From Candidatus Scalindua japonica (lineage in GTDB: Bacteria; Planctomycetota; Brocadiia; Brocadiales; Scalinduaceae): a stretch of 64,000 nt of DNA. This document shows, one piece after another, positions 1 to 64,000 of this stretch; positions within the stretch are counted from its first letter, which is position 1, and each line of letters opens with the position of its first letter. The notes beneath the pieces are model-generated. The model made no database searches. It had not been told where the DNA came from and saw only the letters and a list, made by a program, of their open reading frames with translations. The position numbers and the translations under genes were made by a program. Location: the NCBI RefSeq assembly GCF_002443295.1, contig NZ_BAOS01000010.1, forward strand, positions 1 to 64,000, read 5' to 3'.

Positions 1-811
1 TTTTAAGTGCGAGGCTTGGATTAGGTGCAGTCAATGAATTTGCCCTACCGCCATGGTTCTCAGCCGTACCTCTGATAACTCCGTATATATGATCGCCATC
101 ATCTATTGCCCTGCTTAACGGCTTTAGAAGGACCGCCCCTACTCCTTCTCCCCTCACATACCCATTAGCACCTTTACTGAAGGTCTTACACCTGCCATCA
201 GGTGACAACATCCCGGCCTTATCAAAAGATATAAATAAAGCAGGCGACAATAACGCATTCACCCCTCCTGCCAGCGCCATATCACAATCTCCCGCCTGTA
301 TCGATTGCACCGCTTTATGTATCGCTATCAGAGAACTGGAACACGCCGTGTCTATCGGCTCACTCGGCCCATGAATATTCAGTATATACGATATGCGGTT
401 CGCCAATACCGAATGGGCCAGACCCGTTGATGCATAAGCACCAATTTCTTTATTTCCACTCTCCTGTAAAATAGTTGCATAGTCAAACGATCCCACTCCT
501 ACATATAACCCGGTCTTCGTCCCCGACAGATCAGTTGCTTTATATCCCGCATCTTCTATCGTCTGCCAGACGGTTTCTAAAAACAACCTCTGCTGAGGGT
601 CCATCAGCGCCGCCTCCTTGGGTGAAATACTAAAAAACAGGGGATCAAATCTATCCACACCTTCAATAAAACCTCCCCACTTGATATTCGTCTTATTCAC
701 CTCATTCTGCGGATCTCCATAATAATCACGCCAGTCCCAACGGTCCTCCGGGACCTCACTGATCAGGTCTTTTCCTTCCTCCAGATTCCTCCAGAATACA
801 TCCAGATCATT
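1..811 (-). CDS. PKS4, third segment: ketosynthase (KS), truncated by window edge
   Basis: This is the N-terminal two-thirds of a trans-AT ketosynthase that elongates the chain by decarboxylative Claisen condensation. It contains the Cys active-site motif DTACSSSL. The window ends before the HGTGT and NIGH motifs. It belongs to the same gene as the two following segments. Four single-base insertions between about 812 and 869 throw it out of frame with the upstream DH-KR-ACP. From position 16 onward the DNA matches the PKS3 KS at 10,317-11,112. The first 15 bases differ from that copy, and the conserved run after APNP reads SLALK rather than the usual NAQA. The copy may therefore end here, or the left edge may be poor sequence. 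The KS identity is secure; intactness of the gene is not. Confidence 0.75.
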
Positions 812-3538
812 AACTCATCGGGCATCCCTGCCGCTCATCCCTATTACGGCTATCGGCACTGCTTCCTTTCTCTACTGCTCCCATAATCTTAAGAGACCGT
901 CCAATAAACCGGGACCGCATGGATTTCAGTTGTACACTTTCCTGTTCCGTTTCTGTAATTATGTCTCGCTCCACTACTGATGCTGCACCTAATTGATATT
1001 TGGCAATAAGAAGCTCTCCATATTCCTCAACCAGATAGTCAGCAAACGATCCCAACGTTGACTGCTCAAAGAATACCGTAGGCATAAGTTCAATACGATA
1101 CTCTTGATTCACCTTCGTAACAAATTCTGTTAAGGTGATAGAATCAAACCCATACTCACTCATCTCGGCATCAAAATCAATCTCCTCCTTCTTTACCTTT
1201 AATACATCAGATACCTCCTTAACAAGCTCCTGCCTCACCTTCTCAAGTAACTCATCTGTTTTATTTTGAGGAAGCGCAGATGCAAATGGCACCGGTTCCG
1301 TCGACGGAGAAGGCCCTTTTAATAACAGTTTAGATCGCATCTTACCAATTTCCCCCTCCGCAACCACCACATGACCATAGTCAAACTCCAGCACACGATC
1401 AAAGGCATCAACTCCCGCCTCTGTTCCCAACGGTACCATCCCACTTACTTGTTCCATCATCCGCACTGTCTGATCATCTACCCGCATACCACCATCTCGC
1501 CATAACGGCCAGCCGATGGACAACGTTCGACCATAACGCTTACCATCCTTAACCCGCCTCTGACGAGATACAGCAAAGGCGTCCAGAAAGGCATTCGCTC
1601 CCGCATAATCACACTGCCCTATACCACCTAAAACACCCGCAAGGGATGAAAAAAATATCATAAAATCCAGTCGCTCGTCCTTTGTCGCTATATCCAAATT
1701 GATAGCCCCACTCACTTTAGGCGATAAAACCGCTTTGATCTGATCATGCGTCTTCTTCAGGAAAAACGCATCACGGATAACACCAGCGCTATGAATGATA
1801 CCGTTTAACTTACCATACTCCTCTTTAATCGTCTTTAACGCTGCTTTTATCTGTGGCTCCTTACTAATATCCGCTTGTATATAGCTCACACTAATACCCT
1901 GCTGTTGTAACGCAGAAAGATACTTCTGCTTTTCTCCATCAAGCGCAGATCTACCGCTTACAACTAACTTCACCTCTTTTGTTTTACCTAAATGCAGTGC
2001 AAATATGCGCCCCAATCCACCTAATCCTCCCGTCAGCCAGTAAACACCACCTGGTTTGATTAATTGCACTGCTCCTGTATTCTGTACAGGTAATTTTACC
2101 TCAACCAGACGTTTAACTTGACGCACCTTGAGATCTTCACTATAACGCACTTCGATATCATGATCAGCAGAAAGGTTTGACTCTTGCTTGAGTATGGAGA
2201 GAAGATGCTGCTTATGGCGTATAGCTATTTCAGGATAATAGATAACCTTACCACGTGTCCGGGGACTCTCTAATTGTAACGTCTTTATCAGGCCCGCAAG
2301 GGGCGCATCGCAATAACCCTCTTCCGTGTCAGGCACCAGAATAAGTATCTGTTGTACACGATTTGGCGTAGCTCCTAAACAACTCTTGATCTTATCAAAA
2401 ACCTCAATAAATCTGGTCTCAACGACCTTGTAGATTGCTTTGCATCGAGGAGCGAGACTGATCACTTCAGCCTTCGGATACTCCAGTGCAATGGTTTCAA
2501 GAAGCGCCTCCTCCTGACTATCAACGATGACCAGACTCTCTACAACGCCAGTCCCCTGGGCCAAACCGCTTTGCAGGGACTGCTCATACCACTGAGTCGT
2601 GGTATAAAGAACTCCTCGCTCAGCCTGGGCCGTGGAGAGTTGGACCGAAGGCCTCGCATCCTGCAATACCCTGACCGTAAACTCCTTTAGCTTAACCACC
2701 ACCTGTCCCAGCTCATCCGTAATCTCAATATCATACTTCAGTACCTGACCCTGCGGGTCTACACCGGGACTATACCTCACATAGGCGTAAGCACTCTCAG
2801 GTATCGGACCATAAATCATCACCTCACTCAAAGCAAAGGGGAGTAGTGTCACTTGAGGCCCGGTCTTTGCATTGCCACCCACCAGCCCGGCTACCGCCTG
2901 CAAAGCACCATCCAGTAAACTAGGGTGTAAAACAAACCGCTCTGCCTGTCCTGTAACAATATCAGGCAACTTCAGCCTGGCTAACGCTTCACTATCATTG
3001 TAACTCAGACTTTCTATACCCTGAAATGAAGGACCATAGTTCAGACCACGACCGGCAAATGCCTTGTAACAGTCCACTCCTTGCTGCAGCTCACTGCACC
3101 TCGATTGAATACCTTCTATATCCAGAGATTTCGGTATGTTCTGCAGGCTACAATCTCCTACCTCAAGTTTCCCCTGACCGTGCACCATACGTTCATCACC
3201 TTCTACCGGACTGCTCACCTCAAAGGCTATATGATTCCCCTCAGGATACAAACTTATAGAGACTTCCCGGGCAACACTATTGACACGAACAGGACTGGAC
3301 CATACCATGTTCCTGATCCTTACAACATCACTCTTTGTCGCCAACTGACCCGCGGCACGAGCCATCTCTATATAAGCAACCCCAGGCAGCACCTTCTCAT
3401 CCTGGACCCTGTGATCTTTTAAGAAAAACTCTCCACCGGTCAGCCGTGTCGTAAACTGTTGCTCTGTTAAATCAGATGTGTTGCTCCCCAATAATGGATG
3501 CAATACGGACACACCGCCATTTCCCTCAGCAATAACTT
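16..3538. repeat. Copy A of a 3.5-kb near-identical direct repeat
   Basis: This block matches 10,317-13,834 with no substitution noticed in the stretches I compared. It carries four extra single bases (about 812, 820-822, 826-828 and 867-869), each lengthening an existing run. It lacks the one-base deletion that copy B has at about 12,628. It covers DH, KR, ACP and the start of a KS. Past 3,538 the copies differ by 8 versus 12 bases, share another 44 bases to 3,589, then diverge fully inside the conserved post-KS linker. Confidence 0.93.
810..3512 (-). CDS. PKS4, second segment: DH-KR-ACP
   Basis: This open segment carries a dehydratase (about residues 1-280; His in DHRVQDEKVLP, Asp in HPSLLDGALQ), a ketoreductase (about 330-730; GGLGGLG cofactor loop, Ser in FFSSLAG, Tyr in CDYAGANAF) and an acyl carrier domain (about 770-850; phosphopantetheine Ser in GFDSI). 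It would dehydrate and reduce the beta-keto group made by the upstream KS. The apparent start is an internal GTG, so this is not an independent gene. It lies downstream of a 4-base net shift at about 3,539-3,546 that separates it from the KS at 3,467-5,662. Its 3' end runs into four single-base insertions at 812-869. The protein is identical, residue for residue, to the matching part of PKS3. The Gly of the DH HxxxGxxxxP motif is Asp. Confidence 0.8.
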   Translation of the reverse strand: MSVLHPLLGSNTSDLTEQQFTTRLTGGEFFLKDHRVQDEKVLPGVAYIEMARAAGQLATKSDVVRIRNMVWSSPVRVNSVAREVSISLYPEGNHIAFEVSSPVEGDERMVHGQGKLEVGDCSLQNIPKSLDIEGIQSRCSELQQGVDCYKAFAGRGLNYGPSFQGIESLSYNDSEALARLKLPDIVTGQAERFVLHPSLLDGALQAVAGLVGGNAKTGPQVTLLPFALSEVMIYGPIPESAYAYVRYSPGVDPQGQVLKYDIEITDELGQVVVKLKEFTVRVLQDARPSVQLSTAQAERGVLYTTTQWYEQSLQSGLAQGTGVVESLVIVDSQEEALLETIALEYPKAEVISLAPRCKAIYKVVETRFIEVFDKIKSCLGATPNRVQQILILVPDTEEGYCDAPLAGLIKTLQLESPRTRGKVIYYPEIAIRHKQHLLSILKQESNLSADHDIEVRYSEDLKVRQVKRLVEVKLPVQNTGAVQLIKPGGVYWLTGGLGGLGRIFALHLGKTKEVKLVVSGRSALDGEKQKYLSALQQQGISVSYIQADISKEPQIKAALKTIKEEYGKLNGIIHSAGVIRDAFFLKKTHDQIKAVLSPKVSGAINLDIATKDERLDFMIFFSSLAGVLGGIGQCDYAGANAFLDAFAVSRQRRVKDGKRYGRTLSIGWPLWRDGGMRVDDQTVRMMEQVSGMVPLGTEAGVDAFDRVLEFDYGHVVVAEGEIGKMRSKLLLKGPSPSTEPVPFASALPQNKTDELLEKVRQELVKEVSDVLKVKKEEIDFDAEMSEYGFDSITLTEFVTKVNQEYRIELMPTVFFEQSTLGSFADYLVEEYGELLIAKYQLGAASVVERDIITETEQESVQLKSMRSRFIGRSLKIMGAVEKGSSADSRNRDERQGCPMS

Positions 3539-5662
3539 AGGCCTCTCAGGCACCCAATACCTCTCCCTGGCAAATGGATAGGTGGGCAGTGGTATACGTA
3601 AGTGTATACCTTCTTTAAACAACGGTTCCCATGCCAATTCATAGCCTTGAGCATATAAATCAGCTAATGCAAGAAGATTATCCTGGTAGCTTTGATAGTC
3701 TTCTTCATTTGAAACAGATAATGTCTCTATTAATTGATTGCCATATTTCTTTAAAGCAATTTGCTTACGATCTTGTCTTACTATACTATTTCTTAGTACA
3801 TTCTTTGCACTCTTTTGTTCAATCGCCCCCCGTAATGTCTCTTTAAGATGGATCAGATCTTTTACAACTATAGCACAACGGTGATTAAAGTGACTACGAC
3901 CTGACAGCAAAGTATAGCTCATGTTGGCAAGCAATGATTTTTCTGATACTGATGACACTACTCTCGATATCCTTTGAAGATACCCTTGCAAGTCCTTTAG
4001 TCTTTGATCTAAGGCTTTCATGGTTTTAGCCGATAGACAAATCAGATAAGAGGGTTTTTTGAACTCAGGATATTGTGCCACTCTCTGAGGGGCTTCTTCT
4101 ATCACCATATGAGCATTGGTACCACTTATACCGAATGAATTTACTGCGGCCATTCTGAGGCTACTGTCATCCGTTGTCCAGTCTTTTAGTTTGGTGTTCA
4201 CATAAAAAGGGCTATTTTCGAAATCTATGTTTTCATTAGATTGCTGATAATGCAAAGAAGGAACAAGCTTTTTATTTTTGAGACATAAAACCGCCTTAAT
4301 CACACCAGCTACACCAGCAGCCCAGCCAGTATGACCAATATTGGTTTTAACGGACCCAATAGCACAAAACTGTTTATCAGGTGTATATTCGAAAAAAGAA
4401 TCTGTTAAAGCTTCCACTTCAATAGGGTCACCTAATGGAGTTGCTGTTCCGTGTGCTTCAACATAGCTTATTGTTCTCGGGTTTATCTTGAATTTTGCAT
4501 AAACACCCGTCTGTAAGCCTAATTGAGACAGACGGTTAGGGGCTGTTATTCCATTTGTTTTACCATCTTGATTTATTCCAGACCCTTTTATAACTGCATA
4601 AATATTGTCATTATCACGTACAGCATCATTGTATCTTTTCAATAAAACCACACCGCATCCTTCTCCAGACACAATACCTGATGCAGATTTATCAAAAGTC
4701 TTACAACGTCCTTCCGGTGATGGCATGCCCACCTGGCTAGTCATAATATGAAGTAAAGGCGTCAGCATCAATGTAACACCTCCGGCAAGCGCCAAGTCGC
4801 TTTCTCCAGTATTGAGGCTTTGACAAGCTTGATGAATTGCTACAAGTGATGAAGAACACGCGGTTTCTATAGTAACGGCAGGACCTGTAAGATTTAAAAA
4901 ATACGAAATTCTGGCTGCTAAAATTGCAGAAGATGTCCCCATTAATGCTTGACCACTAGTAGAAAGAGCAGCTTCTGATAATCTTTTTACATAATCACCA
5001 CCAATAGCACCTACAAAAACACCACATTTTTTTTCATTTAATACCTCTAATGAATATCCGGCATCTTCAAATGTCTTCCATGCTTCTTCTAAAAATATTC
5101 TTTGTTGTGGTTCTATAAATTCAGCTTCAGCAGGTGAAATATTAAAAAACAAAGGATCAAATTTATCAACATTATCTAGAAATCCACCCCACTTTGTATA
5201 TGATGTATTTAAACTGTTTTTATCAGGGTTAAACCAATCTTTTTCACTCCAACGCCCTTCAGGAATTTCAGTAATACTATCTACCCCATCTTTGAGATTA
5301 TACCAGAATTCATCAGCATTACTTGCCCCTGGAAATCTGCATGATAAGCCAATAATAGCAAAACCTTGCTCATCACTCTTTGAAGTAACTGGCCCCTTAC
5401 TATTTTTCTCAATACTATTATCCTCATTTTTCGAAACAAGATTTGATTTTAACTTTATATCTATTTGGTCCTCTATTTGTTTAATGTGCATGCTCTCTTC
5501 ACTTCTTCCGGCTGTTTTATATTCGGGTAGTGATGAATAACCAGGCTGAGAAGGAGAAGAACCTTGTTCATTTTTCTTTTTTAAATTCAAAAGGGCCTGT
5601 TTAGCTTCTATAATAGAAAGTCTGCCGCTTTTTAGTTTTTTTAATATTTCCTCTTTCCTCAT
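3467..5662 (-). CDS. PKS4, first segment: N-terminal docking helix + KS
   Basis: This is the true 5' end of PKS4. It has an ATG start with AGAGGT eight bases upstream. Residues 1-30 form a helical docking element (LKKLKSGRLS...QALL pattern) that mirrors the C-terminus of PKS3, so it probably receives the chain from PKS3. The KS spans about residues 98-530: Cys in ETACSSSL, His in HGTAT (the family norm is HGTGT) and His in NIGHTG. A post-KS linker ends in PTYPFARERYWVPE, after which the frame is lost. The last roughly 27 residues are out-of-frame translation of DNA that encodes the next DH in PKS3. The gene follows ECH2 by 76 bases and belongs to the same operon. With its frame restored the gene would continue past position 1. 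Confidence 0.85.
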   Translation of the reverse strand: MRKEEILKKLKSGRLSIIEAKQALLNLKKKNEQGSSPSQPGYSSLPEYKTAGRSEESMHIKQIEDQIDIKLKSNLVSKNEDNSIEKNSKGPVTSKSDEQGFAIIGLSCRFPGASNADEFWYNLKDGVDSITEIPEGRWSEKDWFNPDKNSLNTSYTKWGGFLDNVDKFDPLFFNISPAEAEFIEPQQRIFLEEAWKTFEDAGYSLEVLNEKKCGVFVGAIGGDYVKRLSEAALSTSGQALMGTSSAILAARISYFLNLTGPAVTIETACSSSLVAIHQACQSLNTGESDLALAGGVTLMLTPLLHIMTSQVGMPSPEGRCKTFDKSASGIVSGEGCGVVLLKRYNDAVRDNDNIYAVIKGSGINQDGKTNGITAPNRLSQLGLQTGVYAKFKINPRTISYVEAHGTATPLGDPIEVEALTDSFFEYTPDKQFCAIGSVKTNIGHTGWAAGVAGVIKAVLCLKNKKLVPSLHYQQSNENIDFENSPFYVNTKLKDWTTDDSSLRMAAVNSFGISGTNAHMVIEEAPQRVAQYPEFKKPSYLICLSAKTMKALDQRLKDLQGYLQRISRVVSSVSEKSLLANMSYTLLSGRSHFNHRCAIVVKDLIHLKETLRGAIEQKSAKNVLRNSIVRQDRKQIALKKYGNQLIETLSVSNEEDYQSYQDNLLALADLYAQGYELAWEPLFKEGIHLRIPLPTYPFARERYWVPERPKLLLREMAVCPYCIHYWGATHLI

Positions 5663-5701
5663 CTATTTACCTCTTATTAACCAGCACCCCAGTGTAAGAT
5701 T

Positions 5702-5723
5702 CTACTTTTTTTTAAAAAAGTAG
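5702..5723. other. Perfect AT-rich hairpin between ECH2 and PKS4
   Basis: Ten-base arms (CTACTTTTTT and AAAAAAGTAG) flank a two-base loop in the 76-base gap between two co-directional genes. There is no clear GC-rich stem and no U-run on the minus strand. It is more likely a processing or weak attenuation site than a full terminator. Confidence 0.35.
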
Positions 5724-5738
5724 TTTACCATTTATTCA

Positions 5739-6503
5739 TTAACCAAAAAGCTCCTCAATACGGCTTTTCACTTCTGGTTGATGAAATGTTAATTCATGCA
5801 TTTTCAGTTCTTCTCTTATGGTCTCTGGCAATCGAGCGCGAAGATGCTGAGTCAAATGTTTTTTCATAGCGATTAGCGATGTCCTGGGTTTATCAGCCAA
5901 CTCTTTAGACATCTGCATTGCAATTGTAAAAACCTCTTTTCGCGGCACGACTTTGAATGGGATGCCTCTTTGCTCCAATTCACCGCCCTGATAATTTTTC
6001 GCAGATAACATCATCTCATGTGCTAAAGAAGTCCCCAGCCGTTCTGGAAGTATCAACGTGGCCCCCAATCCTGGAGTAAAACCATATTTCATAAAATTTG
6101 CTGAATACACACTCTCTCTACCCATTACGATGATATCCGCATACATGCCAAACACCAGCCCTCCACCAATTCCATGCCCCTGCATAGCTGAAACAACAGG
6201 GACATCACAATCCAGGGCCAAATGAAAAAAATCCAAGTCATTAAAGTTCAATTCTCCAGTATAAATCTTTAATAACTCCTCTTTTGTACCTCCTGAGCAA
6301 AAATAATTATCATACCCTGTTAATAATACAACTTTGATATTAGAGTTATCCCGAACACGTGAAAAACAGCTTATTAAGCCTTTTATAAGATTCTCTGAGA
6401 ACATATTACGATGTTCTTTGTCCAACATTTCAATGATGACAATACCGTCTTCTACCTCTCTATATCTTACTACTTTATGTGCTAAGATGATTTGCTCTCC
6501 CAC
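5739..6503 (-). CDS. ECH2-type enoyl-CoA hydratase-fold decarboxylase of the beta-branching cassette
   Basis: This is a crotonase-fold protein of 254 aa and the last of three consecutive beta-branching genes. By analogy with PksI/CurF-type ECH2 enzymes it would decarboxylate the glutaconyl-ACP intermediate, leaving a carbon branch at the former beta-carbonyl. Visible features are the oxyanion-hole Gly-rich stretch GHGIGGGLVFG and the ECH2-like FMKYGFTPGLGAT. The GTG start at 6,503 lies inside the upstream gene (22-base overlap), which suggests translational coupling. The gene order HMGS-ECH1-ECH2 is the classical one. The family is clear; the ECH2 rather than ECH1 role rests on position and the YGFTPG motif. 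Confidence 0.85.
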   Translation of the reverse strand: MGEQIILAHKVVRYREVEDGIVIIEMLDKEHRNMFSENLIKGLISCFSRVRDNSNIKVVLLTGYDNYFCSGGTKEELLKIYTGELNFNDLDFFHLALDCDVPVVSAMQGHGIGGGLVFGMYADIIVMGRESVYSANFMKYGFTPGLGATLILPERLGTSLAHEMMLSAKNYQGGELEQRGIPFKVVPRKEVFTIAMQMSKELADKPRTSLIAMKKHLTQHLRARLPETIREELKMHELTFHQPEVKSRIEELFG

Positions 6504-7267
6504 GGAAAAATTCCATCCTGGACAAATGCTCTAATATTAGCCCTAACCTGTGGGTCAGTTAATAATTCCGTAATCTGTCCAACAGCTAAATTTTGTGTCT
6601 TTGCCTCAATGATCCACAATTGACTAACGTATCTTTTCAATGTCTTGACACTCTGTGACTCTAAACGAGACAAACGGATAATATATTTACGAAGTTGACT
6701 TTCAAGGTTTTCGTGAATATCATCCACAAGTCCTATCTCATAGGCCCTTGATGCCGAAATGGACTGCGTTGTCAACGCCATACGATATGCCGCTTGAAAC
6801 CCAACACGTCGAATCAAAAAAGGTAAAACACATGCAGGAACGAGTCCAAATAAAAGTTCTGACAGGCCAAATTCTGCAGTTGGATCCGCAATTACCAGGT
6901 CACTTGCAGCAACCAGACCTATACCACCTGCACTTACTTTTCCCCGGACCATCGAGATAATCACTTTTTCACTACGGCTGAAACATTTGAGTATCTCATA
7001 ATACAAATTGGTATTTTGTGCTGTTAAATCCTCACCTGGATTCTCATCAGATTTAGTAATTGTTTCAAAATCCATTCCAGTACAAAAAACATCTGGTAAT
7101 CCTTCAATCAAGACAATCTTTATTTCGTTATTCTGATCAACAATCTGTAATACCTGATAAAGTTCCTCAATAAGTATCGCATTAAGACTATTTTGCACCT
7201 CAGGACGGTAAAGCTGGACCCTCAATAGCAGCCTTTGCTCTTTAAGTTTCAAGGTTTGATAAGACAT
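6482..7267 (-). CDS. ECH1-type enoyl-CoA hydratase-fold dehydratase of the beta-branching cassette
   Basis: This 261-aa crotonase-fold protein resembles PksH/CurE. It is expected to dehydrate the HMG-ACP adduct made by the preceding HMG-synthase homologue. The oxyanion-hole region is RGKVSAGGIGL, followed by FGLSELLFGLVPA, which is typical of the PksH branch. The ATG start is preceded by AGGTGA. The gene begins 10 bases after the HMGS gene and overlaps the ECH2 gene, so the three are probably made together. The family assignment is firm; the division of labour between ECH1 and ECH2 follows from known cassettes. Confidence 0.87.
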   Translation of the reverse strand: MSYQTLKLKEQRLLLRVQLYRPEVQNSLNAILIEELYQVLQIVDQNNEIKIVLIEGLPDVFCTGMDFETITKSDENPGEDLTAQNTNLYYEILKCFSRSEKVIISMVRGKVSAGGIGLVAASDLVIADPTAEFGLSELLFGLVPACVLPFLIRRVGFQAAYRMALTTQSISASRAYEIGLVDDIHENLESQLRKYIIRLSRLESQSVKTLKRYVSQLWIIEAKTQNLAVGQITELLTDPQVRANIRAFVQDGIFPWESKSS

Positions 7268-7277
7268 TTTTTGTCAC

Positions 7278-8519
7278 CTACATCCATTCATACTTACGAT
7301 GAAAATTCTTAATTTCTGAAAGCACCAACCGACCTCTGCCCAGGAAGTGATCGTCCACACCTGGTAACAAACCTTTTTGTATAACCACATCTTTAATCCC
7401 AAATCTGACTACCTTATTGTAATCAAACATGGCTTCATACTCTTCCATGCTCAATTCATAGCGTTCACTCAGGGTTTTCCCGATTTGACGATGCGCCTGT
7501 ATCTGCTTCGCAGAAGATGTTACAACACCACTGTAAAATTCTGAACAACACCCTGATCCATATGAAAAAACACCTACTCGTTTTGGTGTAGGAAAGTCGC
7601 CATTATCAATCAGCCCGGCCAGGGCCAGAAAAACCGTCCCGCTCATCACATTACCAACTCGCTGACAATAACTCAGAGACGGCTGTACCCGTACCTGAAA
7701 ATCCTGTTCAATCTCTGATGGAGTTGCCTTTTTAAATTTTCGCATCATGGTGCGATGTGTGCCTTTGACCATACCACCAAAGGGAGTATGAAAGGCCAGA
7801 TAATCAAAAGTATCTTGATAATCAACCCCTTCTACTCTGTCCTGATACATCAGAAAGGCATTTTCGCAACAATCCAAATAAGAGAGCAAAGATAAATCCG
7901 CATCACCGAATTCATGGTCAGGAGTAGGACGACAAGTATCCATCACCTCATATCCGTAATATCCAGTGGCACCTATGTCTAAACTGAATACTTTAGGTTG
8001 ATCACTCACTAAGTATGCAATTGCACCCGCCCCACCGCTTGGTTCATGATAAAGCCCCCTCATCTCTGGAAACATACGCGAGATGTCAGTAGAGACTACC
8101 AAGGCTTTCGCACCAGGGGACGTCTGTGATAACACAAAACCAACAGCCATTTGAAAAGCAGCTGTACCTGCATAACATGCCTGTTTAATTTCAAACAAAC
8201 GGCAGTGACGAGATAATTTTAAATAATGATGTACATATGTACTCAATGATTTGCCAAAATCTACGGCTGATTCTGTAGACACAATCACTAATTCAATGCG
8301 GCTGCGTTCCTCTTCGCTTAACTCGTCAATAATGGGCTTGGCCGCATTTATTCCAAAAGAAACAGAATCTTCATAATAAAGTGCAACTGTTTTTTGCAGC
8401 ATTAATAGATTTTCAAAACGGACCATATCTAAATTGCGCTCTTTAGCTAACGTTGCAACATCTAAAAAAGCTTCTCCTCCATAAACATTTAATGCCTCTA
8501 TACCTACTTCAGTCATCAT
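7278..8519 (-). CDS. HMG-CoA synthase-like enzyme of the polyketide beta-branching (HCS) cassette
   Basis: This 413-aa HMG-CoA synthase homologue (PksG/CurD type) adds an acetyl-ACP carbanion to a beta-ketoacyl-ACP on the assembly line. The nucleophilic Cys sits in the ACYAGTAAFQ motif at about residue 114, with a Glu in ETV-like contexts less clear by eye. The HTPFGG stretch holds a catalytic His. The start codon overlaps the PKS3 stop region (8,509-8,519), indicating coupling. The upstream PKS3 ends in a KS-ACP module with no ketoreductase, which would present exactly the beta-keto substrate this enzyme needs. The donor ACP and decarboxylating KS that such cassettes normally use were not found in the window. 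Confidence 0.92.
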   Translation of the reverse strand: MMTEVGIEALNVYGGEAFLDVATLAKERNLDMVRFENLLMLQKTVALYYEDSVSFGINAAKPIIDELSEEERSRIELVIVSTESAVDFGKSLSTYVHHYLKLSRHCRLFEIKQACYAGTAAFQMAVGFVLSQTSPGAKALVVSTDISRMFPEMRGLYHEPSGGAGAIAYLVSDQPKVFSLDIGATGYYGYEVMDTCRPTPDHEFGDADLSLLSYLDCCENAFLMYQDRVEGVDYQDTFDYLAFHTPFGGMVKGTHRTMMRKFKKATPSEIEQDFQVRVQPSLSYCQRVGNVMSGTVFLALAGLIDNGDFPTPKRVGVFSYGSGCCSEFYSGVVTSSAKQIQAHRQIGKTLSERYELSMEEYEAMFDYNKVVRFGIKDVVIQKGLLPGVDDHFLGRGRLVLSEIKNFHRKYEWM

Positions 8520-11500
8520 TTTTATCCAATAAACCCATTGTTTCTTCTAAAGATAAATTCCCTTTTACAAATTTTTCTAAAACCCCCTCTACTTGCAAAT
8601 CATCATTTCTTTCCAAAATGACCTCTTTTTCTATGTCTAATTCTTTTATTCTTTCATCATCTATTTCCTTTTTTATTTTTTGAGGCCCTGAGGATAGAGT
8701 GTTTAATTGGATTTTATTATTGAATGAATCTCCTATTTGATCTTGCCCTTTAGATACAGTAATATCCTGGCTTTGCTGTGATGATTGGGCCCTATCAGTT
8801 AAAACACGAATTAAATATTGTGCTAAATCATGTATAGTTGGATAGTCATACAATTTTGTTGCTTTGATATTTATTCCATATTCTTTATTCAGTTGTTTAA
8901 CTAACTCAACCCCTATAATCGAATCCAATCCTAAATCAACAAATTTTTTGTCCTTATCAACATCTCCTTCTTCAAGATATAGATAAGACACCAACATTCC
9001 ATTTAATTTATTTATTATGTCTTCCTCTTGATACTTCTGACCACTTATCTGCGTTTCAGATGTAACTTCTGGAGCAGTAAAACTATCCATTTTCTCAACT
9101 ATGGTTAATGTCTTTGAAGGGTTTTCCGGTACCTCTGTTCTATCAAATTCTATGTTTGTTGCTGCAAACTCCCCTGTTTGGTCTAGATCACGGACAGTAT
9201 TATTGGCATATGTATTTAACGAAGTTAGCCTTACTTTCAAAGGTTTTGATTCTGTCAATGTCGCAACTTTTGTATTTGTTTTATGTACCTGGTCCTGCTG
9301 TTTTATATAAGCATCAAACCAATAACTTTTCTTCTCAAATGGATATGTTGGTAAACTTATCCGTCTAGGTCTTTGTTCCCCATAGAGCAGGTCCCAGTCT
9401 AACACAAGCCCTTTAACCCAAAGCTCGGCCAGTTTACCAAGCTTACCCTTGGCTATCCACTTATCTATAGCCTCTTTTAGGTCATCATCAACTACAAAGA
9501 CTGCTAAGGCATCCTTATACCTTTTCACCTCACCTGTATAGCAACCCTCTATATACTCTTTGCCTGCAACAAAGGCATTCAATTTACAGATCAGGTCTTT
9601 CTCGTCCTTGATCAAAAAGGCCACACGGCTGTCCATTGCATCACGACCCACCTGCAGTGTATAGGCAATATCAGCAAGATTAAAAGCGTTAGCCATGTTA
9701 ATCTTTTGTCTATTTATAAACTCAAGCAAGGTCTCACAATATGCGTTTAAACGCTTTCCATCCCTGGCTGACAAAACCACTAAAGCAGAATGAAAAGTAT
9801 TTATCTCTGTTACAGGACTATTATGGTGTTGCTCTGGAGTGTATTCTTCAAGAATCACGTGTGCATTAGCACCACCAAAGCCAAAGGAGCTTACTCCTGC
9901 ACGCCTGGGTAAGGGCTGATCACTCTCATCCATAATCACTCCCCACTCCTGTGTTTTTTTAACTATATAAAAAGGGCTATTATTTAGTTCAATATATGGA
10001 TTGACCTCTTCACAGTGTAAACTGGCAGGAATGCTCTTATGCTTCAAAGCCAAAAGTACTTTTAAAACCCCTGCTATCCCTGCTGCTGTCTCTAAATGGC
10101 CTATATTAGTTTTAACTGAGCCTAGTCCACAGTGAGCTTGTTTTACCTCCTTTTGTCCATAATCATCATATAACTCCTTAAAGGCCTCCTTCAAACCATT
10201 TACCTCTATTGGATCACCAAGCGCCGTCCCAGTCCCATGTAATTCAATATAACCCACTGTCCGAGGATCAATGTTTGCCTTGCGATATGCTGCCTTCAGT
10301 AGTTCCGCCTGTGCATTTGGATTAGGTGCAGTCAATGAATTTGCCCTACCGCCATGGTTCTCAGCCGTACCTCTGATAACTCCGTATATATGATCGCCAT
10401 CATCTATTGCCCTGCTTAACGGCTTTAGAAGGACCGCCCCTACTCCTTCTCCCCTCACATACCCATTAGCACCTTTACTGAAGGTCTTACACCTGCCATC
10501 AGGTGACAACATCCCGGCCTTATCAAAAGATATAAATAAAGCAGGCGACAATAACGCATTCACCCCTCCTGCCAGCGCCATATCACAATCTCCCGCCTGT
10601 ATCGATTGCACCGCTTTATGTATCGCTATCAGAGAACTGGAACACGCCGTGTCTATCGGCTCACTCGGCCCATGAATATTCAGTATATACGATATGCGGT
10701 TCGCCAATACCGAATGGGCCAGACCCGTTGATGCATAAGCACCAATTTCTTTATTTCCACTCTCCTGTAAAATAGTTGCATAGTCAAACGATCCCACTCC
10801 TACATATAACCCGGTCTTCGTCCCCGACAGATCAGTTGCTTTATATCCCGCATCTTCTATCGTCTGCCAGACGGTTTCTAAAAACAACCTCTGCTGAGGG
10901 TCCATCAGCGCCGCCTCCTTGGGTGAAATACTAAAAAACAGGGGATCAAATCTATCCACACCTTCAATAAAACCTCCCCACTTGATATTCGTCTTATTCA
11001 CCTCATTCTGCGGATCTCCATAATAATCACGCCAGTCCCAACGGTCCTCCGGGACCTCACTGATCAGGTCTTTTCCTTCCTCCAGATTCCTCCAGAATAC
11101 ATCCAGATCATTACTCATCGGCATCCTGCCGCTCATCCCTATTACGGCTATCGGCACTGCTTCCTTCTCTACTGCTCCCATAATCTTAAGAGACCGTCCA
11201 ATAAACCGGGACCGCATGGATTTCAGTTGTACACTTTCCTGTTCCGTTTCTGTAATTATGTCTCGCTCCACTACTGATGCTGCACCTAATTGATATTTGG
11301 CAATAAGAAGCTCTCCATATTCCTCAACCAGATAGTCAGCAAACGATCCCAACGTTGACTGCTCAAAGAATACCGTAGGCATAAGTTCAATACGATACTC
11401 TTGATTCACCTTCGTAACAAATTCTGTTAAGGTGATAGAATCAAACCCATACTCACTCATCTCGGCATCAAAATCAATCTCCTCCTTCTTTACCTTTAAT

Positions 11501-12678
11501 ACATCAGATACCTCCTTAACAAGCTCCTGCCTCACCTTCTCAAGTAACTCATCTGTTTTATTTTGAGGAAGCGCAGATGCAAATGGCACCGGTTCCGTCG
11601 ACGGAGAAGGCCCTTTTAATAACAGTTTAGATCGCATCTTACCAATTTCCCCCTCCGCAACCACCACATGACCATAGTCAAACTCCAGCACACGATCAAA
11701 GGCATCAACTCCCGCCTCTGTTCCCAACGGTACCATCCCACTTACTTGTTCCATCATCCGCACTGTCTGATCATCTACCCGCATACCACCATCTCGCCAT
11801 AACGGCCAGCCGATGGACAACGTTCGACCATAACGCTTACCATCCTTAACCCGCCTCTGACGAGATACAGCAAAGGCGTCCAGAAAGGCATTCGCTCCCG
11901 CATAATCACACTGCCCTATACCACCTAAAACACCCGCAAGGGATGAAAAAAATATCATAAAATCCAGTCGCTCGTCCTTTGTCGCTATATCCAAATTGAT
12001 AGCCCCACTCACTTTAGGCGATAAAACCGCTTTGATCTGATCATGCGTCTTCTTCAGGAAAAACGCATCACGGATAACACCAGCGCTATGAATGATACCG
12101 TTTAACTTACCATACTCCTCTTTAATCGTCTTTAACGCTGCTTTTATCTGTGGCTCCTTACTAATATCCGCTTGTATATAGCTCACACTAATACCCTGCT
12201 GTTGTAACGCAGAAAGATACTTCTGCTTTTCTCCATCAAGCGCAGATCTACCGCTTACAACTAACTTCACCTCTTTTGTTTTACCTAAATGCAGTGCAAA
12301 TATGCGCCCCAATCCACCTAATCCTCCCGTCAGCCAGTAAACACCACCTGGTTTGATTAATTGCACTGCTCCTGTATTCTGTACAGGTAATTTTACCTCA
12401 ACCAGACGTTTAACTTGACGCACCTTGAGATCTTCACTATAACGCACTTCGATATCATGATCAGCAGAAAGGTTTGACTCTTGCTTGAGTATGGAGAGAA
12501 GATGCTGCTTATGGCGTATAGCTATTTCAGGATAATAGATAACCTTACCACGTGTCCGGGGACTCTCTAATTGTAACGTCTTTATCAGGCCCGCAAGGGG
12601 CGCATCGCAATAACCCTCTTCCGTGTCAGCACCAGAATAAGTATCTGTTGTACACGATTTGGCGTAGCTCCTAAACAA
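8509..12678 (-). CDS. PKS3, downstream part: KR-ACP-KS-ACP-docking helix
   Basis: This is the 3' part of PKS3, continuing the reading frame of 12,585-17,564 after a one-base deletion at about 12,628. The true coding starts near that point; the listed start is the open-frame limit. Order: rest of KR (GGLGGLG, FFSSLAG, Tyr in CDYAGAN), ACP with GFDSI at about residue 430, and KS at about 535-960 (DTACSSSL, HGTGT, NIGHLE). A linker then leads to an ACP with GLDSII at about 1,285 and a C-terminal docking segment (VLEKFVKGNLS...GLL). The final module is only KS-ACP, so it should leave a beta-ketone, the substrate for the HMGS cassette that follows. That ACP lacks the Trp often found after the Ser in beta-branching carriers. 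Its 5' 2.4 kb lie in the near-identical repeat. Confidence 0.88.
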   Translation of the reverse strand: MFRSYAKSCTTDTYSGADTEEGYCDAPLAGLIKTLQLESPRTRGKVIYYPEIAIRHKQHLLSILKQESNLSADHDIEVRYSEDLKVRQVKRLVEVKLPVQNTGAVQLIKPGGVYWLTGGLGGLGRIFALHLGKTKEVKLVVSGRSALDGEKQKYLSALQQQGISVSYIQADISKEPQIKAALKTIKEEYGKLNGIIHSAGVIRDAFFLKKTHDQIKAVLSPKVSGAINLDIATKDERLDFMIFFSSLAGVLGGIGQCDYAGANAFLDAFAVSRQRRVKDGKRYGRTLSIGWPLWRDGGMRVDDQTVRMMEQVSGMVPLGTEAGVDAFDRVLEFDYGHVVVAEGEIGKMRSKLLLKGPSPSTEPVPFASALPQNKTDELLEKVRQELVKEVSDVLKVKKEEIDFDAEMSEYGFDSITLTEFVTKVNQEYRIELMPTVFFEQSTLGSFADYLVEEYGELLIAKYQLGAASVVERDIITETEQESVQLKSMRSRFIGRSLKIMGAVEKEAVPIAVIGMSGRMPMSNDLDVFWRNLEEGKDLISEVPEDRWDWRDYYGDPQNEVNKTNIKWGGFIEGVDRFDPLFFSISPKEAALMDPQQRLFLETVWQTIEDAGYKATDLSGTKTGLYVGVGSFDYATILQESGNKEIGAYASTGLAHSVLANRISYILNIHGPSEPIDTACSSSLIAIHKAVQSIQAGDCDMALAGGVNALLSPALFISFDKAGMLSPDGRCKTFSKGANGYVRGEGVGAVLLKPLSRAIDDGDHIYGVIRGTAENHGGRANSLTAPNPNAQAELLKAAYRKANIDPRTVGYIELHGTGTALGDPIEVNGLKEAFKELYDDYGQKEVKQAHCGLGSVKTNIGHLETAAGIAGVLKVLLALKHKSIPASLHCEEVNPYIELNNSPFYIVKKTQEWGVIMDESDQPLPRRAGVSSFGFGGANAHVILEEYTPEQHHNSPVTEINTFHSALVVLSARDGKRLNAYCETLLEFINRQKINMANAFNLADIAYTLQVGRDAMDSRVAFLIKDEKDLICKLNAFVAGKEYIEGCYTGEVKRYKDALAVFVVDDDLKEAIDKWIAKGKLGKLAELWVKGLVLDWDLLYGEQRPRRISLPTYPFEKKSYWFDAYIKQQDQVHKTNTKVATLTESKPLKVRLTSLNTYANNTVRDLDQTGEFAATNIEFDRTEVPENPSKTLTIVEKMDSFTAPEVTSETQISGQKYQEEDIINKLNGMLVSYLYLEEGDVDKDKKFVDLGLDSIIGVELVKQLNKEYGINIKATKLYDYPTIHDLAQYLIRVLTDRAQSSQQSQDITVSKGQDQIGDSFNNKIQLNTLSSGPQKIKKEIDDERIKELDIEKEVILERNDDLQVEGVLEKFVKGNLSLEETMGLLDKNDD

Positions 12679-13834
12679 CTCTTGATCTTATCAAAAACCT
12701 CAATAAATCTGGTCTCAACGACCTTGTAGATTGCTTTGCATCGAGGAGCGAGACTGATCACTTCAGCCTTCGGATACTCCAGTGCAATGGTTTCAAGAAG
12801 CGCCTCCTCCTGACTATCAACGATGACCAGACTCTCTACAACGCCAGTCCCCTGGGCCAAACCGCTTTGCAGGGACTGCTCATACCACTGAGTCGTGGTA
12901 TAAAGAACTCCTCGCTCAGCCTGGGCCGTGGAGAGTTGGACCGAAGGCCTCGCATCCTGCAATACCCTGACCGTAAACTCCTTTAGCTTAACCACCACCT
13001 GTCCCAGCTCATCCGTAATCTCAATATCATACTTCAGTACCTGACCCTGCGGGTCTACACCGGGACTATACCTCACATAGGCGTAAGCACTCTCAGGTAT
13101 CGGACCATAAATCATCACCTCACTCAAAGCAAAGGGGAGTAGTGTCACTTGAGGCCCGGTCTTTGCATTGCCACCCACCAGCCCGGCTACCGCCTGCAAA
13201 GCACCATCCAGTAAACTAGGGTGTAAAACAAACCGCTCTGCCTGTCCTGTAACAATATCAGGCAACTTCAGCCTGGCTAACGCTTCACTATCATTGTAAC
13301 TCAGACTTTCTATACCCTGAAATGAAGGACCATAGTTCAGACCACGACCGGCAAATGCCTTGTAACAGTCCACTCCTTGCTGCAGCTCACTGCACCTCGA
13401 TTGAATACCTTCTATATCCAGAGATTTCGGTATGTTCTGCAGGCTACAATCTCCTACCTCAAGTTTCCCCTGACCGTGCACCATACGTTCATCACCTTCT
13501 ACCGGACTGCTCACCTCAAAGGCTATATGATTCCCCTCAGGATACAAACTTATAGAGACTTCCCGGGCAACACTATTGACACGAACAGGACTGGACCATA
13601 CCATGTTCCTGATCCTTACAACATCACTCTTTGTCGCCAACTGACCCGCGGCACGAGCCATCTCTATATAAGCAACCCCAGGCAGCACCTTCTCATCCTG
13701 GACCCTGTGATCTTTTAAGAAAAACTCTCCACCGGTCAGCCGTGTCGTAAACTGTTGCTCTGTTAAATCAGATGTGTTGCTCCCCAATAATGGATGCAAT
13801 ACGGACACACCGCCATTTCCCTCAGCAATAACTT
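10317..13834. repeat. Copy B of the 3.5-kb near-identical direct repeat
   Basis: This is the PKS3 copy of the block at 16-3,538. It has one fewer G at about 12,628 but none of the four single-base insertions seen in copy A. Copy B therefore keeps the KS frame that copy A loses, and copy A keeps the KR frame that copy B loses. Confidence 0.93.
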
Positions 13835-16800
13835 CTGCGCCAGCTTCAGGCACCCAATACCTCTCCCTGGCAAATGGATAGGTGGGCAGACTTACTCTTT
13901 TCGGCCTCTGCTCACCATAGAGCAGGTCCCAGTCTAAAACAAGCCCCCTGGTCCATAGCTCAGCCAGTTTGCCTAGCTTACCTTTCGCAACCCATTTGTC
14001 TATTGCCTCTTTTATATCATCATCAGCCGTAAAGACCGTTAAGGTCTCCTTGTTTCTCTTAACTTCACCCGTATAACAATCATCTATATCGTCTTTACCT
14101 GCAGCAAAAGACCCCAATTTGTTTATAAGACCTTTCTCGTCATTCACCAGAAAGGCCATCCGGCTGTCCATCGCTTCACGTCCCACCTGTAACGTATAGG
14201 CAATATCAGAAAGATTAAAACATTCAGTTTCTCTCTGTTCCCGACCCTCTATAAACCGGAGCAGTCTTTCAGCATAGTTTTTCAGACGCTCCCCATTCCT
14301 TGCCGACAATACCATTAATACTGGACGAGCAGCGTTTTCTTCTATTAAACCGCTGTCAGGGGAGCCCTCAGAAACGTATTCTTCAACAATAACATGGGCA
14401 TTCGAACCTCCGGCCCCAAAGGAAGAAATACCTGCTATCCTTGGACATTCCTTCTCCTGACCATTCTCCTTAATTACTGGCCTTTCCCACTCGGCAAACT
14501 CCTGCTGGACAACAAAAGGTGTTTGACTAAAATCAATATTGGGATTTAAGGTCTCAGAGTGTAACGAAGGAACAAGCTTCCGGTACTTAAGTTGTAATAA
14601 AACCTTGGTAAGACCTGCTATCCCTGCCGCTGATTCACAATGCCCAATGTTCGATTTGGCCGAGCCAATAACACAAAACTGACTGTCATCAGTAAATGTC
14701 TGATACGCCTTCGATAAACCTGTTATCTCTATCGGATCTCCTAACGATGTCCCTGTACCATGGGCCTCAATATAACTGATATGCCGTGGATTGACCCTCG
14801 ATTCTTTAATAGCATCACCAATCACAGTCCCCTGGGCGTTGGGATTAGGCACCGTATATCCATTCGTCTTGCCACCATGGTTTACTGCAGTGCCTTTAAC
14901 TACTGCATAAATATGATCTCCATCATCAATGGCCTTTTGTAACGGCTTTAACAACACACAACCCACACCTTCACCAGGCACATAGCCATCTCCTCCTTGA
15001 CCAAAACTTTCACAACGACCCTTGCTGGAAATAAACTTGCCCTGTGTTAACCCAATATATTTATTGGGATGAATAGAAACATTCACCCCACCCGCCAATG
15101 CCAATTCACAATCTCCTGTTTTTAAACTCTGACAAGCTAAATGTATCGTAGTCAAAGAGGAGGAACACATCGTATCCACCGCCATACTGGGACCATGAAA
15201 ATCACAGAAATAAGACACACGGTTGGCTATGCTTGACGGACTACCAGATAAAGCCATCACTCGACCTTTCAGACCCTCTTCAACTCCAAACAATTGATAC
15301 TCCTCATACATCACACCAGCATAGACCCCAACATTTCCCGGCAAACCATTACCATTGCGGGCATTCAAAAATTCCCGGGTATAGCCGGCATCTTCCAGAG
15401 TCTCCCATACTGTTTCCAGAAATAACCTTTCCTGAGGATCTATAAATTCCGCTTCCCGGGGTGAAATATTGAAAAACAAGGGATCAAATTTATCCACATC
15501 ATCAATAAAACCACCCCATTTACTATGGATTTTATCCATAGTGCTTTTGTCTGCATCATAATACTTACTATGGTCCCAACGCTCTCTGGGTATTTCAGTA
15601 ATACAATCTCGTCCAGACTTAAGGTTCTCCCAGAACTCCTGAAGGTCCCTGGCCCCGGGATATCTACCACTGACACCGATAATCGCAATATCTAATGGGC
15701 CTGACTCTTCTCCTTTACTGCTCACTGCTTTTAACTGCGCAAAACGGCCACGCTTAAAGGAAGATAATGACAACACGTCATCAGTTTGTTTATCAGTGAA
15801 AGTCTGTATCGCGTTACCAACGCCTAAAATCTGTACTAAAAGCCCCTGATGCGATTTTATAAAATAACCGGCCATTTCATTTATGTTTCTATATTCAAAA
15901 AACAGGGTCTTTGATAATGGGCCAAATGCCTTTTCCAACTGGCCTGTCAAATTCATAATCATAACTGAATCTATACCAAATTTTTCAAACGGGGTATCTG
16001 CATCAATACGCTGTACTGGTATCTTTAAGGTAGAAGACAACTGCTTTTTAAAATAACTTACCGCTTTTTCTTCCAGCTCTTTCTGGTCTGTATCGGCAAC
16101 TGTCTTTTGCTTAGGCCCGTGTCCTCTCAATTTTGTCTGGCCTGACATATCACTTTGTCTTAAAAGCGTATCACGCATCTTAACAAGATCACCATCAGAC
16201 ACCACCACATGTCCATAGTCAGACCCAAGTGCACGATCAAATGTATCAACCCCCGCCTCTGTTTGTAACGGCACTATCCCACTCACCTGCTCCATCATCC
16301 GCACTGCCTGCTCATCTACCTGCATTCCACCATCTCGCCATAACGACCAGCCGATAGACAACGTTCTACCATAACGCTTACCATCCTTAACCTGCCCCTG
16401 ACGAAATGCAGCAAAGGCGTCCAGAAAGGCATTCGCCCCAGCATAGTCACTCTGACCTATGCTGCCTGATACACCCGCAAGGGATGAAAAAAATATCATA
16501 AAATCCAGCCGCTCGTCCTTTGTAGCTATATCCAAATTGATAGCCCCGCTCACTTTAGGCGATAAAACCGCTTTGATCTGGTCTTCTGTTTTCTTTAATA
16601 TAAACGCATCACGGATAACACCAGCACTGTGAATAACCCCATTGAGTCTCCCGTACTTCTCTTTAATGGTTTTAATTACCGTTGCAGTATCGTCCCGTTT
16701 GCTAATATCCGCTTGTATATAGCTGACACTAATACCTGCCTGTTGCAATGCAGAAAGGTGATTCTCGTTTTCACCATCAAGCTTCGATCGGCCACTTACA

Positions 16801-17564
16801 ACTAACTTCACTTCTTTTGTTTTACCCAGATGTTGCGCAAATATACGTCCTAAACCACCTAAACCTCCCGTTATCCAGTAAACCCCTCCAGGCTTAACGG
16901 ACCTGGCAGGATCAGCTGCCTGTGCAGGCAATGTTACCTCAGTCAGACGTTTAACTTTACGCTTCTTGAGATCAGTTCTATAACGCACTTCAATATCATG
17001 ATCAGTAGAAGCGGTTGACTCTTGCTTGAGTATGGACAGAAGTTGCTGCGTATGGTCTATAGCTATTTCAGGATAATAGATAACCTTACCCTGTATCCGG
17101 GGGTTCTCGATGTGTGCCGTTTTTATCAGGCCCGCAAGTGGCGCATAGCAATAACGCTCTTCCGTGTCGGGCACCAGAATAAGTATCTGTTGCACACGGT
17201 TTGGCTTAGCTTCCAAACAACTCTTAACCTTGTCAAAAACCTCAATAAATCTGGTTTCAACGGCCTCGTCAATTGCTTTACCACGAGCTGTGAAATTGAT
17301 CACTTCAGCCTTCGGATACTCTAATGCAATGGCTTCAAGAAGCGCCTTGTCCTGACTATCAACTATGATAAACATATCCACAAGAGACAACTCCCGAGCT
17401 GAACTGCTCTGGAGGGATTGCTCATGCCACACAGTAGTTGTATACAGAGTATCATTTGATTTAATATTATTAGATACTTTTATAATTTTTTTTAATAATG
17501 AAACAGCTGTTTCATTATTAATTTTGTGTGCTTTAACTTTCTCAAGAATTTCTTTCACATCCAT
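12585..17564 (-). CDS. PKS3, upstream part: docking-KR-ACP-KS-DH-KR(start)
   Basis: This is the 5' part of PKS3, with an ATG start 18 bases after the PKS2 stop. Order: docking helix pair (residues 1-33, ILEKVKAHKINNETAVSLL) and KR (about 45-480), which completes a module whose KS-DH lies on PKS2. Then come ACP (GIDSV, about 545), KS (about 650-1,080; DTMCSSSL, HGTGT, NIGHCES), DH (about 1,290-1,560; DHRVQDEKVLP, HPSLLDGALQ) and the beginning of the next KR. The frame breaks at about 12,628, where PKS4's copy has one more G in the sequence encoding VPDTEE. Restoring that base joins it to the downstream segment as one protein of about 3,000 aa. The DH and following DNA are shared with PKS4. Confidence 0.88.
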   Translation of the reverse strand: MDVKEILEKVKAHKINNETAVSLLKKIIKVSNNIKSNDTLYTTTVWHEQSLQSSSARELSLVDMFIIVDSQDKALLEAIALEYPKAEVINFTARGKAIDEAVETRFIEVFDKVKSCLEAKPNRVQQILILVPDTEERYCYAPLAGLIKTAHIENPRIQGKVIYYPEIAIDHTQQLLSILKQESTASTDHDIEVRYRTDLKKRKVKRLTEVTLPAQAADPARSVKPGGVYWITGGLGGLGRIFAQHLGKTKEVKLVVSGRSKLDGENENHLSALQQAGISVSYIQADISKRDDTATVIKTIKEKYGRLNGVIHSAGVIRDAFILKKTEDQIKAVLSPKVSGAINLDIATKDERLDFMIFFSSLAGVSGSIGQSDYAGANAFLDAFAAFRQGQVKDGKRYGRTLSIGWSLWRDGGMQVDEQAVRMMEQVSGIVPLQTEAGVDTFDRALGSDYGHVVVSDGDLVKMRDTLLRQSDMSGQTKLRGHGPKQKTVADTDQKELEEKAVSYFKKQLSSTLKIPVQRIDADTPFEKFGIDSVMIMNLTGQLEKAFGPLSKTLFFEYRNINEMAGYFIKSHQGLLVQILGVGNAIQTFTDKQTDDVLSLSSFKRGRFAQLKAVSSKGEESGPLDIAIIGVSGRYPGARDLQEFWENLKSGRDCITEIPRERWDHSKYYDADKSTMDKIHSKWGGFIDDVDKFDPLFFNISPREAEFIDPQERLFLETVWETLEDAGYTREFLNARNGNGLPGNVGVYAGVMYEEYQLFGVEEGLKGRVMALSGSPSSIANRVSYFCDFHGPSMAVDTMCSSSLTTIHLACQSLKTGDCELALAGGVNVSIHPNKYIGLTQGKFISSKGRCESFGQGGDGYVPGEGVGCVLLKPLQKAIDDGDHIYAVVKGTAVNHGGKTNGYTVPNPNAQGTVIGDAIKESRVNPRHISYIEAHGTGTSLGDPIEITGLSKAYQTFTDDSQFCVIGSAKSNIGHCESAAGIAGLTKVLLQLKYRKLVPSLHSETLNPNIDFSQTPFVVQQEFAEWERPVIKENGQEKECPRIAGISSFGAGGSNAHVIVEEYVSEGSPDSGLIEENAARPVLMVLSARNGERLKNYAERLLRFIEGREQRETECFNLSDIAYTLQVGREAMDSRMAFLVNDEKGLINKLGSFAAGKDDIDDCYTGEVKRNKETLTVFTADDDIKEAIDKWVAKGKLGKLAELWTRGLVLDWDLLYGEQRPKRVSLPTYPFARERYWVPEAGAEVIAEGNGGVSVLHPLLGSNTSDLTEQQFTTRLTGGEFFLKDHRVQDEKVLPGVAYIEMARAAGQLATKSDVVRIRNMVWSSPVRVNSVAREVSISLYPEGNHIAFEVSSPVEGDERMVHGQGKLEVGDCSLQNIPKSLDIEGIQSRCSELQQGVDCYKAFAGRGLNYGPSFQGIESLSYNDSEALARLKLPDIVTGQAERFVLHPSLLDGALQAVAGLVGGNAKTGPQVTLLPFALSEVMIYGPIPESAYAYVRYSPGVDPQGQVLKYDIEITDELGQVVVKLKEFTVRVLQDARPSVQLSTAQAERGVLYTTTQWYEQSLQSGLAQGTGVVESLVIVDSQEEALLETIALEYPKAEVISLAPRCKAIYKVVETRFIEVFDKIKSCLGATPNRVQQILILVLTRKRVIAMRPLRA

Positions 17565-17581
17565 AGCTAAATATTACCCGA

Positions 17582-20500
17582 TTATAGCTCAAAATTTTTT
17601 ATGATTTTATAAGTCCGATCAACTGAAAGCTTTCCATTTTTTAACCTGTTAACTAATTGATGCAACATCAAATCAATGTCATTACTAATGAAATCTTCTT
17701 CCCTCGAAACATCTAAGATTGCCCTTACCACAAATTCCTTTAAAACAACCACAACCTGACCCTGACTATCGGCAATATCTATATCATACTTTAATACATT
17801 ACCCTGCCGGTCTACACCGGGACTATACCTAACATAAGCGTAAGCACTCTCCGGTATCGGTCCATATATCATTACCTCACGTAATGAAAATGGCAATAGT
17901 ATCACTTGAGAACGGGATTCTACATTGCCTGCCATCAACCCAGCTATCGACTGGACCGCAGCATCCAGAAGACTCGGGTGTAAAACAAACTGCTCTGCCT
18001 CTCCTGTAACACTATCAGGCAACTGCAGTCTGGCTAAAGTTTCACTGGTATTGTAACTCAGGCCCTTTATCCCCCGAAACGAAGGACCATAGTCCAGGCC
18101 CTGACTGGCGAATTCCTTGTAACAGTCCTCACCTTGCAACTGTTTACTACACCTCGATAGAACACCTTCTATATCCAGTAACTTTGGCCTGGCCTGCAGG
18201 CTATAATCTCCTACCTCAAGCCTCCCCTGACTGTGCACCACACGATTACCACCTTCTCCAGCGGTGTTAACCTCAAAGGCGATATGATTACCCTCGGGAT
18301 ACAAACTTATAGAAACTTCCCGATCTACACTATTTACACGAATAGGACTTGCCCATACTATGTCCCTGATCCTTAATATATCACTGTTCGTCGCCAACTG
18401 GCCCGCTGCCCGGGCCATTTCTATATAGACTACGCCCGGTAACACCTTCTCATTCAGTATCCGATGATCAGTTAAGAAAAATTCCCTGCCGGTCAATCGC
18501 GTCGTAAACTGCTGTTCGGTTAAATCCGAGGTATTGCGCCCCAACAATGGATGCAATCTGGGTACACCGCCATTTCCCTCAACAATCATTTTAGTATCAG
18601 TTTCAGGAAGCCAGTAACGCTCCCTGGCAAAAGGATATGTGGGTAGACTTACCCTTTTCGGCCTCTGCTGGCCATAGAGTAGGTCCCAGTCTAACACAAG
18701 TCCCTTGACCCATAGTTCAGCCAGCTTGCCAAGCTTGCCCTTAGCTATCCATTTAGCTATCAACTCTCTGGTATCTTCATCAGCCGTAAAGACCGTTAAG
18801 GTTTCCTTGTTTCTCTTAACTTCTCCCGTATAACAATCTTCTATATCGTCTTTACCTGCAACAAAAGATTCCAATTTATTTATAAGACCTTTCTCCTCTT
18901 TCACTAGAAAGGCCACTCGGCTGTCCATCGCTTCACGTCCCACCTGTAACGTATAGGCAATATCAGAAAGATTAAATCCTTCTGCTTCTTTATGTTCTTG
19001 GTCTTTTATAAATTGTAGTAGTCTCTCACCATAGTTCTTAAGACGTTCTCTATTCCTGGCCGATAACACCAATAATATGGGACGAGCAGAGTTTTTTTCT
19101 ATTAAACCACTGTTATGGGGTTCCTCCGAAACGTATTCTTCAACTATGACATGGGCATTTGAGCCTCCAAATCCAAAAGAACTTACACCCGCCCTCCTCG
19201 ATATTACATTATCATTCTCATCCCTCAGCTGTTGCCAACCCATCGTCTTATCCACTATATAAAAGGGGCTGTCCTTTAAATCTATATAAACATTAAGCTC
19301 TTTATAATTAATCGTGGCTGGGATCTTTTTATGCTTCATCGACAGAAGCACTTTTAAAACCCCTGCTATACCGGCCGCTGCCTCTAAATGACCTATATTC
19401 GACTTGACAGACCCAATACCGCAATAATTACTTCTCTCCTGCACACAGTCAAATCTTCTGTATAATTCACTAAACGCCTTCTTCAAACCATTCACCTCGA
19501 CAGGATCGCCCAACTCAGTACCAGTACCATGGGCCTCTATATACGTCACCGTGTCTGGTGAGACACCAGCCCTCTCATAAGCCTTCATTATTAAGTCTGC
19601 CTGTGCATTCGGGTTCGGCGCAGTCAGTGAATTGGCATGACCACCATGATTCTCGGCCGTTCCCCTTATAACTCCATATATATGATCACCATCAGATACC
19701 GCCCTGCTTAATGGCTTTAAAAGGACCGCTCCTACTCCTTCTCCCCTCACATACCCATCAGCACCTTTACTGAATGACTTACACCTGCCATCAGGCGCCA
19801 GCATTCCGGCCTTACTGAAAGATATAAATAAAACAGGCGACAACAAAGCATTCACCCCCCCTGCCAGCGCCATCTCACAATCTCCGGCCTGTATCGATTG
19901 CACAGCTCTATGTATCGCTACCAGCGAACTCGAACACGCCGTGTCTATCGGTTCACTCGGCCCATGAATATTGAGGATATACGATATGCGGTTCGCCAAT
20001 ACCGAATGCGCAAGACCCGTTGAGGTATAAGCATCAATTTCATTGCTACCATTATGATGTATAATCGTCTCATAGTCACTCGTTGCCACTCCTACATATA
20101 ACCCCGTCTTCGTACCTGACAGATCAGATGGCTTATAACCTGCATCCTCTATCACTTGCCATACGGTTTCTAGAAAAAGTCTTTGCTGAGGGTCCATCAA
20201 CTCGGCCTCCTTAGGCGAAATATCAAAAAACAGGGGATCAAACTTGTCCACATCATCTATAAATCCTCCCCACTTGATATTCGTCTTATTCACCCCATTC
20301 TGCGGATCTCCATAATAATCACGCCAGTCCCAACGATCTTCAGGTATTTCACTGATCAGGTCTTTTCCCTCCTCCAAATTCTTCCAGAATACATCCAAAT
20401 CCCTACTCTTCGGCATCCTTCCACTCATCCCTATTACCGCTATCGGCCCTGCTTCCTTCTCTACTGCTCCCATAACATTAAAGGAATCTCCTATAAACCT

Positions 20501-23500
20501 GGACCGCCTGGATTTCAGACCCACTCCTCCATGGACCGTTTCTGTGGTTATGTTCCACTCCGCTACTGATTCTGCGCCTACTTTATATTTCGCAGCAAGA
20601 AAATCTCCATGATTCTCAACCAGATACTCCGCAAACGAACCCAACGTCGGATGTTCAAAAAATACCGCAGGGTTCACTTCTACCTCATACTCCTGGTTCA
20701 TCTTATTGGCAAACTCCGTCAACATAATCGAATCAAACCCATAATCACTCATCTCTACATCAAGACCAATATCCTCTCTCTTTACCTTCAGTAAATCTGA
20801 TACGCCACGCACCAACCCTTCTTTCACCCTCTCCAAAAGGCCATTCGTATTGGCCTGTGGCGGTATTGATAATACTTTTTGCACCTTCATTGGTTGAAAT
20901 GACTCCTGTAAATGCAGCCTCGACCTAATCCTTTCTAAATCTCCTTCCATTACCATCACATGCCCATTGCCACTCTTCAACGCATTGTCAAATGCACTAA
21001 CCCCTGCTACCGTTTGCAGCGGGACCATCCCAACCGTCTTCTCCATTATCTCTTCTATCGCTTTATCCACCTTCATGCCACCATCTCGCCATAACGGCCA
21101 GCCAATGGACAGTGTCTTACCACAACGCTTACCCTCATTTACCAGACCCTGACGATATACCGCAAACTCATTCAGAAACGCATTCGCTCCCGCATAATCA
21201 CTCTGTCCAATATTACCCAACACCCCCGCTACCGATGAAAAGAAAACCATAAAATCTATCTCTTCATCCATTGTCACTCTGTCCAGCTTGATGGCGCCTT
21301 TTACCTTGGGCGCAAATACAGCCTTGATCTGATCATTCGTCTTCTTCTGCATAAATGCATCACGTATAATACCGGCACTGTGAATGATCCCGTTTAACTT
21401 GCCATACTTCTCTTTAATGGTCTTTAACGCTGCTTTTATCTGAGATCCCTTACTAATATCTGCCTGTATGTAGGTAACATCAACACCTTCTTGTTGTAAC
21501 TCAGAAAGGTACTTTTGCTTTTCTCCATCAAGTTTCGATCGACCACTCACAATTAACTTCACTCCATTTGTATCACCTAAATGTTGTACAAATATTCGCC
21601 CTAAGCCACCTAAACCGCCCGTCAACCAGTAAACTCCACCCGGTTTGATTAATTGGCCTGTATCTGTATCCTGTGAAGGTAACTTTACCTCAATCAACCG
21701 CTTGACCTGCCGTTTTTTAATACCCGCACTATAGAGTACTTCAATATCCTGATCAGCAGAAGGATGTAACTCTTGCTTGAGTATGGTCAGAAGTTGCTGC
21801 TCGTGATCTGTGATTTTTTCAGGATAATAAATAACCTTACCACGTATCCGGGGGTTCTCTAAATACGCAGTCTTTATAAGACCAGCAAGAGGCGCATAGC
21901 AATAACGCTCTTCTGTGTCTGGTACCAAAATAAGTATCTGTTGCACACGCTTAGTCTTAGCTTCTAAACAACTCTTAATCTTATCAAAAACCTCAATAAA
22001 CTTCGCCTCAACGGCATCGTCAATTACTTTGCCCAGAGGTGCGAAACTGATTATTTCAGTCTCAGGATACACCGATGCAAGAGCTTCAAGAAGCCCCCCA
22101 TCATGAATATCAACTATAATCAGCCTATCCACAAGAGATGATTCCAGAGCTGGAATGCTTTGCATCGGCTGTTCCTGCCACACGGTAGTTGTATAAAGCA
22201 ACCCTTGCCCGGCTTGTGTAGCAGATGGCTTACCTGAAGTCTCTTTCTTCTCTAAAGCCCTTACCACAAATTCCTTTAAAACAACCACTATCTGACCCTG
22301 ACTATCGGTAATATCTATATCATACTTAAACACCTTACCCTGCGGGTCTGCACCGGAACTATACCTTACATAAGCGTAAGCACTTCCAGGTATCTGTCCA
22401 TATATCATTACCTCACTCAAGGCAAAGGGTAATAGTATCACTTGAGAACGGGACCCTGCATTGCCTGCTATCAATCCAGCTACCGACTGCAACGCACCAT
22501 CCAGAAGACTCGGGTGTAAAACAAACTGATCTGCCTCTCCTGTAACACTATCAGGCAACTTCAGTCTGGCTAAAGCTTCACCGGCATTGTAACTCAGGTC
22601 TTCTATCCCCTGAAACGAAGAACCATAGTCCAGGCCCAGATTGGCAAATGCCTTGTAACAGTCCACACCTTGCAACCGTTTACTGCACCTCGACAGGACA
22701 CCGTCTATATCCAGAGACTTTGGCCTGGTCTGCAGACCATAATCTCCCACATCAAGCCCCCCCTGACTGTGCACCATACATTCACAACCTTCTTCCGAAC
22801 TGCTCACCTCAAAGGCTATATGATTACCCTCAGGATACAGACTTATCGAAACTTCCCGGGCAACACTATTGACACGAACAGGACTGGACCATACTACGTT
22901 CCTGATCTTTATAATATCACTATTTGCCGCTAACTGACCCGCTACACGGGCCATCTCTATATACGCAACGGCGGGCAAGACACGCCGGCCCTTCACCACA
23001 TGATCCGCCAGGAAAAACTCATAACCTGTGAAGGTTGAGCTGAAACGTTGTACCGAGAAGTCTGACGTATTTTTATGCAATAGCGGGTGAATAAATTCTG
23101 ACTTCTGACTTCGGATTTCTGACTTCTGGTTTTCGATTTCAGGCACCCAATACCGTTCCCTGGCAAAAGGATAAGTAGGCAATGAAATTCTGGAATACTG
23201 TTCGTTTGTAAATAATTTTTCAAAATCTAACGTATATCCCTGTATATATAAATCTGCAATCGTAGACAAATGTTCTAAATAGTCACTCGCACGATCTGTA
23301 TTTTGACACTTTCGAATGCATTCATTCCCGTACCGTTTCAAGGAGAGATGTGTCCGATGTTCGTTTTCATGCAGTTTTGAAATATAGATTTGTAACACCT
23401 TGCCCTTTTCAAGCCATTTTTTAAAGAGCTTCATAAGTTCATCCCGACTGCGAACCACACATGCTAATCGATGATTAAAGTGCTTTCTTCCGAGCAACAG

Positions 23501-25975
23501 AGTATAACTCATATTCCCACAGTCTACCTGGGTACCTTGTTCACAATAGGCAAGCATTTGAGCAACTTGCTGTCGTAACTGTTCAGAAGTACAAGCGGAT
23601 AATACAATTAAATAACCTGGCTTCCTTGAGTGTCGCCTTTCTACATTGGGAGCTTCTTCAATGACCATATGAGCATTGGTCCCACTAAACCCAAATGAGC
23701 TTATTACCGCACAGCGTTTAGAATGGGACGAGATATTCCACTCTTTAAGACGCGTATTCACGTAAAACGGGCCATCTTTAAACTGAATATTCGAATTGCC
23801 AAGCTGATAATGGAGTGAAGGCGGAATTTGTCTGTGTTTTAAAGACAATAAAACCTTCATGACACCAGCAACCCCTGCTGCAGCGGCCGGGTGTCCAAGA
23901 TTAGTTTTGATTGATCCAATCGCACAGTATTCTTTCTTATCCGTGTATTTCCTGAATGCGCGGGTCAGTGCATCATACTCAATTGGGTCTCCTAATATCG
24001 TCCCTGTTCCATGTGCCTCTACCATCTGGATTTGTTCTGGATGAATATGAAAGGTATCATATACATGGCGCTCTAACCGCTCCTGAGAATTCGCGCTCGG
24101 CGCTGTAATACCATTGGTTGTGCCGTCTTGATTAATTCCTGATCCTCGAATCACACCATAAATACGATCGCCGGAATCAAGTGCTTCTTGGAGTCGTTTG
24201 AGCACAATCACACCAACTCCCTCTCCCGGAACAAAACCATCGGCATTACTGTCAAAGGTATGGCAGCGCCCTGTAGGAGACAGCATCCCTGCTCGATTTG
24301 CTACTTTATAAAACCAAGGTGTAGATTGAATGAACACGCCGCCTGCTAATGCCAATTCAGTTTCCCCGGCCCATAAGCCTTGACAAGCCAGATGTATAGC
24401 CACTAACGAACTGGAACAAGCCGTATCAATGGCAATAGCAGGCCCTTGAAGATCCAGATAATAGGCAATTCGAGCGGGAATTACTGAACTTGCATTCCCC
24501 CAAAACGCTTGCGCTGGAGCATTATCGTTAAATAGCTGTTGATAATCACCTGCACCACATCCTACATAAACACCACACTGACGTCCCACGACACCTTCAC
24601 CTGCATACCCCGCATCCTCCAATGCCTTCCAGGATTCCTCTAAAAAGAAACGCTGTTGAGGGTCCATATAGGCTGCTTCAAGTCCTGATATCTTAAAAAA
24701 GAGAGGATCAAATTGATCTATACCCTCTAAAAAGCTGCCATGTTTACAATAATTCGTCTTTCCCCCCGAAAAACCTGAAAAATACTTCGATAGGTCCCAT
24801 CGTGATACTTCTTCAATTAAATCTGTACCCTGTGACAGATGCTCCCATAAGTCGTCCAATGTTTTTGATCTGGCAAACCGTCCACTCATCCCAATGATAG
24901 CAATGGCTTCGGAAGAAGTTCTAACTGGGCCGTGAAAATTATCATCAGGACCAAGAGATTTGGATGTATTTACTGAAGGACCTCCGGCTTTTATCTTGTT
25001 TTGATCAGATGTAGTAGCGTCAGGAAATGTTACTACAACTTTTTCAATATTTTTGCTGTTGTCCATATATTCATATGCCTGATCAATTTTTAAAGATGGG
25101 AATGATTTATAGCTGGTAGGCCGAATCATTTCTTTTGATAGACTATTAACCAAAATATCAAAATACTGCATTACTTTTTCAGGTTTTCTTTGTATTAATT
25201 CACTCAAATTAATACTACTATGTTTCGATTGATTTTCTGTGTTATCAGCAGTTATTGGTATCGAAGGAAGTAATGTGAGATGAGAGTCAGCAACATTTTT
25301 AACAAATTTAGGATCATCATGGAGTGGCTGCTTGATTCGCGCCATTGTCTCTGATGAAATCTTTTTAAAACGAACAAGCTCACGTCCAGCTTGTATTGTA
25401 GCATCAAGAATGTCACTTACTTTATCCTTAAAAAAAGGAAGAGTCATTAATGTGCTTCCATGCCTGTAAATCTCAGCTACAAGAACTTTGCCCCACACGT
25501 GATTTACATAATGGGAAACTTCATCAAAAGCGAAAGCGTCGGGTATACCAGCCACTGCAAGAACTGCTATTGAAGGGTGTCTATGTCCACCACGTAAAAG
25601 AAGTGTATCTGCACTTTCAAAATTTGATTCATTTTCAGATACATAAACATATAATGGAAGCAGTCGTTCAACAAATGTTTTTAAGGTCGCATTAATACTG
25701 AAACCATATACAGGGGTCCCATAAATAACGAGATCAGATTCCAGCCACTTAGGGACCAGCTCTGTCACCATATCATCCTTATAAATGCATATATCATTTT
25801 TTATATTGAAACAGGAAAAACAACCGACGCAATTGTTGACTTTTTTATTTGGCAGGTCCACAACCTCCACTTCACCTCCGGCATCACGTATCCCTATAAC
25901 CAAATGGTCCAGCATCAATTTGGTCCTACTCTGACCTTCTTTTCTAGGACTGGAATTAATTGCCAGTACTTTCAT
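17582..25975 (-). CDS. PKS2: iron-sulfur flavoprotein domain fused to KS-DH-KR-ACP-KS-DH
   Basis: The protein is 2,797 aa, with ATG 19 bases after PKS1. Residues 1-210 form an NADPH-dependent FMN reductase/flavodoxin-like domain. Its Cys cluster at 49, 52, 55 and 63 (CX2CX2CX7C) matches the [4Fe-4S] motif of archaeal-type iron-sulfur flavoproteins. After a linker come KS1 (about 355-790; DTACSSSL, HGTGT, NLGH), DH1 (about 960-1,240; HVVKGRRVLP), KR1 (about 1,360-1,650), ACP1 (GFDSI, about 1,761), KS2 (about 1,855-2,290; DTACSSSL, HGTGT, NIGHLE) and DH2 (about 2,485-2,760). In DH2 the HxxxGxxxxP Gly is Asn. The C-terminus ends in a docking helix (LHQLVNRLKNGKLS) that pairs with the start of PKS3, where the missing KR and ACP reside. 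There is no AT domain. The N-terminal redox fusion is unusual and its role is unknown. Confidence 0.92.
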   Translation of the reverse strand: MKVLAINSSPRKEGQSRTKLMLDHLVIGIRDAGGEVEVVDLPNKKVNNCVGCFSCFNIKNDICIYKDDMVTELVPKWLESDLVIYGTPVYGFSINATLKTFVERLLPLYVYVSENESNFESADTLLLRGGHRHPSIAVLAVAGIPDAFAFDEVSHYVNHVWGKVLVAEIYRHGSTLMTLPFFKDKVSDILDATIQAGRELVRFKKISSETMARIKQPLHDDPKFVKNVADSHLTLLPSIPITADNTENQSKHSSINLSELIQRKPEKVMQYFDILVNSLSKEMIRPTSYKSFPSLKIDQAYEYMDNSKNIEKVVVTFPDATTSDQNKIKAGGPSVNTSKSLGPDDNFHGPVRTSSEAIAIIGMSGRFARSKTLDDLWEHLSQGTDLIEEVSRWDLSKYFSGFSGGKTNYCKHGSFLEGIDQFDPLFFKISGLEAAYMDPQQRFFLEESWKALEDAGYAGEGVVGRQCGVYVGCGAGDYQQLFNDNAPAQAFWGNASSVIPARIAYYLDLQGPAIAIDTACSSSLVAIHLACQGLWAGETELALAGGVFIQSTPWFYKVANRAGMLSPTGRCHTFDSNADGFVPGEGVGVIVLKRLQEALDSGDRIYGVIRGSGINQDGTTNGITAPSANSQERLERHVYDTFHIHPEQIQMVEAHGTGTILGDPIEYDALTRAFRKYTDKKEYCAIGSIKTNLGHPAAAAGVAGVMKVLLSLKHRQIPPSLHYQLGNSNIQFKDGPFYVNTRLKEWNISSHSKRCAVISSFGFSGTNAHMVIEEAPNVERRHSRKPGYLIVLSACTSEQLRQQVAQMLAYCEQGTQVDCGNMSYTLLLGRKHFNHRLACVVRSRDELMKLFKKWLEKGKVLQIYISKLHENEHRTHLSLKRYGNECIRKCQNTDRASDYLEHLSTIADLYIQGYTLDFEKLFTNEQYSRISLPTYPFARERYWVPEIENQKSEIRSQKSEFIHPLLHKNTSDFSVQRFSSTFTGYEFFLADHVVKGRRVLPAVAYIEMARVAGQLAANSDIIKIRNVVWSSPVRVNSVAREVSISLYPEGNHIAFEVSSSEEGCECMVHSQGGLDVGDYGLQTRPKSLDIDGVLSRCSKRLQGVDCYKAFANLGLDYGSSFQGIEDLSYNAGEALARLKLPDSVTGEADQFVLHPSLLDGALQSVAGLIAGNAGSRSQVILLPFALSEVMIYGQIPGSAYAYVRYSSGADPQGKVFKYDIDITDSQGQIVVVLKEFVVRALEKKETSGKPSATQAGQGLLYTTTVWQEQPMQSIPALESSLVDRLIIVDIHDGGLLEALASVYPETEIISFAPLGKVIDDAVEAKFIEVFDKIKSCLEAKTKRVQQILILVPDTEERYCYAPLAGLIKTAYLENPRIRGKVIYYPEKITDHEQQLLTILKQELHPSADQDIEVLYSAGIKKRQVKRLIEVKLPSQDTDTGQLIKPGGVYWLTGGLGGLGRIFVQHLGDTNGVKLIVSGRSKLDGEKQKYLSELQQEGVDVTYIQADISKGSQIKAALKTIKEKYGKLNGIIHSAGIIRDAFMQKKTNDQIKAVFAPKVKGAIKLDRVTMDEEIDFMVFFSSVAGVLGNIGQSDYAGANAFLNEFAVYRQGLVNEGKRCGKTLSIGWPLWRDGGMKVDKAIEEIMEKTVGMVPLQTVAGVSAFDNALKSGNGHVMVMEGDLERIRSRLHLQESFQPMKVQKVLSIPPQANTNGLLERVKEGLVRGVSDLLKVKREDIGLDVEMSDYGFDSIMLTEFANKMNQEYEVEVNPAVFFEHPTLGSFAEYLVENHGDFLAAKYKVGAESVAEWNITTETVHGGVGLKSRRSRFIGDSFNVMGAVEKEAGPIAVIGMSGRMPKSRDLDVFWKNLEEGKDLISEIPEDRWDWRDYYGDPQNGVNKTNIKWGGFIDDVDKFDPLFFDISPKEAELMDPQQRLFLETVWQVIEDAGYKPSDLSGTKTGLYVGVATSDYETIIHHNGSNEIDAYTSTGLAHSVLANRISYILNIHGPSEPIDTACSSSLVAIHRAVQSIQAGDCEMALAGGVNALLSPVLFISFSKAGMLAPDGRCKSFSKGADGYVRGEGVGAVLLKPLSRAVSDGDHIYGVIRGTAENHGGHANSLTAPNPNAQADLIMKAYERAGVSPDTVTYIEAHGTGTELGDPVEVNGLKKAFSELYRRFDCVQERSNYCGIGSVKSNIGHLEAAAGIAGVLKVLLSMKHKKIPATINYKELNVYIDLKDSPFYIVDKTMGWQQLRDENDNVISRRAGVSSFGFGGSNAHVIVEEYVSEEPHNSGLIEKNSARPILLVLSARNRERLKNYGERLLQFIKDQEHKEAEGFNLSDIAYTLQVGREAMDSRVAFLVKEEKGLINKLESFVAGKDDIEDCYTGEVKRNKETLTVFTADEDTRELIAKWIAKGKLGKLAELWVKGLVLDWDLLYGQQRPKRVSLPTYPFARERYWLPETDTKMIVEGNGGVPRLHPLLGRNTSDLTEQQFTTRLTGREFFLTDHRILNEKVLPGVVYIEMARAAGQLATNSDILRIRDIVWASPIRVNSVDREVSISLYPEGNHIAFEVNTAGEGGNRVVHSQGRLEVGDYSLQARPKLLDIEGVLSRCSKQLQGEDCYKEFASQGLDYGPSFRGIKGLSYNTSETLARLQLPDSVTGEAEQFVLHPSLLDAAVQSIAGLMAGNVESRSQVILLPFSLREVMIYGPIPESAYAYVRYSPGVDRQGNVLKYDIDIADSQGQVVVVLKEFVVRAILDVSREEDFISNDIDLMLHQLVNRLKNGKLSVDRTYKIIKNFEL
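23095..23140. repeat. Short in-frame tandem microrepeat (TTCTGACT units)
   Basis: Several copies of TTCTGACT and variants lie inside PKS2, between the post-KS linker and DH1. On the minus strand they encode a polar KSEIRSQKSE stretch with no counterpart in the sibling modules. It looks like an insertion of a dispersed simple repeat that happens to stay in frame. Confidence 0.6.
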
Positions 25976-25994
25976 AATATGCCTTTAATAAAAT

Positions 25995-28900
25995 TTATTT
26001 GATTTCAACAAATTTGCCATCATCTACCAAGACATTCATAATATTCGTACTCACTTTTTCAAAAGAACTAATAATCGTATCAACCTTGCTATTACCAGTA
26101 AGCTCTAAAATTCCTTTTTCAAAATCATCTTCAGAATAATTGATAAGGTGTTTGACCCCCATATCCTTTAAATAATCCAGTTTTTCCTGTGAATCAACAG
26201 AAATATAAATATCAGCTTCTTTTAACAATGCCAGATGAACAGCCATGAGCCCCGTATTGACTGAGGAAGTAAGAATTAAGATCTTTTCCCCTGGTTGTAT
26301 TTCAGTATGTTCAAAAGCATAATATATTGAAAGAAAATCAACAGGCAATGTACACGCTTCCTCAAAAGTGATGTTTTCAGGCTTTTTAATAACCATACCC
26401 TCATCAACATTTGCAATAGAACTTTGCCCGTCCAGAATTTTACTTGTTAGACCTATCACCGCATCTTTAGTTTTAACCCTGGTTACATCTCTACCTGTCT
26501 TTATAACTGTCCCTGATATTCCAAAACCTGTAGTAAGAGGATAATCAGGCATATTATTATCAGGATATAAATCTTTCACATGTATATCCCCAGAATTTAA
26601 TGATAATGATTTTACAAGTATCTGCACTTCCCGATCGGAAGGATCAAAAGGAGAAAATCGATTTCTTTGCCATTTTCGATTGAAGCGATGAGAGGTATGA
26701 CGCTTTTCCTGAGCAACAGTTATTTCTTCTCTCTGAGACCCTACATCCGCTTCTTCTAAAACAGGCACATTCTCCTGTAAGAATAAAGTCAAAGTAGATT
26801 CATGTTTTTGAGTAATATACTGTAGTAGCTGGTCTACATTATTGTAATCAAACAAGATTGTTGTTTGCAAGGTAATATTACATCGTTTGCTGATTAAATT
26901 TACTAAATTTACCGCTATAATAGAATCTACTCCATATTCTGCAAAACTTTGATCATCCTGGATTTGTCCCTCTTCCATTTTTAACGCTTTTGCTATACTC
27001 TCTCGAATGACCATCCTCACATGGTCCTCAATCATTTGACCGGTCACATCAGCTCCTTTGCTCAGTACTTTTGTTTTCTGTAAGTTGAGATGCTTATTTT
27101 GAGTTATAGATGGTTGTTTCACGGGCGTTTCTCTCAGTTTAAGCGGCCTCTTTTGTCTAACGACCCCATCACTTTCAGCAATAATAATTTGCTGACCCAA
27201 ATCATGTTTCTCTCTAGCCGGAAACATGACCGACTGAAACCCTTCACTTTCCAATACTGATTGCCACGATTCTGAAGATAATACAGGACATCCTGGAATG
27301 CGTAGCATTGGATCTTCGTACAACCACCATCCCTCTAATAGACCAAATGTCAGGTGACTAAACAAGGTATTGCGACTCAACTCATTTAATAGAAGCAAAC
27401 CATTGGTCTTTAAAGCGGCTTTGGCGTTACGTAAAGTTTGTCTAATATTTTTGGTTGCATGTAAAACATTGGTAGCAACAGCTATATCATAGCCGCCTGC
27501 ACTAATGTCTTGTTTAGCAATAGGCGCTTCCACATCAAATATTTTATAGGCCAAATAGGGGTTCTTTTGGCCATACTCTTTTTCCGCATACATTAAAAAA
27601 GCTTTGGAGATGTCCGTATAACAATATTCTTGAATATGTTCCTTAAAGAACTGAAGTTTTGGAAAGATCATGGTGCTGGTCCCTCCAGTGCCAGCACCAA
27701 TTTCCAGAATTCGGATTTGTGCAGATGAATCCTGTCTAAGGCGCTCTTGAATATAAGTAACCGCAATATCAGCAAGCGCTCCATTAAAGTAATCTGCAAC
27801 CGGGTTGTATTTGTATATCCCTTCGACCAATTCCATGGAAGAATTTGGAAATAGGATGTCCGTGGCAAGTCGTTTACCAGTAAGAATTTCCGGCAAAGCT
27901 CGCAGTGTCGCCTCTACTAAAACCGCCATGGCTTTCATGTTGGGATCATCGATCCAAAGACCCTTTTTCAGATCCCACTCTGTCCATACGGCATTTACAT
28001 CCATGGGAGTCGTATCGACCACAGTGCATGACTCTCTATCAAGCTTGAGATAATTTTTTCTCGCCAAAATCGCTATACTTTCTTCAAGCCACCTATTATA
28101 AAAATCACGCATGCCACCTTTTGTGTTAAGGTCAGCTATTGGTGAGTTTTTTTGCTCAAACAACCCTGTGGACAGCAATTGAGCCCATAACAGTCTGCTA
28201 AGAAGCGTGTCCATCTCCTTCGTTTGCAAAGTAACTTTTGATTTAATTTGTTGTACTTGTACGTCTTGTTTTGGAATAGGTTTCTGCATATTCTGAATAT
28301 TTGAGAGAAGCTTTTCTGGATAGAGGGTGATATGTTCTTCTGGATTCATGCCTTCCATAACCAGAGGTCCCAAAGTTTTCAAAAGCGCAATTTGGTCCAC
28401 AGGTCCGGCAAGTAGTGTTTCCAAAGCTTCCATGGCTTCTGGGGGCTCAATGGAACCAATGCCTTCACGGGCCATTCGATCATGATAAACTTTAGAAGCA
28501 ACAATCCCGATACTTCCCCAATATCCCCAGTTAATTATTTTTACAGCACATGGCCATTTTCTGGAGAGTTGGTGCGCAAAAGCATCTTTGAATGTACAAC
28601 CAGAAGCATAGTTGCTTTGTCCCGGATTTTTTAAAAACCCAATCATGGAAGAAAAAAAGAGTACAAAATCCAGGGGTTCCTTTTGAAAAACCTGAGCTAT
28701 ACGTACACTCACATCAACCTTAGCCGACAGACCTGCTTGGAACCGTTCTTCTTCCATATTTGCCAGGCTTTGGTCCAACAAGACAATCGCCGAATGAATT
28801 ACTCCATGAATCTGTGAAAATCTCTGTTTAATTTCTCCATACGCTTGCTGTAGCGCTTTAAGATCGGTCGCGTCCGCTGCAATGTAATGAGGAACGGGAC

Positions 28901-31900
28901 CCAAGACAGCCAGCTTATCCAATTTGGATTGAATAGTTGCATCCTTCTGTCGTCGGCCAATCCAAATTACCCGTGCTTGATAGGTGCGTATCATATATTC
29001 ACTCCAAGCTTCTCCAATCCCACCGGCACCTCCTACCACTACGTACACGCCTCCACTCTTATACAATGTTTGATCCAATGAGTCGCAATGGAATGAAATC
29101 AACTGTTGCCGATACCACTCTCCACCCCGATAGATCCAGGCATTCCCCTGAGGGTCTGCAGGAAGAGAAAAAATGTCAGTGAGCGGCCAATTACAACCGC
29201 CTTCCAGATCAAAAAGCCGTACCTTCCAATTTGGGTACTCTTTTGCCATGGAACCAATCAACCCATGGATACTGGCATGGGCAGGATCCACCAAATCGTT
29301 CTTATGGACAGGTTGGGTCTGTATGGTGAAAAAACTACAGCCTAAATCCTTTGTCCCATAACCTGCGAGAAGCAGTGCCTTAACCATTCGGAAACATAGG
29401 AGAACACCCTGGCCCTGCTCTTCAATTAAGGTTTCTTCTGTCAGGGATTCCAAAGAATTATGAGGAGCAATCCACAGAATATGATCGATGGTACTATAGA
29501 CTGCTAGCTTTTTAGCTATTGTATCTATGCTATCCTTGAAATGAATTTCCAATAAACGCGCTTGGGGACAATATTGCCTGATAGCACTCCTGTTCTTTTT
29601 ATTTCCGCCAACTATCACAACCTTATCTGTTGATGATAGGAAAGCCTGCCCCTTCTCTACTGAGACTACATCCCATACGGGTGTCAGCATGATGGAACCA
29701 ACTAGTGGTCCGGTGTACGTTTCGGTGGAGGCTGCTTTTGACACATCATTGGTTTGAAAATCTCCTTCAAGCACTCTCGATGAAAATTCTTTCATCCGCA
29801 CACAAACCTTCCCGGCTTCATCACATAAATCTATATAGAGTTTCTGTACCTTATCTCCTGTTGCGCTACCGTCACTGTATCGAATCAATGCCCACATCGT
29901 GGACGTGCAACTGCTAAAAATTTCAAGCTCTTTCAAAGCAAAGGGCAGAGCTAGTTTAAGGCTATCCTTGATGCCAGGTGAATTCCCGGGACCGTTCATT
30001 AAACCTATCGACGCCTGCAAGGCGCAGTCCATCAAACTGGGATGCAGGACAAATTGGTCCGCCGTGTCAGAGACTTCGGATGGCAAAAACAACTTTGCCA
30101 ATACCTTATTATGGCCCACATATACCACTTCAATCCCCTGGTGTCCAGGACCATAGTCGATCCCCATTGCCCTGAAAGTTTTATAGCATTGGCTTGAAGA
30201 AAGGGTTCTCTGGCTGCACTCAGCCCGCAGGGAATTGAGGTCCAATGTAGTAACTGCAGCAGCAGAATTTTTATTTTGAGTCGTTCTGTTCCTCTCAGGA
30301 TGAATTCCTTCGAAGGGCAGCACCACCTTTCCCTTACTGTGTACGACAGGCGCTTCGTCACCATTTTCAGGGACACTATAAATCTCATAGGCAACCATTC
30401 CGTCCTCTTCAGGAAAAAGCCCGATGTGGACATGGACCGGCTGTTCCCCTACAGTAACAGGTCTGGCCCATACCACGTCTTTAAGGCGGACTACCATCTG
30501 ACCTTCACCCAAATTTCCTGCCGCCCGGGTCACTGCCGCTCGTGCCATCTCCAAATAAGCCACTCCGGGTAAAACACGCCGTCCCTTCACCACATGGTCC
30601 TCCAGAAAAAACTCTTGACCAGTAAAGGTAGAGCTAAACCTTTGCTCCGAAAAGTCAGAAGTATTCTGGTGGAGCAAAGGATGCAACCTTTGAATTTCTT
30701 CTCCCCTCGCCATACTCCGCTCTCCCCTTGTCTCAGGGACCCAATACCGTTCCCTCACAAATGGGTAAGTTGGCAGACTGATTCTATTTGGTTTGACATC
30801 TCCATAGAGTTTGTTCCAATCGAAATTCAGGCCCTTGACCCAAAGATCTGACAGCTTGGAAAGTTTTCCTCGTTGAACCCATTTGTTAATGGCTTCCTGC
30901 AATTCTCCATCTGCCTCAAAAACAGCTAATGTTTCTTTATTTCGTTTAACCTGACCTCGATACATATATTCAATACCTTCCTTACCATCAATAAACCCCT
31001 CCAGCTTTTCCTCAAGTTCTTTGACAGTCCCCACAATTACCGCCAGACGCTCTTCCATCGCTTCGCGTCCAACCTGAAGAGTATAGGCTATCTCAACCAG
31101 GTGGTGGTCAGAGAATTGCTGCTCCCTGATCGCAGCCAATAATTGCACTACCTGTTCATTAAGTCGATCTTCATTTTTTGCCGATAGTACAATAATGAAG
31201 CTGTCCTGAGAGCTAATCATAATTTGTGGCTGTTCCTGATTCTCAGGAACATATTCTTCGACCACTACATGGGCATTCGCCCCTCCCGCGCCAAAGGATG
31301 ATATGCCTGCCCGTCTTGGATATTCCCTGGCTTCTCCATTGGTCCAGACTACCGGCCGTTCCCATTCAGCAAGTTTTTGTTGGACTATAAAGGGGGTACT
31401 CTCGAAATCAATATTTGGATTCAGCACCTCAGAATGTAGTGAAGGCACTAACTTACGATGTTTTAGTTGCAGCAATACTTTCGTTACACCACAAATACCA
31501 GCCGCACTCTCACAATGCCCGATATTCGACTTTGCTGATCCGATTGCACAAAACTGTTTGTCTTGCGTGTATTCCTGGAAGGCTTTATTCAAACCTGTGA
31601 TTTCTATTGGATCACCTAAGGAAGTCCCAGTGCCATGCGCTTCCATATAACTGACTGTCCTTGGATCAATCCCTGCTTCCTTAAAAGCCCGTCCAATGAC
31701 ACTGGCTTGAGCATTAGGATTAGGGACGGAATAGCCATTGGTTTTTCCACCATGATTGATCGCAGTCGCTTTGATTACTCCATAAATATGGTCCCTATCG
31801 GCAATTGCTTTAGACAGGGGTTTAAGCAACACTGCCCCAACGCCTTCTCCAGGAACATAGCCGTCTCCACCTTGCCCAAAGCTCTCACACTTCCCTTTAC

Positions 31901-34900
31901 TGGAAGCAAACTTGCTCTGCCCCAACAGGAGATATTTGTTGGGATGAATGGAGAGATTCACACCTCCTGCAATCGCAAACTGGCAGTCTCCTTGCTTTAA
32001 GCTTTGACATGCCAGATGAATCGTGGTCAGAGAGGAAGAACACATGGTATCTACAGCCATGCTGGGACCATGAAAATTACAAAAATAGGAGACCCGGTTT
32101 GCAATCGATGATGGGATCCCTGAAAGGGCGATTGGCCTGCCTTGAATTGTTGCTTCTGCTCCGTAAAGTTGGTACTCTTCGTACATCACCCCTGCATATA
32201 TACCTACATTACCTCTCAAACCAAAGCTTTTGTACATGCCTAGAGCTTCTCGGGTATATCCAGCATCTTCTAAGGTTTCAAAGACACATTCCAGGAATAA
32301 ACGCTCCTGGGGGTCCATAATTTCTGCTTCCCGTGGTGAAATATTGAAAAACAGAGGATCAAATTGGTCCACACCTTCCAAAAACCCCCCCCACTTACTG
32401 TAAGTTTTTCCCGATTTGTTCTTATCTTCATCAAAGTACAGGTTATGGTCCCAACGGTCTTTTGGGACTTCGGTGATACAATCCTTGCCATCTCGTAGAT
32501 TTTTCCAAAACTCGTTAATATTTCTCGCACCCGGATAGCGTCCCGAAAGGCCAATGATTGCAATATCTAAAGCATTGGTTGCTTTTTCTTCATGAGATGG
32601 TGCACGAATGGACGCGAAACGTGGCCGTCTGCGAGTAGTGAGGGCCGATGTTACAGAATTGTTCTCAGTTACCGAATCATTATATTTGGTAGTGGCTGTT
32701 TCTGAATTTCCCTCCATTCCCAGTAATGCTGCCAGTTTCGCAGGGTATGATTCAACGAAATATCTACTTAGTTCCTTTATGTTTTGATATTCAAAAAATA
32801 ATGTTTTCGATAAAGACCCAAACGTTTTTTCCAATTGGATGGTCAGTTTCATTACCATAATAGAATCGATCCCGTATTTTTCCATCGGTGCTTCCATTTC
32901 GAACCGATGTGCGGGTAGCTTGATGACGGAAGAAAGTAAATTTACTAAGTAGTTGGCCGTTTTTTCCTGGAGCAATTCCTGTTCAATTGCCGGAACGGAC
33001 TTGTTTTCCTCAAGTGTTTCTGAATCTTCTGTTCGGAAAGATTGATCAAGGAGTGTTGCACGGAGTCGTTCTAGCTCCCCTTCCATCACCATCACTTGAG
33101 ACAGACCTGATGCCAAACCTTGATACAAGGCCTGGACACCAACTCTGGTATCCATAGCAATCAACCCTATACTTTGCTTCATCATTTTCTCAGTTGTTTC
33201 ATCGACTTGCATCCCACCCTCTTTCCAAAGGGGCCAATTAATGGATAACGTTAGACCATGGCGCTGTTTTGAGGCAACCAGGTGGTTACGATATTTAGCA
33301 TATGCATCCATAAAAGCGTTGGCAGTCGCGTAATCGGCTTGCCCTGGATTACCCATAACTCCCACACCAGAAGAAAAGCAGATAAAAAAGTCCAGCGGTA
33401 AATTTTTGCTTGCTCGATCTAGATTTGTAAGGCCTGTAACCTTGGGTGCCAGAACTACCTGCAATTCGTCACTAGTTTTTTTCAGGATGAAGTTGTTTCG
33501 AATGACACCTGCACTATGAATGATCCCATGAAGGTTTCCAAAATCCTCCCGAATCCTTTGGATTAACCCCGCAACCGCGTTCTTTTGGGTCACATCTACC
33601 TGTTTGTATTCTATCCTGGCGCCTGAAACTTCCAATGCTTTAAGCCTGGCCTGTTTATCCTCATCCAAAGGAGATCGTCCAGTAAGGACCAGAGTTGCAT
33701 CCTTGACCTTTTGTATAATTTCCCTGGCAAAAATGATCCCCAAACCTCCCACGCCACCCGTGATCAGATAGATACCATGATCTTTCCATGGGACCTTTTC
33801 TCCGGGAAAAGCTTCAACTTCTCCCCATGTGGCAACAAGACGTTTGCCACCTTGATAGCAAATCTGCTTATCCACATGTCGCCGGCTGTTCTCCTTCAAT
33901 TTCTCTATGATTCCTTCACAAACTTCTCTTGGACTCACTCCAACCAGCTGTCCAATAATTGTTGGGTTCTCCAACCGGGCAGTTCTCAAAAGACCAGAAA
34001 GGCCGGAAAAAAGTTGCTGCTCCTCCTGGATAGTAAACACAATCTGAACCAAAACATTCACTTTATGTTTTGCGCTAATGATCCTTTTGATTTCCTCAAA
34101 CACTATGACAGCATAAGATTGGAACCGTTCCTCAATACCTTTCTGTTTGGATTGCAAGGCAAGACAACGCACCCCATTAATTTGAGTTTCGATGCTTGCC
34201 TTAAGACTATCACCCATTTCACAAAGTATAACCAGATGTTCTGAAAGTGCAGGTGCTGTAGCTTCTTCAGGGACAGTTTGTTCTTTCCAGCATGGTTTGA
34301 GTATCAAAGTTCCGACAGTTGCAGTGGTGTGTCCTGGGCCTATTGAATGAGTACCACCATCACTGATTTCTCCTGTCAGCACTCTCAACGAAAACCCTTT
34401 CATCCGCACACAAATTACCCCATTATCATCACACAAATCAATATCGAGTTTCTGCGCCTTATTTCCTATCACCGTGTCTTCACTTGGCCTGAGTAGTGCC
34501 CACATTGCGGAAGTGCAGCTATCGAGAATTTCAAGCTCTTGAAGAGCAAAGGGAAGAGTCGGTTTGAGGGAGGAATCACGGACATCCGCAAGGAACGCCC
34601 CAACCAGATCATCAGTGTCAATCATCAAGCCGATCGAAGCCTGCAGAGCTGAATCAATCAAACTGGGATGCAGAACGAATTGTTCCTGAGTATCTAAAAC
34701 GGAGATAGGCAAAGACAGCTTTGCCAGTACTGAATCACTGCCCACAAATACCTCTTCAATTCCCTGGTGCCCTGGGCCATAGTCCATTCCCATCGACCTG
34801 AAGGCTTCGTAACATTGACTAGCAGAAAGACTGCGTTGACTGCACTCAGCCTGCAAGACCTTGAGGTCTAATTTTGGGGTTTCTTTAACAGCACTGAACA

Positions 34901-37199
34901 CAGCAGTGCCCTGACTGTATATGACAGGCATTGCATCGGCCGCACCAGACTGACTGTAAATTTCGTATGTAATCTCTCCGTTCTCTTCAGGATAAAGACC
35001 GATATGTACCTGGAACGGCTGACCCCCTACAGTAACAGGCCTGGCCCAAACTACGTTTTTGAGGAGAATACCAACCTGGCCTTCTTCCAAAACTCCTGCT
35101 GCCTGCTTCACTGCCACTCGCGCCATCTCAAGACAAGCCACACCAGGCAAGACCCTATGTCCTCTCACAACATGGTCCACCAAGAAAAATTCCTGGCCTG
35201 TAAAGGTCGAACTGAACCTCTGTCCCGATAAGTCGGATGTGTTTAGATGCAGTAAAGGGTGAATAACTTCCAATCCCACTCGTCCACCCCCAGCGCTCTG
35301 CACTCCGAACTCTGTATTTTCTAACCAGCATCTCTCTCTCGCAAATGGATATGTAGGAAGAGGGACCCGTCTGCAATCTTTATTTTTATAAATCCCTCTC
35401 CAATCAATTTCAGACCCACTTACCCAGAAAGCTACTATCTTGGAGATTTTTTGTGCATTAAAAAGCTGTATAATAAATTCTTTCTCTTCCTTAGATTGTC
35501 CAATTTTGCATTCCTTATTTTTGTTGGTATTAATGTTCCCTCTATACAAACCTTCAATATTCTCTTTGTTGTTTATATATTCATCTAACTTTTGAATCAG
35601 CTCTTCTTTTGATTTAACAATCACCGCTAAACGCTCTTCAAAATCTTGCCTACCCACTTGGAGGGTATATGCAATGTCTTGAAGCGTTGGTTTATCTACG
35701 GAGTCATCCAGAATATTGTCTTGTTGCCCATCTAATTTATATTCATTTTCTTTAGTAATAATTTTAAGATGACTTATTAAACTTTTGGCATACTCTTTAA
35801 GTCGTTCTTCATTCCTGGCTGAAAGAAGTATTGTTTCTGTAGAATCGATTTTGGAATTATAAGATAATGTTTTTGTCCTACTCTCTTTGAATTCTTCGAC
35901 AATAACATGTGCATTAGTCCCTCCAATGCCAAAGGAACTGACTCCTGCCCTGCGGGCAGTATTGTCGGATTGCCATTTGGAAAGTTTGGTATTTACATAA
36001 AAAGGACTGTTCTCAAAATCAATTTTTGGATTAGGATGTTCAAAGTTAAGGCTGGGCGGCAGCAATTTGTGCTTGAGAGCTAAGACGGTCTTGATTAAAC
36101 TTGCCACGCCAGCAGCTTGTTCTAAATGACCTATATTTGTTTTTACCGAACCAATGGCACAGAACCCCTTTTTCTTTGTAGTGGACCTAAAGACTTGTTT
36201 AAGACTCTTGATTTCAATAGGATCGCCCAGCTCTGTTCCGGTCCCATGTGCCTCTATATAAGTGACTGTCTCAGGCTCAATATCGGCTACAGCAAGAGAT
36301 TCGGTAATCACAGATTCCTGGCCTTTCCCGCTAGGTGCAGTAAAGCCAACCTTAAACGACCCGTCGTTATTAATCGCCGAACCTTTTATGACCGCATGAA
36401 TGTAATCTCCGTCTTCAAGGGCGTTCACCAGTCGTTTTAAAACAACAATACCCACACCATTGCTAAAAGCAGTTCCGCGTGCTTTTGCATCAAAAGCTCT
36501 ACAATGCCCATCAGGAGAAAAAACCATACCCTCTTGATAGTAATAGCCGACTCTTTGTGGAATAGATATTCTAACACCGCCGGCTAATGCCATGTCACAT
36601 TCGAGGTTTCGCAAGCTTTCGCAGGCCATATGAACGGCAACCAATGAACTGGAGCAGGCAGTTTGGATTGTAACGCTTGGACCTGTCAGGTTTAATTTGT
36701 AAGAAACACGGGAAGCCAAATAGTCTTTGTCGTTTCCAATCAACGCTTGAAAAACCTCCAATGATTTATCTAATTCAGGCCTTGGGACAAAGTTTTTCAA
36801 ATAAGTATTTATACTCCCACCGGCATAAACTCCAATCGGACCTTCATTACTCATAGAATCATAGCCAGAATTTTCTAACGCTTCCCAGGCACACTCCAGG
36901 AAAAGGCGTTGTTGTGGGTCAATGATTTCGGCCTCACCAGGCGAGTAATTAAAAAAAGAGGCGTCAAATAACTCTATATCTTCCAGCACAAAACCAGCTT
37001 TCACATAAGCAGGGTCGCTTAATGCTGCAAGGTCTACTCCAGTTGATTTCAGCTCTTGATCAGAAAATAATGATATTGATTCCGTGCCGTTTCGCAGATT
37101 TTGCCAAAATTCATCAACATTTTTTGCACCTGGAAAACGACAGCTCATCCCAATAATAGCGATGCCATCGATATTATCAAATCTATCTGAATCACTCAT
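25995..37199 (-). CDS. PKS1: KS-DH-KR-ACP-KS-DH-KR-MT-ACP with truncated enoylreductase-like tail
   Basis: The protein is 3,734 aa; ATG is preceded by AAGGGG. Module 1: KS (about 10-440; QTACSSSL, HGTGT, NIGHLEQ), DH (about 645-945; HVVRGHRVLP, HPSLIDSALQ), KR (about 1,140-1,340) and ACP (GIDSI, about 1,446). Module 2: KS (about 1,544-1,980; DTMCSSSL, HGTGT, NIGHCES), DH (about 2,170-2,480), KR (about 2,715-2,920; GGAGGIG, FFSSMIG, NYASG), a C-methyltransferase (about 3,010-3,320; SAM loop LEIGAGTGGT) and ACP (GVDSI, about 3,426). After the ACP a medium-chain-reductase-like ER segment (about 3,525-3,734) stops at KFVEIK, lacking its usual C-terminal third. Its nucleotide loop reads SSVNTGLM instead of a GGVG form, so it is probably inactive. 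No AT domain is present. It should accept the thiazolyl starter from the NRPS. Confidence 0.93.
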   Translation of the reverse strand: MSDSDRFDNIDGIAIIGMSCRFPGAKNVDEFWQNLRNGTESISLFSDQELKSTGVDLAALSDPAYVKAGFVLEDIELFDASFFNYSPGEAEIIDPQQRLFLECAWEALENSGYDSMSNEGPIGVYAGGSINTYLKNFVPRPELDKSLEVFQALIGNDKDYLASRVSYKLNLTGPSVTIQTACSSSLVAVHMACESLRNLECDMALAGGVRISIPQRVGYYYQEGMVFSPDGHCRAFDAKARGTAFSNGVGIVVLKRLVNALEDGDYIHAVIKGSAINNDGSFKVGFTAPSGKGQESVITESLAVADIEPETVTYIEAHGTGTELGDPIEIKSLKQVFRSTTKKKGFCAIGSVKTNIGHLEQAAGVASLIKTVLALKHKLLPPSLNFEHPNPKIDFENSPFYVNTKLSKWQSDNTARRAGVSSFGIGGTNAHVIVEEFKESRTKTLSYNSKIDSTETILLSARNEERLKEYAKSLISHLKIITKENEYKLDGQQDNILDDSVDKPTLQDIAYTLQVGRQDFEERLAVIVKSKEELIQKLDEYINNKENIEGLYRGNINTNKNKECKIGQSKEEKEFIIQLFNAQKISKIVAFWVSGSEIDWRGIYKNKDCRRVPLPTYPFARERCWLENTEFGVQSAGGGRVGLEVIHPLLHLNTSDLSGQRFSSTFTGQEFFLVDHVVRGHRVLPGVACLEMARVAVKQAAGVLEEGQVGILLKNVVWARPVTVGGQPFQVHIGLYPEENGEITYEIYSQSGAADAMPVIYSQGTAVFSAVKETPKLDLKVLQAECSQRSLSASQCYEAFRSMGMDYGPGHQGIEEVFVGSDSVLAKLSLPISVLDTQEQFVLHPSLIDSALQASIGLMIDTDDLVGAFLADVRDSSLKPTLPFALQELEILDSCTSAMWALLRPSEDTVIGNKAQKLDIDLCDDNGVICVRMKGFSLRVLTGEISDGGTHSIGPGHTTATVGTLILKPCWKEQTVPEEATAPALSEHLVILCEMGDSLKASIETQINGVRCLALQSKQKGIEERFQSYAVIVFEEIKRIISAKHKVNVLVQIVFTIQEEQQLFSGLSGLLRTARLENPTIIGQLVGVSPREVCEGIIEKLKENSRRHVDKQICYQGGKRLVATWGEVEAFPGEKVPWKDHGIYLITGGVGGLGIIFAREIIQKVKDATLVLTGRSPLDEDKQARLKALEVSGARIEYKQVDVTQKNAVAGLIQRIREDFGNLHGIIHSAGVIRNNFILKKTSDELQVVLAPKVTGLTNLDRASKNLPLDFFICFSSGVGVMGNPGQADYATANAFMDAYAKYRNHLVASKQRHGLTLSINWPLWKEGGMQVDETTEKMMKQSIGLIAMDTRVGVQALYQGLASGLSQVMVMEGELERLRATLLDQSFRTEDSETLEENKSVPAIEQELLQEKTANYLVNLLSSVIKLPAHRFEMEAPMEKYGIDSIMVMKLTIQLEKTFGSLSKTLFFEYQNIKELSRYFVESYPAKLAALLGMEGNSETATTKYNDSVTENNSVTSALTTRRRPRFASIRAPSHEEKATNALDIAIIGLSGRYPGARNINEFWKNLRDGKDCITEVPKDRWDHNLYFDEDKNKSGKTYSKWGGFLEGVDQFDPLFFNISPREAEIMDPQERLFLECVFETLEDAGYTREALGMYKSFGLRGNVGIYAGVMYEEYQLYGAEATIQGRPIALSGIPSSIANRVSYFCNFHGPSMAVDTMCSSSLTTIHLACQSLKQGDCQFAIAGGVNLSIHPNKYLLLGQSKFASSKGKCESFGQGGDGYVPGEGVGAVLLKPLSKAIADRDHIYGVIKATAINHGGKTNGYSVPNPNAQASVIGRAFKEAGIDPRTVSYMEAHGTGTSLGDPIEITGLNKAFQEYTQDKQFCAIGSAKSNIGHCESAAGICGVTKVLLQLKHRKLVPSLHSEVLNPNIDFESTPFIVQQKLAEWERPVVWTNGEAREYPRRAGISSFGAGGANAHVVVEEYVPENQEQPQIMISSQDSFIIVLSAKNEDRLNEQVVQLLAAIREQQFSDHHLVEIAYTLQVGREAMEERLAVIVGTVKELEEKLEGFIDGKEGIEYMYRGQVKRNKETLAVFEADGELQEAINKWVQRGKLSKLSDLWVKGLNFDWNKLYGDVKPNRISLPTYPFVRERYWVPETRGERSMARGEEIQRLHPLLHQNTSDFSEQRFSSTFTGQEFFLEDHVVKGRRVLPGVAYLEMARAAVTRAAGNLGEGQMVVRLKDVVWARPVTVGEQPVHVHIGLFPEEDGMVAYEIYSVPENGDEAPVVHSKGKVVLPFEGIHPERNRTTQNKNSAAAVTTLDLNSLRAECSQRTLSSSQCYKTFRAMGIDYGPGHQGIEVVYVGHNKVLAKLFLPSEVSDTADQFVLHPSLMDCALQASIGLMNGPGNSPGIKDSLKLALPFALKELEIFSSCTSTMWALIRYSDGSATGDKVQKLYIDLCDEAGKVCVRMKEFSSRVLEGDFQTNDVSKAASTETYTGPLVGSIMLTPVWDVVSVEKGQAFLSSTDKVVIVGGNKKNRSAIRQYCPQARLLEIHFKDSIDTIAKKLAVYSTIDHILWIAPHNSLESLTEETLIEEQGQGVLLCFRMVKALLLAGYGTKDLGCSFFTIQTQPVHKNDLVDPAHASIHGLIGSMAKEYPNWKVRLFDLEGGCNWPLTDIFSLPADPQGNAWIYRGGEWYRQQLISFHCDSLDQTLYKSGGVYVVVGGAGGIGEAWSEYMIRTYQARVIWIGRRQKDATIQSKLDKLAVLGPVPHYIAADATDLKALQQAYGEIKQRFSQIHGVIHSAIVLLDQSLANMEEERFQAGLSAKVDVSVRIAQVFQKEPLDFVLFFSSMIGFLKNPGQSNYASGCTFKDAFAHQLSRKWPCAVKIINWGYWGSIGIVASKVYHDRMAREGIGSIEPPEAMEALETLLAGPVDQIALLKTLGPLVMEGMNPEEHITLYPEKLLSNIQNMQKPIPKQDVQVQQIKSKVTLQTKEMDTLLSRLLWAQLLSTGLFEQKNSPIADLNTKGGMRDFYNRWLEESIAILARKNYLKLDRESCTVVDTTPMDVNAVWTEWDLKKGLWIDDPNMKAMAVLVEATLRALPEILTGKRLATDILFPNSSMELVEGIYKYNPVADYFNGALADIAVTYIQERLRQDSSAQIRILEIGAGTGGTSTMIFPKLQFFKEHIQEYCYTDISKAFLMYAEKEYGQKNPYLAYKIFDVEAPIAKQDISAGGYDIAVATNVLHATKNIRQTLRNAKAALKTNGLLLLNELSRNTLFSHLTFGLLEGWWLYEDPMLRIPGCPVLSSESWQSVLESEGFQSVMFPAREKHDLGQQIIIAESDGVVRQKRPLKLRETPVKQPSITQNKHLNLQKTKVLSKGADVTGQMIEDHVRMVIRESIAKALKMEEGQIQDDQSFAEYGVDSIIAVNLVNLISKRCNITLQTTILFDYNNVDQLLQYITQKHESTLTLFLQENVPVLEEADVGSQREEITVAQEKRHTSHRFNRKWQRNRFSPFDPSDREVQILVKSLSLNSGDIHVKDLYPDNNMPDYPLTTGFGISGTVIKTGRDVTRVKTKDAVIGLTSKILDGQSSIANVDEGMVIKKPENITFEEACTLPVDFLSIYYAFEHTEIQPGEKILILTSSVNTGLMAVHLALLKEADIYISVDSQEKLDYLKDMGVKHLINYSEDDFEKGILELTGNSKVDTIISSFEKVSTNIMNVLVDDGKFVEIK

Positions 37200-37219
37200 A
37201 CTAATCCCCTTTTGTAATT

Positions 37220-40200
37220 TTACAGTCCTTTATTTCGTTGCTTTCTTGCCAATTTACGAGCCTCACCTCGGCTCAAACCTTGTTGAGAAGAATATTCATC
37301 ACTTTGTTCCTGGCCTAAAAATTTGGCAAAAGAGCTAATAGTCGGGTATTCAAACATTGGAAGCATTGGTATATCGCGCTTAAGCAGTTTTTGCAATTTG
37401 TTATTAATCTGGACTATGTGTATTGAATTACCACCTAGATCAAACAATTTGTCATTGATACCTATCTCTTCTCTACCTAGTACTTCCTTCCAGATTGTCG
37501 CTATGTTTCGTTCTAATTCGGTTTGGGGTATTACTTTATCAGTTATTTCCAACTCAGAGTCAAGATTCCCCTCCAGACCCGACAGGGCCTTGCGATCAAC
37601 CTTGCCGTTAGGAGTCAGAGGCATGGAGTCAATCACAACAAAAGATGATGGTATCATGTATTCTGGTAGTTTCTCTGCCAGGTATCTCTGTAATTCAACA
37701 ACAATATCATCGTCGGGTTTCGATTCTTGAACGGATTGAACAAAAGAAGGTGATTTACTCATTTCCTGAACTAATGACTGGTCTTTAATTTGTTGATCAA
37801 CCCGCCCACCAACTAAACTGTGAAGGTAAACATGGCTTTCCTCAAGGTCAAATAAATGTCTTATTTGTTGAAAATCAAAACCTCCAATCTGGCACAGTCC
37901 GATCTGATTATCAACCGCTGTAGTTTCTAAAAGCTGGCTCATTATTCCTGCTTCCAGCATACAAAAATCTCTTGCTAATACTCCATACATGGGATAGACA
38001 GCGTTAAGCTGTCCAATGAAAAAGACCGCAAAAGCTGACTCATCAAATATAGTGTTGTTTCCTGTAGTATATACGCCTGCATCAATATTTGGATTAGCTG
38101 ATATCAACATAAGACGATGATCAATAGGGTGATGATAGTACGTTCCTCCGGTGAGTCCATCCACCCTGCCTGGCTTAATATATATATATGTTTGCACCGG
38201 GTAGAGTCCTCCAGCAGAACCGTATCGATACTTTGGAAATGTCGATTCACCAACTCTAATCTGAAGGAGACAACTTAAAAACTCACTGAAATGTTCTAAG
38301 GTAATGGGCTCTTGTAGAAATCTTCGAAAGCTGCGACGTTCAGTAAAGACTTTTTTCAAGTTTTCATTGAGCATTGGTTTGATTAGTTGTGTATAAGGCT
38401 TATCACCTTCTTTATTGTGTATCCCCATTTCTTTTAGCTTAAATTGCAGGCGTTCCATTGGGTCAAATAACTGTACCTGTTCTATCCGGTGCACTTCGAA
38501 GTCCCCGGTCTTGTCATCCTTAGCGTTTGCATGCTTATTTACTGTTGGTATCTGTCCATTGTTGAGGACAACGTAGGCTACCAGGCGCTTGTTACCTGAC
38601 AACTCACCTAATGCTGTAACTACTACTGAACTAACAGCCGGATGCCGTGACAAAACAACCTCTATCTCCTCCAACTCTATTCGATAACCCTGTACCTTAA
38701 CCTGAAAGTCCTCTCTTCCAAGAAACTCTATGTTTCCATCAGGAAGATATCGACCCAGATCTCCTGTATAATACAAACGTTCTCCCGTCTTCGGATGCGT
38801 CATGAAACTCTTATCTGTTTTCTCCTCATCTCGCCAATACCCTTTTGCCAAGCCAATACCTCCAATATATAACTGACCTGGGACCCACATCGGACACGGC
38901 TCCAGCATTTCACTTAAAACATGAAAACATTGGTTCTTCATTGGTCGACCATACGGAATGCTTTTCCACTCAGGAGCAACCTCTTCTATAGGGAATAAAA
39001 TCGACCAGATTGATGCTTCAGTAGCGCCACCGAGGCTAATTAATTTTACACCTTTGATCAAATTTCTTATTGAAGCAGGCAAGGTCACTGGAATCCAATC
39101 CCCACTCATTAATACCAACTGAATTGAGGAAAGACCGGCAGTTGATTGTTGACCAGACACATGTTCCACAAACATCTGCATCAAAGCCGGTACAGAGTTC
39201 CATATACTTACCTTTTCTCGCGTAACCAACTCAAGCCAGTGAGATGGCTCCAACTTTTTTGATGCATCAGGCATGACAATCGTACCGCCTACCGACAGTA
39301 AGCCAAAAATATCGTAGACAGATAGATCAAAATTTAATTCTGAAATAGCAAAAACGCTATCCTCATGTCCCACATTAAATCGCTGATTGATATCAATAAT
39401 CGTATTAACTGCTCCTCTATGATCAATCATTACTCCCTTCGGCTGTCCTGTCGATCCAGAGGTGAAAATTACATAGGCCAAATCCTCTTCATTCTGTACA
39501 GGCTCTAGATCCCCTTTAGTAAATCCTTCTATATTCTCTTTGTCTAAGCTAAATCGCTTTACATTATCTGGCCACTCCAATGTCACATCCAACCTTGAAT
39601 GAGTTAAAACAAACCGAATTTCAGCTATTTCTAAAAGATACCAGAGTCGTTCCCTGGGAACACCAGGATCAATGGGAAGATATGCAGCCCCTGATTTTAG
39701 AATGCCAAGCACAGCAACAACCTGCTCCCAACCTTTTTCCATAACCACTGCAACCAGAGTATTTGGTTTAGCATCCATCTCTCTAAGCTTATATCCAATC
39801 TTATTTGAGCGTTGATGTAATTCCTGATACGTTAACGTCTTACTTGAAGTTACCACTGAACTTTGGTTGGGGCGTAATAACACCTGTTTTTCAAACATAG
39901 TATGAAGCAATTCATTTGAAATCGGTGCTTCAGTGGTATTGACGGAAACACGCTGCTGAAGCTGATCAGGTGGCACTAATTCAGAAGTTACTTCCTGCCA
40001 TGCCTTCTCATCATCTGCTAAGCATTGTAAGAAACGGCAATAGGCGCTGAACATATCATCTATAAGTCCATCAGGAAATAGATCATCCACCACATCCCAG
40101 TTAAAGACCAAGGCATCAGTTTCCTCATACACCAGATGATCGAACCAAACCTGAGGTGTCTGGCTTATGCCATAAACCATATCAACTACTCCAGTCAACG

Positions 40201-43200
40201 CAAAGTTATCCTGGCCAGACACACCAAGTCCAAGACCACTTGTAAATACAACAGGTATTGTCGACATCGAAGCATCTCCACTGGCTTGAACAAGTTCCCT
40301 CTGGACTTGCACGCCACTAACATAGCTATAATCCAGATTCTTCCAAAGCTGATTCTGATGACAGCGGGCCCGGACTTCAAAAGTGTCTTTTACCGAATTA
40401 TCTATTGCAAGTATAGTTGTTGAAGTAAAGTCTCCTACGACGTAATTTACTTGAGAATGCAGGGGATGACGATTGAAGAGTGTCAAATTAATGGAAAATT
40501 CAGAACTTTTGCTCCAAGTGGTAAGGACCTCTGCAAAGGCAGCCAATAATATCCCTGAGGGGGTAATCCCCGCTCGTGATGCTTTATTTTTTAATCGAAC
40601 CCAAGTTCCCTGCTCTAATCCACCACTCCTTCGGATAAATCGGGGAGATGTTATGGAATCAGGATTTGACACTAGTGGTAACTCAGGCGCAGGAGGCAAC
40701 TCCAACAAACGGCCCCGCCAATAATCCAGAGACTGCTGATATAGTCCAGAGTCTTTAAAAGCAACCATGGCGAATACATAGTCCCTGAATGAGATATTAA
40801 GAGGAGGAAGAGAAACTTCAGGATTATTATAAAGTAAGGAAAATTCATAAATGAGTATTTGGATACTCCGAATGTCACCGATCATGAGATCATAGCTTAT
40901 GTGAAACCTGGTACGCTGGTCGTTTAACAGAGAAGCTCGAATCTCAAACAGAGGGCATTTGTTAACTGGAAGTAATTGATGGGACATATTTTGTCTAATA
41001 TCTTCCAGACGAGATGCTATTGCCTTAGAATCTTGCCCACGTAAATCTAAAACATCAATTTGGTAAGAGGGTAATTGTTTTATTATCTGCTGTTGACCAT
41101 CTGCCAGAATGACAGCACGCAACATGTCATGACGTTCTATTAACTTTTGTAAGGCATGATTGACCCGCCCCAGATCCACTCCCTCTTTTTCAACCTCAAC
41201 GTAGTGATGACATGCCACTTTACCCAACCCGAAAGTACCGCTTCGACCAATCAAATAAGCCTGCTGCATATCAGTGAGTGGGAAAGGTAAGTAACGCTGG
41301 TCTTGAGAAGGTACTATCTTGGGCAATGAAACATGAGGGTGATTAAAAGAAGAAAAGGAATCAGGCAACTGATCAAGTACCTTTTTTGCAAGATGGGCAA
41401 CACTAATATTCTGTAGAAAGTCAATCAAGGGAATGTCCACTCCCAGACTGGTACTCAAAACATTCTTCAACTCGATGGCCTTCAGAGAATCGAGTCCCAG
41501 TTCCATCATGGATTGTTGTGAATCAAACAACTGAGATGAATCAAGCACCATAACTTTGACAACCAGGTCTCTAATGTAAGCTATTATGAGGTCATATCGT
41601 TCGCCTGGAGACGCATTTTCAAAATTATTAAATAATTTTGATGCTGATGCCTTACCAAATTGACGTAAGAAATTAATAGGCAACCCCAACAACATTTTCG
41701 CAGTATAATATTCGATTGGTATTAGATGATGTCTATGTAATAAGTTTTCTTCATTTACTATATTTAAGCTCCAATTATTTCTTTTACAAAATTTGTTATT
41801 TTTACTTTTATGTAAAGTTAACTGATCTACCTGATAAGTTTCTCCAATATCATCCTGGTTTTTTAATTCTCTAGTTCTAAAGTTAGAATCATAATAGCAC
41901 TCTATAAAATCGATCGAATCCGGAATATTATTTATTGGTAAGCTATATTTAATATAATCGTAATCACCTTTAACTTTCTCACATTTTTCTCTTTCAATAA
42001 AATCTAAGAATGGTTTATTTTTGTCCGTTGGATAGAATTTTGCTTCTATTGAAGTCAAATTCTGCTTTTTACAATATTTCTTGAGCCTTAACATTATTGC
42101 ATCTTCTATCCTTCTTCCCAAGACCCTACAGCTTAATAAAAATGTATCGAGAAATAATTTATCTTTCTCCTCTTTAATAATAACGACACCAACCAATCCA
42201 TAATCTCCAAATCGGTCAGTCACTTCAATTACCCAGCATTTAATATTTGGCATATTAATCAAAGACTCTATTTCTTCTTCTGTTCTACGAATAGTACTCA
42301 AGTTAAATTGGTTCGTCCTCTGGGTTAATTGAGAAACTCTAGCTATTTGCATTTTCTCAACCAGATTCATACTCATTTTCAATTCTAACCCTTTGAGAAA
42401 ATCAGGTAACGAGGATACGCCCTCCTGCGCCTTCCGTCTTTTACTTTCAGCAATATACTTTGATGTGCGTTTTTTATCTTCCCGGGTAACTTTAAATCTA
42501 TCAAATGCCCAGGCAAGTTTTAGATAAGCAGGAATCTGATCAGCATCTTCTGGTAATTGAAGTGTTAAAACTTCAGGACAGTTGGTCATTACCTCTGTAC
42601 ATTCCAAAGGATTATCATCTATAAATATAAAGCTGTCCTTTCCTAAATTTAACTCGCTTTCTAACTCTTTTATATTCTCTGATTTCGCTTGCCAATTGAT
42701 TCGCCAATTGACAAAATGTTCTTTCTTTAATATCATCTGCGGATTGTTTTCAAACACATCCCACACATCTGTTTCATTGTTTTTACTGCACAAAACCAAT
42801 AAGAACCCTTCGTTGTATTTTTGAAGTATAAACTTTTGTAATTCTAAATGAAAATTATCTATGATAACACCTAAAGCCCCATCTTCCCCACAAACACCTT
42901 TCCATAACGTATTATCACAATCAAGTGTTATAACTTTAAATTGTTGCGTTCTAAATGAATATATTTTTCGGGCAATTATTGTTCCCATTGCTGCGTAATA
43001 TTCATCACTAAAGGGGAGATGACCAGTTTCGTCTTTCTGTATATCAAAAATGTTTTTGATGTTATAAAGCCGATCCAATTCCGTAAAATCTATTATATGT
43101 ATATCCTCTATCTCTTTTAAAATTTTTTTCCAGCGAATGTTCATATGCCCTAAATAACTCATCATTGTATCGCTTAATGATAAATGTGTGGAAACTGGAA

Positions 43201-43630
43201 ATACTGCAACAAAATAGGAAGCTGATTTTTTTTTATTTTTTAGTGTTTCAGTAAGTTCCAAAAAGTTTCTCTCTATTTTTTTACACCTTTCTGCATCTGG
43301 GGTTTGATCATTGCGAATCCAATCCTCAAAGCGAATTAATAATAAAACAACCCCATCAGTAGTTGATATTAAACTTGATGGGTCAAGCAATTCCTGAAAA
43401 ACCTGATTATATGGTGCAAATTGAATAGCTATATCCACATCAAACTGTTTACACCACCACCTTATATAGTCTTCAACTGGTTCAGAAGTAAATGTAGCGC
43501 TTACCGTTAATTGAACAGATTCTTTTACAGATACTCCTTCATCTTGCTCCAGCAAAACACTTCTTTCCCTTTTCCCTTCATTAAAATCAAAACGAGAAAC
43601 TGCTTGTGTGTTATTTTCTCTATTCTTCAT
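37220..43630 (-). CDS. Starter NRPS: FkbH-ACP-Cy-A(Cys)-Ox-PCP
   Basis: The protein is about 2,136 aa from the ATG at 43,630 (weak GAAGTG upstream); an in-frame TTG at 43,654 is the alternative. Residues 45-560 are an FkbH-like unit: HAD motif DCDNTLW at about 237 and a GNAT-like C-terminal part, which in this family loads a glyceryl unit from 1,3-bisphosphoglycerate onto an ACP. ACP: GLDSL, about 715. Heterocyclization domain: about 780-1,210, with DLMIGD (DxxxxD) and VGDFTS. Adenylation domain: from about 1,245, with TSGSTGQPKG. Its eight pocket residues plus the next and final Lys read DLYNLSLIWK, the textbook cysteine code. An FMN oxidase domain (about 1,750-1,950) is inserted before the last A-domain motif (NGKVDRKAL). 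PCP: GGNSI, about 2,069. Predicted product: a 2-substituted thiazole passed to PKS1. Confidence 0.93.
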   Translation of the reverse strand: MKNRENNTQAVSRFDFNEGKRERSVLLEQDEGVSVKESVQLTVSATFTSEPVEDYIRWWCKQFDVDIAIQFAPYNQVFQELLDPSSLISTTDGVVLLLIRFEDWIRNDQTPDAERCKKIERNFLELTETLKNKKKSASYFVAVFPVSTHLSLSDTMMSYLGHMNIRWKKILKEIEDIHIIDFTELDRLYNIKNIFDIQKDETGHLPFSDEYYAAMGTIIARKIYSFRTQQFKVITLDCDNTLWKGVCGEDGALGVIIDNFHLELQKFILQKYNEGFLLVLCSKNNETDVWDVFENNPQMILKKEHFVNWRINWQAKSENIKELESELNLGKDSFIFIDDNPLECTEVMTNCPEVLTLQLPEDADQIPAYLKLAWAFDRFKVTREDKKRTSKYIAESKRRKAQEGVSSLPDFLKGLELKMSMNLVEKMQIARVSQLTQRTNQFNLSTIRRTEEEIESLINMPNIKCWVIEVTDRFGDYGLVGVVIIKEEKDKLFLDTFLLSCRVLGRRIEDAIMLRLKKYCKKQNLTSIEAKFYPTDKNKPFLDFIEREKCEKVKGDYDYIKYSLPINNIPDSIDFIECYYDSNFRTRELKNQDDIGETYQVDQLTLHKSKNNKFCKRNNWSLNIVNEENLLHRHHLIPIEYYTAKMLLGLPINFLRQFGKASASKLFNNFENASPGERYDLIIAYIRDLVVKVMVLDSSQLFDSQQSMMELGLDSLKAIELKNVLSTSLGVDIPLIDFLQNISVAHLAKKVLDQLPDSFSSFNHPHVSLPKIVPSQDQRYLPFPLTDMQQAYLIGRSGTFGLGKVACHHYVEVEKEGVDLGRVNHALQKLIERHDMLRAVILADGQQQIIKQLPSYQIDVLDLRGQDSKAIASRLEDIRQNMSHQLLPVNKCPLFEIRASLLNDQRTRFHISYDLMIGDIRSIQILIYEFSLLYNNPEVSLPPLNISFRDYVFAMVAFKDSGLYQQSLDYWRGRLLELPPAPELPLVSNPDSITSPRFIRRSGGLEQGTWVRLKNKASRAGITPSGILLAAFAEVLTTWSKSSEFSINLTLFNRHPLHSQVNYVVGDFTSTTILAIDNSVKDTFEVRARCHQNQLWKNLDYSYVSGVQVQRELVQASGDASMSTIPVVFTSGLGLGVSGQDNFALTGVVDMVYGISQTPQVWFDHLVYEETDALVFNWDVVDDLFPDGLIDDMFSAYCRFLQCLADDEKAWQEVTSELVPPDQLQQRVSVNTTEAPISNELLHTMFEKQVLLRPNQSSVVTSSKTLTYQELHQRSNKIGYKLREMDAKPNTLVAVVMEKGWEQVVAVLGILKSGAAYLPIDPGVPRERLWYLLEIAEIRFVLTHSRLDVTLEWPDNVKRFSLDKENIEGFTKGDLEPVQNEEDLAYVIFTSGSTGQPKGVMIDHRGAVNTIIDINQRFNVGHEDSVFAISELNFDLSVYDIFGLLSVGGTIVMPDASKKLEPSHWLELVTREKVSIWNSVPALMQMFVEHVSGQQSTAGLSSIQLVLMSGDWIPVTLPASIRNLIKGVKLISLGGATEASIWSILFPIEEVAPEWKSIPYGRPMKNQCFHVLSEMLEPCPMWVPGQLYIGGIGLAKGYWRDEEKTDKSFMTHPKTGERLYYTGDLGRYLPDGNIEFLGREDFQVKVQGYRIELEEIEVVLSRHPAVSSVVVTALGELSGNKRLVAYVVLNNGQIPTVNKHANAKDDKTGDFEVHRIEQVQLFDPMERLQFKLKEMGIHNKEGDKPYTQLIKPMLNENLKKVFTERRSFRRFLQEPITLEHFSEFLSCLLQIRVGESTFPKYRYGSAGGLYPVQTYIYIKPGRVDGLTGGTYYHHPIDHRLMLISANPNIDAGVYTTGNNTIFDESAFAVFFIGQLNAVYPMYGVLARDFCMLEAGIMSQLLETTAVDNQIGLCQIGGFDFQQIRHLFDLEESHVYLHSLVGGRVDQQIKDQSLVQEMSKSPSFVQSVQESKPDDDIVVELQRYLAEKLPEYMIPSSFVVIDSMPLTPNGKVDRKALSGLEGNLDSELEITDKVIPQTELERNIATIWKEVLGREEIGINDKLFDLGGNSIHIVQINNKLQKLLKRDIPMLPMFEYPTISSFAKFLGQEQSDEYSSQQGLSRGEARKLARKQRNKGL

Positions 43631-43739
43631 ATTCACTTCTTTTTTATTTTCCAAACAAATTTTTCAATTCTTTCAGGTATTAACATTAAAGTTTTCAAAG
43701 CAGCGTCAGCGGCCATCTTTATCTCTTCCTCTACTCATA

Positions 43740-45296
43740 TTATAAATAATTTTCTTTATTTTTTTCTTCATGATTTAACTTATTTCTGTAGACTACAGGA
43801 TCAATTCCTTTAGGCAAAGAATAAACATAATAATGATAGTTTATTCCTAATAATACGGCAAGAACATCAGTGCTTCTTTTATATGCAATCAACATTATTT
43901 TCAAAATAAATTTTATTTGAGAGAGATCTTTGGTCCATAAATATTTAGTAATGTATAGAAAGCTCAAGATCCTTAGATAAAATGGAATTTTTCCAGCATA
44001 CTTTTTAAAATGGCCCGTATTCCATAGGGCAGTTAGTCTTTTATAAATGGCAGGATACGCATGAATTTGTTGAAGCACCCAATAATAGGCATTTTGCAAT
44101 TCTTCTGGTGTCATATTTTGAGGTTTAAAGACTACCCTTTGAAAGTTGTAATTGTTCCAATCTCTATCCAGAATTCTTCCTTCTTTTTCCATTCTCTTAT
44201 AAAGTATAGTTCCAGGAAACGGAGTTAGAATTGATAACGTTGTTGCGAAAAAATTATTTTTATTTATAAAATCAACCAATTTTTTAAAATCCTCAACATC
44301 GTCTGCATCATTTCCCAAGATAAAAGAGGGTAAAATGTAAATTCCATGAGAATGAATTTTATCAATAGATTTTTTGTATTCGCTAATCTTATTTACCTTT
44401 TTATTCATTATTTTTAAATTCTCTGATTTTAAGGATTCAAACCCAATTAAGATTGCGTAGCATCCGCAACGATCCATTAAATTTAATAATTCATTATCAT
44501 TAGCAATATTTAATTGAGCCTGGCTCCACCACATAATTTTTAAATTGACCAGTGCACTAAATAATTCTTTTGCATACCTGTTATTTGCACAAATATTATC
44601 GTCTGAAAAGAAAATTCCTTTTTCTATTTTGAGGAAAAAATATTTCCCGAGTAGAAACCATTTAGGAAATCTTTTTATTTCTTCAATCACTTTGGAAACA
44701 GGTTTATGTTGCATTCCCTTTCCAAAAAAAGTATGTACCAGACAAAATTCACAATTATTGGGACAACCACGAGTAGTGTTAACACTATTCATTAAATATC
44801 TTCCAGAATGCAAAAGATCATGCCTGGGTATGTCTTGTTCATCTAATTTAGTTTTATTTGTGGATTGATATATATTCTTTAGTCTGTTATTTTTGAAGTC
44901 TTCTATAAATTCAGGCCAAACATTTTCTGCTTCACCGATAATTATACTATCTGCATGTTCAAGGGCCTCATCAGCCAGCATTGTAGGATGAATGCCACCC
45001 AAAACTACTTTTACTCCTTTTTGTCTAAATTTATCTGCAATTTCATAAGCACGCTTAGCTGTATATGTTAAAGTGGTTATTCCCACTAAATCAACCTGTT
45101 TATCAAAGTTGATTGGAAGGATATTTTCATCGATAATGGTGACTTCAATATCTGAAGGAGTTAAAGCCGCAATAGTTGGTAACGCTATGGGGTACACCAT
45201 AAATATTTCATTTCCCACAAGCTTACCCAATTCCTCAAAATTCCTCAAAACCCAGGCACATGTTTCAGCTGCAGGAGATATTAATTCAATTTTCAT
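43740..45296 (-). CDS. B12-binding radical SAM protein
   Basis: This 518-aa protein has an N-terminal cobalamin-binding-like region (about 1-130, including VGITTLTYTAKRA and LGGIHPTM) and a radical SAM core with CPNNCEFC (CxxxCxxC) at about 183-190. The C-terminal part contains ILTPFPGT and a region rich in Tyr and Trp. Such proteins perform methylations, ring formations and rearrangements on unactivated carbons. It lies between the acyltransferase-like gene and the NRPS on the same strand, so it may act on the polyketide or thiazole, for example as a C-methyltransferase. That is inference from position only. The C-terminus resembles the partial protein at the right edge of the window. ATG start with only a weak AAGAG upstream. 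Confidence 0.85.
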   Translation of the reverse strand: MKIELISPAAETCAWVLRNFEELGKLVGNEIFMVYPIALPTIAALTPSDIEVTIIDENILPINFDKQVDLVGITTLTYTAKRAYEIADKFRQKGVKVVLGGIHPTMLADEALEHADSIIIGEAENVWPEFIEDFKNNRLKNIYQSTNKTKLDEQDIPRHDLLHSGRYLMNSVNTTRGCPNNCEFCLVHTFFGKGMQHKPVSKVIEEIKRFPKWFLLGKYFFLKIEKGIFFSDDNICANNRYAKELFSALVNLKIMWWSQAQLNIANDNELLNLMDRCGCYAILIGFESLKSENLKIMNKKVNKISEYKKSIDKIHSHGIYILPSFILGNDADDVEDFKKLVDFINKNNFFATTLSILTPFPGTILYKRMEKEGRILDRDWNNYNFQRVVFKPQNMTPEELQNAYYWVLQQIHAYPAIYKRLTALWNTGHFKKYAGKIPFYLRILSFLYITKYLWTKDLSQIKFILKIMLIAYKRSTDVLAVLLGINYHYYVYSLPKGIDPVVYRNKLNHEEKNKENYL

Positions 45297-45536
45297 TTTT
45301 TTACTCTTTTCATTGGTCTATATAAAACTTACTAAACAATGCTCTTCAGGTTTAAAATTTCGTTAATTCTTTTGTATTTAAAAACACATAACTGTTTTCT
45401 TGAAAACATTAAATTGTTTAAAACACAAGAGGATCTTTTTTAAAGTCTCAAGTTATTAATTATCATAGCCTGTAAGATCAATATATTATGGCTGTTTTAT
45501 ACCTGGTTTTCCAAGACAAATATATCTCTTTTAAAT

Positions 45537-45554
45537 AACATCCTTATCGATGTT
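45537..45554 (-). terminator. Small hairpin just after the acyltransferase-like gene
   Basis: AACATC and GATGTT arms enclose a six-base loop right after the stop codon of the gene ending at 45,556, followed on the minus strand by ATTT. It is too short and AT-rich to be a strong terminator. The 260-base gap to the radical SAM gene otherwise shows no convincing promoter by eye. Confidence 0.25.
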
Positions 45555-45555
45555 G

Positions 45556-46518
45556 TTATTGATTTAGGACACTTTGTAATCGTTTTATATTATTTAAGTC
45601 TCTTCCAAACATATCAATTGTTGTTAGAGATTTTGATCCAGATTCATTTTTGATTATTTGTTTAACAAAATTCGCTAACGTTCCAGACGGTCCAATATCA
45701 ATATATGTAAAGTCTCCATTTCGTTCCCAAGATTCAATTGTTGCCAGGAAGTTGATTGGCTGTCTTGTAATTTGATAATAGTAATCAACGTGAATGTCGT
45801 CATGCTTCAGCAATCTCTGATATAAAGGAGAAATAATCGGGATGGTTATTTCCAGAAAAGAAAGGCATTTTAAAAACTGCTTAAATTCATTTTCAATTGG
45901 GTCCATTCGATACGAATGAAATCCGTGACTAACGGGAAGTATTTGAGCTGAAATGTCAATTTCATCAAGAAATGACTTTATTTTTTCCAGCTTTCCATGG
46001 TCACTGGTTATTACAAAATGATTGTCGTAGTTTATGCCAGCAATCGTAGTATCAGAGAACCGTTCTGTATTTTGCTTAAAGAACTTATAGTTAGTAAGAA
46101 TAGCCATCATACTCGCATTGGGAGTTAAATTTATAGTTAGCTCCGCATTCTTATGAACTAAAGCTATCGCATCTTCAAGGCTCAACACCCCAGCAACCAC
46201 ACTCGCCACATATTCACCCAGGCTATAACCTAATAGGTAACCAGGTTTTATCCCAAGGCTTAAAATGGTTTGATACAAGCTGTATTCAAAAATGAATATT
46301 GCCGGATGGGTATAAATTGTTTTATCAAACGGTTCAAACCTATCAGGTCTCTCCATGTAAATTATCTCTACCAGAGAGGCATGAATTAAAGGTTCATAAA
46401 TTTTACTACAATAATTCATCCAGTAATGAAAATTTTCGTTTTTTTCATAAAGTTCTTTCCCCATCTGATAATACTGAGAACCTTGACCAGAAAACATAAA
46501 GACTATAGGTTTATTCAT
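45556..46518 (-). CDS. Discrete acyltransferase-fold protein (acyl hydrolase or atypical trans-AT)
   Basis: This 320-aa FabD-fold protein has the nucleophile Ser in GYSLGEY (about residue 97) and the catalytic His in HGFHS (about 201). It is the only AT-fold protein in a window full of AT-less modules, so a role with this cluster is likely. In FabD and malonyl-specific trans-ATs an Arg about 25 residues after the nucleophile (VEMRG context) binds the malonate carboxylate. Here the aligned segment reads VHKNA, with Asn in that place. Loss of this Arg is typical of the acyl-hydrolase (PedC-like, proofreading) subgroup, or of ATs using non-carboxylated acyl groups. A normal malonyl-loading AT may therefore be encoded elsewhere. 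ATG start, no clear Shine-Dalgarno. Confidence 0.85.
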   Translation of the reverse strand: MNKPIVFMFSGQGSQYYQMGKELYEKNENFHYWMNYCSKIYEPLIHASLVEIIYMERPDRFEPFDKTIYTHPAIFIFEYSLYQTILSLGIKPGYLLGYSLGEYVASVVAGVLSLEDAIALVHKNAELTINLTPNASMMAILTNYKFFKQNTERFSDTTIAGINYDNHFVITSDHGKLEKIKSFLDEIDISAQILPVSHGFHSYRMDPIENEFKQFLKCLSFLEITIPIISPLYQRLLKHDDIHVDYYYQITRQPINFLATIESWERNGDFTYIDIGPSGTLANFVKQIIKNESGSKSLTTIDMFGRDLNNIKRLQSVLNQ

Positions 46519-46549
46519 AACATAAAATTAGAAAGTACAAGCAAGCAAA

Positions 46550-46593
46550 GAGGAAGTTTTTCAAGCCGCCTTTTATATTGAAAAAGTTTCCTC
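46550..46593. other. Long imperfect hairpin upstream of the acyltransferase-like gene
   Basis: Arms of 15 and 16 bases (GAGGAAGTTTTTCAA and its near-perfect complement, one bulge) enclose a 13-base loop. It lies about 30 bases upstream of the ATG at 46,518 and downstream of the PPTase remnant. On the minus strand it would sit in the leader of the cluster transcript, or could terminate upstream transcripts weakly (T-rich tail). Confidence 0.45.
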
Positions 46594-46719
46594 CGTTAGA
46601 TAACTGCAGGTACTTTGGTTGTAGTTTTACAAAACTGCATTTTATGAAAAAAACTCATTAAAACATACTAAAAAACGTTCTATTGAGTTGTCTAGTACCG
46701 TCTTACTTGCTGCAAGACG

Positions 46720-47012
46720 ACTGACAAAAGGTTGATTGAAGACACCGGAAACTATCTCTATTTTAAGACAAATCAACCTCTTCAATATAATTTGAAACTG
46801 CGAGTTTCGCAGCATAACTGCCCAAAATAACTTAATTTACGTCGTTCATATTTCAGGCCTTGAAAATAATTTATTTCTTTATGATGTACGATGTTTTGCA
46901 GGTTATTGAGTATGTAGGAATATTCATGTGCATGAATATAGGCCAGAGAAGCTGTAACACTTCCATGTTCGCCGCTACCCATGTTTAATCTTGCGAAAAA
47001 CCGTGTCTTCAT
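46720..47012 (-). pseudogene. Decayed Sfp-type phosphopantetheinyl transferase remnant
   Basis: Read from an ATG at 47,012, the N-terminal part resembles Sfp/HetI-type PPTases, which activate carrier proteins: ...NYFQGLKYERRKLSY. At about 46,820 the frame breaks. In the next frame the expected continuation is plain (LGSYAAKLAVSNYIEEVDLS), then a stop. A second shift recovers KIEIVSGVFNQPF, the following conserved block. After that no PPTase similarity is visible and the catalytic SxSH and DIE regions are missing. This is a dead gene unless several sequencing errors are invoked. It sits at the upstream border of a cluster that needs many carrier proteins activated, so another PPTase must serve it. 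Confidence 0.65.
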
Positions 47013-47119
47013 AACGAATCATTATCTTTGTACGCAGGGATAACACCAAAGAAGGCCACTCTCTTAATCTCAGACGCTTTCAGGTCCTGAAATAGAGGAT
47101 TTGTTTTATAAAGGCCTTA

Positions 47120-49456
47120 TTAATTCTTTACTTTTAATACGTTCCTGGAAGAAAAAAGATGAGTAGCAAGCAATAATCCAGGAGTAACAAAAAGATCACT
47201 TACCAACGCTACCAACATTGCAATAGCTGCCAAATAACCAAAGCATATATTAGAAACAAAATTAGAAGAAATGAGAATACAAAAGCCGAGAGCCAAGGCG
47301 ATTGAGGTAGACATAATTGGAAGTAACTCCTTTTTAAGAGTGCGAGAGATCGCTTCATCTTGATTGTTTGTATTTTTTAATTCTTTGTGAAAACGAACCA
47401 TGAAATGTATGGTATCGTCAACTGCAATACCAAGTGCTATTATAGCTACGATAGAAGTAGCTGGACTCAATGGTATATGAAACCAGCCCATAATGCCAAA
47501 GTTTAAAAGGATAGGTATCATATTCGGTATCATAGCCAAAAACCCCACCCATGGGGAGAGAAAGAGGATAGAAATGATGAAAAAAATAATCACCAAGCCT
47601 AATCCCAACCCCATGATTTGACCTTTAGACATATAATCTCCAGCTTTTTTATTAAGAATATCTATACCTGTTATTTTCACCTGAACATATTTTGGAAAAA
47701 GCTGTTTGCTCATATCTTTTATTGCATCCAACTCTTTATTTACTTGCCAGGAACCTATAATATTGTGTCGGACTATGATACAAGCAGCAGAATGAGCGGA
47801 ATCAAGCACACGTTCCAGATCGTCACCATCCATCAATAATAAATATTGTGAAATCAATTCCCTCGATGTCGGTATCTTAAAAAACTCCTTATCTCCATTG
47901 TTCATTTCCCTGTGCATAATCTTAACATAATCTGCAACAGAGATAGTCTTATCAAATCTTTGATTCAGATAATCCTGAAATTCTGCAATAGCAGTCATTA
48001 TTTCCGGACCTGCAATTCCCCCTTCCTGGCCTGAATCGATGACAATCAACATACTTTTTCCACCAGAAATTCGATTATGTAGTTTATCTAGTTTTACTCT
48101 GATACTAGAATTTTTTTTGAAGAAATTAGTGTAATCAGCATCTGGTCTTACTTTAAACGTACCGAAAACAGCTAATATTATAACCATGGCAGTACCAATT
48201 ATTATGAAGACTCTTTTGTGGACTACTATACGGCAAATAAAATCACTAATAGATCCCATTATCAAAGAAGTTTTCTTTTTCGATACTGTTGTAAAGCTTT
48301 TTGGAACTCTTGTCCATTGCAAAAAAGTAGGCACAAACAGAATTGTTACAATAAAGTTGCATATTAATCCAATGGCAGAGCAAATACCAAACTCTCTAAT
48401 CATCACAATCTTATTACAAATTAAAGCAGAAAAGCCAAGAGTTGTAGTTAAAGAAGTGAGAAATATCGCCAGGCCACATTTAATGGACATATTACGAATC
48501 GCAATATGTTTTTCATTACCTGCCTTCAATTGATGATAGTATTCTGAAAGCATATGAATGTCTTCAGTGCACCCAACAACAATCAGAAGGACTGGTAAAG
48601 CATTAGATATCACATTGATTGGATATCCCACAAAAGACATAATACCAAGTGTCCACGCGACACTTATCATGCCCGTAGTTAATGGTATTATTACGGCAGA
48701 TATTGTACGGAAAGAAAACCATAAAATTATGAGCGAAACGGTTATGCAAATAGGCATAAACATTCTCAAGTCATTTTCAATATATTCTGCGACTTCTACT
48801 TTTATGACTGGGAGACCGATTTGGAAGATTTCTGCATTAACTCCTTGTTTTTTTAAACGCTTGGCTTCAATGTCAATAAATTCCTGGATTTTATTTTTTA
48901 TTTCATGATTATAAGAAAGATATCCTGGTGGGCTGGCTTGAATATAAGTATTGATGGCAGCTGTTTTACCATCCTTTGAGACTATATCATTGAGGAATGT
49001 CTCATTTTGTAATGCATTTTTTTTAATCTTTTCTAACTCATCTGGCCCTGAAGGTATGTAATCAATTAACTGATTTATATCCAAGTAACCTTCTCTACCA
49101 ACAATTTTATTAACTGTGGTTAAACTAATGACGCGTGTAACAACTTCTACATCCTCGTCATCAATATTTAATGTTATATTACCAATCTTGTCAGATATGT
49201 TTTCTATACTTTGTAGAATCTCTTCCTGAAAAATATTGTCGCTTGTTATGCAGACAGTAACGAGAACATCATCACCAAAAATTTTTTTTACTTCCTCATA
49301 ATAATCCTTATCGGGATCACCAGAAACCATCATTCCCTCACCGGAAGGGTCTATAATCAACCCAGGTAATGGAATGACAGCGAAACCAGTCAACACTAAA
49401 AGGACCGTTAAACAAATGAACGGGTGTTTGATAATTGAAGACATTAATGTTTTCAA
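47120..49456 (-). CDS. RND-superfamily (MMPL-type) exporter
   Basis: This is an inner-membrane exporter of about 778 aa with two homologous halves. Each half has a first membrane helix, a large periplasmic loop and five to six further helices. Visible landmarks are hydrophobic blocks at about 225-390 and 615-775, and charged motifs such as GCTEDIHMLSEYYH and GIAVDDTIHFMVRFH that are typical of this family's fourth helix. I prefer the TTG at 49,456 because GGAG lies six bases upstream; a TTG at 49,468 and an ATG at 49,444 are alternatives. Together with the LolA-like gene and the barrel remnant upstream it forms a known export module for lipids or lipophilic molecules. Whether it exports the polyketide is inference. 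Confidence 0.88.
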   Translation of the reverse strand: MKTLMSSIIKHPFICLTVLLVLTGFAVIPLPGLIIDPSGEGMMVSGDPDKDYYEEVKKIFGDDVLVTVCITSDNIFQEEILQSIENISDKIGNITLNIDDEDVEVVTRVISLTTVNKIVGREGYLDINQLIDYIPSGPDELEKIKKNALQNETFLNDIVSKDGKTAAINTYIQASPPGYLSYNHEIKNKIQEFIDIEAKRLKKQGVNAEIFQIGLPVIKVEVAEYIENDLRMFMPICITVSLIILWFSFRTISAVIIPLTTGMISVAWTLGIMSFVGYPINVISNALPVLLIVVGCTEDIHMLSEYYHQLKAGNEKHIAIRNMSIKCGLAIFLTSLTTTLGFSALICNKIVMIREFGICSAIGLICNFIVTILFVPTFLQWTRVPKSFTTVSKKKTSLIMGSISDFICRIVVHKRVFIIIGTAMVIILAVFGTFKVRPDADYTNFFKKNSSIRVKLDKLHNRISGGKSMLIVIDSGQEGGIAGPEIMTAIAEFQDYLNQRFDKTISVADYVKIMHREMNNGDKEFFKIPTSRELISQYLLLMDGDDLERVLDSAHSAACIIVRHNIIGSWQVNKELDAIKDMSKQLFPKYVQVKITGIDILNKKAGDYMSKGQIMGLGLGLVIIFFIISILFLSPWVGFLAMIPNMIPILLNFGIMGWFHIPLSPATSIVAIIALGIAVDDTIHFMVRFHKELKNTNNQDEAISRTLKKELLPIMSTSIALALGFCILISSNFVSNICFGYLAAIAMLVALVSDLFVTPGLLLATHLFSSRNVLKVKN

Positions 49457-49674
49457 AATTAACTCCAAGTCAAATCAATGCCACAAAAGCCCCGAATAAA
49501 TAGTAAGATCTAATAATTATCATTGTACTTAATCGAAAAAATTCAGTAGTAATTATTCAATTTTGTCCTGATTTAACACCACTTGGTAACAATTTAACCA
49601 GCACTACTAAAAACACCTACCTCTTAATCTTGTATGTTTTTTCATGAACACCCATGCAACCCTACTGATAATGT

Positions 49675-50463
49675 TCAAGGTTTTTTCAAGTTTCGCTGAG
49701 TGAAGAAATGTTTGTCTAGGAGTGTTGTGATATCTCTTTCGATGATATTCCACCTTGTAGAATGTTTCGCCTTAATGTCTTTCATAATAGACTTTTCGGC
49801 ACGCCATATATTACCTTTAACATTTACCAGCTCATCAGTAGTTAAAATCTTAAACATCTTCCCTTTCTTATTAATATATTCGCTTTTAATGGTATAGAGA
49901 ATGTCTTTTCTAATGTACAGTAATCGCTTGCTGTAACCGCTATTTTTTTTCTCATTTTCTGTAGAGGGGACCGCTTCAATTACATAACAATCATGGTCAT
50001 CTATTGTTTGGGCCCCTTTTAACTCATAATTATGAACAACCAGATTTTCAGGGCGCAGGTCCTCATAAGCATAATCAGTCCCCATGAATTTATTCTTTTT
50101 CCCGCTGGTCGCGATCCTTTTAACTTTCTTTAAAGCAGGTAGATATAACCACTGATCATCCTCTCTATCAGCACCTTGTTCCCATGTGAGCAAACCAACA
50201 TTTTTTATGTCAGCAGGCGCTTTGAATTTAATCATGATCTTATTAAGCCCTGTATCTTCCTTAAGGACATAATTTACAATCTGTCTTTCTTTTATTTTTC
50301 CTTTTTTATTTTCAAGGGTCATTTGTACAACAGTTTTTTCAGATTGCAACTCATGCTGGTCTTTCTGCTTTTCCATAATTTCCCTACCTGTCATATCAGC
50401 ATGTGTTGCCCGACAACAGACGAGTAAAGCAAGCACATAATATAACAATCTTATCATCTTCAT
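49675..50463 (-). CDS. Outer membrane lipoprotein-sorting (LolA-like) protein
   Basis: This 262-aa periplasmic protein has an N-terminal signal peptide (hydrophobic residues 5-18, Ala before the mature part). The LolA-like beta-fold carries the family block WLYLPALKKVKRIATSGK. The subgroup is commonly encoded beside MMPL/RND exporters and is thought to hand lipid or lipophilic cargo to the outer membrane. The ATG start has a good AAGGAGAG upstream. It lies between the barrel remnant and the RND gene on the same strand, 206 bases before the RND start, so the three form one operon. The specific cargo cannot be told from sequence. Confidence 0.85.
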   Translation of the reverse strand: MKMIRLLYYVLALLVCCRATHADMTGREIMEKQKDQHELQSEKTVVQMTLENKKGKIKERQIVNYVLKEDTGLNKIMIKFKAPADIKNVGLLTWEQGADREDDQWLYLPALKKVKRIATSGKKNKFMGTDYAYEDLRPENLVVHNYELKGAQTIDDHDCYVIEAVPSTENEKKNSGYSKRLLYIRKDILYTIKSEYINKKGKMFKILTTDELVNVKGNIWRAEKSIMKDIKAKHSTRWNIIERDITTLLDKHFFTQRNLKKP

Positions 50464-50515
50464 CCTGGCTCTCCTTAAAGACTTGATTAATATTAAAAAC
50501 TCTGGGTAAAAATAA

Positions 50516-51210
50516 TCAATAACCGATCATTTTGTCTCCATCCGTGTAATGTACACCAGCCTCACCATGTACTTCAAGTTTATTAAATGTAGTTGAGAAA
50601 TCAGCCCCAATTTCACGAAAATGTGGAAATACTCGAAACAGTGTGAGAGTGGAAGATCGTCCGAATAGCAGAGGTAAAAATCCTGTTCAAGACGCGCCAC
50701 GCCGATCTGTTGAATACCATCATAATAACTTAACGAAACATCCCAACCGTCCACCAATGTGCTGGAACTTAATCGTACAGCAAATTGAGAGTTGTCTATA
50801 TTGTTTGCCGGAAACTCTTGGCGTCCACGAATAATATTAACAATCTTAGTTATTTCTGAGGCCCAGCTGACATTATCAAAGCGTAATCTAGGAATTACAG
50901 AATATGTTGTGTTATCACCAATATTTCCGTTAATATCTAGCGTGAGATCAAATTCAAATCTATAGCAGTTTTTATCCTGTTCCACATTATGAAAATGATC
51001 AAATAAATTTAATTTAAATTTACCATTTAAGTCCAAGTCAGGTAAAAACTCTTTGATTTCTTTTCCAATAGAAACGTCATCCGCAGACATTGATGTACCG
51101 GTTGTTTCCTGTGCGAATATACCAGTTATAGCCAATAAATTTAAAAATTTAAAAAAAACCGGCACCATTAACCTATTGTTCTTGGCATTTATTGGACGCT
51201 TGCTTTTCAT
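50516..51210 (-). pseudogene. Frameshifted and truncated outer-membrane beta-barrel gene
   Basis: The first about 170 residues have a signal peptide and alternating barrel-like strands (LNGKFKLNLFDHFHN, RLRFDNVSW, GWDVSLSYYDGIQQIG). This matches outer-membrane porin-like proteins encoded with LolA-like and RND genes. At about 50,690 the frame is lost: the open frame becomes low-quality sequence ending at 50,527. The +1 frame gives the expected barrel text (FPHFREIGADFSTTFNK, then LEVHGEAGVHYTD) until a stop at 50,516. Even with the shift repaired the protein would be about half the 400-500 aa I would expect. The gene is probably non-functional, leaving the operon without its outer-membrane part. 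Confidence 0.65.
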
Positions 51211-51928
51211 ACCAACAGATATTCCTCGAATTTTGTCAGTATTGAGAATGCTTTAGTTAAAAGAGTATTTATATACCTTAAAAGCTTTAAATAAATTATT
51301 TCAGGTAATTGGATGTGTATAATAAAACAAATCTCATCAAAAAGCGCACTTAAAAAAAGTAAATGAAAAAGGCAGATACAATACACACAGCAAATTGTAC
51401 AGAGGGAGTTGATTAGACCGCTTAAGTATACTTAAGTTATATGGATAACGAATGGTCTCGGATGAAGTAAAAAAATGTAAGTGAAAAATGTAAGTGGAGG
51501 AAAGGTGTGCCAGGATTTTATGATATTTCTCATAATTTATGTTACTCAAGTCGATTTTCTTCTTTCAACAACAGTAAAAACAGACAAGCACCAGATTAAC
51601 TGGGGATTTTTTGCGATTAGGAACCAATTGTTGTTTAAAGATACGCTCGTTAAAAACCTTATTTGTTTTAGGGCTGGTTGTCCGAATATCCCAGTCCATT
51701 ATAGACATAACTTAGTTATCTGTTGACTTTTACAAGGTTTATTGATAGTATGTTTCCCACCACTGGAGCTTTATTACCTATTATAACGACTACTGATCCT
51801 TTCAGTAACTTATTTTTAACAGTTGCCTGATAGCAAATTTCTCATAAGAACCACATTCTTTTGTGCATTCCGTTTTTTTACAGATATAATAGTTTTAATT
51901 ATTTTCAAGAATCTATTACAATATTTGA
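51211..51928. other. Non-coding stretch between divergent transcription units
   Basis: There is no credible gene on either strand; the small open frames here are AT-rich and lack ribosome sites. It should hold the promoter for the leftward barrel/LolA/RND operon, near 51,230-51,300 where TATA-rich DNA occurs, though no clear -35 is visible there. One good sigma-70-like site faces right (see 51,723-51,751). Confidence 0.5.
51723..51751 (+). promoter_or_regulatory. Candidate sigma-70 promoter, rightward
   Basis: TTGACT and TAGTAT are separated by 17 bases. It would transcribe toward the dtd remnant and the amidase gene. Only sequence similarity supports it. Confidence 0.35.
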
Positions 51929-52088
51929 ATGAGAGCCATAATACAAAGAGTTGTATGAATATCTGATTGAAAGGTGTAGACAAAGTAATTTTATTATTGG
52001 TACAGGAGTTTTCCGTGAAACCATACAGGTTGGCCTGGTAAAGGACGGACCCTTAACTATCTTATTAAACAGCAAAAAAACATTTTAA
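51929..52088 (+). pseudogene. dtd: Internally deleted D-aminoacyl-tRNA deacylase (dtd) remnant
   Basis: The remnant starts at an ATG with MRAIIQRV, the standard Dtd N-terminus. One base later, in another frame, it continues directly with the Dtd C-terminal region: YEYLIERCRQ, then TGVFRETIQVGLVKDGPLTI, then a stop at 52,088. About 95 internal codons, including the SQFT active-site region, are missing, and the two ends are out of frame. An internal deletion is the simplest reading. Intact Dtd is about 145-150 aa and removes D-amino acids from tRNA; a working copy may exist elsewhere. It lies 7 bases before the amidase gene, so that gene may once have been its operon partner. Confidence 0.75.
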
Positions 52089-52095
52089 CGGAGAG

Positions 52096-52716
52096 ATGAT
52101 AGTGATCAAATATAAATGGGCTTATTTGATGTTCCTTATCTTCATTATGCCAGTCATGTATGGCTGCAGTAGTACACAAGTTACAACATTACCAACATTA
52201 CCAACTTACAAACCCGAAAAACCACTACCCAATATTGATATTGTTATTCCGTATGGAGTCCGAAAAGAATTAAATCAATTCAAGATCAGACCATGGAAGT
52301 ATATTGTCATCCATCATAGCGCTTCTGACAGAGGAAATGCCGTTTCTATCGACAAATATCACAAGGAAGAGAGGGGTTGGGTTAACGGCCTTGGCTATGA
52401 TTTTCTCATAGGAAACGGAAACGGTTCAAGAGATGGACAGATAGAGGTGGGAGGCAGGTGGAATAAGCAGATAGACGGGGCTCACGCCGGTAATCCTGAA
52501 TATAACAAATATGGTATAGGAATATGTTTAGTTGGTAATTTCGACAATGATTATCCTACAAATCAGCAGATTTCATCTCTTTTGTATTTAATAAACTATT
52601 TACAGAAACGATGTAACATTCCTAAAGAGAATATCATAATGCATAAAACTTTTCGAAAAACGGTCTGTCCAGGAAAACGTTTCCCTTATAATAAATTGAT
52701 GGCTCGTTTGAAATAG
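52096..52716 (+). CDS. N-acetylmuramoyl-L-alanine amidase-like lipoprotein (Amidase_2/PGRP fold)
   Basis: This 206-aa protein has a lipoprotein signal peptide: hydrophobic residues 8-22 then the lipobox MYGC. The amidase_2 domain (about 65-205) has zinc-ligand His in IVIHHSA, a second His at GAHAGN and the final ligand region MHKTFRKTVCPGKRFP. It would cleave the amide between MurNAc and the stem peptide, or bind peptidoglycan, while anchored in a membrane. The ATG at 52,096 sits only a few bases after GGAGAG, so the GTG at 52,102 may be the real start. It is the first intact gene after the dtd remnant and is followed by the rhomboid gene 45 bases later, probably as one operon. Confidence 0.9.
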   Translation: MIVIKYKWAYLMFLIFIMPVMYGCSSTQVTTLPTLPTYKPEKPLPNIDIVIPYGVRKELNQFKIRPWKYIVIHHSASDRGNAVSIDKYHKEERGWVNGLGYDFLIGNGNGSRDGQIEVGGRWNKQIDGAHAGNPEYNKYGIGICLVGNFDNDYPTNQQISSLLYLINYLQKRCNIPKENIIMHKTFRKTVCPGKRFPYNKLMARLK

Positions 52717-52761
52717 GGGTTTATAGAAAATTTCACTCAGGGGCCTGAGAATAAAACGGCA

Positions 52762-53460
52762 ATGATACCTATAAGAGACAGAAATCCTTCTGGTACTTTT
52801 CCATATATTACGATAGGAATTATTGTTATAAACGTTTTCATCTTTCTGTATGAACTCTCCTTAGGCTCGGATTTAAATAAATTTATAAATCAGTATGGTG
52901 TAGTGCCAATAAAGATAACACATTATTACCGTACTTCCAATTCAACACTTATAGAAACTTTTTTCCCTTTCATATCATCAACATTTTTACACGCAGGGTT
53001 TATTCATCTCATTGGCAACATGTGGTTTCTCTGGATATTTGGCGATAATATTGAAGACAAACTGGGACACGTTAAATATCTTGCCTTTTACATACTCTGC
53101 GGAATAATTGGATCATCTTTTCACGTTTTTTTTTACAGCAGGTCTGAAATACCATGTATAGGAGCAAGCGGAGCAATTGCAGCAGTTCTTGGCGCATATA
53201 TGATCACATTTCCCCGCGCGAAGGTTATCACAATTGTACCAATATTCTTTTTCATACAAATTATAGAACTCCCAGCCATTATTGTTCTGGGTTTCTGGCT
53301 TCTTATTCAATTCTTTAATGGTACAGTATCTATAATGGCATCTAGGCCAGATAGCGGCGTGGCGTGGTGGGCACACATTGGAGGATTTATTTCAGGAATA
53401 GTACTATTTAGTATTATGCGTGTACTCTTTGTGAGAAAACCTGTTAGACGAAGCTATTAG
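52762..53460 (+). CDS. Rhomboid-family intramembrane serine protease
   Basis: This 232-aa integral membrane protein has about six hydrophobic segments. It has the catalytic Ser in GASGAI, the catalytic His in AHIGGF, and the conserved HLIGNMWFLWIFGDNIED loop-1 region. Such proteases cut transmembrane helices of substrate proteins within the cytoplasmic membrane. Length and motif order fit the bacterial family, and the second catalytic pair (Ser/His) is intact. It follows the amidase on the same strand at short distance. The substrate is not predictable. Confidence 0.93.
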   Translation: MIPIRDRNPSGTFPYITIGIIVINVFIFLYELSLGSDLNKFINQYGVVPIKITHYYRTSNSTLIETFFPFISSTFLHAGFIHLIGNMWFLWIFGDNIEDKLGHVKYLAFYILCGIIGSSFHVFFYSRSEIPCIGASGAIAAVLGAYMITFPRAKVITIVPIFFFIQIIELPAIIVLGFWLLIQFFNGTVSIMASRPDSGVAWWAHIGGFISGIVLFSIMRVLFVRKPVRRSY

Positions 53461-53499
53461 TGTTATTATTGCTCCGCCTTATTTCGCCCGACTTTCCCA

Positions 53500-53828
53500 A
53501 ATAGTATTGTACAGCATCAAGTCCTCTTCCTTTTTTTCCGGAAGACGTATCTGTTCTCAAAAGCGAACACAATGCAATACATGTAAGGCTCAATGCACTA
53601 GAGATAAAAAACCCTCATCAATGGGAAGCTTACTGGTTGTTATGTGAACTCCGGAATTTATTAGAGATGGATCGATTCTGGAAGGACAAGCTACTACCAG
53701 GCAGAAAAGGAACTCCTTGGCTGAATGTTATAAGAATTCCTCCTACAGATTTTTTCTGCGAAAACAGAGGTTCAGAGCTTTGTGTTCCTTCAGTGTGTAA
53801 TTTGGATTATCGTATAGCAGAACTGTAG
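53500..53828 (+). pseudogene. IS transposase N-terminal remnant (IS1634/IS4-like)
   Basis: An open frame without a start of its own reads FPEDVSVLKSEHNAIHVRL, then HQWEAYWLLCELRN and DRFWKDKLLPGRKGTPWLN. This is the N-terminal style of transposases in the IS1634/IS4 group. It turns into unrelated residues after about 53,730 and stops at 53,828. The catalytic DDE region is absent, and no inverted repeats or target duplications were seen. It is a fossil fragment. Confidence 0.5.
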
Positions 53829-53952
53829 CATTCCAGGTTAAATAGGACTCAAATAATGAGAAGCAGTGGTGATTATTGTAGTTTTCGGTTTAATGTAAAC
53901 TAATGCTGACAATGGAATAAAACAGATACTCTGGTGTCCGTACAATATGATA

Positions 53953-53982
53953 TTGACAATGCTATATTGTATGTGATAATTT
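53953..53982 (+). promoter_or_regulatory. Candidate sigma-70 promoter for the GNAT gene
   Basis: A perfect TTGACA and TAATTT are spaced 18 bases apart, about 120 bases before the acetyltransferase gene and pointing toward it. Confidence 0.45.
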
Positions 53983-54084
53983 GTGAAATCGACTCATTTG
54001 TTACTCCTTTGTTGATGTTGTGAGGAGAACTAAGCTCAGATTGTAACAATGAGTCATTTTTATGGCAAAGCATTTGTACTCTGA

Positions 54085-54103
54085 CCACGTACAAAGGACG
54101 TGG
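54085..54103 (+). other. Small inverted repeat at the GNAT start region
   Basis: CCACGT and ACGTGG arms enclose a seven-base loop and are followed by TTTT. The arm overlaps a possible GTG start at 54,100. It could fold over that start, or mark a weak terminator of the region before it. Confidence 0.3.
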
Positions 54104-54123
54104 TTTTCTACAGCATCAATAAA

Positions 54124-54642
54124 ATGGAAGAACTCATAATACGCCCAATTGATAAATCAGACCTGGACATAATGGACAACACATTTAAGAGTGAATTTGG
54201 ACGCACTCATGCAGACGATCTTCATGATCAATCGCTGTCCATTCATACCTTTTTTGTTGCCTGGATAAATGGCAATCCAGTAGGACATGCGTTAGTCAGA
54301 TGGTCGGGCCCGAGAGAAGAGACAGTACGAAAAAATCACCCGGATTGTCCTGAAATCTATCGTTTGAGAGTGTTAAAAGAGTTCCGGTCACAGGGAATTG
54401 CTACGGCAATCATCAAGAAATGCGAAAATGAAGCACTCAAAATAAACTGCCGACTCATTGGCCTTGGCACACATACAAATATTGCTGCTGAAGACAATTT
54501 ATACATACGTTCAGGCTATAAATTATCAAAAGTAGGTAGCTACATCGACACGTATAAAACCAGGCTGGAAGATGGCACCGTAGATACAATTCATAAGGAA
54601 GCACAGTTTCTGATAAAGAGAATAGCACATATAAATTCTTAG
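54124..54642 (+). CDS. GNAT-family N-acetyltransferase
   Basis: This protein of about 172 aa has the acetyl-CoA binding signature RSQGIATAII, preceded by a beta-strand (IYRLRVLKEF) and followed by a YIRSGYKL strand near the end, all in GNAT order. It transfers an acetyl group from acetyl-CoA to an amine; the substrate is unknown. The ATG at 54,124 is preferred. A GTG at 54,100 would add eight residues but lies inside a small hairpin. A candidate promoter sits about 140 bases upstream, so it is probably transcribed alone. Confidence 0.88.
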   Translation: MEELIIRPIDKSDLDIMDNTFKSEFGRTHADDLHDQSLSIHTFFVAWINGNPVGHALVRWSGPREETVRKNHPDCPEIYRLRVLKEFRSQGIATAIIKKCENEALKINCRLIGLGTHTNIAAEDNLYIRSGYKLSKVGSYIDTYKTRLEDGTVDTIHKEAQFLIKRIAHINS

Positions 54643-54779
54643 ATTTAAATCCAACAGTCACATCATTCTTCATCGCTCCAATTCTTTGAATAGTAACATT
54701 ATTAGTTATAAACCTTTTTTAGATATTTCACTTTAAAGTCACACAAAAGTAAGATAAACCTTGAATATGTAATTCGAAC

Positions 54780-54930
54780 TCGTCAAAAGAAACCGAAGTC
54801 TATATAGTGAAGTTATTAAACATCTAAAAGTTGGTCACTCCTCTGTTTCAAGGTGATTGCAGTAGCTGATGAGCATGATACTGTTCCTGGCAGAAATCCC
54901 CAGCACCGTGCTAATAAATTCTATCAGTAA
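54780..54930 (-). pseudogene. Fragment of an RND/HAE-type efflux pump gene
   Basis: In the otherwise gene-free gap 54,643-55,042, the minus strand reads LGISARNSIMLISYCNHLETEE. This corresponds to the highly conserved stretch of CzcA/AcrB-type pumps (GIAARNGIMLISHY-like). A stop follows, then a degenerate continuation (LITSLYRLRFLLTS). Only about 50 codons are recognisable. It is unrelated in family to the MMPL exporter at 47-49 kb. The rest of the gap shows no gene. Confidence 0.5.
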
Positions 54931-55042
54931 ACCAAAAAAAATAATATTTTACACGATGTAGCAGTTTGTTGGAATAACTGAGTTTATCATAGAAAATAAT
55001 TGACACTTGAAAACAAACTGAATGGTTTCAATCATATTTCCG

Positions 55043-55942
55043 TCAGATAGAACTTGCAACCAATCCACTCCTTCCAGGGATTAACTCGTAGTGTATATCC
55101 CTTATTGGTGCAACATGATATGATTTTGCAATAACATTCATTGGCATGTATTCGTAACCCCTCGAAATCGTTGTCTTTAGAAATTGATCAAATTCATCCC
55201 TGTAGCTATTTCCCTCTACCTCTGCGTGTACGGTAATTATGTTTGGAGCATTGTCTCTCAGATAGGAAACCTGGTATTCTACCAGATTGCCAATGTCGAC
55301 AAGATCAAGTCCAATCAACTCTTCTATACAAGGCTGATTTGTCGGTATCTGGAGCGTTTTGAACTCTTCACCATTCATTCTCGGATAAAACGGTAATCTG
55401 CCTCTTGTATCACTTGAATATTTCAGATTCAGTGAATCCTGGATTTTAAGACTCGTCAAATTGCAGAACCAGGCAGGGGCGGCAGTCGCTTCCGGTTCCC
55501 TACCCAGGATACTCCTGAAGGCATCAAAGGACTTTTCAAACTCTTCCCTGATCCTTTCTCCCGAAAGTCTGCCCAAGTTATCCTGCCACAACCTGTGGTC
55601 CCAGGCGTGTACACCGATTTCATGACAGTCTTTTCCGACAGAATCTACGATATGAGGCATAGATGCGGCAATTATTGGAGCCGGAAGAAGAGTACCATAA
55701 AGTATGGTTTTCACGCCATACATGCGCGGGGCTCCGGTCCTCAGCATCTTTGAAAGAAAACCCTTCTTTCTGAATATATTCCATACGGCCTTCCCGGAGT
55801 TATCAGGACCAAATGAAAGAAAGAATGTAGCCTTTATATCATACTTTTTAAGTATTTCCAATAAAACAGGCACGCCTTTTTCCATCCCCTGATATGTATC
55901 TACATCGATTTTAAGGGATATCACTCGGTTGCTCAGGCACAT
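55043..55942 (-). CDS. arnD: Polysaccharide deacetylase-type deformylase ArnD
   Basis: This 299-aa NodB-fold enzyme is expected to remove the formyl group from undecaprenyl-phosphate-L-Ara4FN, the last cytoplasmic step before flipping. Visible features are the metal/catalytic Asp in SLKIDVDTYQG near the N-terminus, the His motif GVHAWDH at about 121, the APAW block and a late HAE. Its ATG overlaps the end of the dehydrogenase gene by ten bases, and it is the last gene of the arn operon. Length and motifs fit ArnD. No transmembrane segment is needed or seen beyond a weak hydrophobic patch. Confidence 0.92.
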   Translation of the reverse strand: MCLSNRVISLKIDVDTYQGMEKGVPVLLEILKKYDIKATFFLSFGPDNSGKAVWNIFRKKGFLSKMLRTGAPRMYGVKTILYGTLLPAPIIAASMPHIVDSVGKDCHEIGVHAWDHRLWQDNLGRLSGERIREEFEKSFDAFRSILGREPEATAAPAWFCNLTSLKIQDSLNLKYSSDTRGRLPFYPRMNGEEFKTLQIPTNQPCIEELIGLDLVDIGNLVEYQVSYLRDNAPNIITVHAEVEGNSYRDEFDQFLKTTISRGYEYMPMNVIAKSYHVAPIRDIHYELIPGRSGLVASSI

Positions 55943-56976
55943 AACAAGCCTTTAGTCCTGCTTTCTTCTATAAAAAAATCAAGAGTTTTTTCAAGGGCAG
56001 ATTCCAAACCTACCAGTGGTACCCAACCTAACAATTTCTGTGCCTTTTTTATTGAAGGTTTTCTGGTTGAGATATCCTGATACCCCTCACCGTAGTACTC
56101 ATCTGAAGATACCTCAATGATCTCGGATGCGCTTACACTATACGCTTCAGATCCTGAATGATTCCTGTATAAAGCAAGCAGTATTTCAGCAAGATCCCTC
56201 ATGCTGCACTCATTATGAGGGTTACCGATATTAAATATCTCACCACGGCACAATCCTTTCTTATTTTCAATAATCTTCATCAAACAATCTATCCCATCTT
56301 CAATATAGGTAAAACATCTTTTCTGCATTCCTCCGTCAACCAACCTGATCGGTTCGTTCATCACGATGTTTATGATGAATTGTGTAACCACCCTTGAACT
56401 ACCCTCTTTCGCGGCATCAATGTCGTCAAGTTTTGGACCTATCCAGTTAAACGGTCTGAAAATAGTAAAATCAAGCTTGCCTTCAGTCCCGTATGCCCAT
56501 ATGACTCTATCGAGCAACTGCTTAGCACACGCGTAAATCCATCGCTGTTTCCTTACAGGACCGAAGACAAAATTACTGGTATCTTCAGAGAATTCAGGAT
56601 CACTGTTCATACCATAAACTTCTGAAGTTGATGGAAACAGGATCCTCTTCCCGTATTTCACACAGAGCCGGACTATGCGAAGATTTTCTTCAAATCCAAG
56701 CTCAAAAACCTGAAGAGGTTCCTTTATGTAATGTGCAGGTGTTGCTATAGCAACAAGAGGGATTATCACATCACACTTCTTTACGTGATAATCTACCCAC
56801 TCCTTGTGTATCGTAATATCACCTTCGATAAAGTGAAACCTTGGATTGTCGATAGAGTGCGACAATTTTGAACATGACAGGTCTATCCCATACACTTCCC
56901 AACCTGTTGATTGCATTATTTTCTTAACAAGTTTGTTACCAATAAAACCGTTTACCCCTAAAATCAGAATTTTCAT
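55933..56976 (-). CDS. arnA: UDP-glucuronate decarboxylase (ArnA C-terminal-type) dehydrogenase
   Basis: This 347-aa short-chain dehydrogenase has the NAD loop GVNGFIGNKL at its start, the PSTSEVYGM catalytic Ser/Thr region and the YACAK Tyr-Lys pair at about 150. ArnA C-terminal domains oxidise UDP-glucuronate at C4 and decarboxylate it to the 4-keto-pentose. In Enterobacteriaceae this activity is fused to a formyltransferase. Here it is a separate gene 15 bases downstream of the formyltransferase gene. The VNPHY-like C-terminal SRKP block (STRKPSIKKA) fits the decarboxylase subgroup. It acts in the cytoplasm, and its product goes to ArnB. Confidence 0.9.
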   Translation of the reverse strand: MKILILGVNGFIGNKLVKKIMQSTGWEVYGIDLSCSKLSHSIDNPRFHFIEGDITIHKEWVDYHVKKCDVIIPLVAIATPAHYIKEPLQVFELGFEENLRIVRLCVKYGKRILFPSTSEVYGMNSDPEFSEDTSNFVFGPVRKQRWIYACAKQLLDRVIWAYGTEGKLDFTIFRPFNWIGPKLDDIDAAKEGSSRVVTQFIINIVMNEPIRLVDGGMQKRCFTYIEDGIDCLMKIIENKKGLCRGEIFNIGNPHNECSMRDLAEILLALYRNHSGSEAYSVSASEIIEVSSDEYYGEGYQDISTRKPSIKKAQKLLGWVPLVGLESALEKTLDFFIEESRTKGLLCA

Positions 56977-56991
56977 TTTTTTCTCCTTTTA

Positions 56992-57933
56992 CTAAGTGAA
57001 AATATCTCTATTATGCAGTGAATACCTTATGGCAAATTTATATCCGCCTAATTTCTCATTCTCCTTAATCTGACATCTCTTTAATAATAGTGCACCGTCT
57101 CTGGCAGCTACAATAATTCCTTTCCGGTCAAACGAAACAAGACTGCCTGGTTCTGAATACCCTTTCATTGATACCGGTTCGCACTCCCATATAATCATTT
57201 TCTGATTCCTGAAAATACAGAAAGCCCCCGGCCAGGGATGGGTTACTGCGCGGACAAGGTTGTAAATTTCAAGGTTACCTCGATTCCAGTCTATCTTCCC
57301 ATCATCGGGCGTTCTTCCTCCAAAATATGAACCGATTGACAGATCCTGAGGTATTCTCTCATTTCTTTCCTCTTTTATCAGGCCCCATGCCCTATCAAGA
57401 ACAACTACGGCTTTCTTCTCCATCTTCTTGTGAAGAGTGTATGAGGTATCTGTGAAGAGAATAGGGATCTTCTCCTGAGCAATAATGCCACCCGCATCTG
57501 GTTTATCAACCATATAGTGCAGAGTTACCCCTGTCTCCTTTTCCCCGTTTACGAGTACCCAGTTGACTGGACAACGGCCCCTGTATTTCGGCAGCAGTGA
57601 ACCATGTAGATTTATTGCACCTAGCCTTGGAATGGAAAGTATTTCTCTCGAAATCATATTCCTGTAGTAAAATGAGAAAATAATGTCAGGAGCAAGTTCT
57701 TTTATAAAGGCTACCCATTCAGGATAGTTAATATTTCCCGGTGTATAACAGAGGATACCGGCGGAACTGGCGATTTCTGCCATCGAATCAAAAAACAGGT
57801 TCTCTTCAGGGTTGTCCTTGTGGGTAAAGACAGCAACTACGTTTTCATTCTTCCCTAAAAGGTATTCAAGGCACCTGCAGCCTATATTGTGATATCCCAG
57901 CACTATAATCTTAATAACAGATTTCCTCCTCAT
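56992..57933 (-). CDS. UDP-L-Ara4N formyltransferase (ArnA N-terminal-type)
   Basis: This protein of about 313 aa has the formyltransferase fold: LGYHNIG start, catalytic-site block NLHGSLLPKYRG (Asn/His) and the later Asp region DKPDAGG. It would transfer formyl from N10-formyl-tetrahydrofolate to UDP-L-Ara4N. It corresponds to the N-terminal half of enterobacterial ArnA but is its own gene. The ATG at 57,933 lies 22 bases inside the ArnC gene. A TTG at 57,951 is also open, and AGGAGG just after the ATG leaves open an ATT start at the conserved IKIIVLG. Coupling to ArnC translation is likely. Confidence 0.88.
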   Translation of the reverse strand: MRRKSVIKIIVLGYHNIGCRCLEYLLGKNENVVAVFTHKDNPEENLFFDSMAEIASSAGILCYTPGNINYPEWVAFIKELAPDIIFSFYYRNMISREILSIPRLGAINLHGSLLPKYRGRCPVNWVLVNGEKETGVTLHYMVDKPDAGGIIAQEKIPILFTDTSYTLHKKMEKKAVVVLDRAWGLIKEERNERIPQDLSIGSYFGGRTPDDGKIDWNRGNLEIYNLVRAVTHPWPGAFCIFRNQKMIIWECEPVSMKGYSEPGSLVSFDRKGIIVAARDGALLLKRCQIKENEKLGGYKFAIRYSLHNRDIFT

Positions 57934-58870
57934 GGGAATATATCTTCTCAATCACAAACCTCGGCCGCTTTCTTACCTCGGCGTAAATTCGTCCTATATA
58001 TTCTCCCAGAAGTCCAAATGCAAGAAATTGCGTACCCACAAAGAAAAAAAGCACGGCGAACAGCGTAAATACACCGCCAACTGCCCACTCAGCACCCATA
58101 ATTATTCTCATTGCAAAGAGATATATTCCAAACCCAACTCCTGCCAGAGAAACTGCAAGTCCTAAGAACATGAGCATCCTCAACGGCCAGATCGAAAAAC
58201 TTGTCATGAGGTCGAACTGAAGTGATATAAGACGCATTATGCTGTACTTGGAATCCCCTTGATTACGGGAATCATGCTTGACCTCAATTTCTGCCATATT
58301 CCTGGCATAGGACGTGGCAAGTACCGGAATAAAGGTTGAGATTTCCTTTGACGCGCACATCAACGTAACGATATTCTTCCGGTAAACCCTCAACATACAA
58401 CCATAATCCTTCAGTTTAACACCCGTAATCTTCGCGGTAATCCTGTTTATTGTATAAGAGGCGCATTTTCTGAATAGAGAATCCTTACGTTTTACCCGAA
58501 CAGTCGCGACTACTTCAAATCCTTCTTCCGCTTTGTTTACCAGTTTTGGGATCTCCTCAGGAGGATTTTGCAGGTCAGCATCCAGTGTCACTACTATCTC
58601 CCCTGAACTTCTCTCAAAACCGGCAAAAACCGCGGCATGCTGCCCGTAGTTCCTATTGAACTCAATTATCGTTATCTCAGGCGTCTCTTCCTGGCACTGC
58701 TTGAGCATTGCAAGCGATCTGTCCGTACTTCCGTCATCAATAAAGATAATTTCATACGTATGGTCCATTTCAGTCATAACTTTTTTGAGCCGGCCTGAAA
58801 GCTCACTGATATTATCTTCCTCGTTAAATATCGGAATTACCACTGATAGATACGGTGCTCTAATTTTCAT
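57911..58870 (-). CDS. arnC: Undecaprenyl-phosphate 4-deoxy-4-formamido-L-arabinose transferase ArnC
   Basis: This 319-aa family-2 glycosyltransferase has the nucleotide-binding DDGSTDRS at about 46, the metal-binding DADLQNPPE at about 97 and two C-terminal transmembrane helices (about 230-300). This is the DPM1/ArnC architecture. It attaches formylated aminoarabinose to undecaprenyl phosphate on the cytoplasmic face of the inner membrane. It lies 14 bases after ArnB and overlaps the formyltransferase gene. Position in the operon makes ArnC more likely than a general polyprenyl glycosyltransferase. Confidence 0.92.
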   Translation of the reverse strand: MKIRAPYLSVVIPIFNEEDNISELSGRLKKVMTEMDHTYEIIFIDDGSTDRSLAMLKQCQEETPEITIIEFNRNYGQHAAVFAGFERSSGEIVVTLDADLQNPPEEIPKLVNKAEEGFEVVATVRVKRKDSLFRKCASYTINRITAKITGVKLKDYGCMLRVYRKNIVTLMCASKEISTFIPVLATSYARNMAEIEVKHDSRNQGDSKYSIMRLISLQFDLMTSFSIWPLRMLMFLGLAVSLAGVGFGIYLFAMRIIMGAEWAVGGVFTLFAVLFFFVGTQFLAFGLLGEYIGRIYAEVRKRPRFVIEKIYSHEEEICY

Positions 58871-58884
58871 TTAAGAATGTATCC

Positions 58885-60051
58885 TCATTTTTTGCATTTT
58901 GTTAATATATCCTTAATTGCAAAGACTACATCCTGCACATCAGTCTCTTTCATACAGGGATAAAGCGGCAGAGAAACGATACGTTCCGATATATATTCTG
59001 TTTCCGGAAGTAAACCATCAGGAATGGGATAATGTTTCCGATAAAACAACAGTTTGTGTGCCGCGAGAAAATGAAGTCCTGTCCCGATATTCTGCTTTTT
59101 CATTTCCTGCATAAATTCATCGCGCGTTATGCCTGCCTTGTCCCTGTCCACGATAACCGTATAGAGATGACACGCGTGTCTTACCGAGTATGAAACATAG
59201 CCAGGAAGTGTTAGCTCTCGAACATCTTTCAGCAGTTCGTCATAAAGCATTGTCAGCTTCTCGCGCCTTTCAATCATATTGTCCAGACGTTTCAATTGAG
59301 TCAGGCCTATCGCTGCCTGTATATCTGTCATATTATACTTCCACCCCGGGAGAAGGAGATCGTACCCTTCCTTCTCCGCACTGCCATAACGCTTCCATGC
59401 ATCCTTATCTACTCCGTGGAATCGTAAGAGTCTAAGCCTTTCATAGGTATCTTTATCATGTGTTGTAATCATGCCGCCTTCCCCGGTAGTCATATTCTTA
59501 ATGGGGTGGAAACTGAAAACGGCTATATTGTCACTTGATCCTATCCGATTCCCTTCGTATTCACTCCCTATCGCGTGTGCCGCGTCTTCAATAAGTGCTA
59601 TGCCACGGCTTTTACAAACATTCCTCAGACCATTAAGGTCGCATGCCTGCCCGGCAAAATGGACGGGGATTACTGCCCTGGTCTGTTCGGTAATTGCAGC
59701 TTCAACCCAGGAGACATCGAGATTTACGGTATCCCGTTCCACATCAACAAATACCGGCCTCCCTCCGCACAGATGTATCATGTTCACGGTTGCCGGCCAG
59801 GTCAGAGACGCTGTAATTACTTCATCACCCGGTTTCAAATCAAGGAGCGCTATCGCCAGATGCAGACCTGCCGTGCATGAGGAAAGTGCAAGCGCATAAG
59901 GACTACCGACATATTCGGCAAAAGCCTTTTCAAATGCCTCTACCTTTGGACCAGAGGTTATCCATCCAGAAGAGAGAACATCAACAACAGCGTCAATTTC
60001 CTCCTGCCCAATATCCGGTCTCGAAAATGGTAGGAAAGTGTTTCTTTTCAT
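58885..60051 (-). CDS. arnB: UDP-4-keto-pentose aminotransferase ArnB
   Basis: This 388-aa DegT/DnrJ/EryC1 aminotransferase depends on PLP. The Schiff-base Lys lies in FSFHPIKNMTTGEGG at about 188, preceded by EDAAHAIGSEY. It transfers an amino group from glutamate to the UDP-4-keto-pentose, giving UDP-L-Ara4N. Length and the N-terminal FLPFSRPDIGQEEID block are characteristic of ArnB. It is separated from the upstream ArnT gene by three bases and from ArnC by 14, so it is a core operon gene. Confidence 0.94.
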   Translation of the reverse strand: MKRNTFLPFSRPDIGQEEIDAVVDVLSSGWITSGPKVEAFEKAFAEYVGSPYALALSSCTAGLHLAIALLDLKPGDEVITASLTWPATVNMIHLCGGRPVFVDVERDTVNLDVSWVEAAITEQTRAVIPVHFAGQACDLNGLRNVCKSRGIALIEDAAHAIGSEYEGNRIGSSDNIAVFSFHPIKNMTTGEGGMITTHDKDTYERLRLLRFHGVDKDAWKRYGSAEKEGYDLLLPGWKYNMTDIQAAIGLTQLKRLDNMIERREKLTMLYDELLKDVRELTLPGYVSYSVRHACHLYTVIVDRDKAGITRDEFMQEMKKQNIGTGLHFLAAHKLLFYRKHYPIPDGLLPETEYISERIVSLPLYPCMKETDVQDVVFAIKDILTKCKK

Positions 60052-60054
60052 TCT

Positions 60055-61716
60055 TTATCCTTTCTTGCCCTGATTACTCAATAATTTGAACTTTCTTCGT
60101 TTCCCAATAACCTCTGAGAATATAATGTAAGGAAAGATCTCCTTAAGACTGTTATAGTTTGACATATTATTACGTTTGTCCAGAACAAGCATAAAAACAG
60201 TGTTGTCCCTCTGCAAAGACTTGGCCTCTTCCAGATTATTTACCGGTATCAGTTTGCGGCCTGTATAGAATGGTACAACAGCCCTGGTAGTCTCTTCAGG
60301 TTGAAAGGCATAAATGGGTTTTCCGTTTACTGTCACTATTTCATCTAATTTCTTGCAAAATGGTTTAAAGCTTTTCCTCTCATTAATATATGGAACAAAT
60401 ATAAGTAGATACGATATATAAATCATGCTTAGTAATAGAGATAATCCACCTAAAGCAAACTTTCTGCTTTTAATAAACGAACGACACAGCATGACATAGC
60501 TAAACACAAGCACCGGTATTAATAACATAAACACGGTCGTATGAATAAACTCATACTTAAAAGCCAATCCGGATAAAACAGCAATGCTAATACCACAAAT
60601 ACATAGGATAGACCATTGACTCAATTCATAAATCCTGCTATCAGTCTTGCGTGTTTCCATAGCGCGAAACCACGAACCTGTAAGTATCGAAATGGCAGGA
60701 AATAGTGGCACAAGATAAATAGTTCGTTTTGTCCCTGCGAACGAGAGCATAAGCAGACCGGAAACAAACCATAAAACAAGAAAAAGCCTGTTTTTGTCTA
60801 CAATACCTTTACGGTATGCATAGAAGAATACGGCAGGTGTCAAAATGCTCCACGGTGCAAACGCACGCCAAAAGACATTCACATAATAATAGAATGGTTT
60901 TACATGCCCCCCAGAATATCCAGCACCAACGCCCGGTATAATACGCTGAAGGTTATTATGAACAAGAAAAGTGCTGATATGTTCCCATGAACCCTCTTTC
61001 CAGAGAAACCAGAACCAGAGACTAATACTGGAACCAACGATAAGAAAGCCGATCCATAGCCTGGCTTTTTTAATCTCATGCCAGTCCCTTCTCCATAAAA
61101 TCCAACATATGAAAAGTAAGACGGGGAATGCAGTCCCGATAAACCCTTTAGCAAAAAAAGACCCGGTAGCGAAGAGGTAACAGATTAAATAATAACCATC
61201 TTTTTTGCCGCTCTCAGCTGTTAATGCAAGGTATAACCAGTAAACGGTCCCTGTTACAAAAAACACAAGAGAGGTATCCACAAGTGATTTGTGATTAATA
61301 TAAAAAAATTCAGCGCTTAAGGAAAGTACCATACAGGACCACAAGGCAGTTTGCCTGCCATACATCCTTACGGCAAGGAGATAGGTAAATACAAGAGTGC
61401 CAATTCCGAAAAAAACGGATGGTATTCTTGCCGCGCTTGCCGAATGACCTCCAAAAATTTTGTAGGAAAGAGCCACGCACCAGAAATAGAGAGGAGGTTT
61501 CTCCATAAACGGCTCACCATTCAACCGTGGGACGGCAAGCGAGGAGCCCTCATCAAAGAACTCCCGAGCTATTTCGGCAACCCGGGGCTCATCGGCAGTC
61601 CAGAGATCATGATCAAAGATCCCCACAAACGACACTGCCGTGATTACGGCTATAAACCAGTATCTTGAACAAAGTGATTTAAATTTTAATTCCTGCATAA
61701 CCTTTTGTAATCCCAA
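60055..61716 (-). CDS. arnT: ArnT-family lipid A glycosyltransferase (copy 1)
   Basis: This protein of up to 553 aa belongs to the GT39/PMT-like family. It has a first helix, then the periplasmic catalytic loop with DEPRVAEIAREF and VPRLNGEPFMEKPPLYFW (acidic residues bind the lipid-linked sugar), and about ten further hydrophobic helices. It transfers L-Ara4N from undecaprenyl phosphate to lipid A phosphate on the periplasmic face. The open frame starts at TTG 61,716; the ATG at 61,698 follows AAAAGG and may be the real start. It is four bases from ArnB. A second ArnT paralogue lies immediately upstream. Confidence 0.9.
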   Translation of the reverse strand: MGLQKVMQELKFKSLCSRYWFIAVITAVSFVGIFDHDLWTADEPRVAEIAREFFDEGSSLAVPRLNGEPFMEKPPLYFWCVALSYKIFGGHSASAARIPSVFFGIGTLVFTYLLAVRMYGRQTALWSCMVLSLSAEFFYINHKSLVDTSLVFFVTGTVYWLYLALTAESGKKDGYYLICYLFATGSFFAKGFIGTAFPVLLFICWILWRRDWHEIKKARLWIGFLIVGSSISLWFWFLWKEGSWEHISTFLVHNNLQRIIPGVGAGYSGGHVKPFYYYVNVFWRAFAPWSILTPAVFFYAYRKGIVDKNRLFLVLWFVSGLLMLSFAGTKRTIYLVPLFPAISILTGSWFRAMETRKTDSRIYELSQWSILCICGISIAVLSGLAFKYEFIHTTVFMLLIPVLVFSYVMLCRSFIKSRKFALGGLSLLLSMIYISYLLIFVPYINERKSFKPFCKKLDEIVTVNGKPIYAFQPEETTRAVVPFYTGRKLIPVNNLEEAKSLQRDNTVFMLVLDKRNNMSNYNSLKEIFPYIIFSEVIGKRRKFKLLSNQGKKG

Positions 61717-61880
61717 TGGATGAATGGAGCATAATCTAAAAAGTCAAAATGTAATCTTTCCGGTAATATACCGACTCATACATTAAGCAAAGATGAGGAA
61801 ATCATTAAATATTATTCATGAATCAATTATTAAGAAATGGTAATGTTTTTCTGCAAACAAGATTAATATCACAACTGAAT

Positions 61881-63596
61881 TTAATAAACTGCGAACCAGC
61901 AACCGTTCCATGTCGCTTGATATCCGGGTTCAGGCCAGGAAACACCGGATCTGCTTTTCGTGGATTCCTTTATAATAATAGCTACCTGTCGGTTGCCACG
62001 TTCGTTCAACCACTTTTTCAGATCAACCGTATCGATAAATCGACCGGCGCTGTCCGGATAGGATAATCCGTAACGCAGTTCACCAGCACGCATAAACAGA
62101 TATACATCATCACGCTTGTAAGCGTAACAGACCGGCTGCACAGATCGTGAGTCTGCGACCAGGATGGTGTTCGTGGTTATATGATCCTGCTGTGAATGCA
62201 GGAAAGTGGACATTCCCGTTTTAACGGAATGCTCAATCGGTACAGCAAATGGAAACGCCAGCATTATAATAATCGCAGGCAGGCCGTGCATAAACGTCTT
62301 TCGCAGTCCGTTTTGCATGCGCAGGGTTATCAACAAGACCACAAAACACACTACCGCCGCACAAACGCAGTACCATAGTTTATAATCCTCTCCGGAACCA
62401 TAAATCTTCCTGTGCAAATCTGGTGTAAAGACAGTAGAGAGCAGAGCTACAACCATAAGGCCCGTTAACACGTTCAATAAGAGAGAACAATATTTGAACA
62501 TTCCTCCCATTCCCTTCCTGAAATATTCAGTAAGTCCAATCCCAAGAAGCACAGCCAGCGGAGGGAAACAGGGAAGGACATAGGTAATCGTCTTTCCTGA
62601 CGAGATCGAAAAGAACACAAGCGGTAGAATCATCCAGCATACGCAGAAACGAATTAGCGGCTTACGGAGAAGTTCGCCGTTCCATCGAACCAGGACCACT
62701 GGAATAAACAGCAACCAGGGCAACGAACCATCAAGGAAAAACGGAATCAGAAACCAGAATGGTTTCTCATGCATGCCGGAGTCCGCCGAGAAAAAGCGTT
62801 GAACATGTTCCACCCAGAAAAAATAACGCCAGAAATCCGGTTCTCGTGAGGCAATCATAAAGCACCACGGCAGCGCTACGACTATGGCTCCCAGCAGAGG
62901 AAGCCATGGTACAGTAAAAATCACACGCCAGCGTCTCTCCCACAATAAAAACGGGACCATAATCACTGTCGGTACAATAATAACAAGAAAGCCTTTTGTC
63001 ATGAATGCGGCACCGCAGAAGACCCCGCAGAGCAACAACCACCGGTTCCGCTTCTTCCCGGTATCGTTGGCGCCAGCCACAAAGAAACAACTCAGCATGG
63101 CGGTAAGAAAAAAAGTAAGCAGGTTATCCGGCACACAGAAAGTGCCCACACCGTAGACCCCAACAAAAGTCATATAGATAAAGGCAGCCAGCAGCGCAGT
63201 TCGATCACACTTGTAAAAGCGCCTGACCATCAAGAAGATTGTCAGGGCCGTCAGCCCAACAGCAAGAGCGGATGGAAAACGGATGGCAAAACCATTATCT
63301 CCGAACAGAGCCATGGATTCGGAATTCAGCCAGTATCCGAGCACAGGTTTCTCAAAATAGCGCAACCCGTTCAACCTGGGAACGATAAAATCTTTAGTAT
63401 CCAGCATTTCCCGGGATATCTCTCCGTATCGCGCTTCATCAGGGACAGCCACAGGACGCACATTCATTGGAGCTATGTACAACAGAAGAAACAGAATTGA
63501 TAAACCGATCACTCCTTTTTTTAATACGGTAATAGTGTGTATTTTTTTACAGGTAAAAAGCGTAATACCATCGAACCTTTTGGAGTTTGGAGACAT
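61881..63596 (-). CDS. ArnT-family lipid A glycosyltransferase (copy 2)
   Basis: This 571-aa multi-pass membrane protein has the same signatures as its neighbour: PDEARYGEISREML and VPRLNGLRYFEKPVLGYW after the first helix. It is closer by eye to classical ArnT than copy 1. ATG start with GAGGT upstream. It is the first gene of the arn operon, separated by 164 bases from copy 1. Those bases contain no gene and no clear terminator. The two copies may modify different phosphates or use different sugars; the sequence does not tell. Confidence 0.9.
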   Translation of the reverse strand: MSPNSKRFDGITLFTCKKIHTITVLKKGVIGLSILFLLLYIAPMNVRPVAVPDEARYGEISREMLDTKDFIVPRLNGLRYFEKPVLGYWLNSESMALFGDNGFAIRFPSALAVGLTALTIFLMVRRFYKCDRTALLAAFIYMTFVGVYGVGTFCVPDNLLTFFLTAMLSCFFVAGANDTGKKRNRWLLLCGVFCGAAFMTKGFLVIIVPTVIMVPFLLWERRWRVIFTVPWLPLLGAIVVALPWCFMIASREPDFWRYFFWVEHVQRFFSADSGMHEKPFWFLIPFFLDGSLPWLLFIPVVLVRWNGELLRKPLIRFCVCWMILPLVFFSISSGKTITYVLPCFPPLAVLLGIGLTEYFRKGMGGMFKYCSLLLNVLTGLMVVALLSTVFTPDLHRKIYGSGEDYKLWYCVCAAVVCFVVLLITLRMQNGLRKTFMHGLPAIIIMLAFPFAVPIEHSVKTGMSTFLHSQQDHITTNTILVADSRSVQPVCYAYKRDDVYLFMRAGELRYGLSYPDSAGRFIDTVDLKKWLNERGNRQVAIIIKESTKSRSGVSWPEPGYQATWNGCWFAVY

Positions 63597-63684
63597 TCTC
63601 GGACCTCGATAAAATCAGGGCAGAGAATAAATGGTTGGATGAGAGATACAGAGAGATGTGCTTTCGAACTTTCACGCTTTTTGA

Positions 63685-64000
63685 TCAAGTCATTACATAA
63701 GGCATCTTTCTGGCTTTCCTTCTGTAGCTGAGGTTAGTCCCGATACGGTAAGCAAGGCCTCGTGGGCTACGCAGGCTTCTTCTGAGAACATTTTTCATCT
63801 CATAGGTTTTATGAAAAATCCACCAGTACCCCTCCTGCAGTTCCCTCTCCGTCATTTTTGCCGGTTTAAAGACTACCTCGCCGGTATGGTATTTTGACCA
63901 ATCGTGGTCAGTAATTCTGTCATCCTTAACCATGTCATCGTACAGTTTCGTGCCGGGGAATGGCGTCAGTATATGGAACTGGGCGGCGTCAATCTTGTTT
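63685..64000 (-). CDS. B12-binding radical SAM protein, C-terminal part (cut by window edge)
   Basis: The open frame continues through the right edge. Its first visible residues, FHILTPFPGTKLYDDM, then DHDWSKYHTGEVVFKP and MTERELQEGYWW, line up with the C-terminal region of the radical SAM protein at 43,740-45,296 (ILTPFPGTILYKRM, VVFKPQNMT). The Fe-S cluster part lies outside the window. It is on the arn strand but separated from arnT by 88 bases. Function is unknown; family members modify lipids, tetrapyrroles or natural products. Confidence 0.8.
   Translation of the reverse strand, partial: NKIDAAQFHILTPFPGTKLYDDMVKDDRITDHDWSKYHTGEVVFKPAKMTERELQEGYWWIFHKTYEMKNVLRRSLRSPRGLAYRIGTNLSYRRKARKMPYVMT

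Follow-up and report, generated by a model that had tools for sequence, protein, structure and literature searches.

It is for their ladderane lipids that anammox bacteria are known, and not as makers of complex polyketides. What, then, is the large PKS/NRPS locus that opens a contig of Candidatus Scalindua japonica, where does its assembly line end, and what kind of product could it release? The window, i.e., the whole 64,000-nucleotide stretch analysed here, spans bases 1-64000 of C10, a contig of 214,433 bp; the assembly comprises 47 contigs and totals 4,812,853 bp. The 16S gene of this assembly, read for probe sites, contains GGATTAGGCATGCAAGTC, TTCGCAATGCCCGAAAGG and GGGCACTAAGTAGAGGGAATTA, which we take to be the targets of the Planctomycetes probe PLA46, of Amx368 and of the Scalindua probe BS-820, respectively. 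The window holds the greater part of a trans-AT PKS/NRPS cluster from an anammox bacterium, a Candidatus Scalindua.

A sequence-only reading of this DNA had described a trans-AT PKS/NRPS cluster with a thiazole starter and no integrated AT, and every domain test made agrees with it. PF00698 is absent from all of the PKS proteins, discrete ATs are encoded at 45556-46518 and C7:57864-58730, and a RhiE-type KS-linker (PF22336) follows nearly all KS domains, as expected of trans-AT systems. The locus is very probably a trans-AT PKS/NRPS cluster, large but of a familiar type, located in an unexpected organism.

Starter protein

The FkbH/Cy/A/Ox starter proposed earlier was recovered in a single protein, in the order FkbH-ACP-Cy-A-Ox-PCP:

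37220..43654, minus strand: starter protein FkbH-ACP-Cy-A(Cys)-Ox-PCP (profile searches, BmdB alignment)
41990..42940, minus strand: FkbH domain, predicted glyceryl loading (TIGR01686, residues 239-555; DxDxTLW motif read)
40277..41278, minus strand: heterocyclisation (Cy) domain (PF00668, residues 792-1126; DLMIGD, i.e., DxxxxD, instead of HHxxxDG)
38528..39895, minus strand: adenylation (A) domain, predicted cysteine (PF00501; pocket D-L-Y-N-L-S-L-I-W read against BmdB)
37820..38341, minus strand: oxidase (Ox) domain, nested ahead of the NGKVDR end of the A domain (PF00881, residues 1772-1945)

The FkbH domain exceeds the NCBIfam cut-off by a wide margin (295.6 bits against 146.65), and its HAD motif and adjoining ACP are those expected for glyceryl loading. 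A Cy domain with DxxxxD, an A domain for cysteine and an Ox domain likewise make up a cysteine thiazole module. The best solved relative of the protein is the bacillamide synthetase BmdB (E 2.8e-223), with the Cy-A part aligned over 900 residues. Since the pocket motifs FDLSVYD, IWN, LVLxSGDW and LGGATEASIW are common to both proteins, the A-domain pocket is read as a cysteine code, and a thiazole starter is very likely. BmdB (Cy-A-Ox-PCP) has the identical domain order, the cysteine pocket and an Ox nested in the A domain, but the Scalindua module is fused behind FkbH-ACP and feeds a trans-AT PKS.

The starter protein has no full-length relative among 17 genomes of the family, 392 genomes of the phylum and 72,556 plasmid records; a peptide-pattern scan covering 84,980 species also found none, returning only four NRPS matches (27-28%), all from actinobacteria. 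Matches on cyanobacterial plasmids (Brasilonema, Chroococcidiopsis) have the Cy-A-Ox region in common but were rejected as belonging to other pathways; the genes around the Chroococcidiopsis match look like methoxymalonyl supply and salicylate.

PKS proteins and beta-branch cassette

Downstream of the starter, the following PKS proteins and beta-branch genes are encoded:

25995..37199, minus strand: PKS B, KS-DH-KR-ACP-KS-DH-KR-MT-ACP-ER, ER truncated (domain profiles; CurK ER alignment)
17582..25975, minus strand: PKS C, FMN_red-KS-DH-KR-ACP-KS-DH with C-terminal docking helix (domain profiles)
12585..17564, minus strand: PKS D, KR-ACP-KS-DH, true gene start with docking helix and frameshift-made end (domain profiles)
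8509..12678, minus strand: PKS E, KR-ACP-KS-ACP, the KS-ACP module being a candidate beta-branch site (domain profiles; one ACP without Trp flag)
7278..8519, minus strand: HMG-CoA synthase (HMGS) homologue (PF08540, PF01154; TIGR01835 247 bits, under the cut-off of 360)
6482..7267, minus strand: ECH1, dehydration (NF005498, 308 bits against a cut-off of 250)
5739..6503, minus strand: ECH2, decarboxylation (NF005496, 362 bits against a cut-off of 215)
3467..5662, minus strand: PKS F, docking helix-KS, frameshift-made end (domain profiles)
810..3512, minus strand: PKS G1, DH-KR-ACP (domain profiles)
1..814, minus strand: PKS G2, KS cut by the contig end, second half at the right end of C9 (KS profile 52-280)

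All eight KS domains counted earlier are present, two each in B and C and one each in D, E and F, with a partial one in G2. The C-methyltransferase was also found, in PKS B, as was the fused flavoprotein, a PF03358 (FMN_red) domain that opens PKS C and contains a Cys-rich CVGCFSCF...C motif.

The predicted HMGS-ECH1-ECH2 cassette holds as well, ECH1 and ECH2 by scores above the NCBIfam cut-offs and HMGS by Pfam. The candidate acceptor ACP, in the KS-ACP module of PKS E, reads DSIIGVELVKQ and lacks the Trp flag. Neither a donor ACP nor a decarboxylating KS for beta-branching was detected in the window or in the parts of the line on C7 and C9; a stand-alone ACP is present in a second cluster on contig C1.

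The missing end of the assembly line

The window starts at position 1 of C10, and the downstream end, correctly expected to the left of that position, was located on contigs C9, C8 and C7, giving a line of about 87 kb from C7:56368 to C10:50463. The KS cut in the window continues at the right end of C9 (24,087 bp), its profile positions 52-280 lying on C10 and 285-368 on C9. Both contig ends can be aligned to a homologous KS (C10:19134-20803), according to which they abut within about 2 bp. Similarly, the KS in which C8 (5,093 bp) breaks off is continued at the right end of C7, within about 3 bp. The order of C9 and C8 rests on collapsed repeats: C9:3-1502 is 98.5% identical to C8:2054-3544, and C8 itself begins and ends with stretches of 98.9% identity to each other (1-566 and 4522-5091). 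Identities of this kind indicate that a tandem module repeat has been collapsed, and therefore at least one module of the C8 type, perhaps more, is present.

The combined line on C10, C9, C8 and C7 contains at least 15 KS domains. With slashes marking breaks, it reads: starter; KS-DH-KR-ACP and KS-DH-KR-MT-ACP-ER fragment (B); KS-DH-KR-ACP, KS-DH/KR-ACP, KS-DH-KR-ACP and KS-ACP (C, D and E); KS-DH-KR-ACP twice and KS-KR-ACP (F, G and H); KS/DH-ACP, KS/DH-KR-ACP and KS-DH-KR-MT-ACP (H, I and J); KS-DH-KR-ACP at least two times (J and C8); and a last module, KS-KR-ACP-ST-C, on C7. The terminal PKS is followed by genes for a DUF6208 protein, a second AT and a PfaD-type enoyl reductase (TIGR02814, 662 bits against a cut-off of 449), which could act in place of the truncated ER of module 2. 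Two C-methyltransferases and two discrete ATs are thus encoded along the full line.

A sulfotransferase-condensation ending

The ST domain matches the CurM ST at E 2.5e-77 and another PKS ST structure (4gox) at E 4.4e-71, with protein-tyrosine sulfotransferases scoring far lower. In CurM, the KR forms a beta-hydroxyl that the ST sulfates, and the TE hydrolyses and decarboxylates to yield a terminal alkene; haliamide provides a further ST-TE precedent (PMC6274090). As in CurM (KR-ACP-ST-TE), haliamide and the cyanobacterial olefin synthase, the Scalindua line has an ST of the same family right behind the last ACP and after a KR, here with intact motifs; it differs from them in relying on a trans-AT instead of a built-in AT and in ending with a condensation-family domain (PF00668) in place of the TE. 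No TE was found among the C7 neighbours scanned. By our own reading of its sequence, the terminal domain appears closest to epimerase-like C domains. An NRPS epimerase was nevertheless rejected, the catalytic Glu of EGHGRE being replaced by Arg (HRLHRR) in each of the four ST-C homologues, all of which keep HHxxxDG.

These homologues are the present one, a second one in the same genome (C1:106094-113029, 53% identical) and two (46-47%) from the planctomycete G087, which belongs to another family. The trans-AT lines of G087 (C65:113532-129152 and C95:11586-32339) have ST-C ends 42-47% identical to both Scalindua ones, and their last modules show no KR by profile, as also reported for haliamide. 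The 16 other genomes of the Scalindua family gave no full-length ST-C match. A more distant ST-C pair (29-30%) occurs within NRPS-like proteins (ACP-ST-C-A-ACP) of a planctomycete of the same order (G364:C47). A DUF6208 gene follows an ST-containing PKS twice, at C7:58882-59832 and at 9853-10836 of a Calothrix brevissima plasmid locus; DUF6208 proteins may be partners of sulfotransferase-terminated PKSs. In a separate setting, an Agrobacterium vitis plasmid locus (10042-13689) encodes a short NRPS A-PCP-ST protein beside cysD/cysN (sulfate activation) and an ectB-like transaminase; sulfation of a PCP-bound amino acid is a possible role.

Sulfation at release is fairly probable, and each single release product, taken by itself, falls short of an even chance. 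Chances appear evenly balanced that ST-C is a new chain-release device, in which the beta-hydroxyl is activated by a CurM-type ST and the chain is off-loaded by a C-family domain instead of a TE; the device would then be common to no fewer than four trans-AT lines of planctomycetes, including two from a single anammox bacterium. No such ending appeared in the literature searched on ST combined with C domains. Within the same general scheme, the C domain might act as a hydrolase and yield a terminal alkene like the ST-TE of CurM. This variant is somewhat less probable: the CurM family membership of the ST, the haliamide precedent and the DUF6208 gene behind both the C7 and Calothrix PKSs speak for it, but a TE is lacking, the E-like fold with HHxxxDG is better known for acyl transfer, and two of the homologues, those of G087, have no detectable KR in the last module.

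Tailoring, export and cluster limits

The right side of the cluster encodes tailoring, acyl supply and export functions:

43740..45296, minus strand: B12-binding radical SAM protein, probable anaerobic tailoring, methylase or oxygenase-like (PF04055, PF02310, PF13282; no NCBIfam equivalog cut-off reached)
45556..46518, minus strand: discrete trans-acyltransferase (PF00698, E 1.3e-34; FabD-like, under the FabD equivalog cut-off)
47120..49468, minus strand: predicted MMPL/RND exporter (PF03176; 1098-bit homologue adjoining the C1 cluster)
49675..50463, minus strand: LolA-like periplasmic lipoprotein carrier, probable export partner at the cluster edge (PF17131, E 1.1e-51; weak homologous fragment beside the C1 MMPL gene)

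The second trans-AT cluster of this genome (C1:61186-113029) comprises an HMGS, the stand-alone ACP and the ST-C terminus, followed by three B12 radical SAM genes, and includes an ORF break within a KS near 106.1 kb. The best homologue of the B12 radical SAM protein (497 bits) lies beside it. Since the MMPL, B12 radical SAM and, weakly, LolA-like genes are common to the C1 cluster, they are likely members of the window cluster. The boundary earlier drawn at 46518 was not borne out; given the homologues of the MMPL and LolA-like genes beside the second cluster, the right edge is placed near 50.5 kb. Another radical SAM gene, at 63685-64000 of the window and on to C10:64692, is related to that of the cluster (207 bits) and lies within a stretch collinear with congeners. 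Many KS-linker domains occur in just one further congener, G007, which carries a large multi-KS cluster (C16:33887-116696) with open frames of up to 7,218 aa and no ST-C.

Integrity, origin and novelty

A module-sized direct repeat complicates the left part of the window:

16..3589: module-sized direct repeat, copy 1 (99.69% over 3578 bp against copy 2)
10317..13889: module-sized direct repeat, copy 2 (99.69% over 3578 bp against copy 1)

Over 2.67 kb of this 3.6-kb repeat (868-3538 against 11165-13834), the sole difference is one 1-nt indel. One of the two copies may have arisen as an artefact of assembly at a contig end. The indel splits ORF D from E near 12.6 kb, and similar differences split F from G1 near 3.5 kb and G1 from G2 near 0.81 kb. 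We treat these three splits as frameshifts in duplicated DNA (errors or fresh mutations), not as natural module splits, while the boundary between C and D, with a docking helix on each side, is a true gene boundary. The ER of PKS B lacks its C-terminal part, aligning to residues 52-272 of the 358-residue CurK ER chain, and the catalytic His is missing from two DHs, in modules 8 and 11, so that those chain positions may stay hydroxylated. Together, the three frameshifts, the truncated ER and the two His-less DHs suggest sequencing errors or decay, and the exact number of modules and integrity of the line are uncertain owing to the frameshifts and near-identical duplicated modules. Were all these lesions real, and the ORF break in the C1 cluster is a further one, the cluster would be decaying and without product. 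We consider this unlikely, since the frameshifts are located in near-identical repeats and the indel at 12628 has no counterpart in the other copy (2332), which points to an error of assembly or sequencing; moreover, the KS, KR and ACP active sites are intact wherever covered and the docking helices pair at true gene ends. Contamination or a chimeric contig might be suspected from the several contigs that terminate within KS repeats and from a G+C content that in some PKS parts exceeds that of the surroundings. However, C10:64001-80000, right beside the window, matches 12 of 12 congeners (77-92% identity at the best places), and collinearity with two congeners resumes on the same contig at C10:55043. 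On these grounds contamination was rejected as highly improbable. Collinearity ends at 55043 on the PKS side, and the PKS is therefore an accessory block missing from that site in these two relatives.

A functional, native cluster could still make a compound already known from another organism, such as a patellazole-like or leinamycin-like thiazole polyketide, with the host alone being new. Each element type is indeed established. Leinamycin-type trans-AT thiazole polyketides have a thiazole at the start and a beta-branch, but an amino-acid starter instead of FkbH and another release. They also have a DUF-SH sulfur-insertion domain; no such domain was among those that a general Pfam scan reported in the proteins scanned. 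The FkbH-started trans-AT PKSs of bryostatin and oocydin share the FkbH-ACP loading and have no thiazole module. The patellazole pathway of Ca. Endolissoclinum faulkneri is, by description, a trans-AT PKS of similar size (86 kb) whose product contains one cysteine-derived thiazole (PMC4552006). Against a known compound stand the starter protein, lacking a full-length homologue in the genomes and plasmids searched, and the ST-C ending, absent from the literature searched; we regard it as quite unlikely. Literature searches on trans-AT PKS with anammox, and on FkbH with thiazole and ST, found nothing of the kind. The product, left unassigned by the sequence-only reading, stays so, and a new compound is plausible.

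Proposed biosynthesis and significance

We propose that FkbH would load a glyceryl unit, which Cy would join to cysteine, closing a thiazoline that Ox would convert to a 2-(dihydroxyethyl)thiazole-4-carboxyl unit. About fifteen malonyl extensions, mostly with DH-KR, would then build long polyene stretches bearing two alpha-methyls and, from the KS-ACP module, a single beta-branch. A beta-hydroxyl left by the final KR would be sulfated from PAPS by the CurM-type ST, after which the condensation-family domain would off-load the chain in one of two ways: hydrolysis, with sulfate lost in a decarboxylation as in CurM, or transfer to a small amine or alcohol. Oxygen-independent tailoring of the product may be carried out by the B12 radical SAM enzyme, and its export by the MMPL and LolA-like proteins. 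Overall, a trans-AT line running from C10 through C9 and C8 to C7, with a thiazole-capped polyene and ST-C release, is likely, because of the domains, the Cys pocket and BmdB layout, the FkbH, PfaD, ECH1 and ECH2 scores above cut-off, the match of the ST to CurM, the conserved HHxxxDG, the contig junctions, the C1 cluster and the native flank.

According to a 2022 review, the planctomycete metabolites identified so far are relatively simple only (PMC8868522). The ST-C ending would extend known polyketide release chemistry, and the near-identical modules offer a view of a very recent module duplication. As the owner of two giant trans-AT lines, a slow-growing marine anammox organism would become a new compound source and would also hint at chemical competition within anammox communities.

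Follow-up and report, generated by a model that had tools for sequence, protein, structure and literature searches.

The PKS2 gene of Candidatus Scalindua japonica opens with a flavodoxin-like domain, which raises the question of how a flavoprotein came to head a PKS and whether it acts there as a redox enzyme. We analysed the locus within a 64,000-nucleotide stretch of DNA, called the window here. Its relevant features are as follows.

17582..25975, minus strand: PKS2 gene (ATG start, 2797 aa), encoding flavodoxin - ER C-part - KS - DH - KR - ACP - KS - DH
25995..37199, minus strand: PKS1 gene, encoding KS-DH-KR-ACP-KS-DH-KR-MT-ACP-ER (N-part)
25998..26648, minus strand: MDR-type PKS enoylreductase (ER), N-terminal ~2/3; last 217 residues of PKS1 (3518-3734)
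25976..25997, minus strand: PKS1 stop codon (25995-25997), then 19 intergenic nt that include AAAGG upstream of the PKS2 ATG
25273..25975, minus strand: flavodoxin-fold FMN reductase domain (quinone reductase / azoreductase type), PKS2 residues 1-235, with C49, C52, C55 and C63
25019..25240, minus strand: same ER, C-terminal ~1/3; PKS2 residues 246-319
23642..24910, minus strand: first KS of PKS2, residues 356-778
45556..46518, minus strand: discrete acyltransferase, matching fabD-type AT

No AT was found among the Pfam matches of PKS1 and PKS2, and the acyltransferase is a separate ORF; the line is therefore of the trans-AT type. The reading frames of the two PKS genes lie one base apart. As the initial annotation had stated, PKS2 is a single ORF with no stop between flavoprotein and KS, the former being in frame with KS-DH-KR-ACP-KS-DH. 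Pfam identifies FMN_red (PF03358) at residues 1-105 (E 5.9e-15), followed by two KS, two DH, one KR and one ACP.

The flavodoxin-like FMN reductase at the PKS2 N-terminus is real. Over the whole domain, it is 43-51% identical to 14 stand-alone relatives. The start Met of PKS2 is also theirs (M1 is invariant), and so are all four residues of the CX2CX2CX7C motif (C49, C52, C55, C63), present just as first described, which places the domain in the stand-alone flavodoxin(-SCP2) family. Likeness to the stand-alone proteins continues to about residue 235 (window position ~25273), somewhat past the extent originally assigned (25335-25975, residues 1-213). The Isf motif consists of CX2CX2C with a fourth Cys 4-7 residues on, and the PKS2 cysteines form this compact pattern. 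The name iron-sulfur flavoprotein had been taken from the cysteine motif only, and a bound [4Fe-4S] cluster is putative; the four cysteines and the predicted flavodoxin fold agree with the name. An AlphaFold model returns that fold with a pLDDT of 81, dropping below 50 at residues 48-54, and matches NQO/azoreductase enzymes (FMN/FAD quinone reductases) at Z 15-17. The domain retains most residues of the FMN site, and has most likely kept its ability to fold and to bind FMN.

The domain had been viewed as an N-terminal fusion, with PKS1 ending in a degenerate ER just before it. Instead, both belong to a single ER domain that the flavoprotein interrupts and whose C-terminal third lies in PKS2. 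The end of PKS1 matches residues 52-272 of the CurK ER (5dp1; E 2e-27) and carries ADH_N and Rossmann segments similar to those of PKS ERs (PF08240, 2.4e-7; PF00107, 6.1e-12). PKS2 residues 254-318 match CurK ER 294-358 (E 6e-5) and the C-terminal part of the JamJ ER (E 1e-4), and the C-part as a whole matches the intact ER of a congener, G004 (E 3e-10). Taken from PKS1 to PKS2, the two pieces line up with successive ranges of the same solved ERs, with about 15 residues missing at the insert site and the break directly after the Rossmann strand GKFVEI. From the sequence, the flavoprotein sits inside an MDR-type ER and is not merely joined to the N-terminus of a PKS. The stretch behind the flavodoxin part was at first considered an SCP2-domain remnant, an idea rejected once it matched ERs.

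ACP-ER-KS occurs without interruption in the same genome (contig C1), in the congener G004 and in genome G127. In G004, KS-DH-KR-MT-ACP-ER-KS lies in one 4557-aa frame (C16:46790-60460). Identity between the window and G004 is 74% for KS, 62% for MT, 60% for ACP and 57% for both DH and KR, compared to 41% for ER. Intact ERs are better conserved than this (63% for G004-G141 and 65% for G004-G65a, at KS identities of 70-71%). Tree distances follow the same pattern, with ER at 1.38 for window-G004 versus 0.58 for G004-G141, and KS at 0.38 and 0.49, respectively. Of the five nearest KSs to the first PKS2 KS in our KS set, three follow an in-line ER and two have no detected ER before them.

Where other aligned ERs have the NADPH motif TAAGGTG, AAASAVG, AAAGGVG or near forms, the window ER reads SSVNTG. 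Its conserved Glu is gone (GFE -> GFG), the GD/NTL-GE positions are also lost, and the domain is spread over two ORFs. Conserved ER positions are off at 33 of 65 in the window, with five terminal gaps scored against it (26 of 70 when gaps are ignored and seven ACP-ER-KS rows are considered); the corresponding figure for 13 other PKS ERs is 0-19 of 45-60. From the 19 rows of this count, three were dropped as duplicate loci and two (L095, L097) as non-PKS quinone oxidoreductases. Because the NADPH motif is lost and identity to the G004 ER is only 41%, and with about 15 residues and sequence constraint lost as well, the window ER is very probably dead as a reductase.

We are highly confident that this arrangement reflects the insertion of a stand-alone FMN reductase gene into the ER of a KS-DH-KR-MT-ACP-ER-KS line, splitting it into PKS1 and PKS2. 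The inserted unit would have comprised a short 5' leader with a ribosome-binding site, the start codon and the coding sequence minus its own stop. Its leader would have terminated PKS1 within the ER, and its start codon would now open PKS2, the reading frame continuing through the coding sequence into the remaining ER third and then the KS. A search for a target-site duplication at the insert borders gave only a 7-nt match, which is not meaningful.

The flavodoxin domain itself has changed. At columns invariant in the 14 close stand-alone proteins, PKS2 differs at 16 of 60 and the others at 0-5. At columns invariant in 34 wider relatives (27 of 61 relatives were excluded as not covering the whole domain), it differs at 5 of 25, including W56 and H125, and the others at 0-3. 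The remaining 20 are retained, along with all four cysteines and the N-terminal phosphate-loop residues. Of the 34 full-length stand-alone proteins aligned, 17 showed no four-cysteine pattern; 16 of these 17 are labelled archaeal. The substitutions in PKS2 may reflect relaxation, or an altered activity. Inspection by eye of gene products around 19 clustered loci of the stand-alone relatives revealed no shared functional context.

The arrangement had been called non-standard. Among 61 relatives, a scan of genome contigs with exact 8-residue patterns, which distant or fused relatives can escape, turned up no further instance of the fusion. In 59 related genomes, no frame longer than 257 aa other than the window's own was seen among the matches listed. 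A close family member is present in 3 of 392 genomes of a phylum sample (the window's own and two others, where it is a stand-alone frame of 252 or 258 aa) and in 1 of 62 genomes of the order, again the window's own. In the order of G127, one of six genomes has a family member, a 203-aa frame. Plasmids gave 32 matching records out of 72,556, with no PKS annotation among the best 25 of the 32, and viral contigs gave no match to the flavodoxin family. In the literature searched, which includes PMC10921412 and PMC9113145, we found no description of a flavodoxin domain in a PKS.

Because the ER is broken and decayed, the flavoprotein may now perform its reaction, or it may simply be carried along as a passenger. 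The best explanation overall, to which we give about an even chance, is that a stand-alone flavoprotein gene inserted into the ER, that the ER is dead and that the flavodoxin domain serves as the replacement reductase. Somewhat more tentatively, the domain would fold, bind FMN and hold the former place of the ER, after the PKS1 ACP with its methylated enoyl chain and ahead of the first PKS2 KS. From there, FMNH2 would deliver hydride to the enoyl thioester, and the four cysteines might hold a cluster passing on electrons from ferredoxin. The fullest version, which we regard as rather unlikely, is that a flavodoxin-fold, possibly [4Fe-4S]-bearing flavoenzyme jumped into and replaced an NADPH-dependent ER. 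The result would be an enoyl reductase that works in line and is driven by ferredoxin or flavin, a type that assembly lines are not known to contain, with the subunit boundary inside a domain held together by the old ER remains. The initial annotation had suggested a possible in-line redox domain replacing the ER. The damaged ER directly before it fits that proposal; replacement as such is possible, set against the lost family-invariant residues and a PfaD-type trans-ER encoded next to where a PKS ends. Action on the thiazoline, also suggested, is unlikely; the NRPS carries its own nitroreductase-type oxidase domain.

The main competitor, to which we assign a substantial minority probability, is that the insert is a passenger or structural element that performs no chemistry. 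Its contribution would be confined to providing the beginning of PKS2, and perhaps a head for dimerisation or docking, with the enoyl reduced by the genome's trans-ER or left unreduced. PfaD/PksE-type trans-ERs are flavin enzymes for enoyl reduction on trans-AT lines, and the single PfaD-type copy in this genome is found on contig C7, next to a discrete AT and the 3' end of a PKS. The loss of family-invariant residues and the restriction of the arrangement to one genome among those searched point the same way. However, the retained cysteines, phosphate-loop residues and family-invariant positions argue against a mere passenger, and in a rough comparison the flavodoxin domain has drifted less (branch length 0.68 versus 0.24-0.50 in relatives) than the ER has (1.38 versus 0.58).

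It is improbable that the domain carries out another redox step, such as a dehydrogenation, or relays electrons to a cluster enzyme such as the radical SAM protein encoded at 43740-45296. The presence of that gene in the cluster is consistent with such a role, as is the broad family of the domain, which also includes proteins annotated SgcG, 2-amino-4-deoxychorismate dehydrogenase. SgcG belongs to enediyne clusters; nothing here points to such a substrate, and the insertion site is an ER. A little less probable still is that the two ER pieces meet across PKS1 and PKS2 and still work, the flavodoxin domain being a tolerated surface-loop insert. The break right behind GKFVEI would suit this, and split modules are frequent in trans-AT PKSs, though between domains (PMC9113145). 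Against it stand the SSVNTG motif, the lost Glu and GD/NTL-GE positions, the missing residues and an identity of 41% where ~63% is expected. A chimeric join or indel errors are very improbable: this MAG has error-prone repeats, with one of 3.58 kb at 99.7% identity with 9 gaps at the contig end, and a false frameshift is probable near 12.6 kb, but the site is >11 kb from that repeat, the insert begins at the family's own Met with AAAGG ahead, and the ER resumes beyond it in frame with the KS after losing ~15 residues, which a chimera would not give.

This PKS appears to have been caught swapping parts: a foreign enzyme gene has entered a catalytic domain in frame, the interrupted domain is decaying and one ORF has become two. 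The uninterrupted form within the same genus makes direct comparison possible. If the flavodoxin domain is active, it would represent a second, flavin-based route of in-line enoyl reduction, one of use to anaerobes as well as to engineering. If it is inactive, the case would show that PKS lines can accommodate 235 extra residues at a reductase that no longer works.

Several known systems frame these readings. Both window halves align in the right order with the in-line MDR ERs of CurK, JamJ and CurF (PDB 5dp1, 5doz, 5dov, 5dp2); unlike these, the window ER is interrupted by a whole flavoprotein, lies on two proteins and has lost its NADPH motif. The G004 and G127 stretches share the window's domain order, and their next KSs are 74% and 71% identical to its own, but each is one frame with no insert and an intact ER. 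PfaD/PksE-type trans-ERs are separate proteins of another family than the PKS2 flavodoxin domain. The stand-alone flavodoxin(-SCP2) proteins of Deltaproteobacteria and others (L020-L033, L040) share its start Met and cysteine motif, but are single-gene proteins, several with an SCP2 domain that PKS2 lacks, and their WTKTPG loop is replaced in PKS2. The closest solved sequence is flavone reductase FLR (PDB 7d38), which matches over FLR residues 1-109 of 310 only. According to PMC7862272, FLR is a flavin ene-reductase that needs its C-terminal tail for activity and for which direct NAD(P)H use is impossible. The search for FLR relatives in that paper asked for 30% identity or more across 80% or more of FLR, a level that the PKS2 domain does not reach. 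The tail is absent from PKS2, which continues into ER and KS sequence after ~235 residues. FLR is not a PKS domain, but it has the same N-terminal fold region as the flavoprotein that now opens PKS2.

The consecutive trans-AT polyketide synthase genes PKS1 and PKS2 lie in the window as follows.

37199 to 25995, minus strand: PKS1, whose C-terminal end is 217 residues of an NADPH-dependent (MDR-type) PKS enoylreductase (ER)
25975 to 17582, minus strand: PKS2, an ORF of 2797 codons

Residues 1 to ~235 of PKS2 form a flavodoxin-fold domain (Pfam FMN_red, 5.9e-15; Flavodoxin_2, 4e-10) with cysteines at positions 49, 52, 55 and 63; behind it the frame continues, unbroken by a stop, through two KS, two DH, one KR and one ACP domain. 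An AlphaFold model of the domain, based on a 15-row alignment, has a mean pLDDT of 81, with values below 50 at residues 48-54 (within the Cys motif) and 114-123. Its structural matches are quinone reductases and azoreductases, with Foldseek E values as low as 5e-10 and Z scores of 15-17 across 144-192 residues.

The end of PKS1 matches residues 52-272 of the CurK ER (E 2e-27), and the stretch of PKS2 behind the flavodoxin domain matches ER ends, namely CurK 294-358 (E 6e-5), JamJ (1e-4) and CurF (1e-3). Because the two pieces match the same solved ERs, with the start in PKS1 and the end in PKS2, they argue for a single ER domain interrupted by the flavodoxin domain, an anatomy in which we have high confidence. 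Compared to intact ACP-ER-KS ERs, ~15 residues are absent between the pieces. PKS1 ends in TAA, and the PKS2 ATG lies 19 bases further on in a different frame, preceded by AAAGG six bases ahead. Upstream of this ATG the PKS2 frame stays open for just three codons (2800 codons from stop to stop). The same ATG is the start of stand-alone relatives (MKVLAINSS; M1 is invariant in an alignment of 14 close ones with the PKS2 domain). The simplest history would be insertion of a whole gene that carried its own ribosome-binding site and lacked a stop.

Uninterrupted forms exist in this and in related genomes. In a genome of the same genus (G004), a single frame of 4557 residues encodes KS-DH-KR-MT-ACP-ER-KS, with domains ordered as in the window's module but lacking the insert, and a genome of the same phylum (G127) has this order too, plus other ACP-ER-KS units. 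When the C-terminal ER piece was used as query, 2 of 75 genomes of the class gave matches, the window's own and G004. A single-frame ACP-ER-KS also lies on contig C1 of the same genome as PKS2, in a second PKS cluster (G000:C1:62733-107869; parts of L099, L100, L113 and L114) which lacks AT in the modules seen and contains a 4.75-kb internal repeat of 99.5% identity.

Between the window and G004, identity is 74% for KS, 62% for MT, 60% for ACP, 57% for DH and KR, and 41% for ER, whereas G004 compared with two ER units of G127 (G141 and G65a) gives 63 and 65% for ER and 70 and 71% for KS. The module's upstream KS is 47% identical to G004 and 57% to G141; hence the module overall is a mosaic, and the window-G004 comparison is valid for the DH-to-KS part. 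ER tree distances are 1.38 (window-G004) versus 0.58 (G004-G141), with corresponding KS distances of 0.38 and 0.49. The window ER is off at 33 of 65 conserved positions (five being terminal gaps); for 13 other PKS ERs the figure is 0-19 of 45-60. Among seven ACP-ER-KS rows, it is changed at 26 of 70 columns invariant in the other rows (0-12 of 50-62 in the other six); the window KS is changed at 4 of 159. Its NADPH motif reads SSVNTG, versus TAAGGTG, AAASAVG or AAAGGVG in other ERs. Judged by these sequence changes, the window ER is very probably dead.

In the set of KSs compared, PKS2's first KS clusters (support 1.0) with those of G127 that stand behind DH-KR-MT-ACP-ER, DH-ACP-ER and DH-KR-MT-ACP. 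With G004 added, the five nearest are from G004 (74%, behind ER; 73%, behind ACP only) and G127 (72 and 71%, both behind ER; 68.5%, no ER seen). This weakly suggests that the chain passed to this KS was formerly reduced.

A possible alternative catalyst for enoyl reduction is the genome's one PfaD-type trans-ER (662 bits). On contig C7 it adjoins a discrete AT and a PKS gene's 3' end. This contig ends within a KS and may continue into C8, C9 or C10; the trans-ER may belong to the same cluster as PKS1 and PKS2. It and two further features are located as follows.

G000:C7:56371-65394 (L118, L119): PKS cluster 3' end, where the discrete AT and the PfaD-type trans-ER are encoded
Window 37220-43654: NRPS that opens with an FkbH-like part (FkbH identified by eye) and goes on with condensation, adenylation, nitroreductase-type oxidase and carrier domains
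Window 43740-45296: within the PKS cluster, a B12-binding-type radical SAM protein whose best matches, HpnJ and BchE, score well under their cut-offs

Given its nitroreductase-type oxidase domain, the NRPS is where an azoline ring would be oxidised. Elsewhere in the window, a 3.58-kb repeat (16-3589, at the contig end, and 10317-13889; 99.7% identity, 9 gaps) contains a TGA within a KS at 107-856, and one copy looks like it carries indel errors. PKS3 is split by an apparent frameshift at ~12585-12680, between ORFs 12585-17564 and 8509-12678, which may be an assembly error.

The closest relatives of the flavodoxin domain found are stand-alone proteins, 43-51% identical across the whole domain, from Deltaproteobacteria MAGs, Desulfocarbo and a Dehalococcoidia MAG. 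Counted from the homologous start to the stop, the 61 relatives span 14-360 residues (three under 80 are cut or broken); in none of their 61 fetched loci was a KS or an ER of this type found. Within the host's order, 1 of 62 genomes, the window's own, has a member of the close family, as do 3 of 392 in a phylum sample, two with the stand-alone form, so horizontal acquisition is likely. The host itself probably belongs to Planctomycetota, a phylum known for its lack of FtsZ: the genome has no FtsZ_C, which is present in 13 of 14 control genomes. Several stand-alone proteins of ~350-360 aa (L021, L024-L026, L028-L033 and L040), from anaerobic Deltaproteobacteria and other hosts, consist of a flavodoxin-fold FMN reductase and a C-terminal extension, identified as SCP2 in each of three longer relatives scanned; no conserved neighbours of their genes were found. 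In mostly archaeal relatives (L034, L037-L039, L041-L051, L053 and L067) the second Cys of the four is replaced (CxGxFxCW...C type), casting doubt on a putative Fe-S cluster as a family-wide feature.

Does the inserted domain still work? In favour are its fold, the kept residues (the N-terminal phosphate loop, D67-D68-M69, P88, K99, R104 and G143) and the four Cys, retained though the loop from C55 to C63 is entirely replaced. Against this, it is changed at 16 of 60 columns invariant in the close family (others, 0-5) and at 5 of 25 invariant in the wide family (A34, W56, A86, H125 and S140; others, 0-3). Such changes are no proof of death, since L035, a true stand-alone relative, shows 3/23 and 7/36 on two invariant-column tests. 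Either the domain has been retooled or its constraint is relaxing, and that it is the acting reductase we consider a slightly less than even prospect. Its best solved sequence match, which also speaks for function, is the flavone reductase FLR (PDB 7d38), an FMN ene-reductase; the likeness ends at residue 109, which speaks against, and FLR is reported to require its tail and not to use NAD(P)H directly (PMC7862272).
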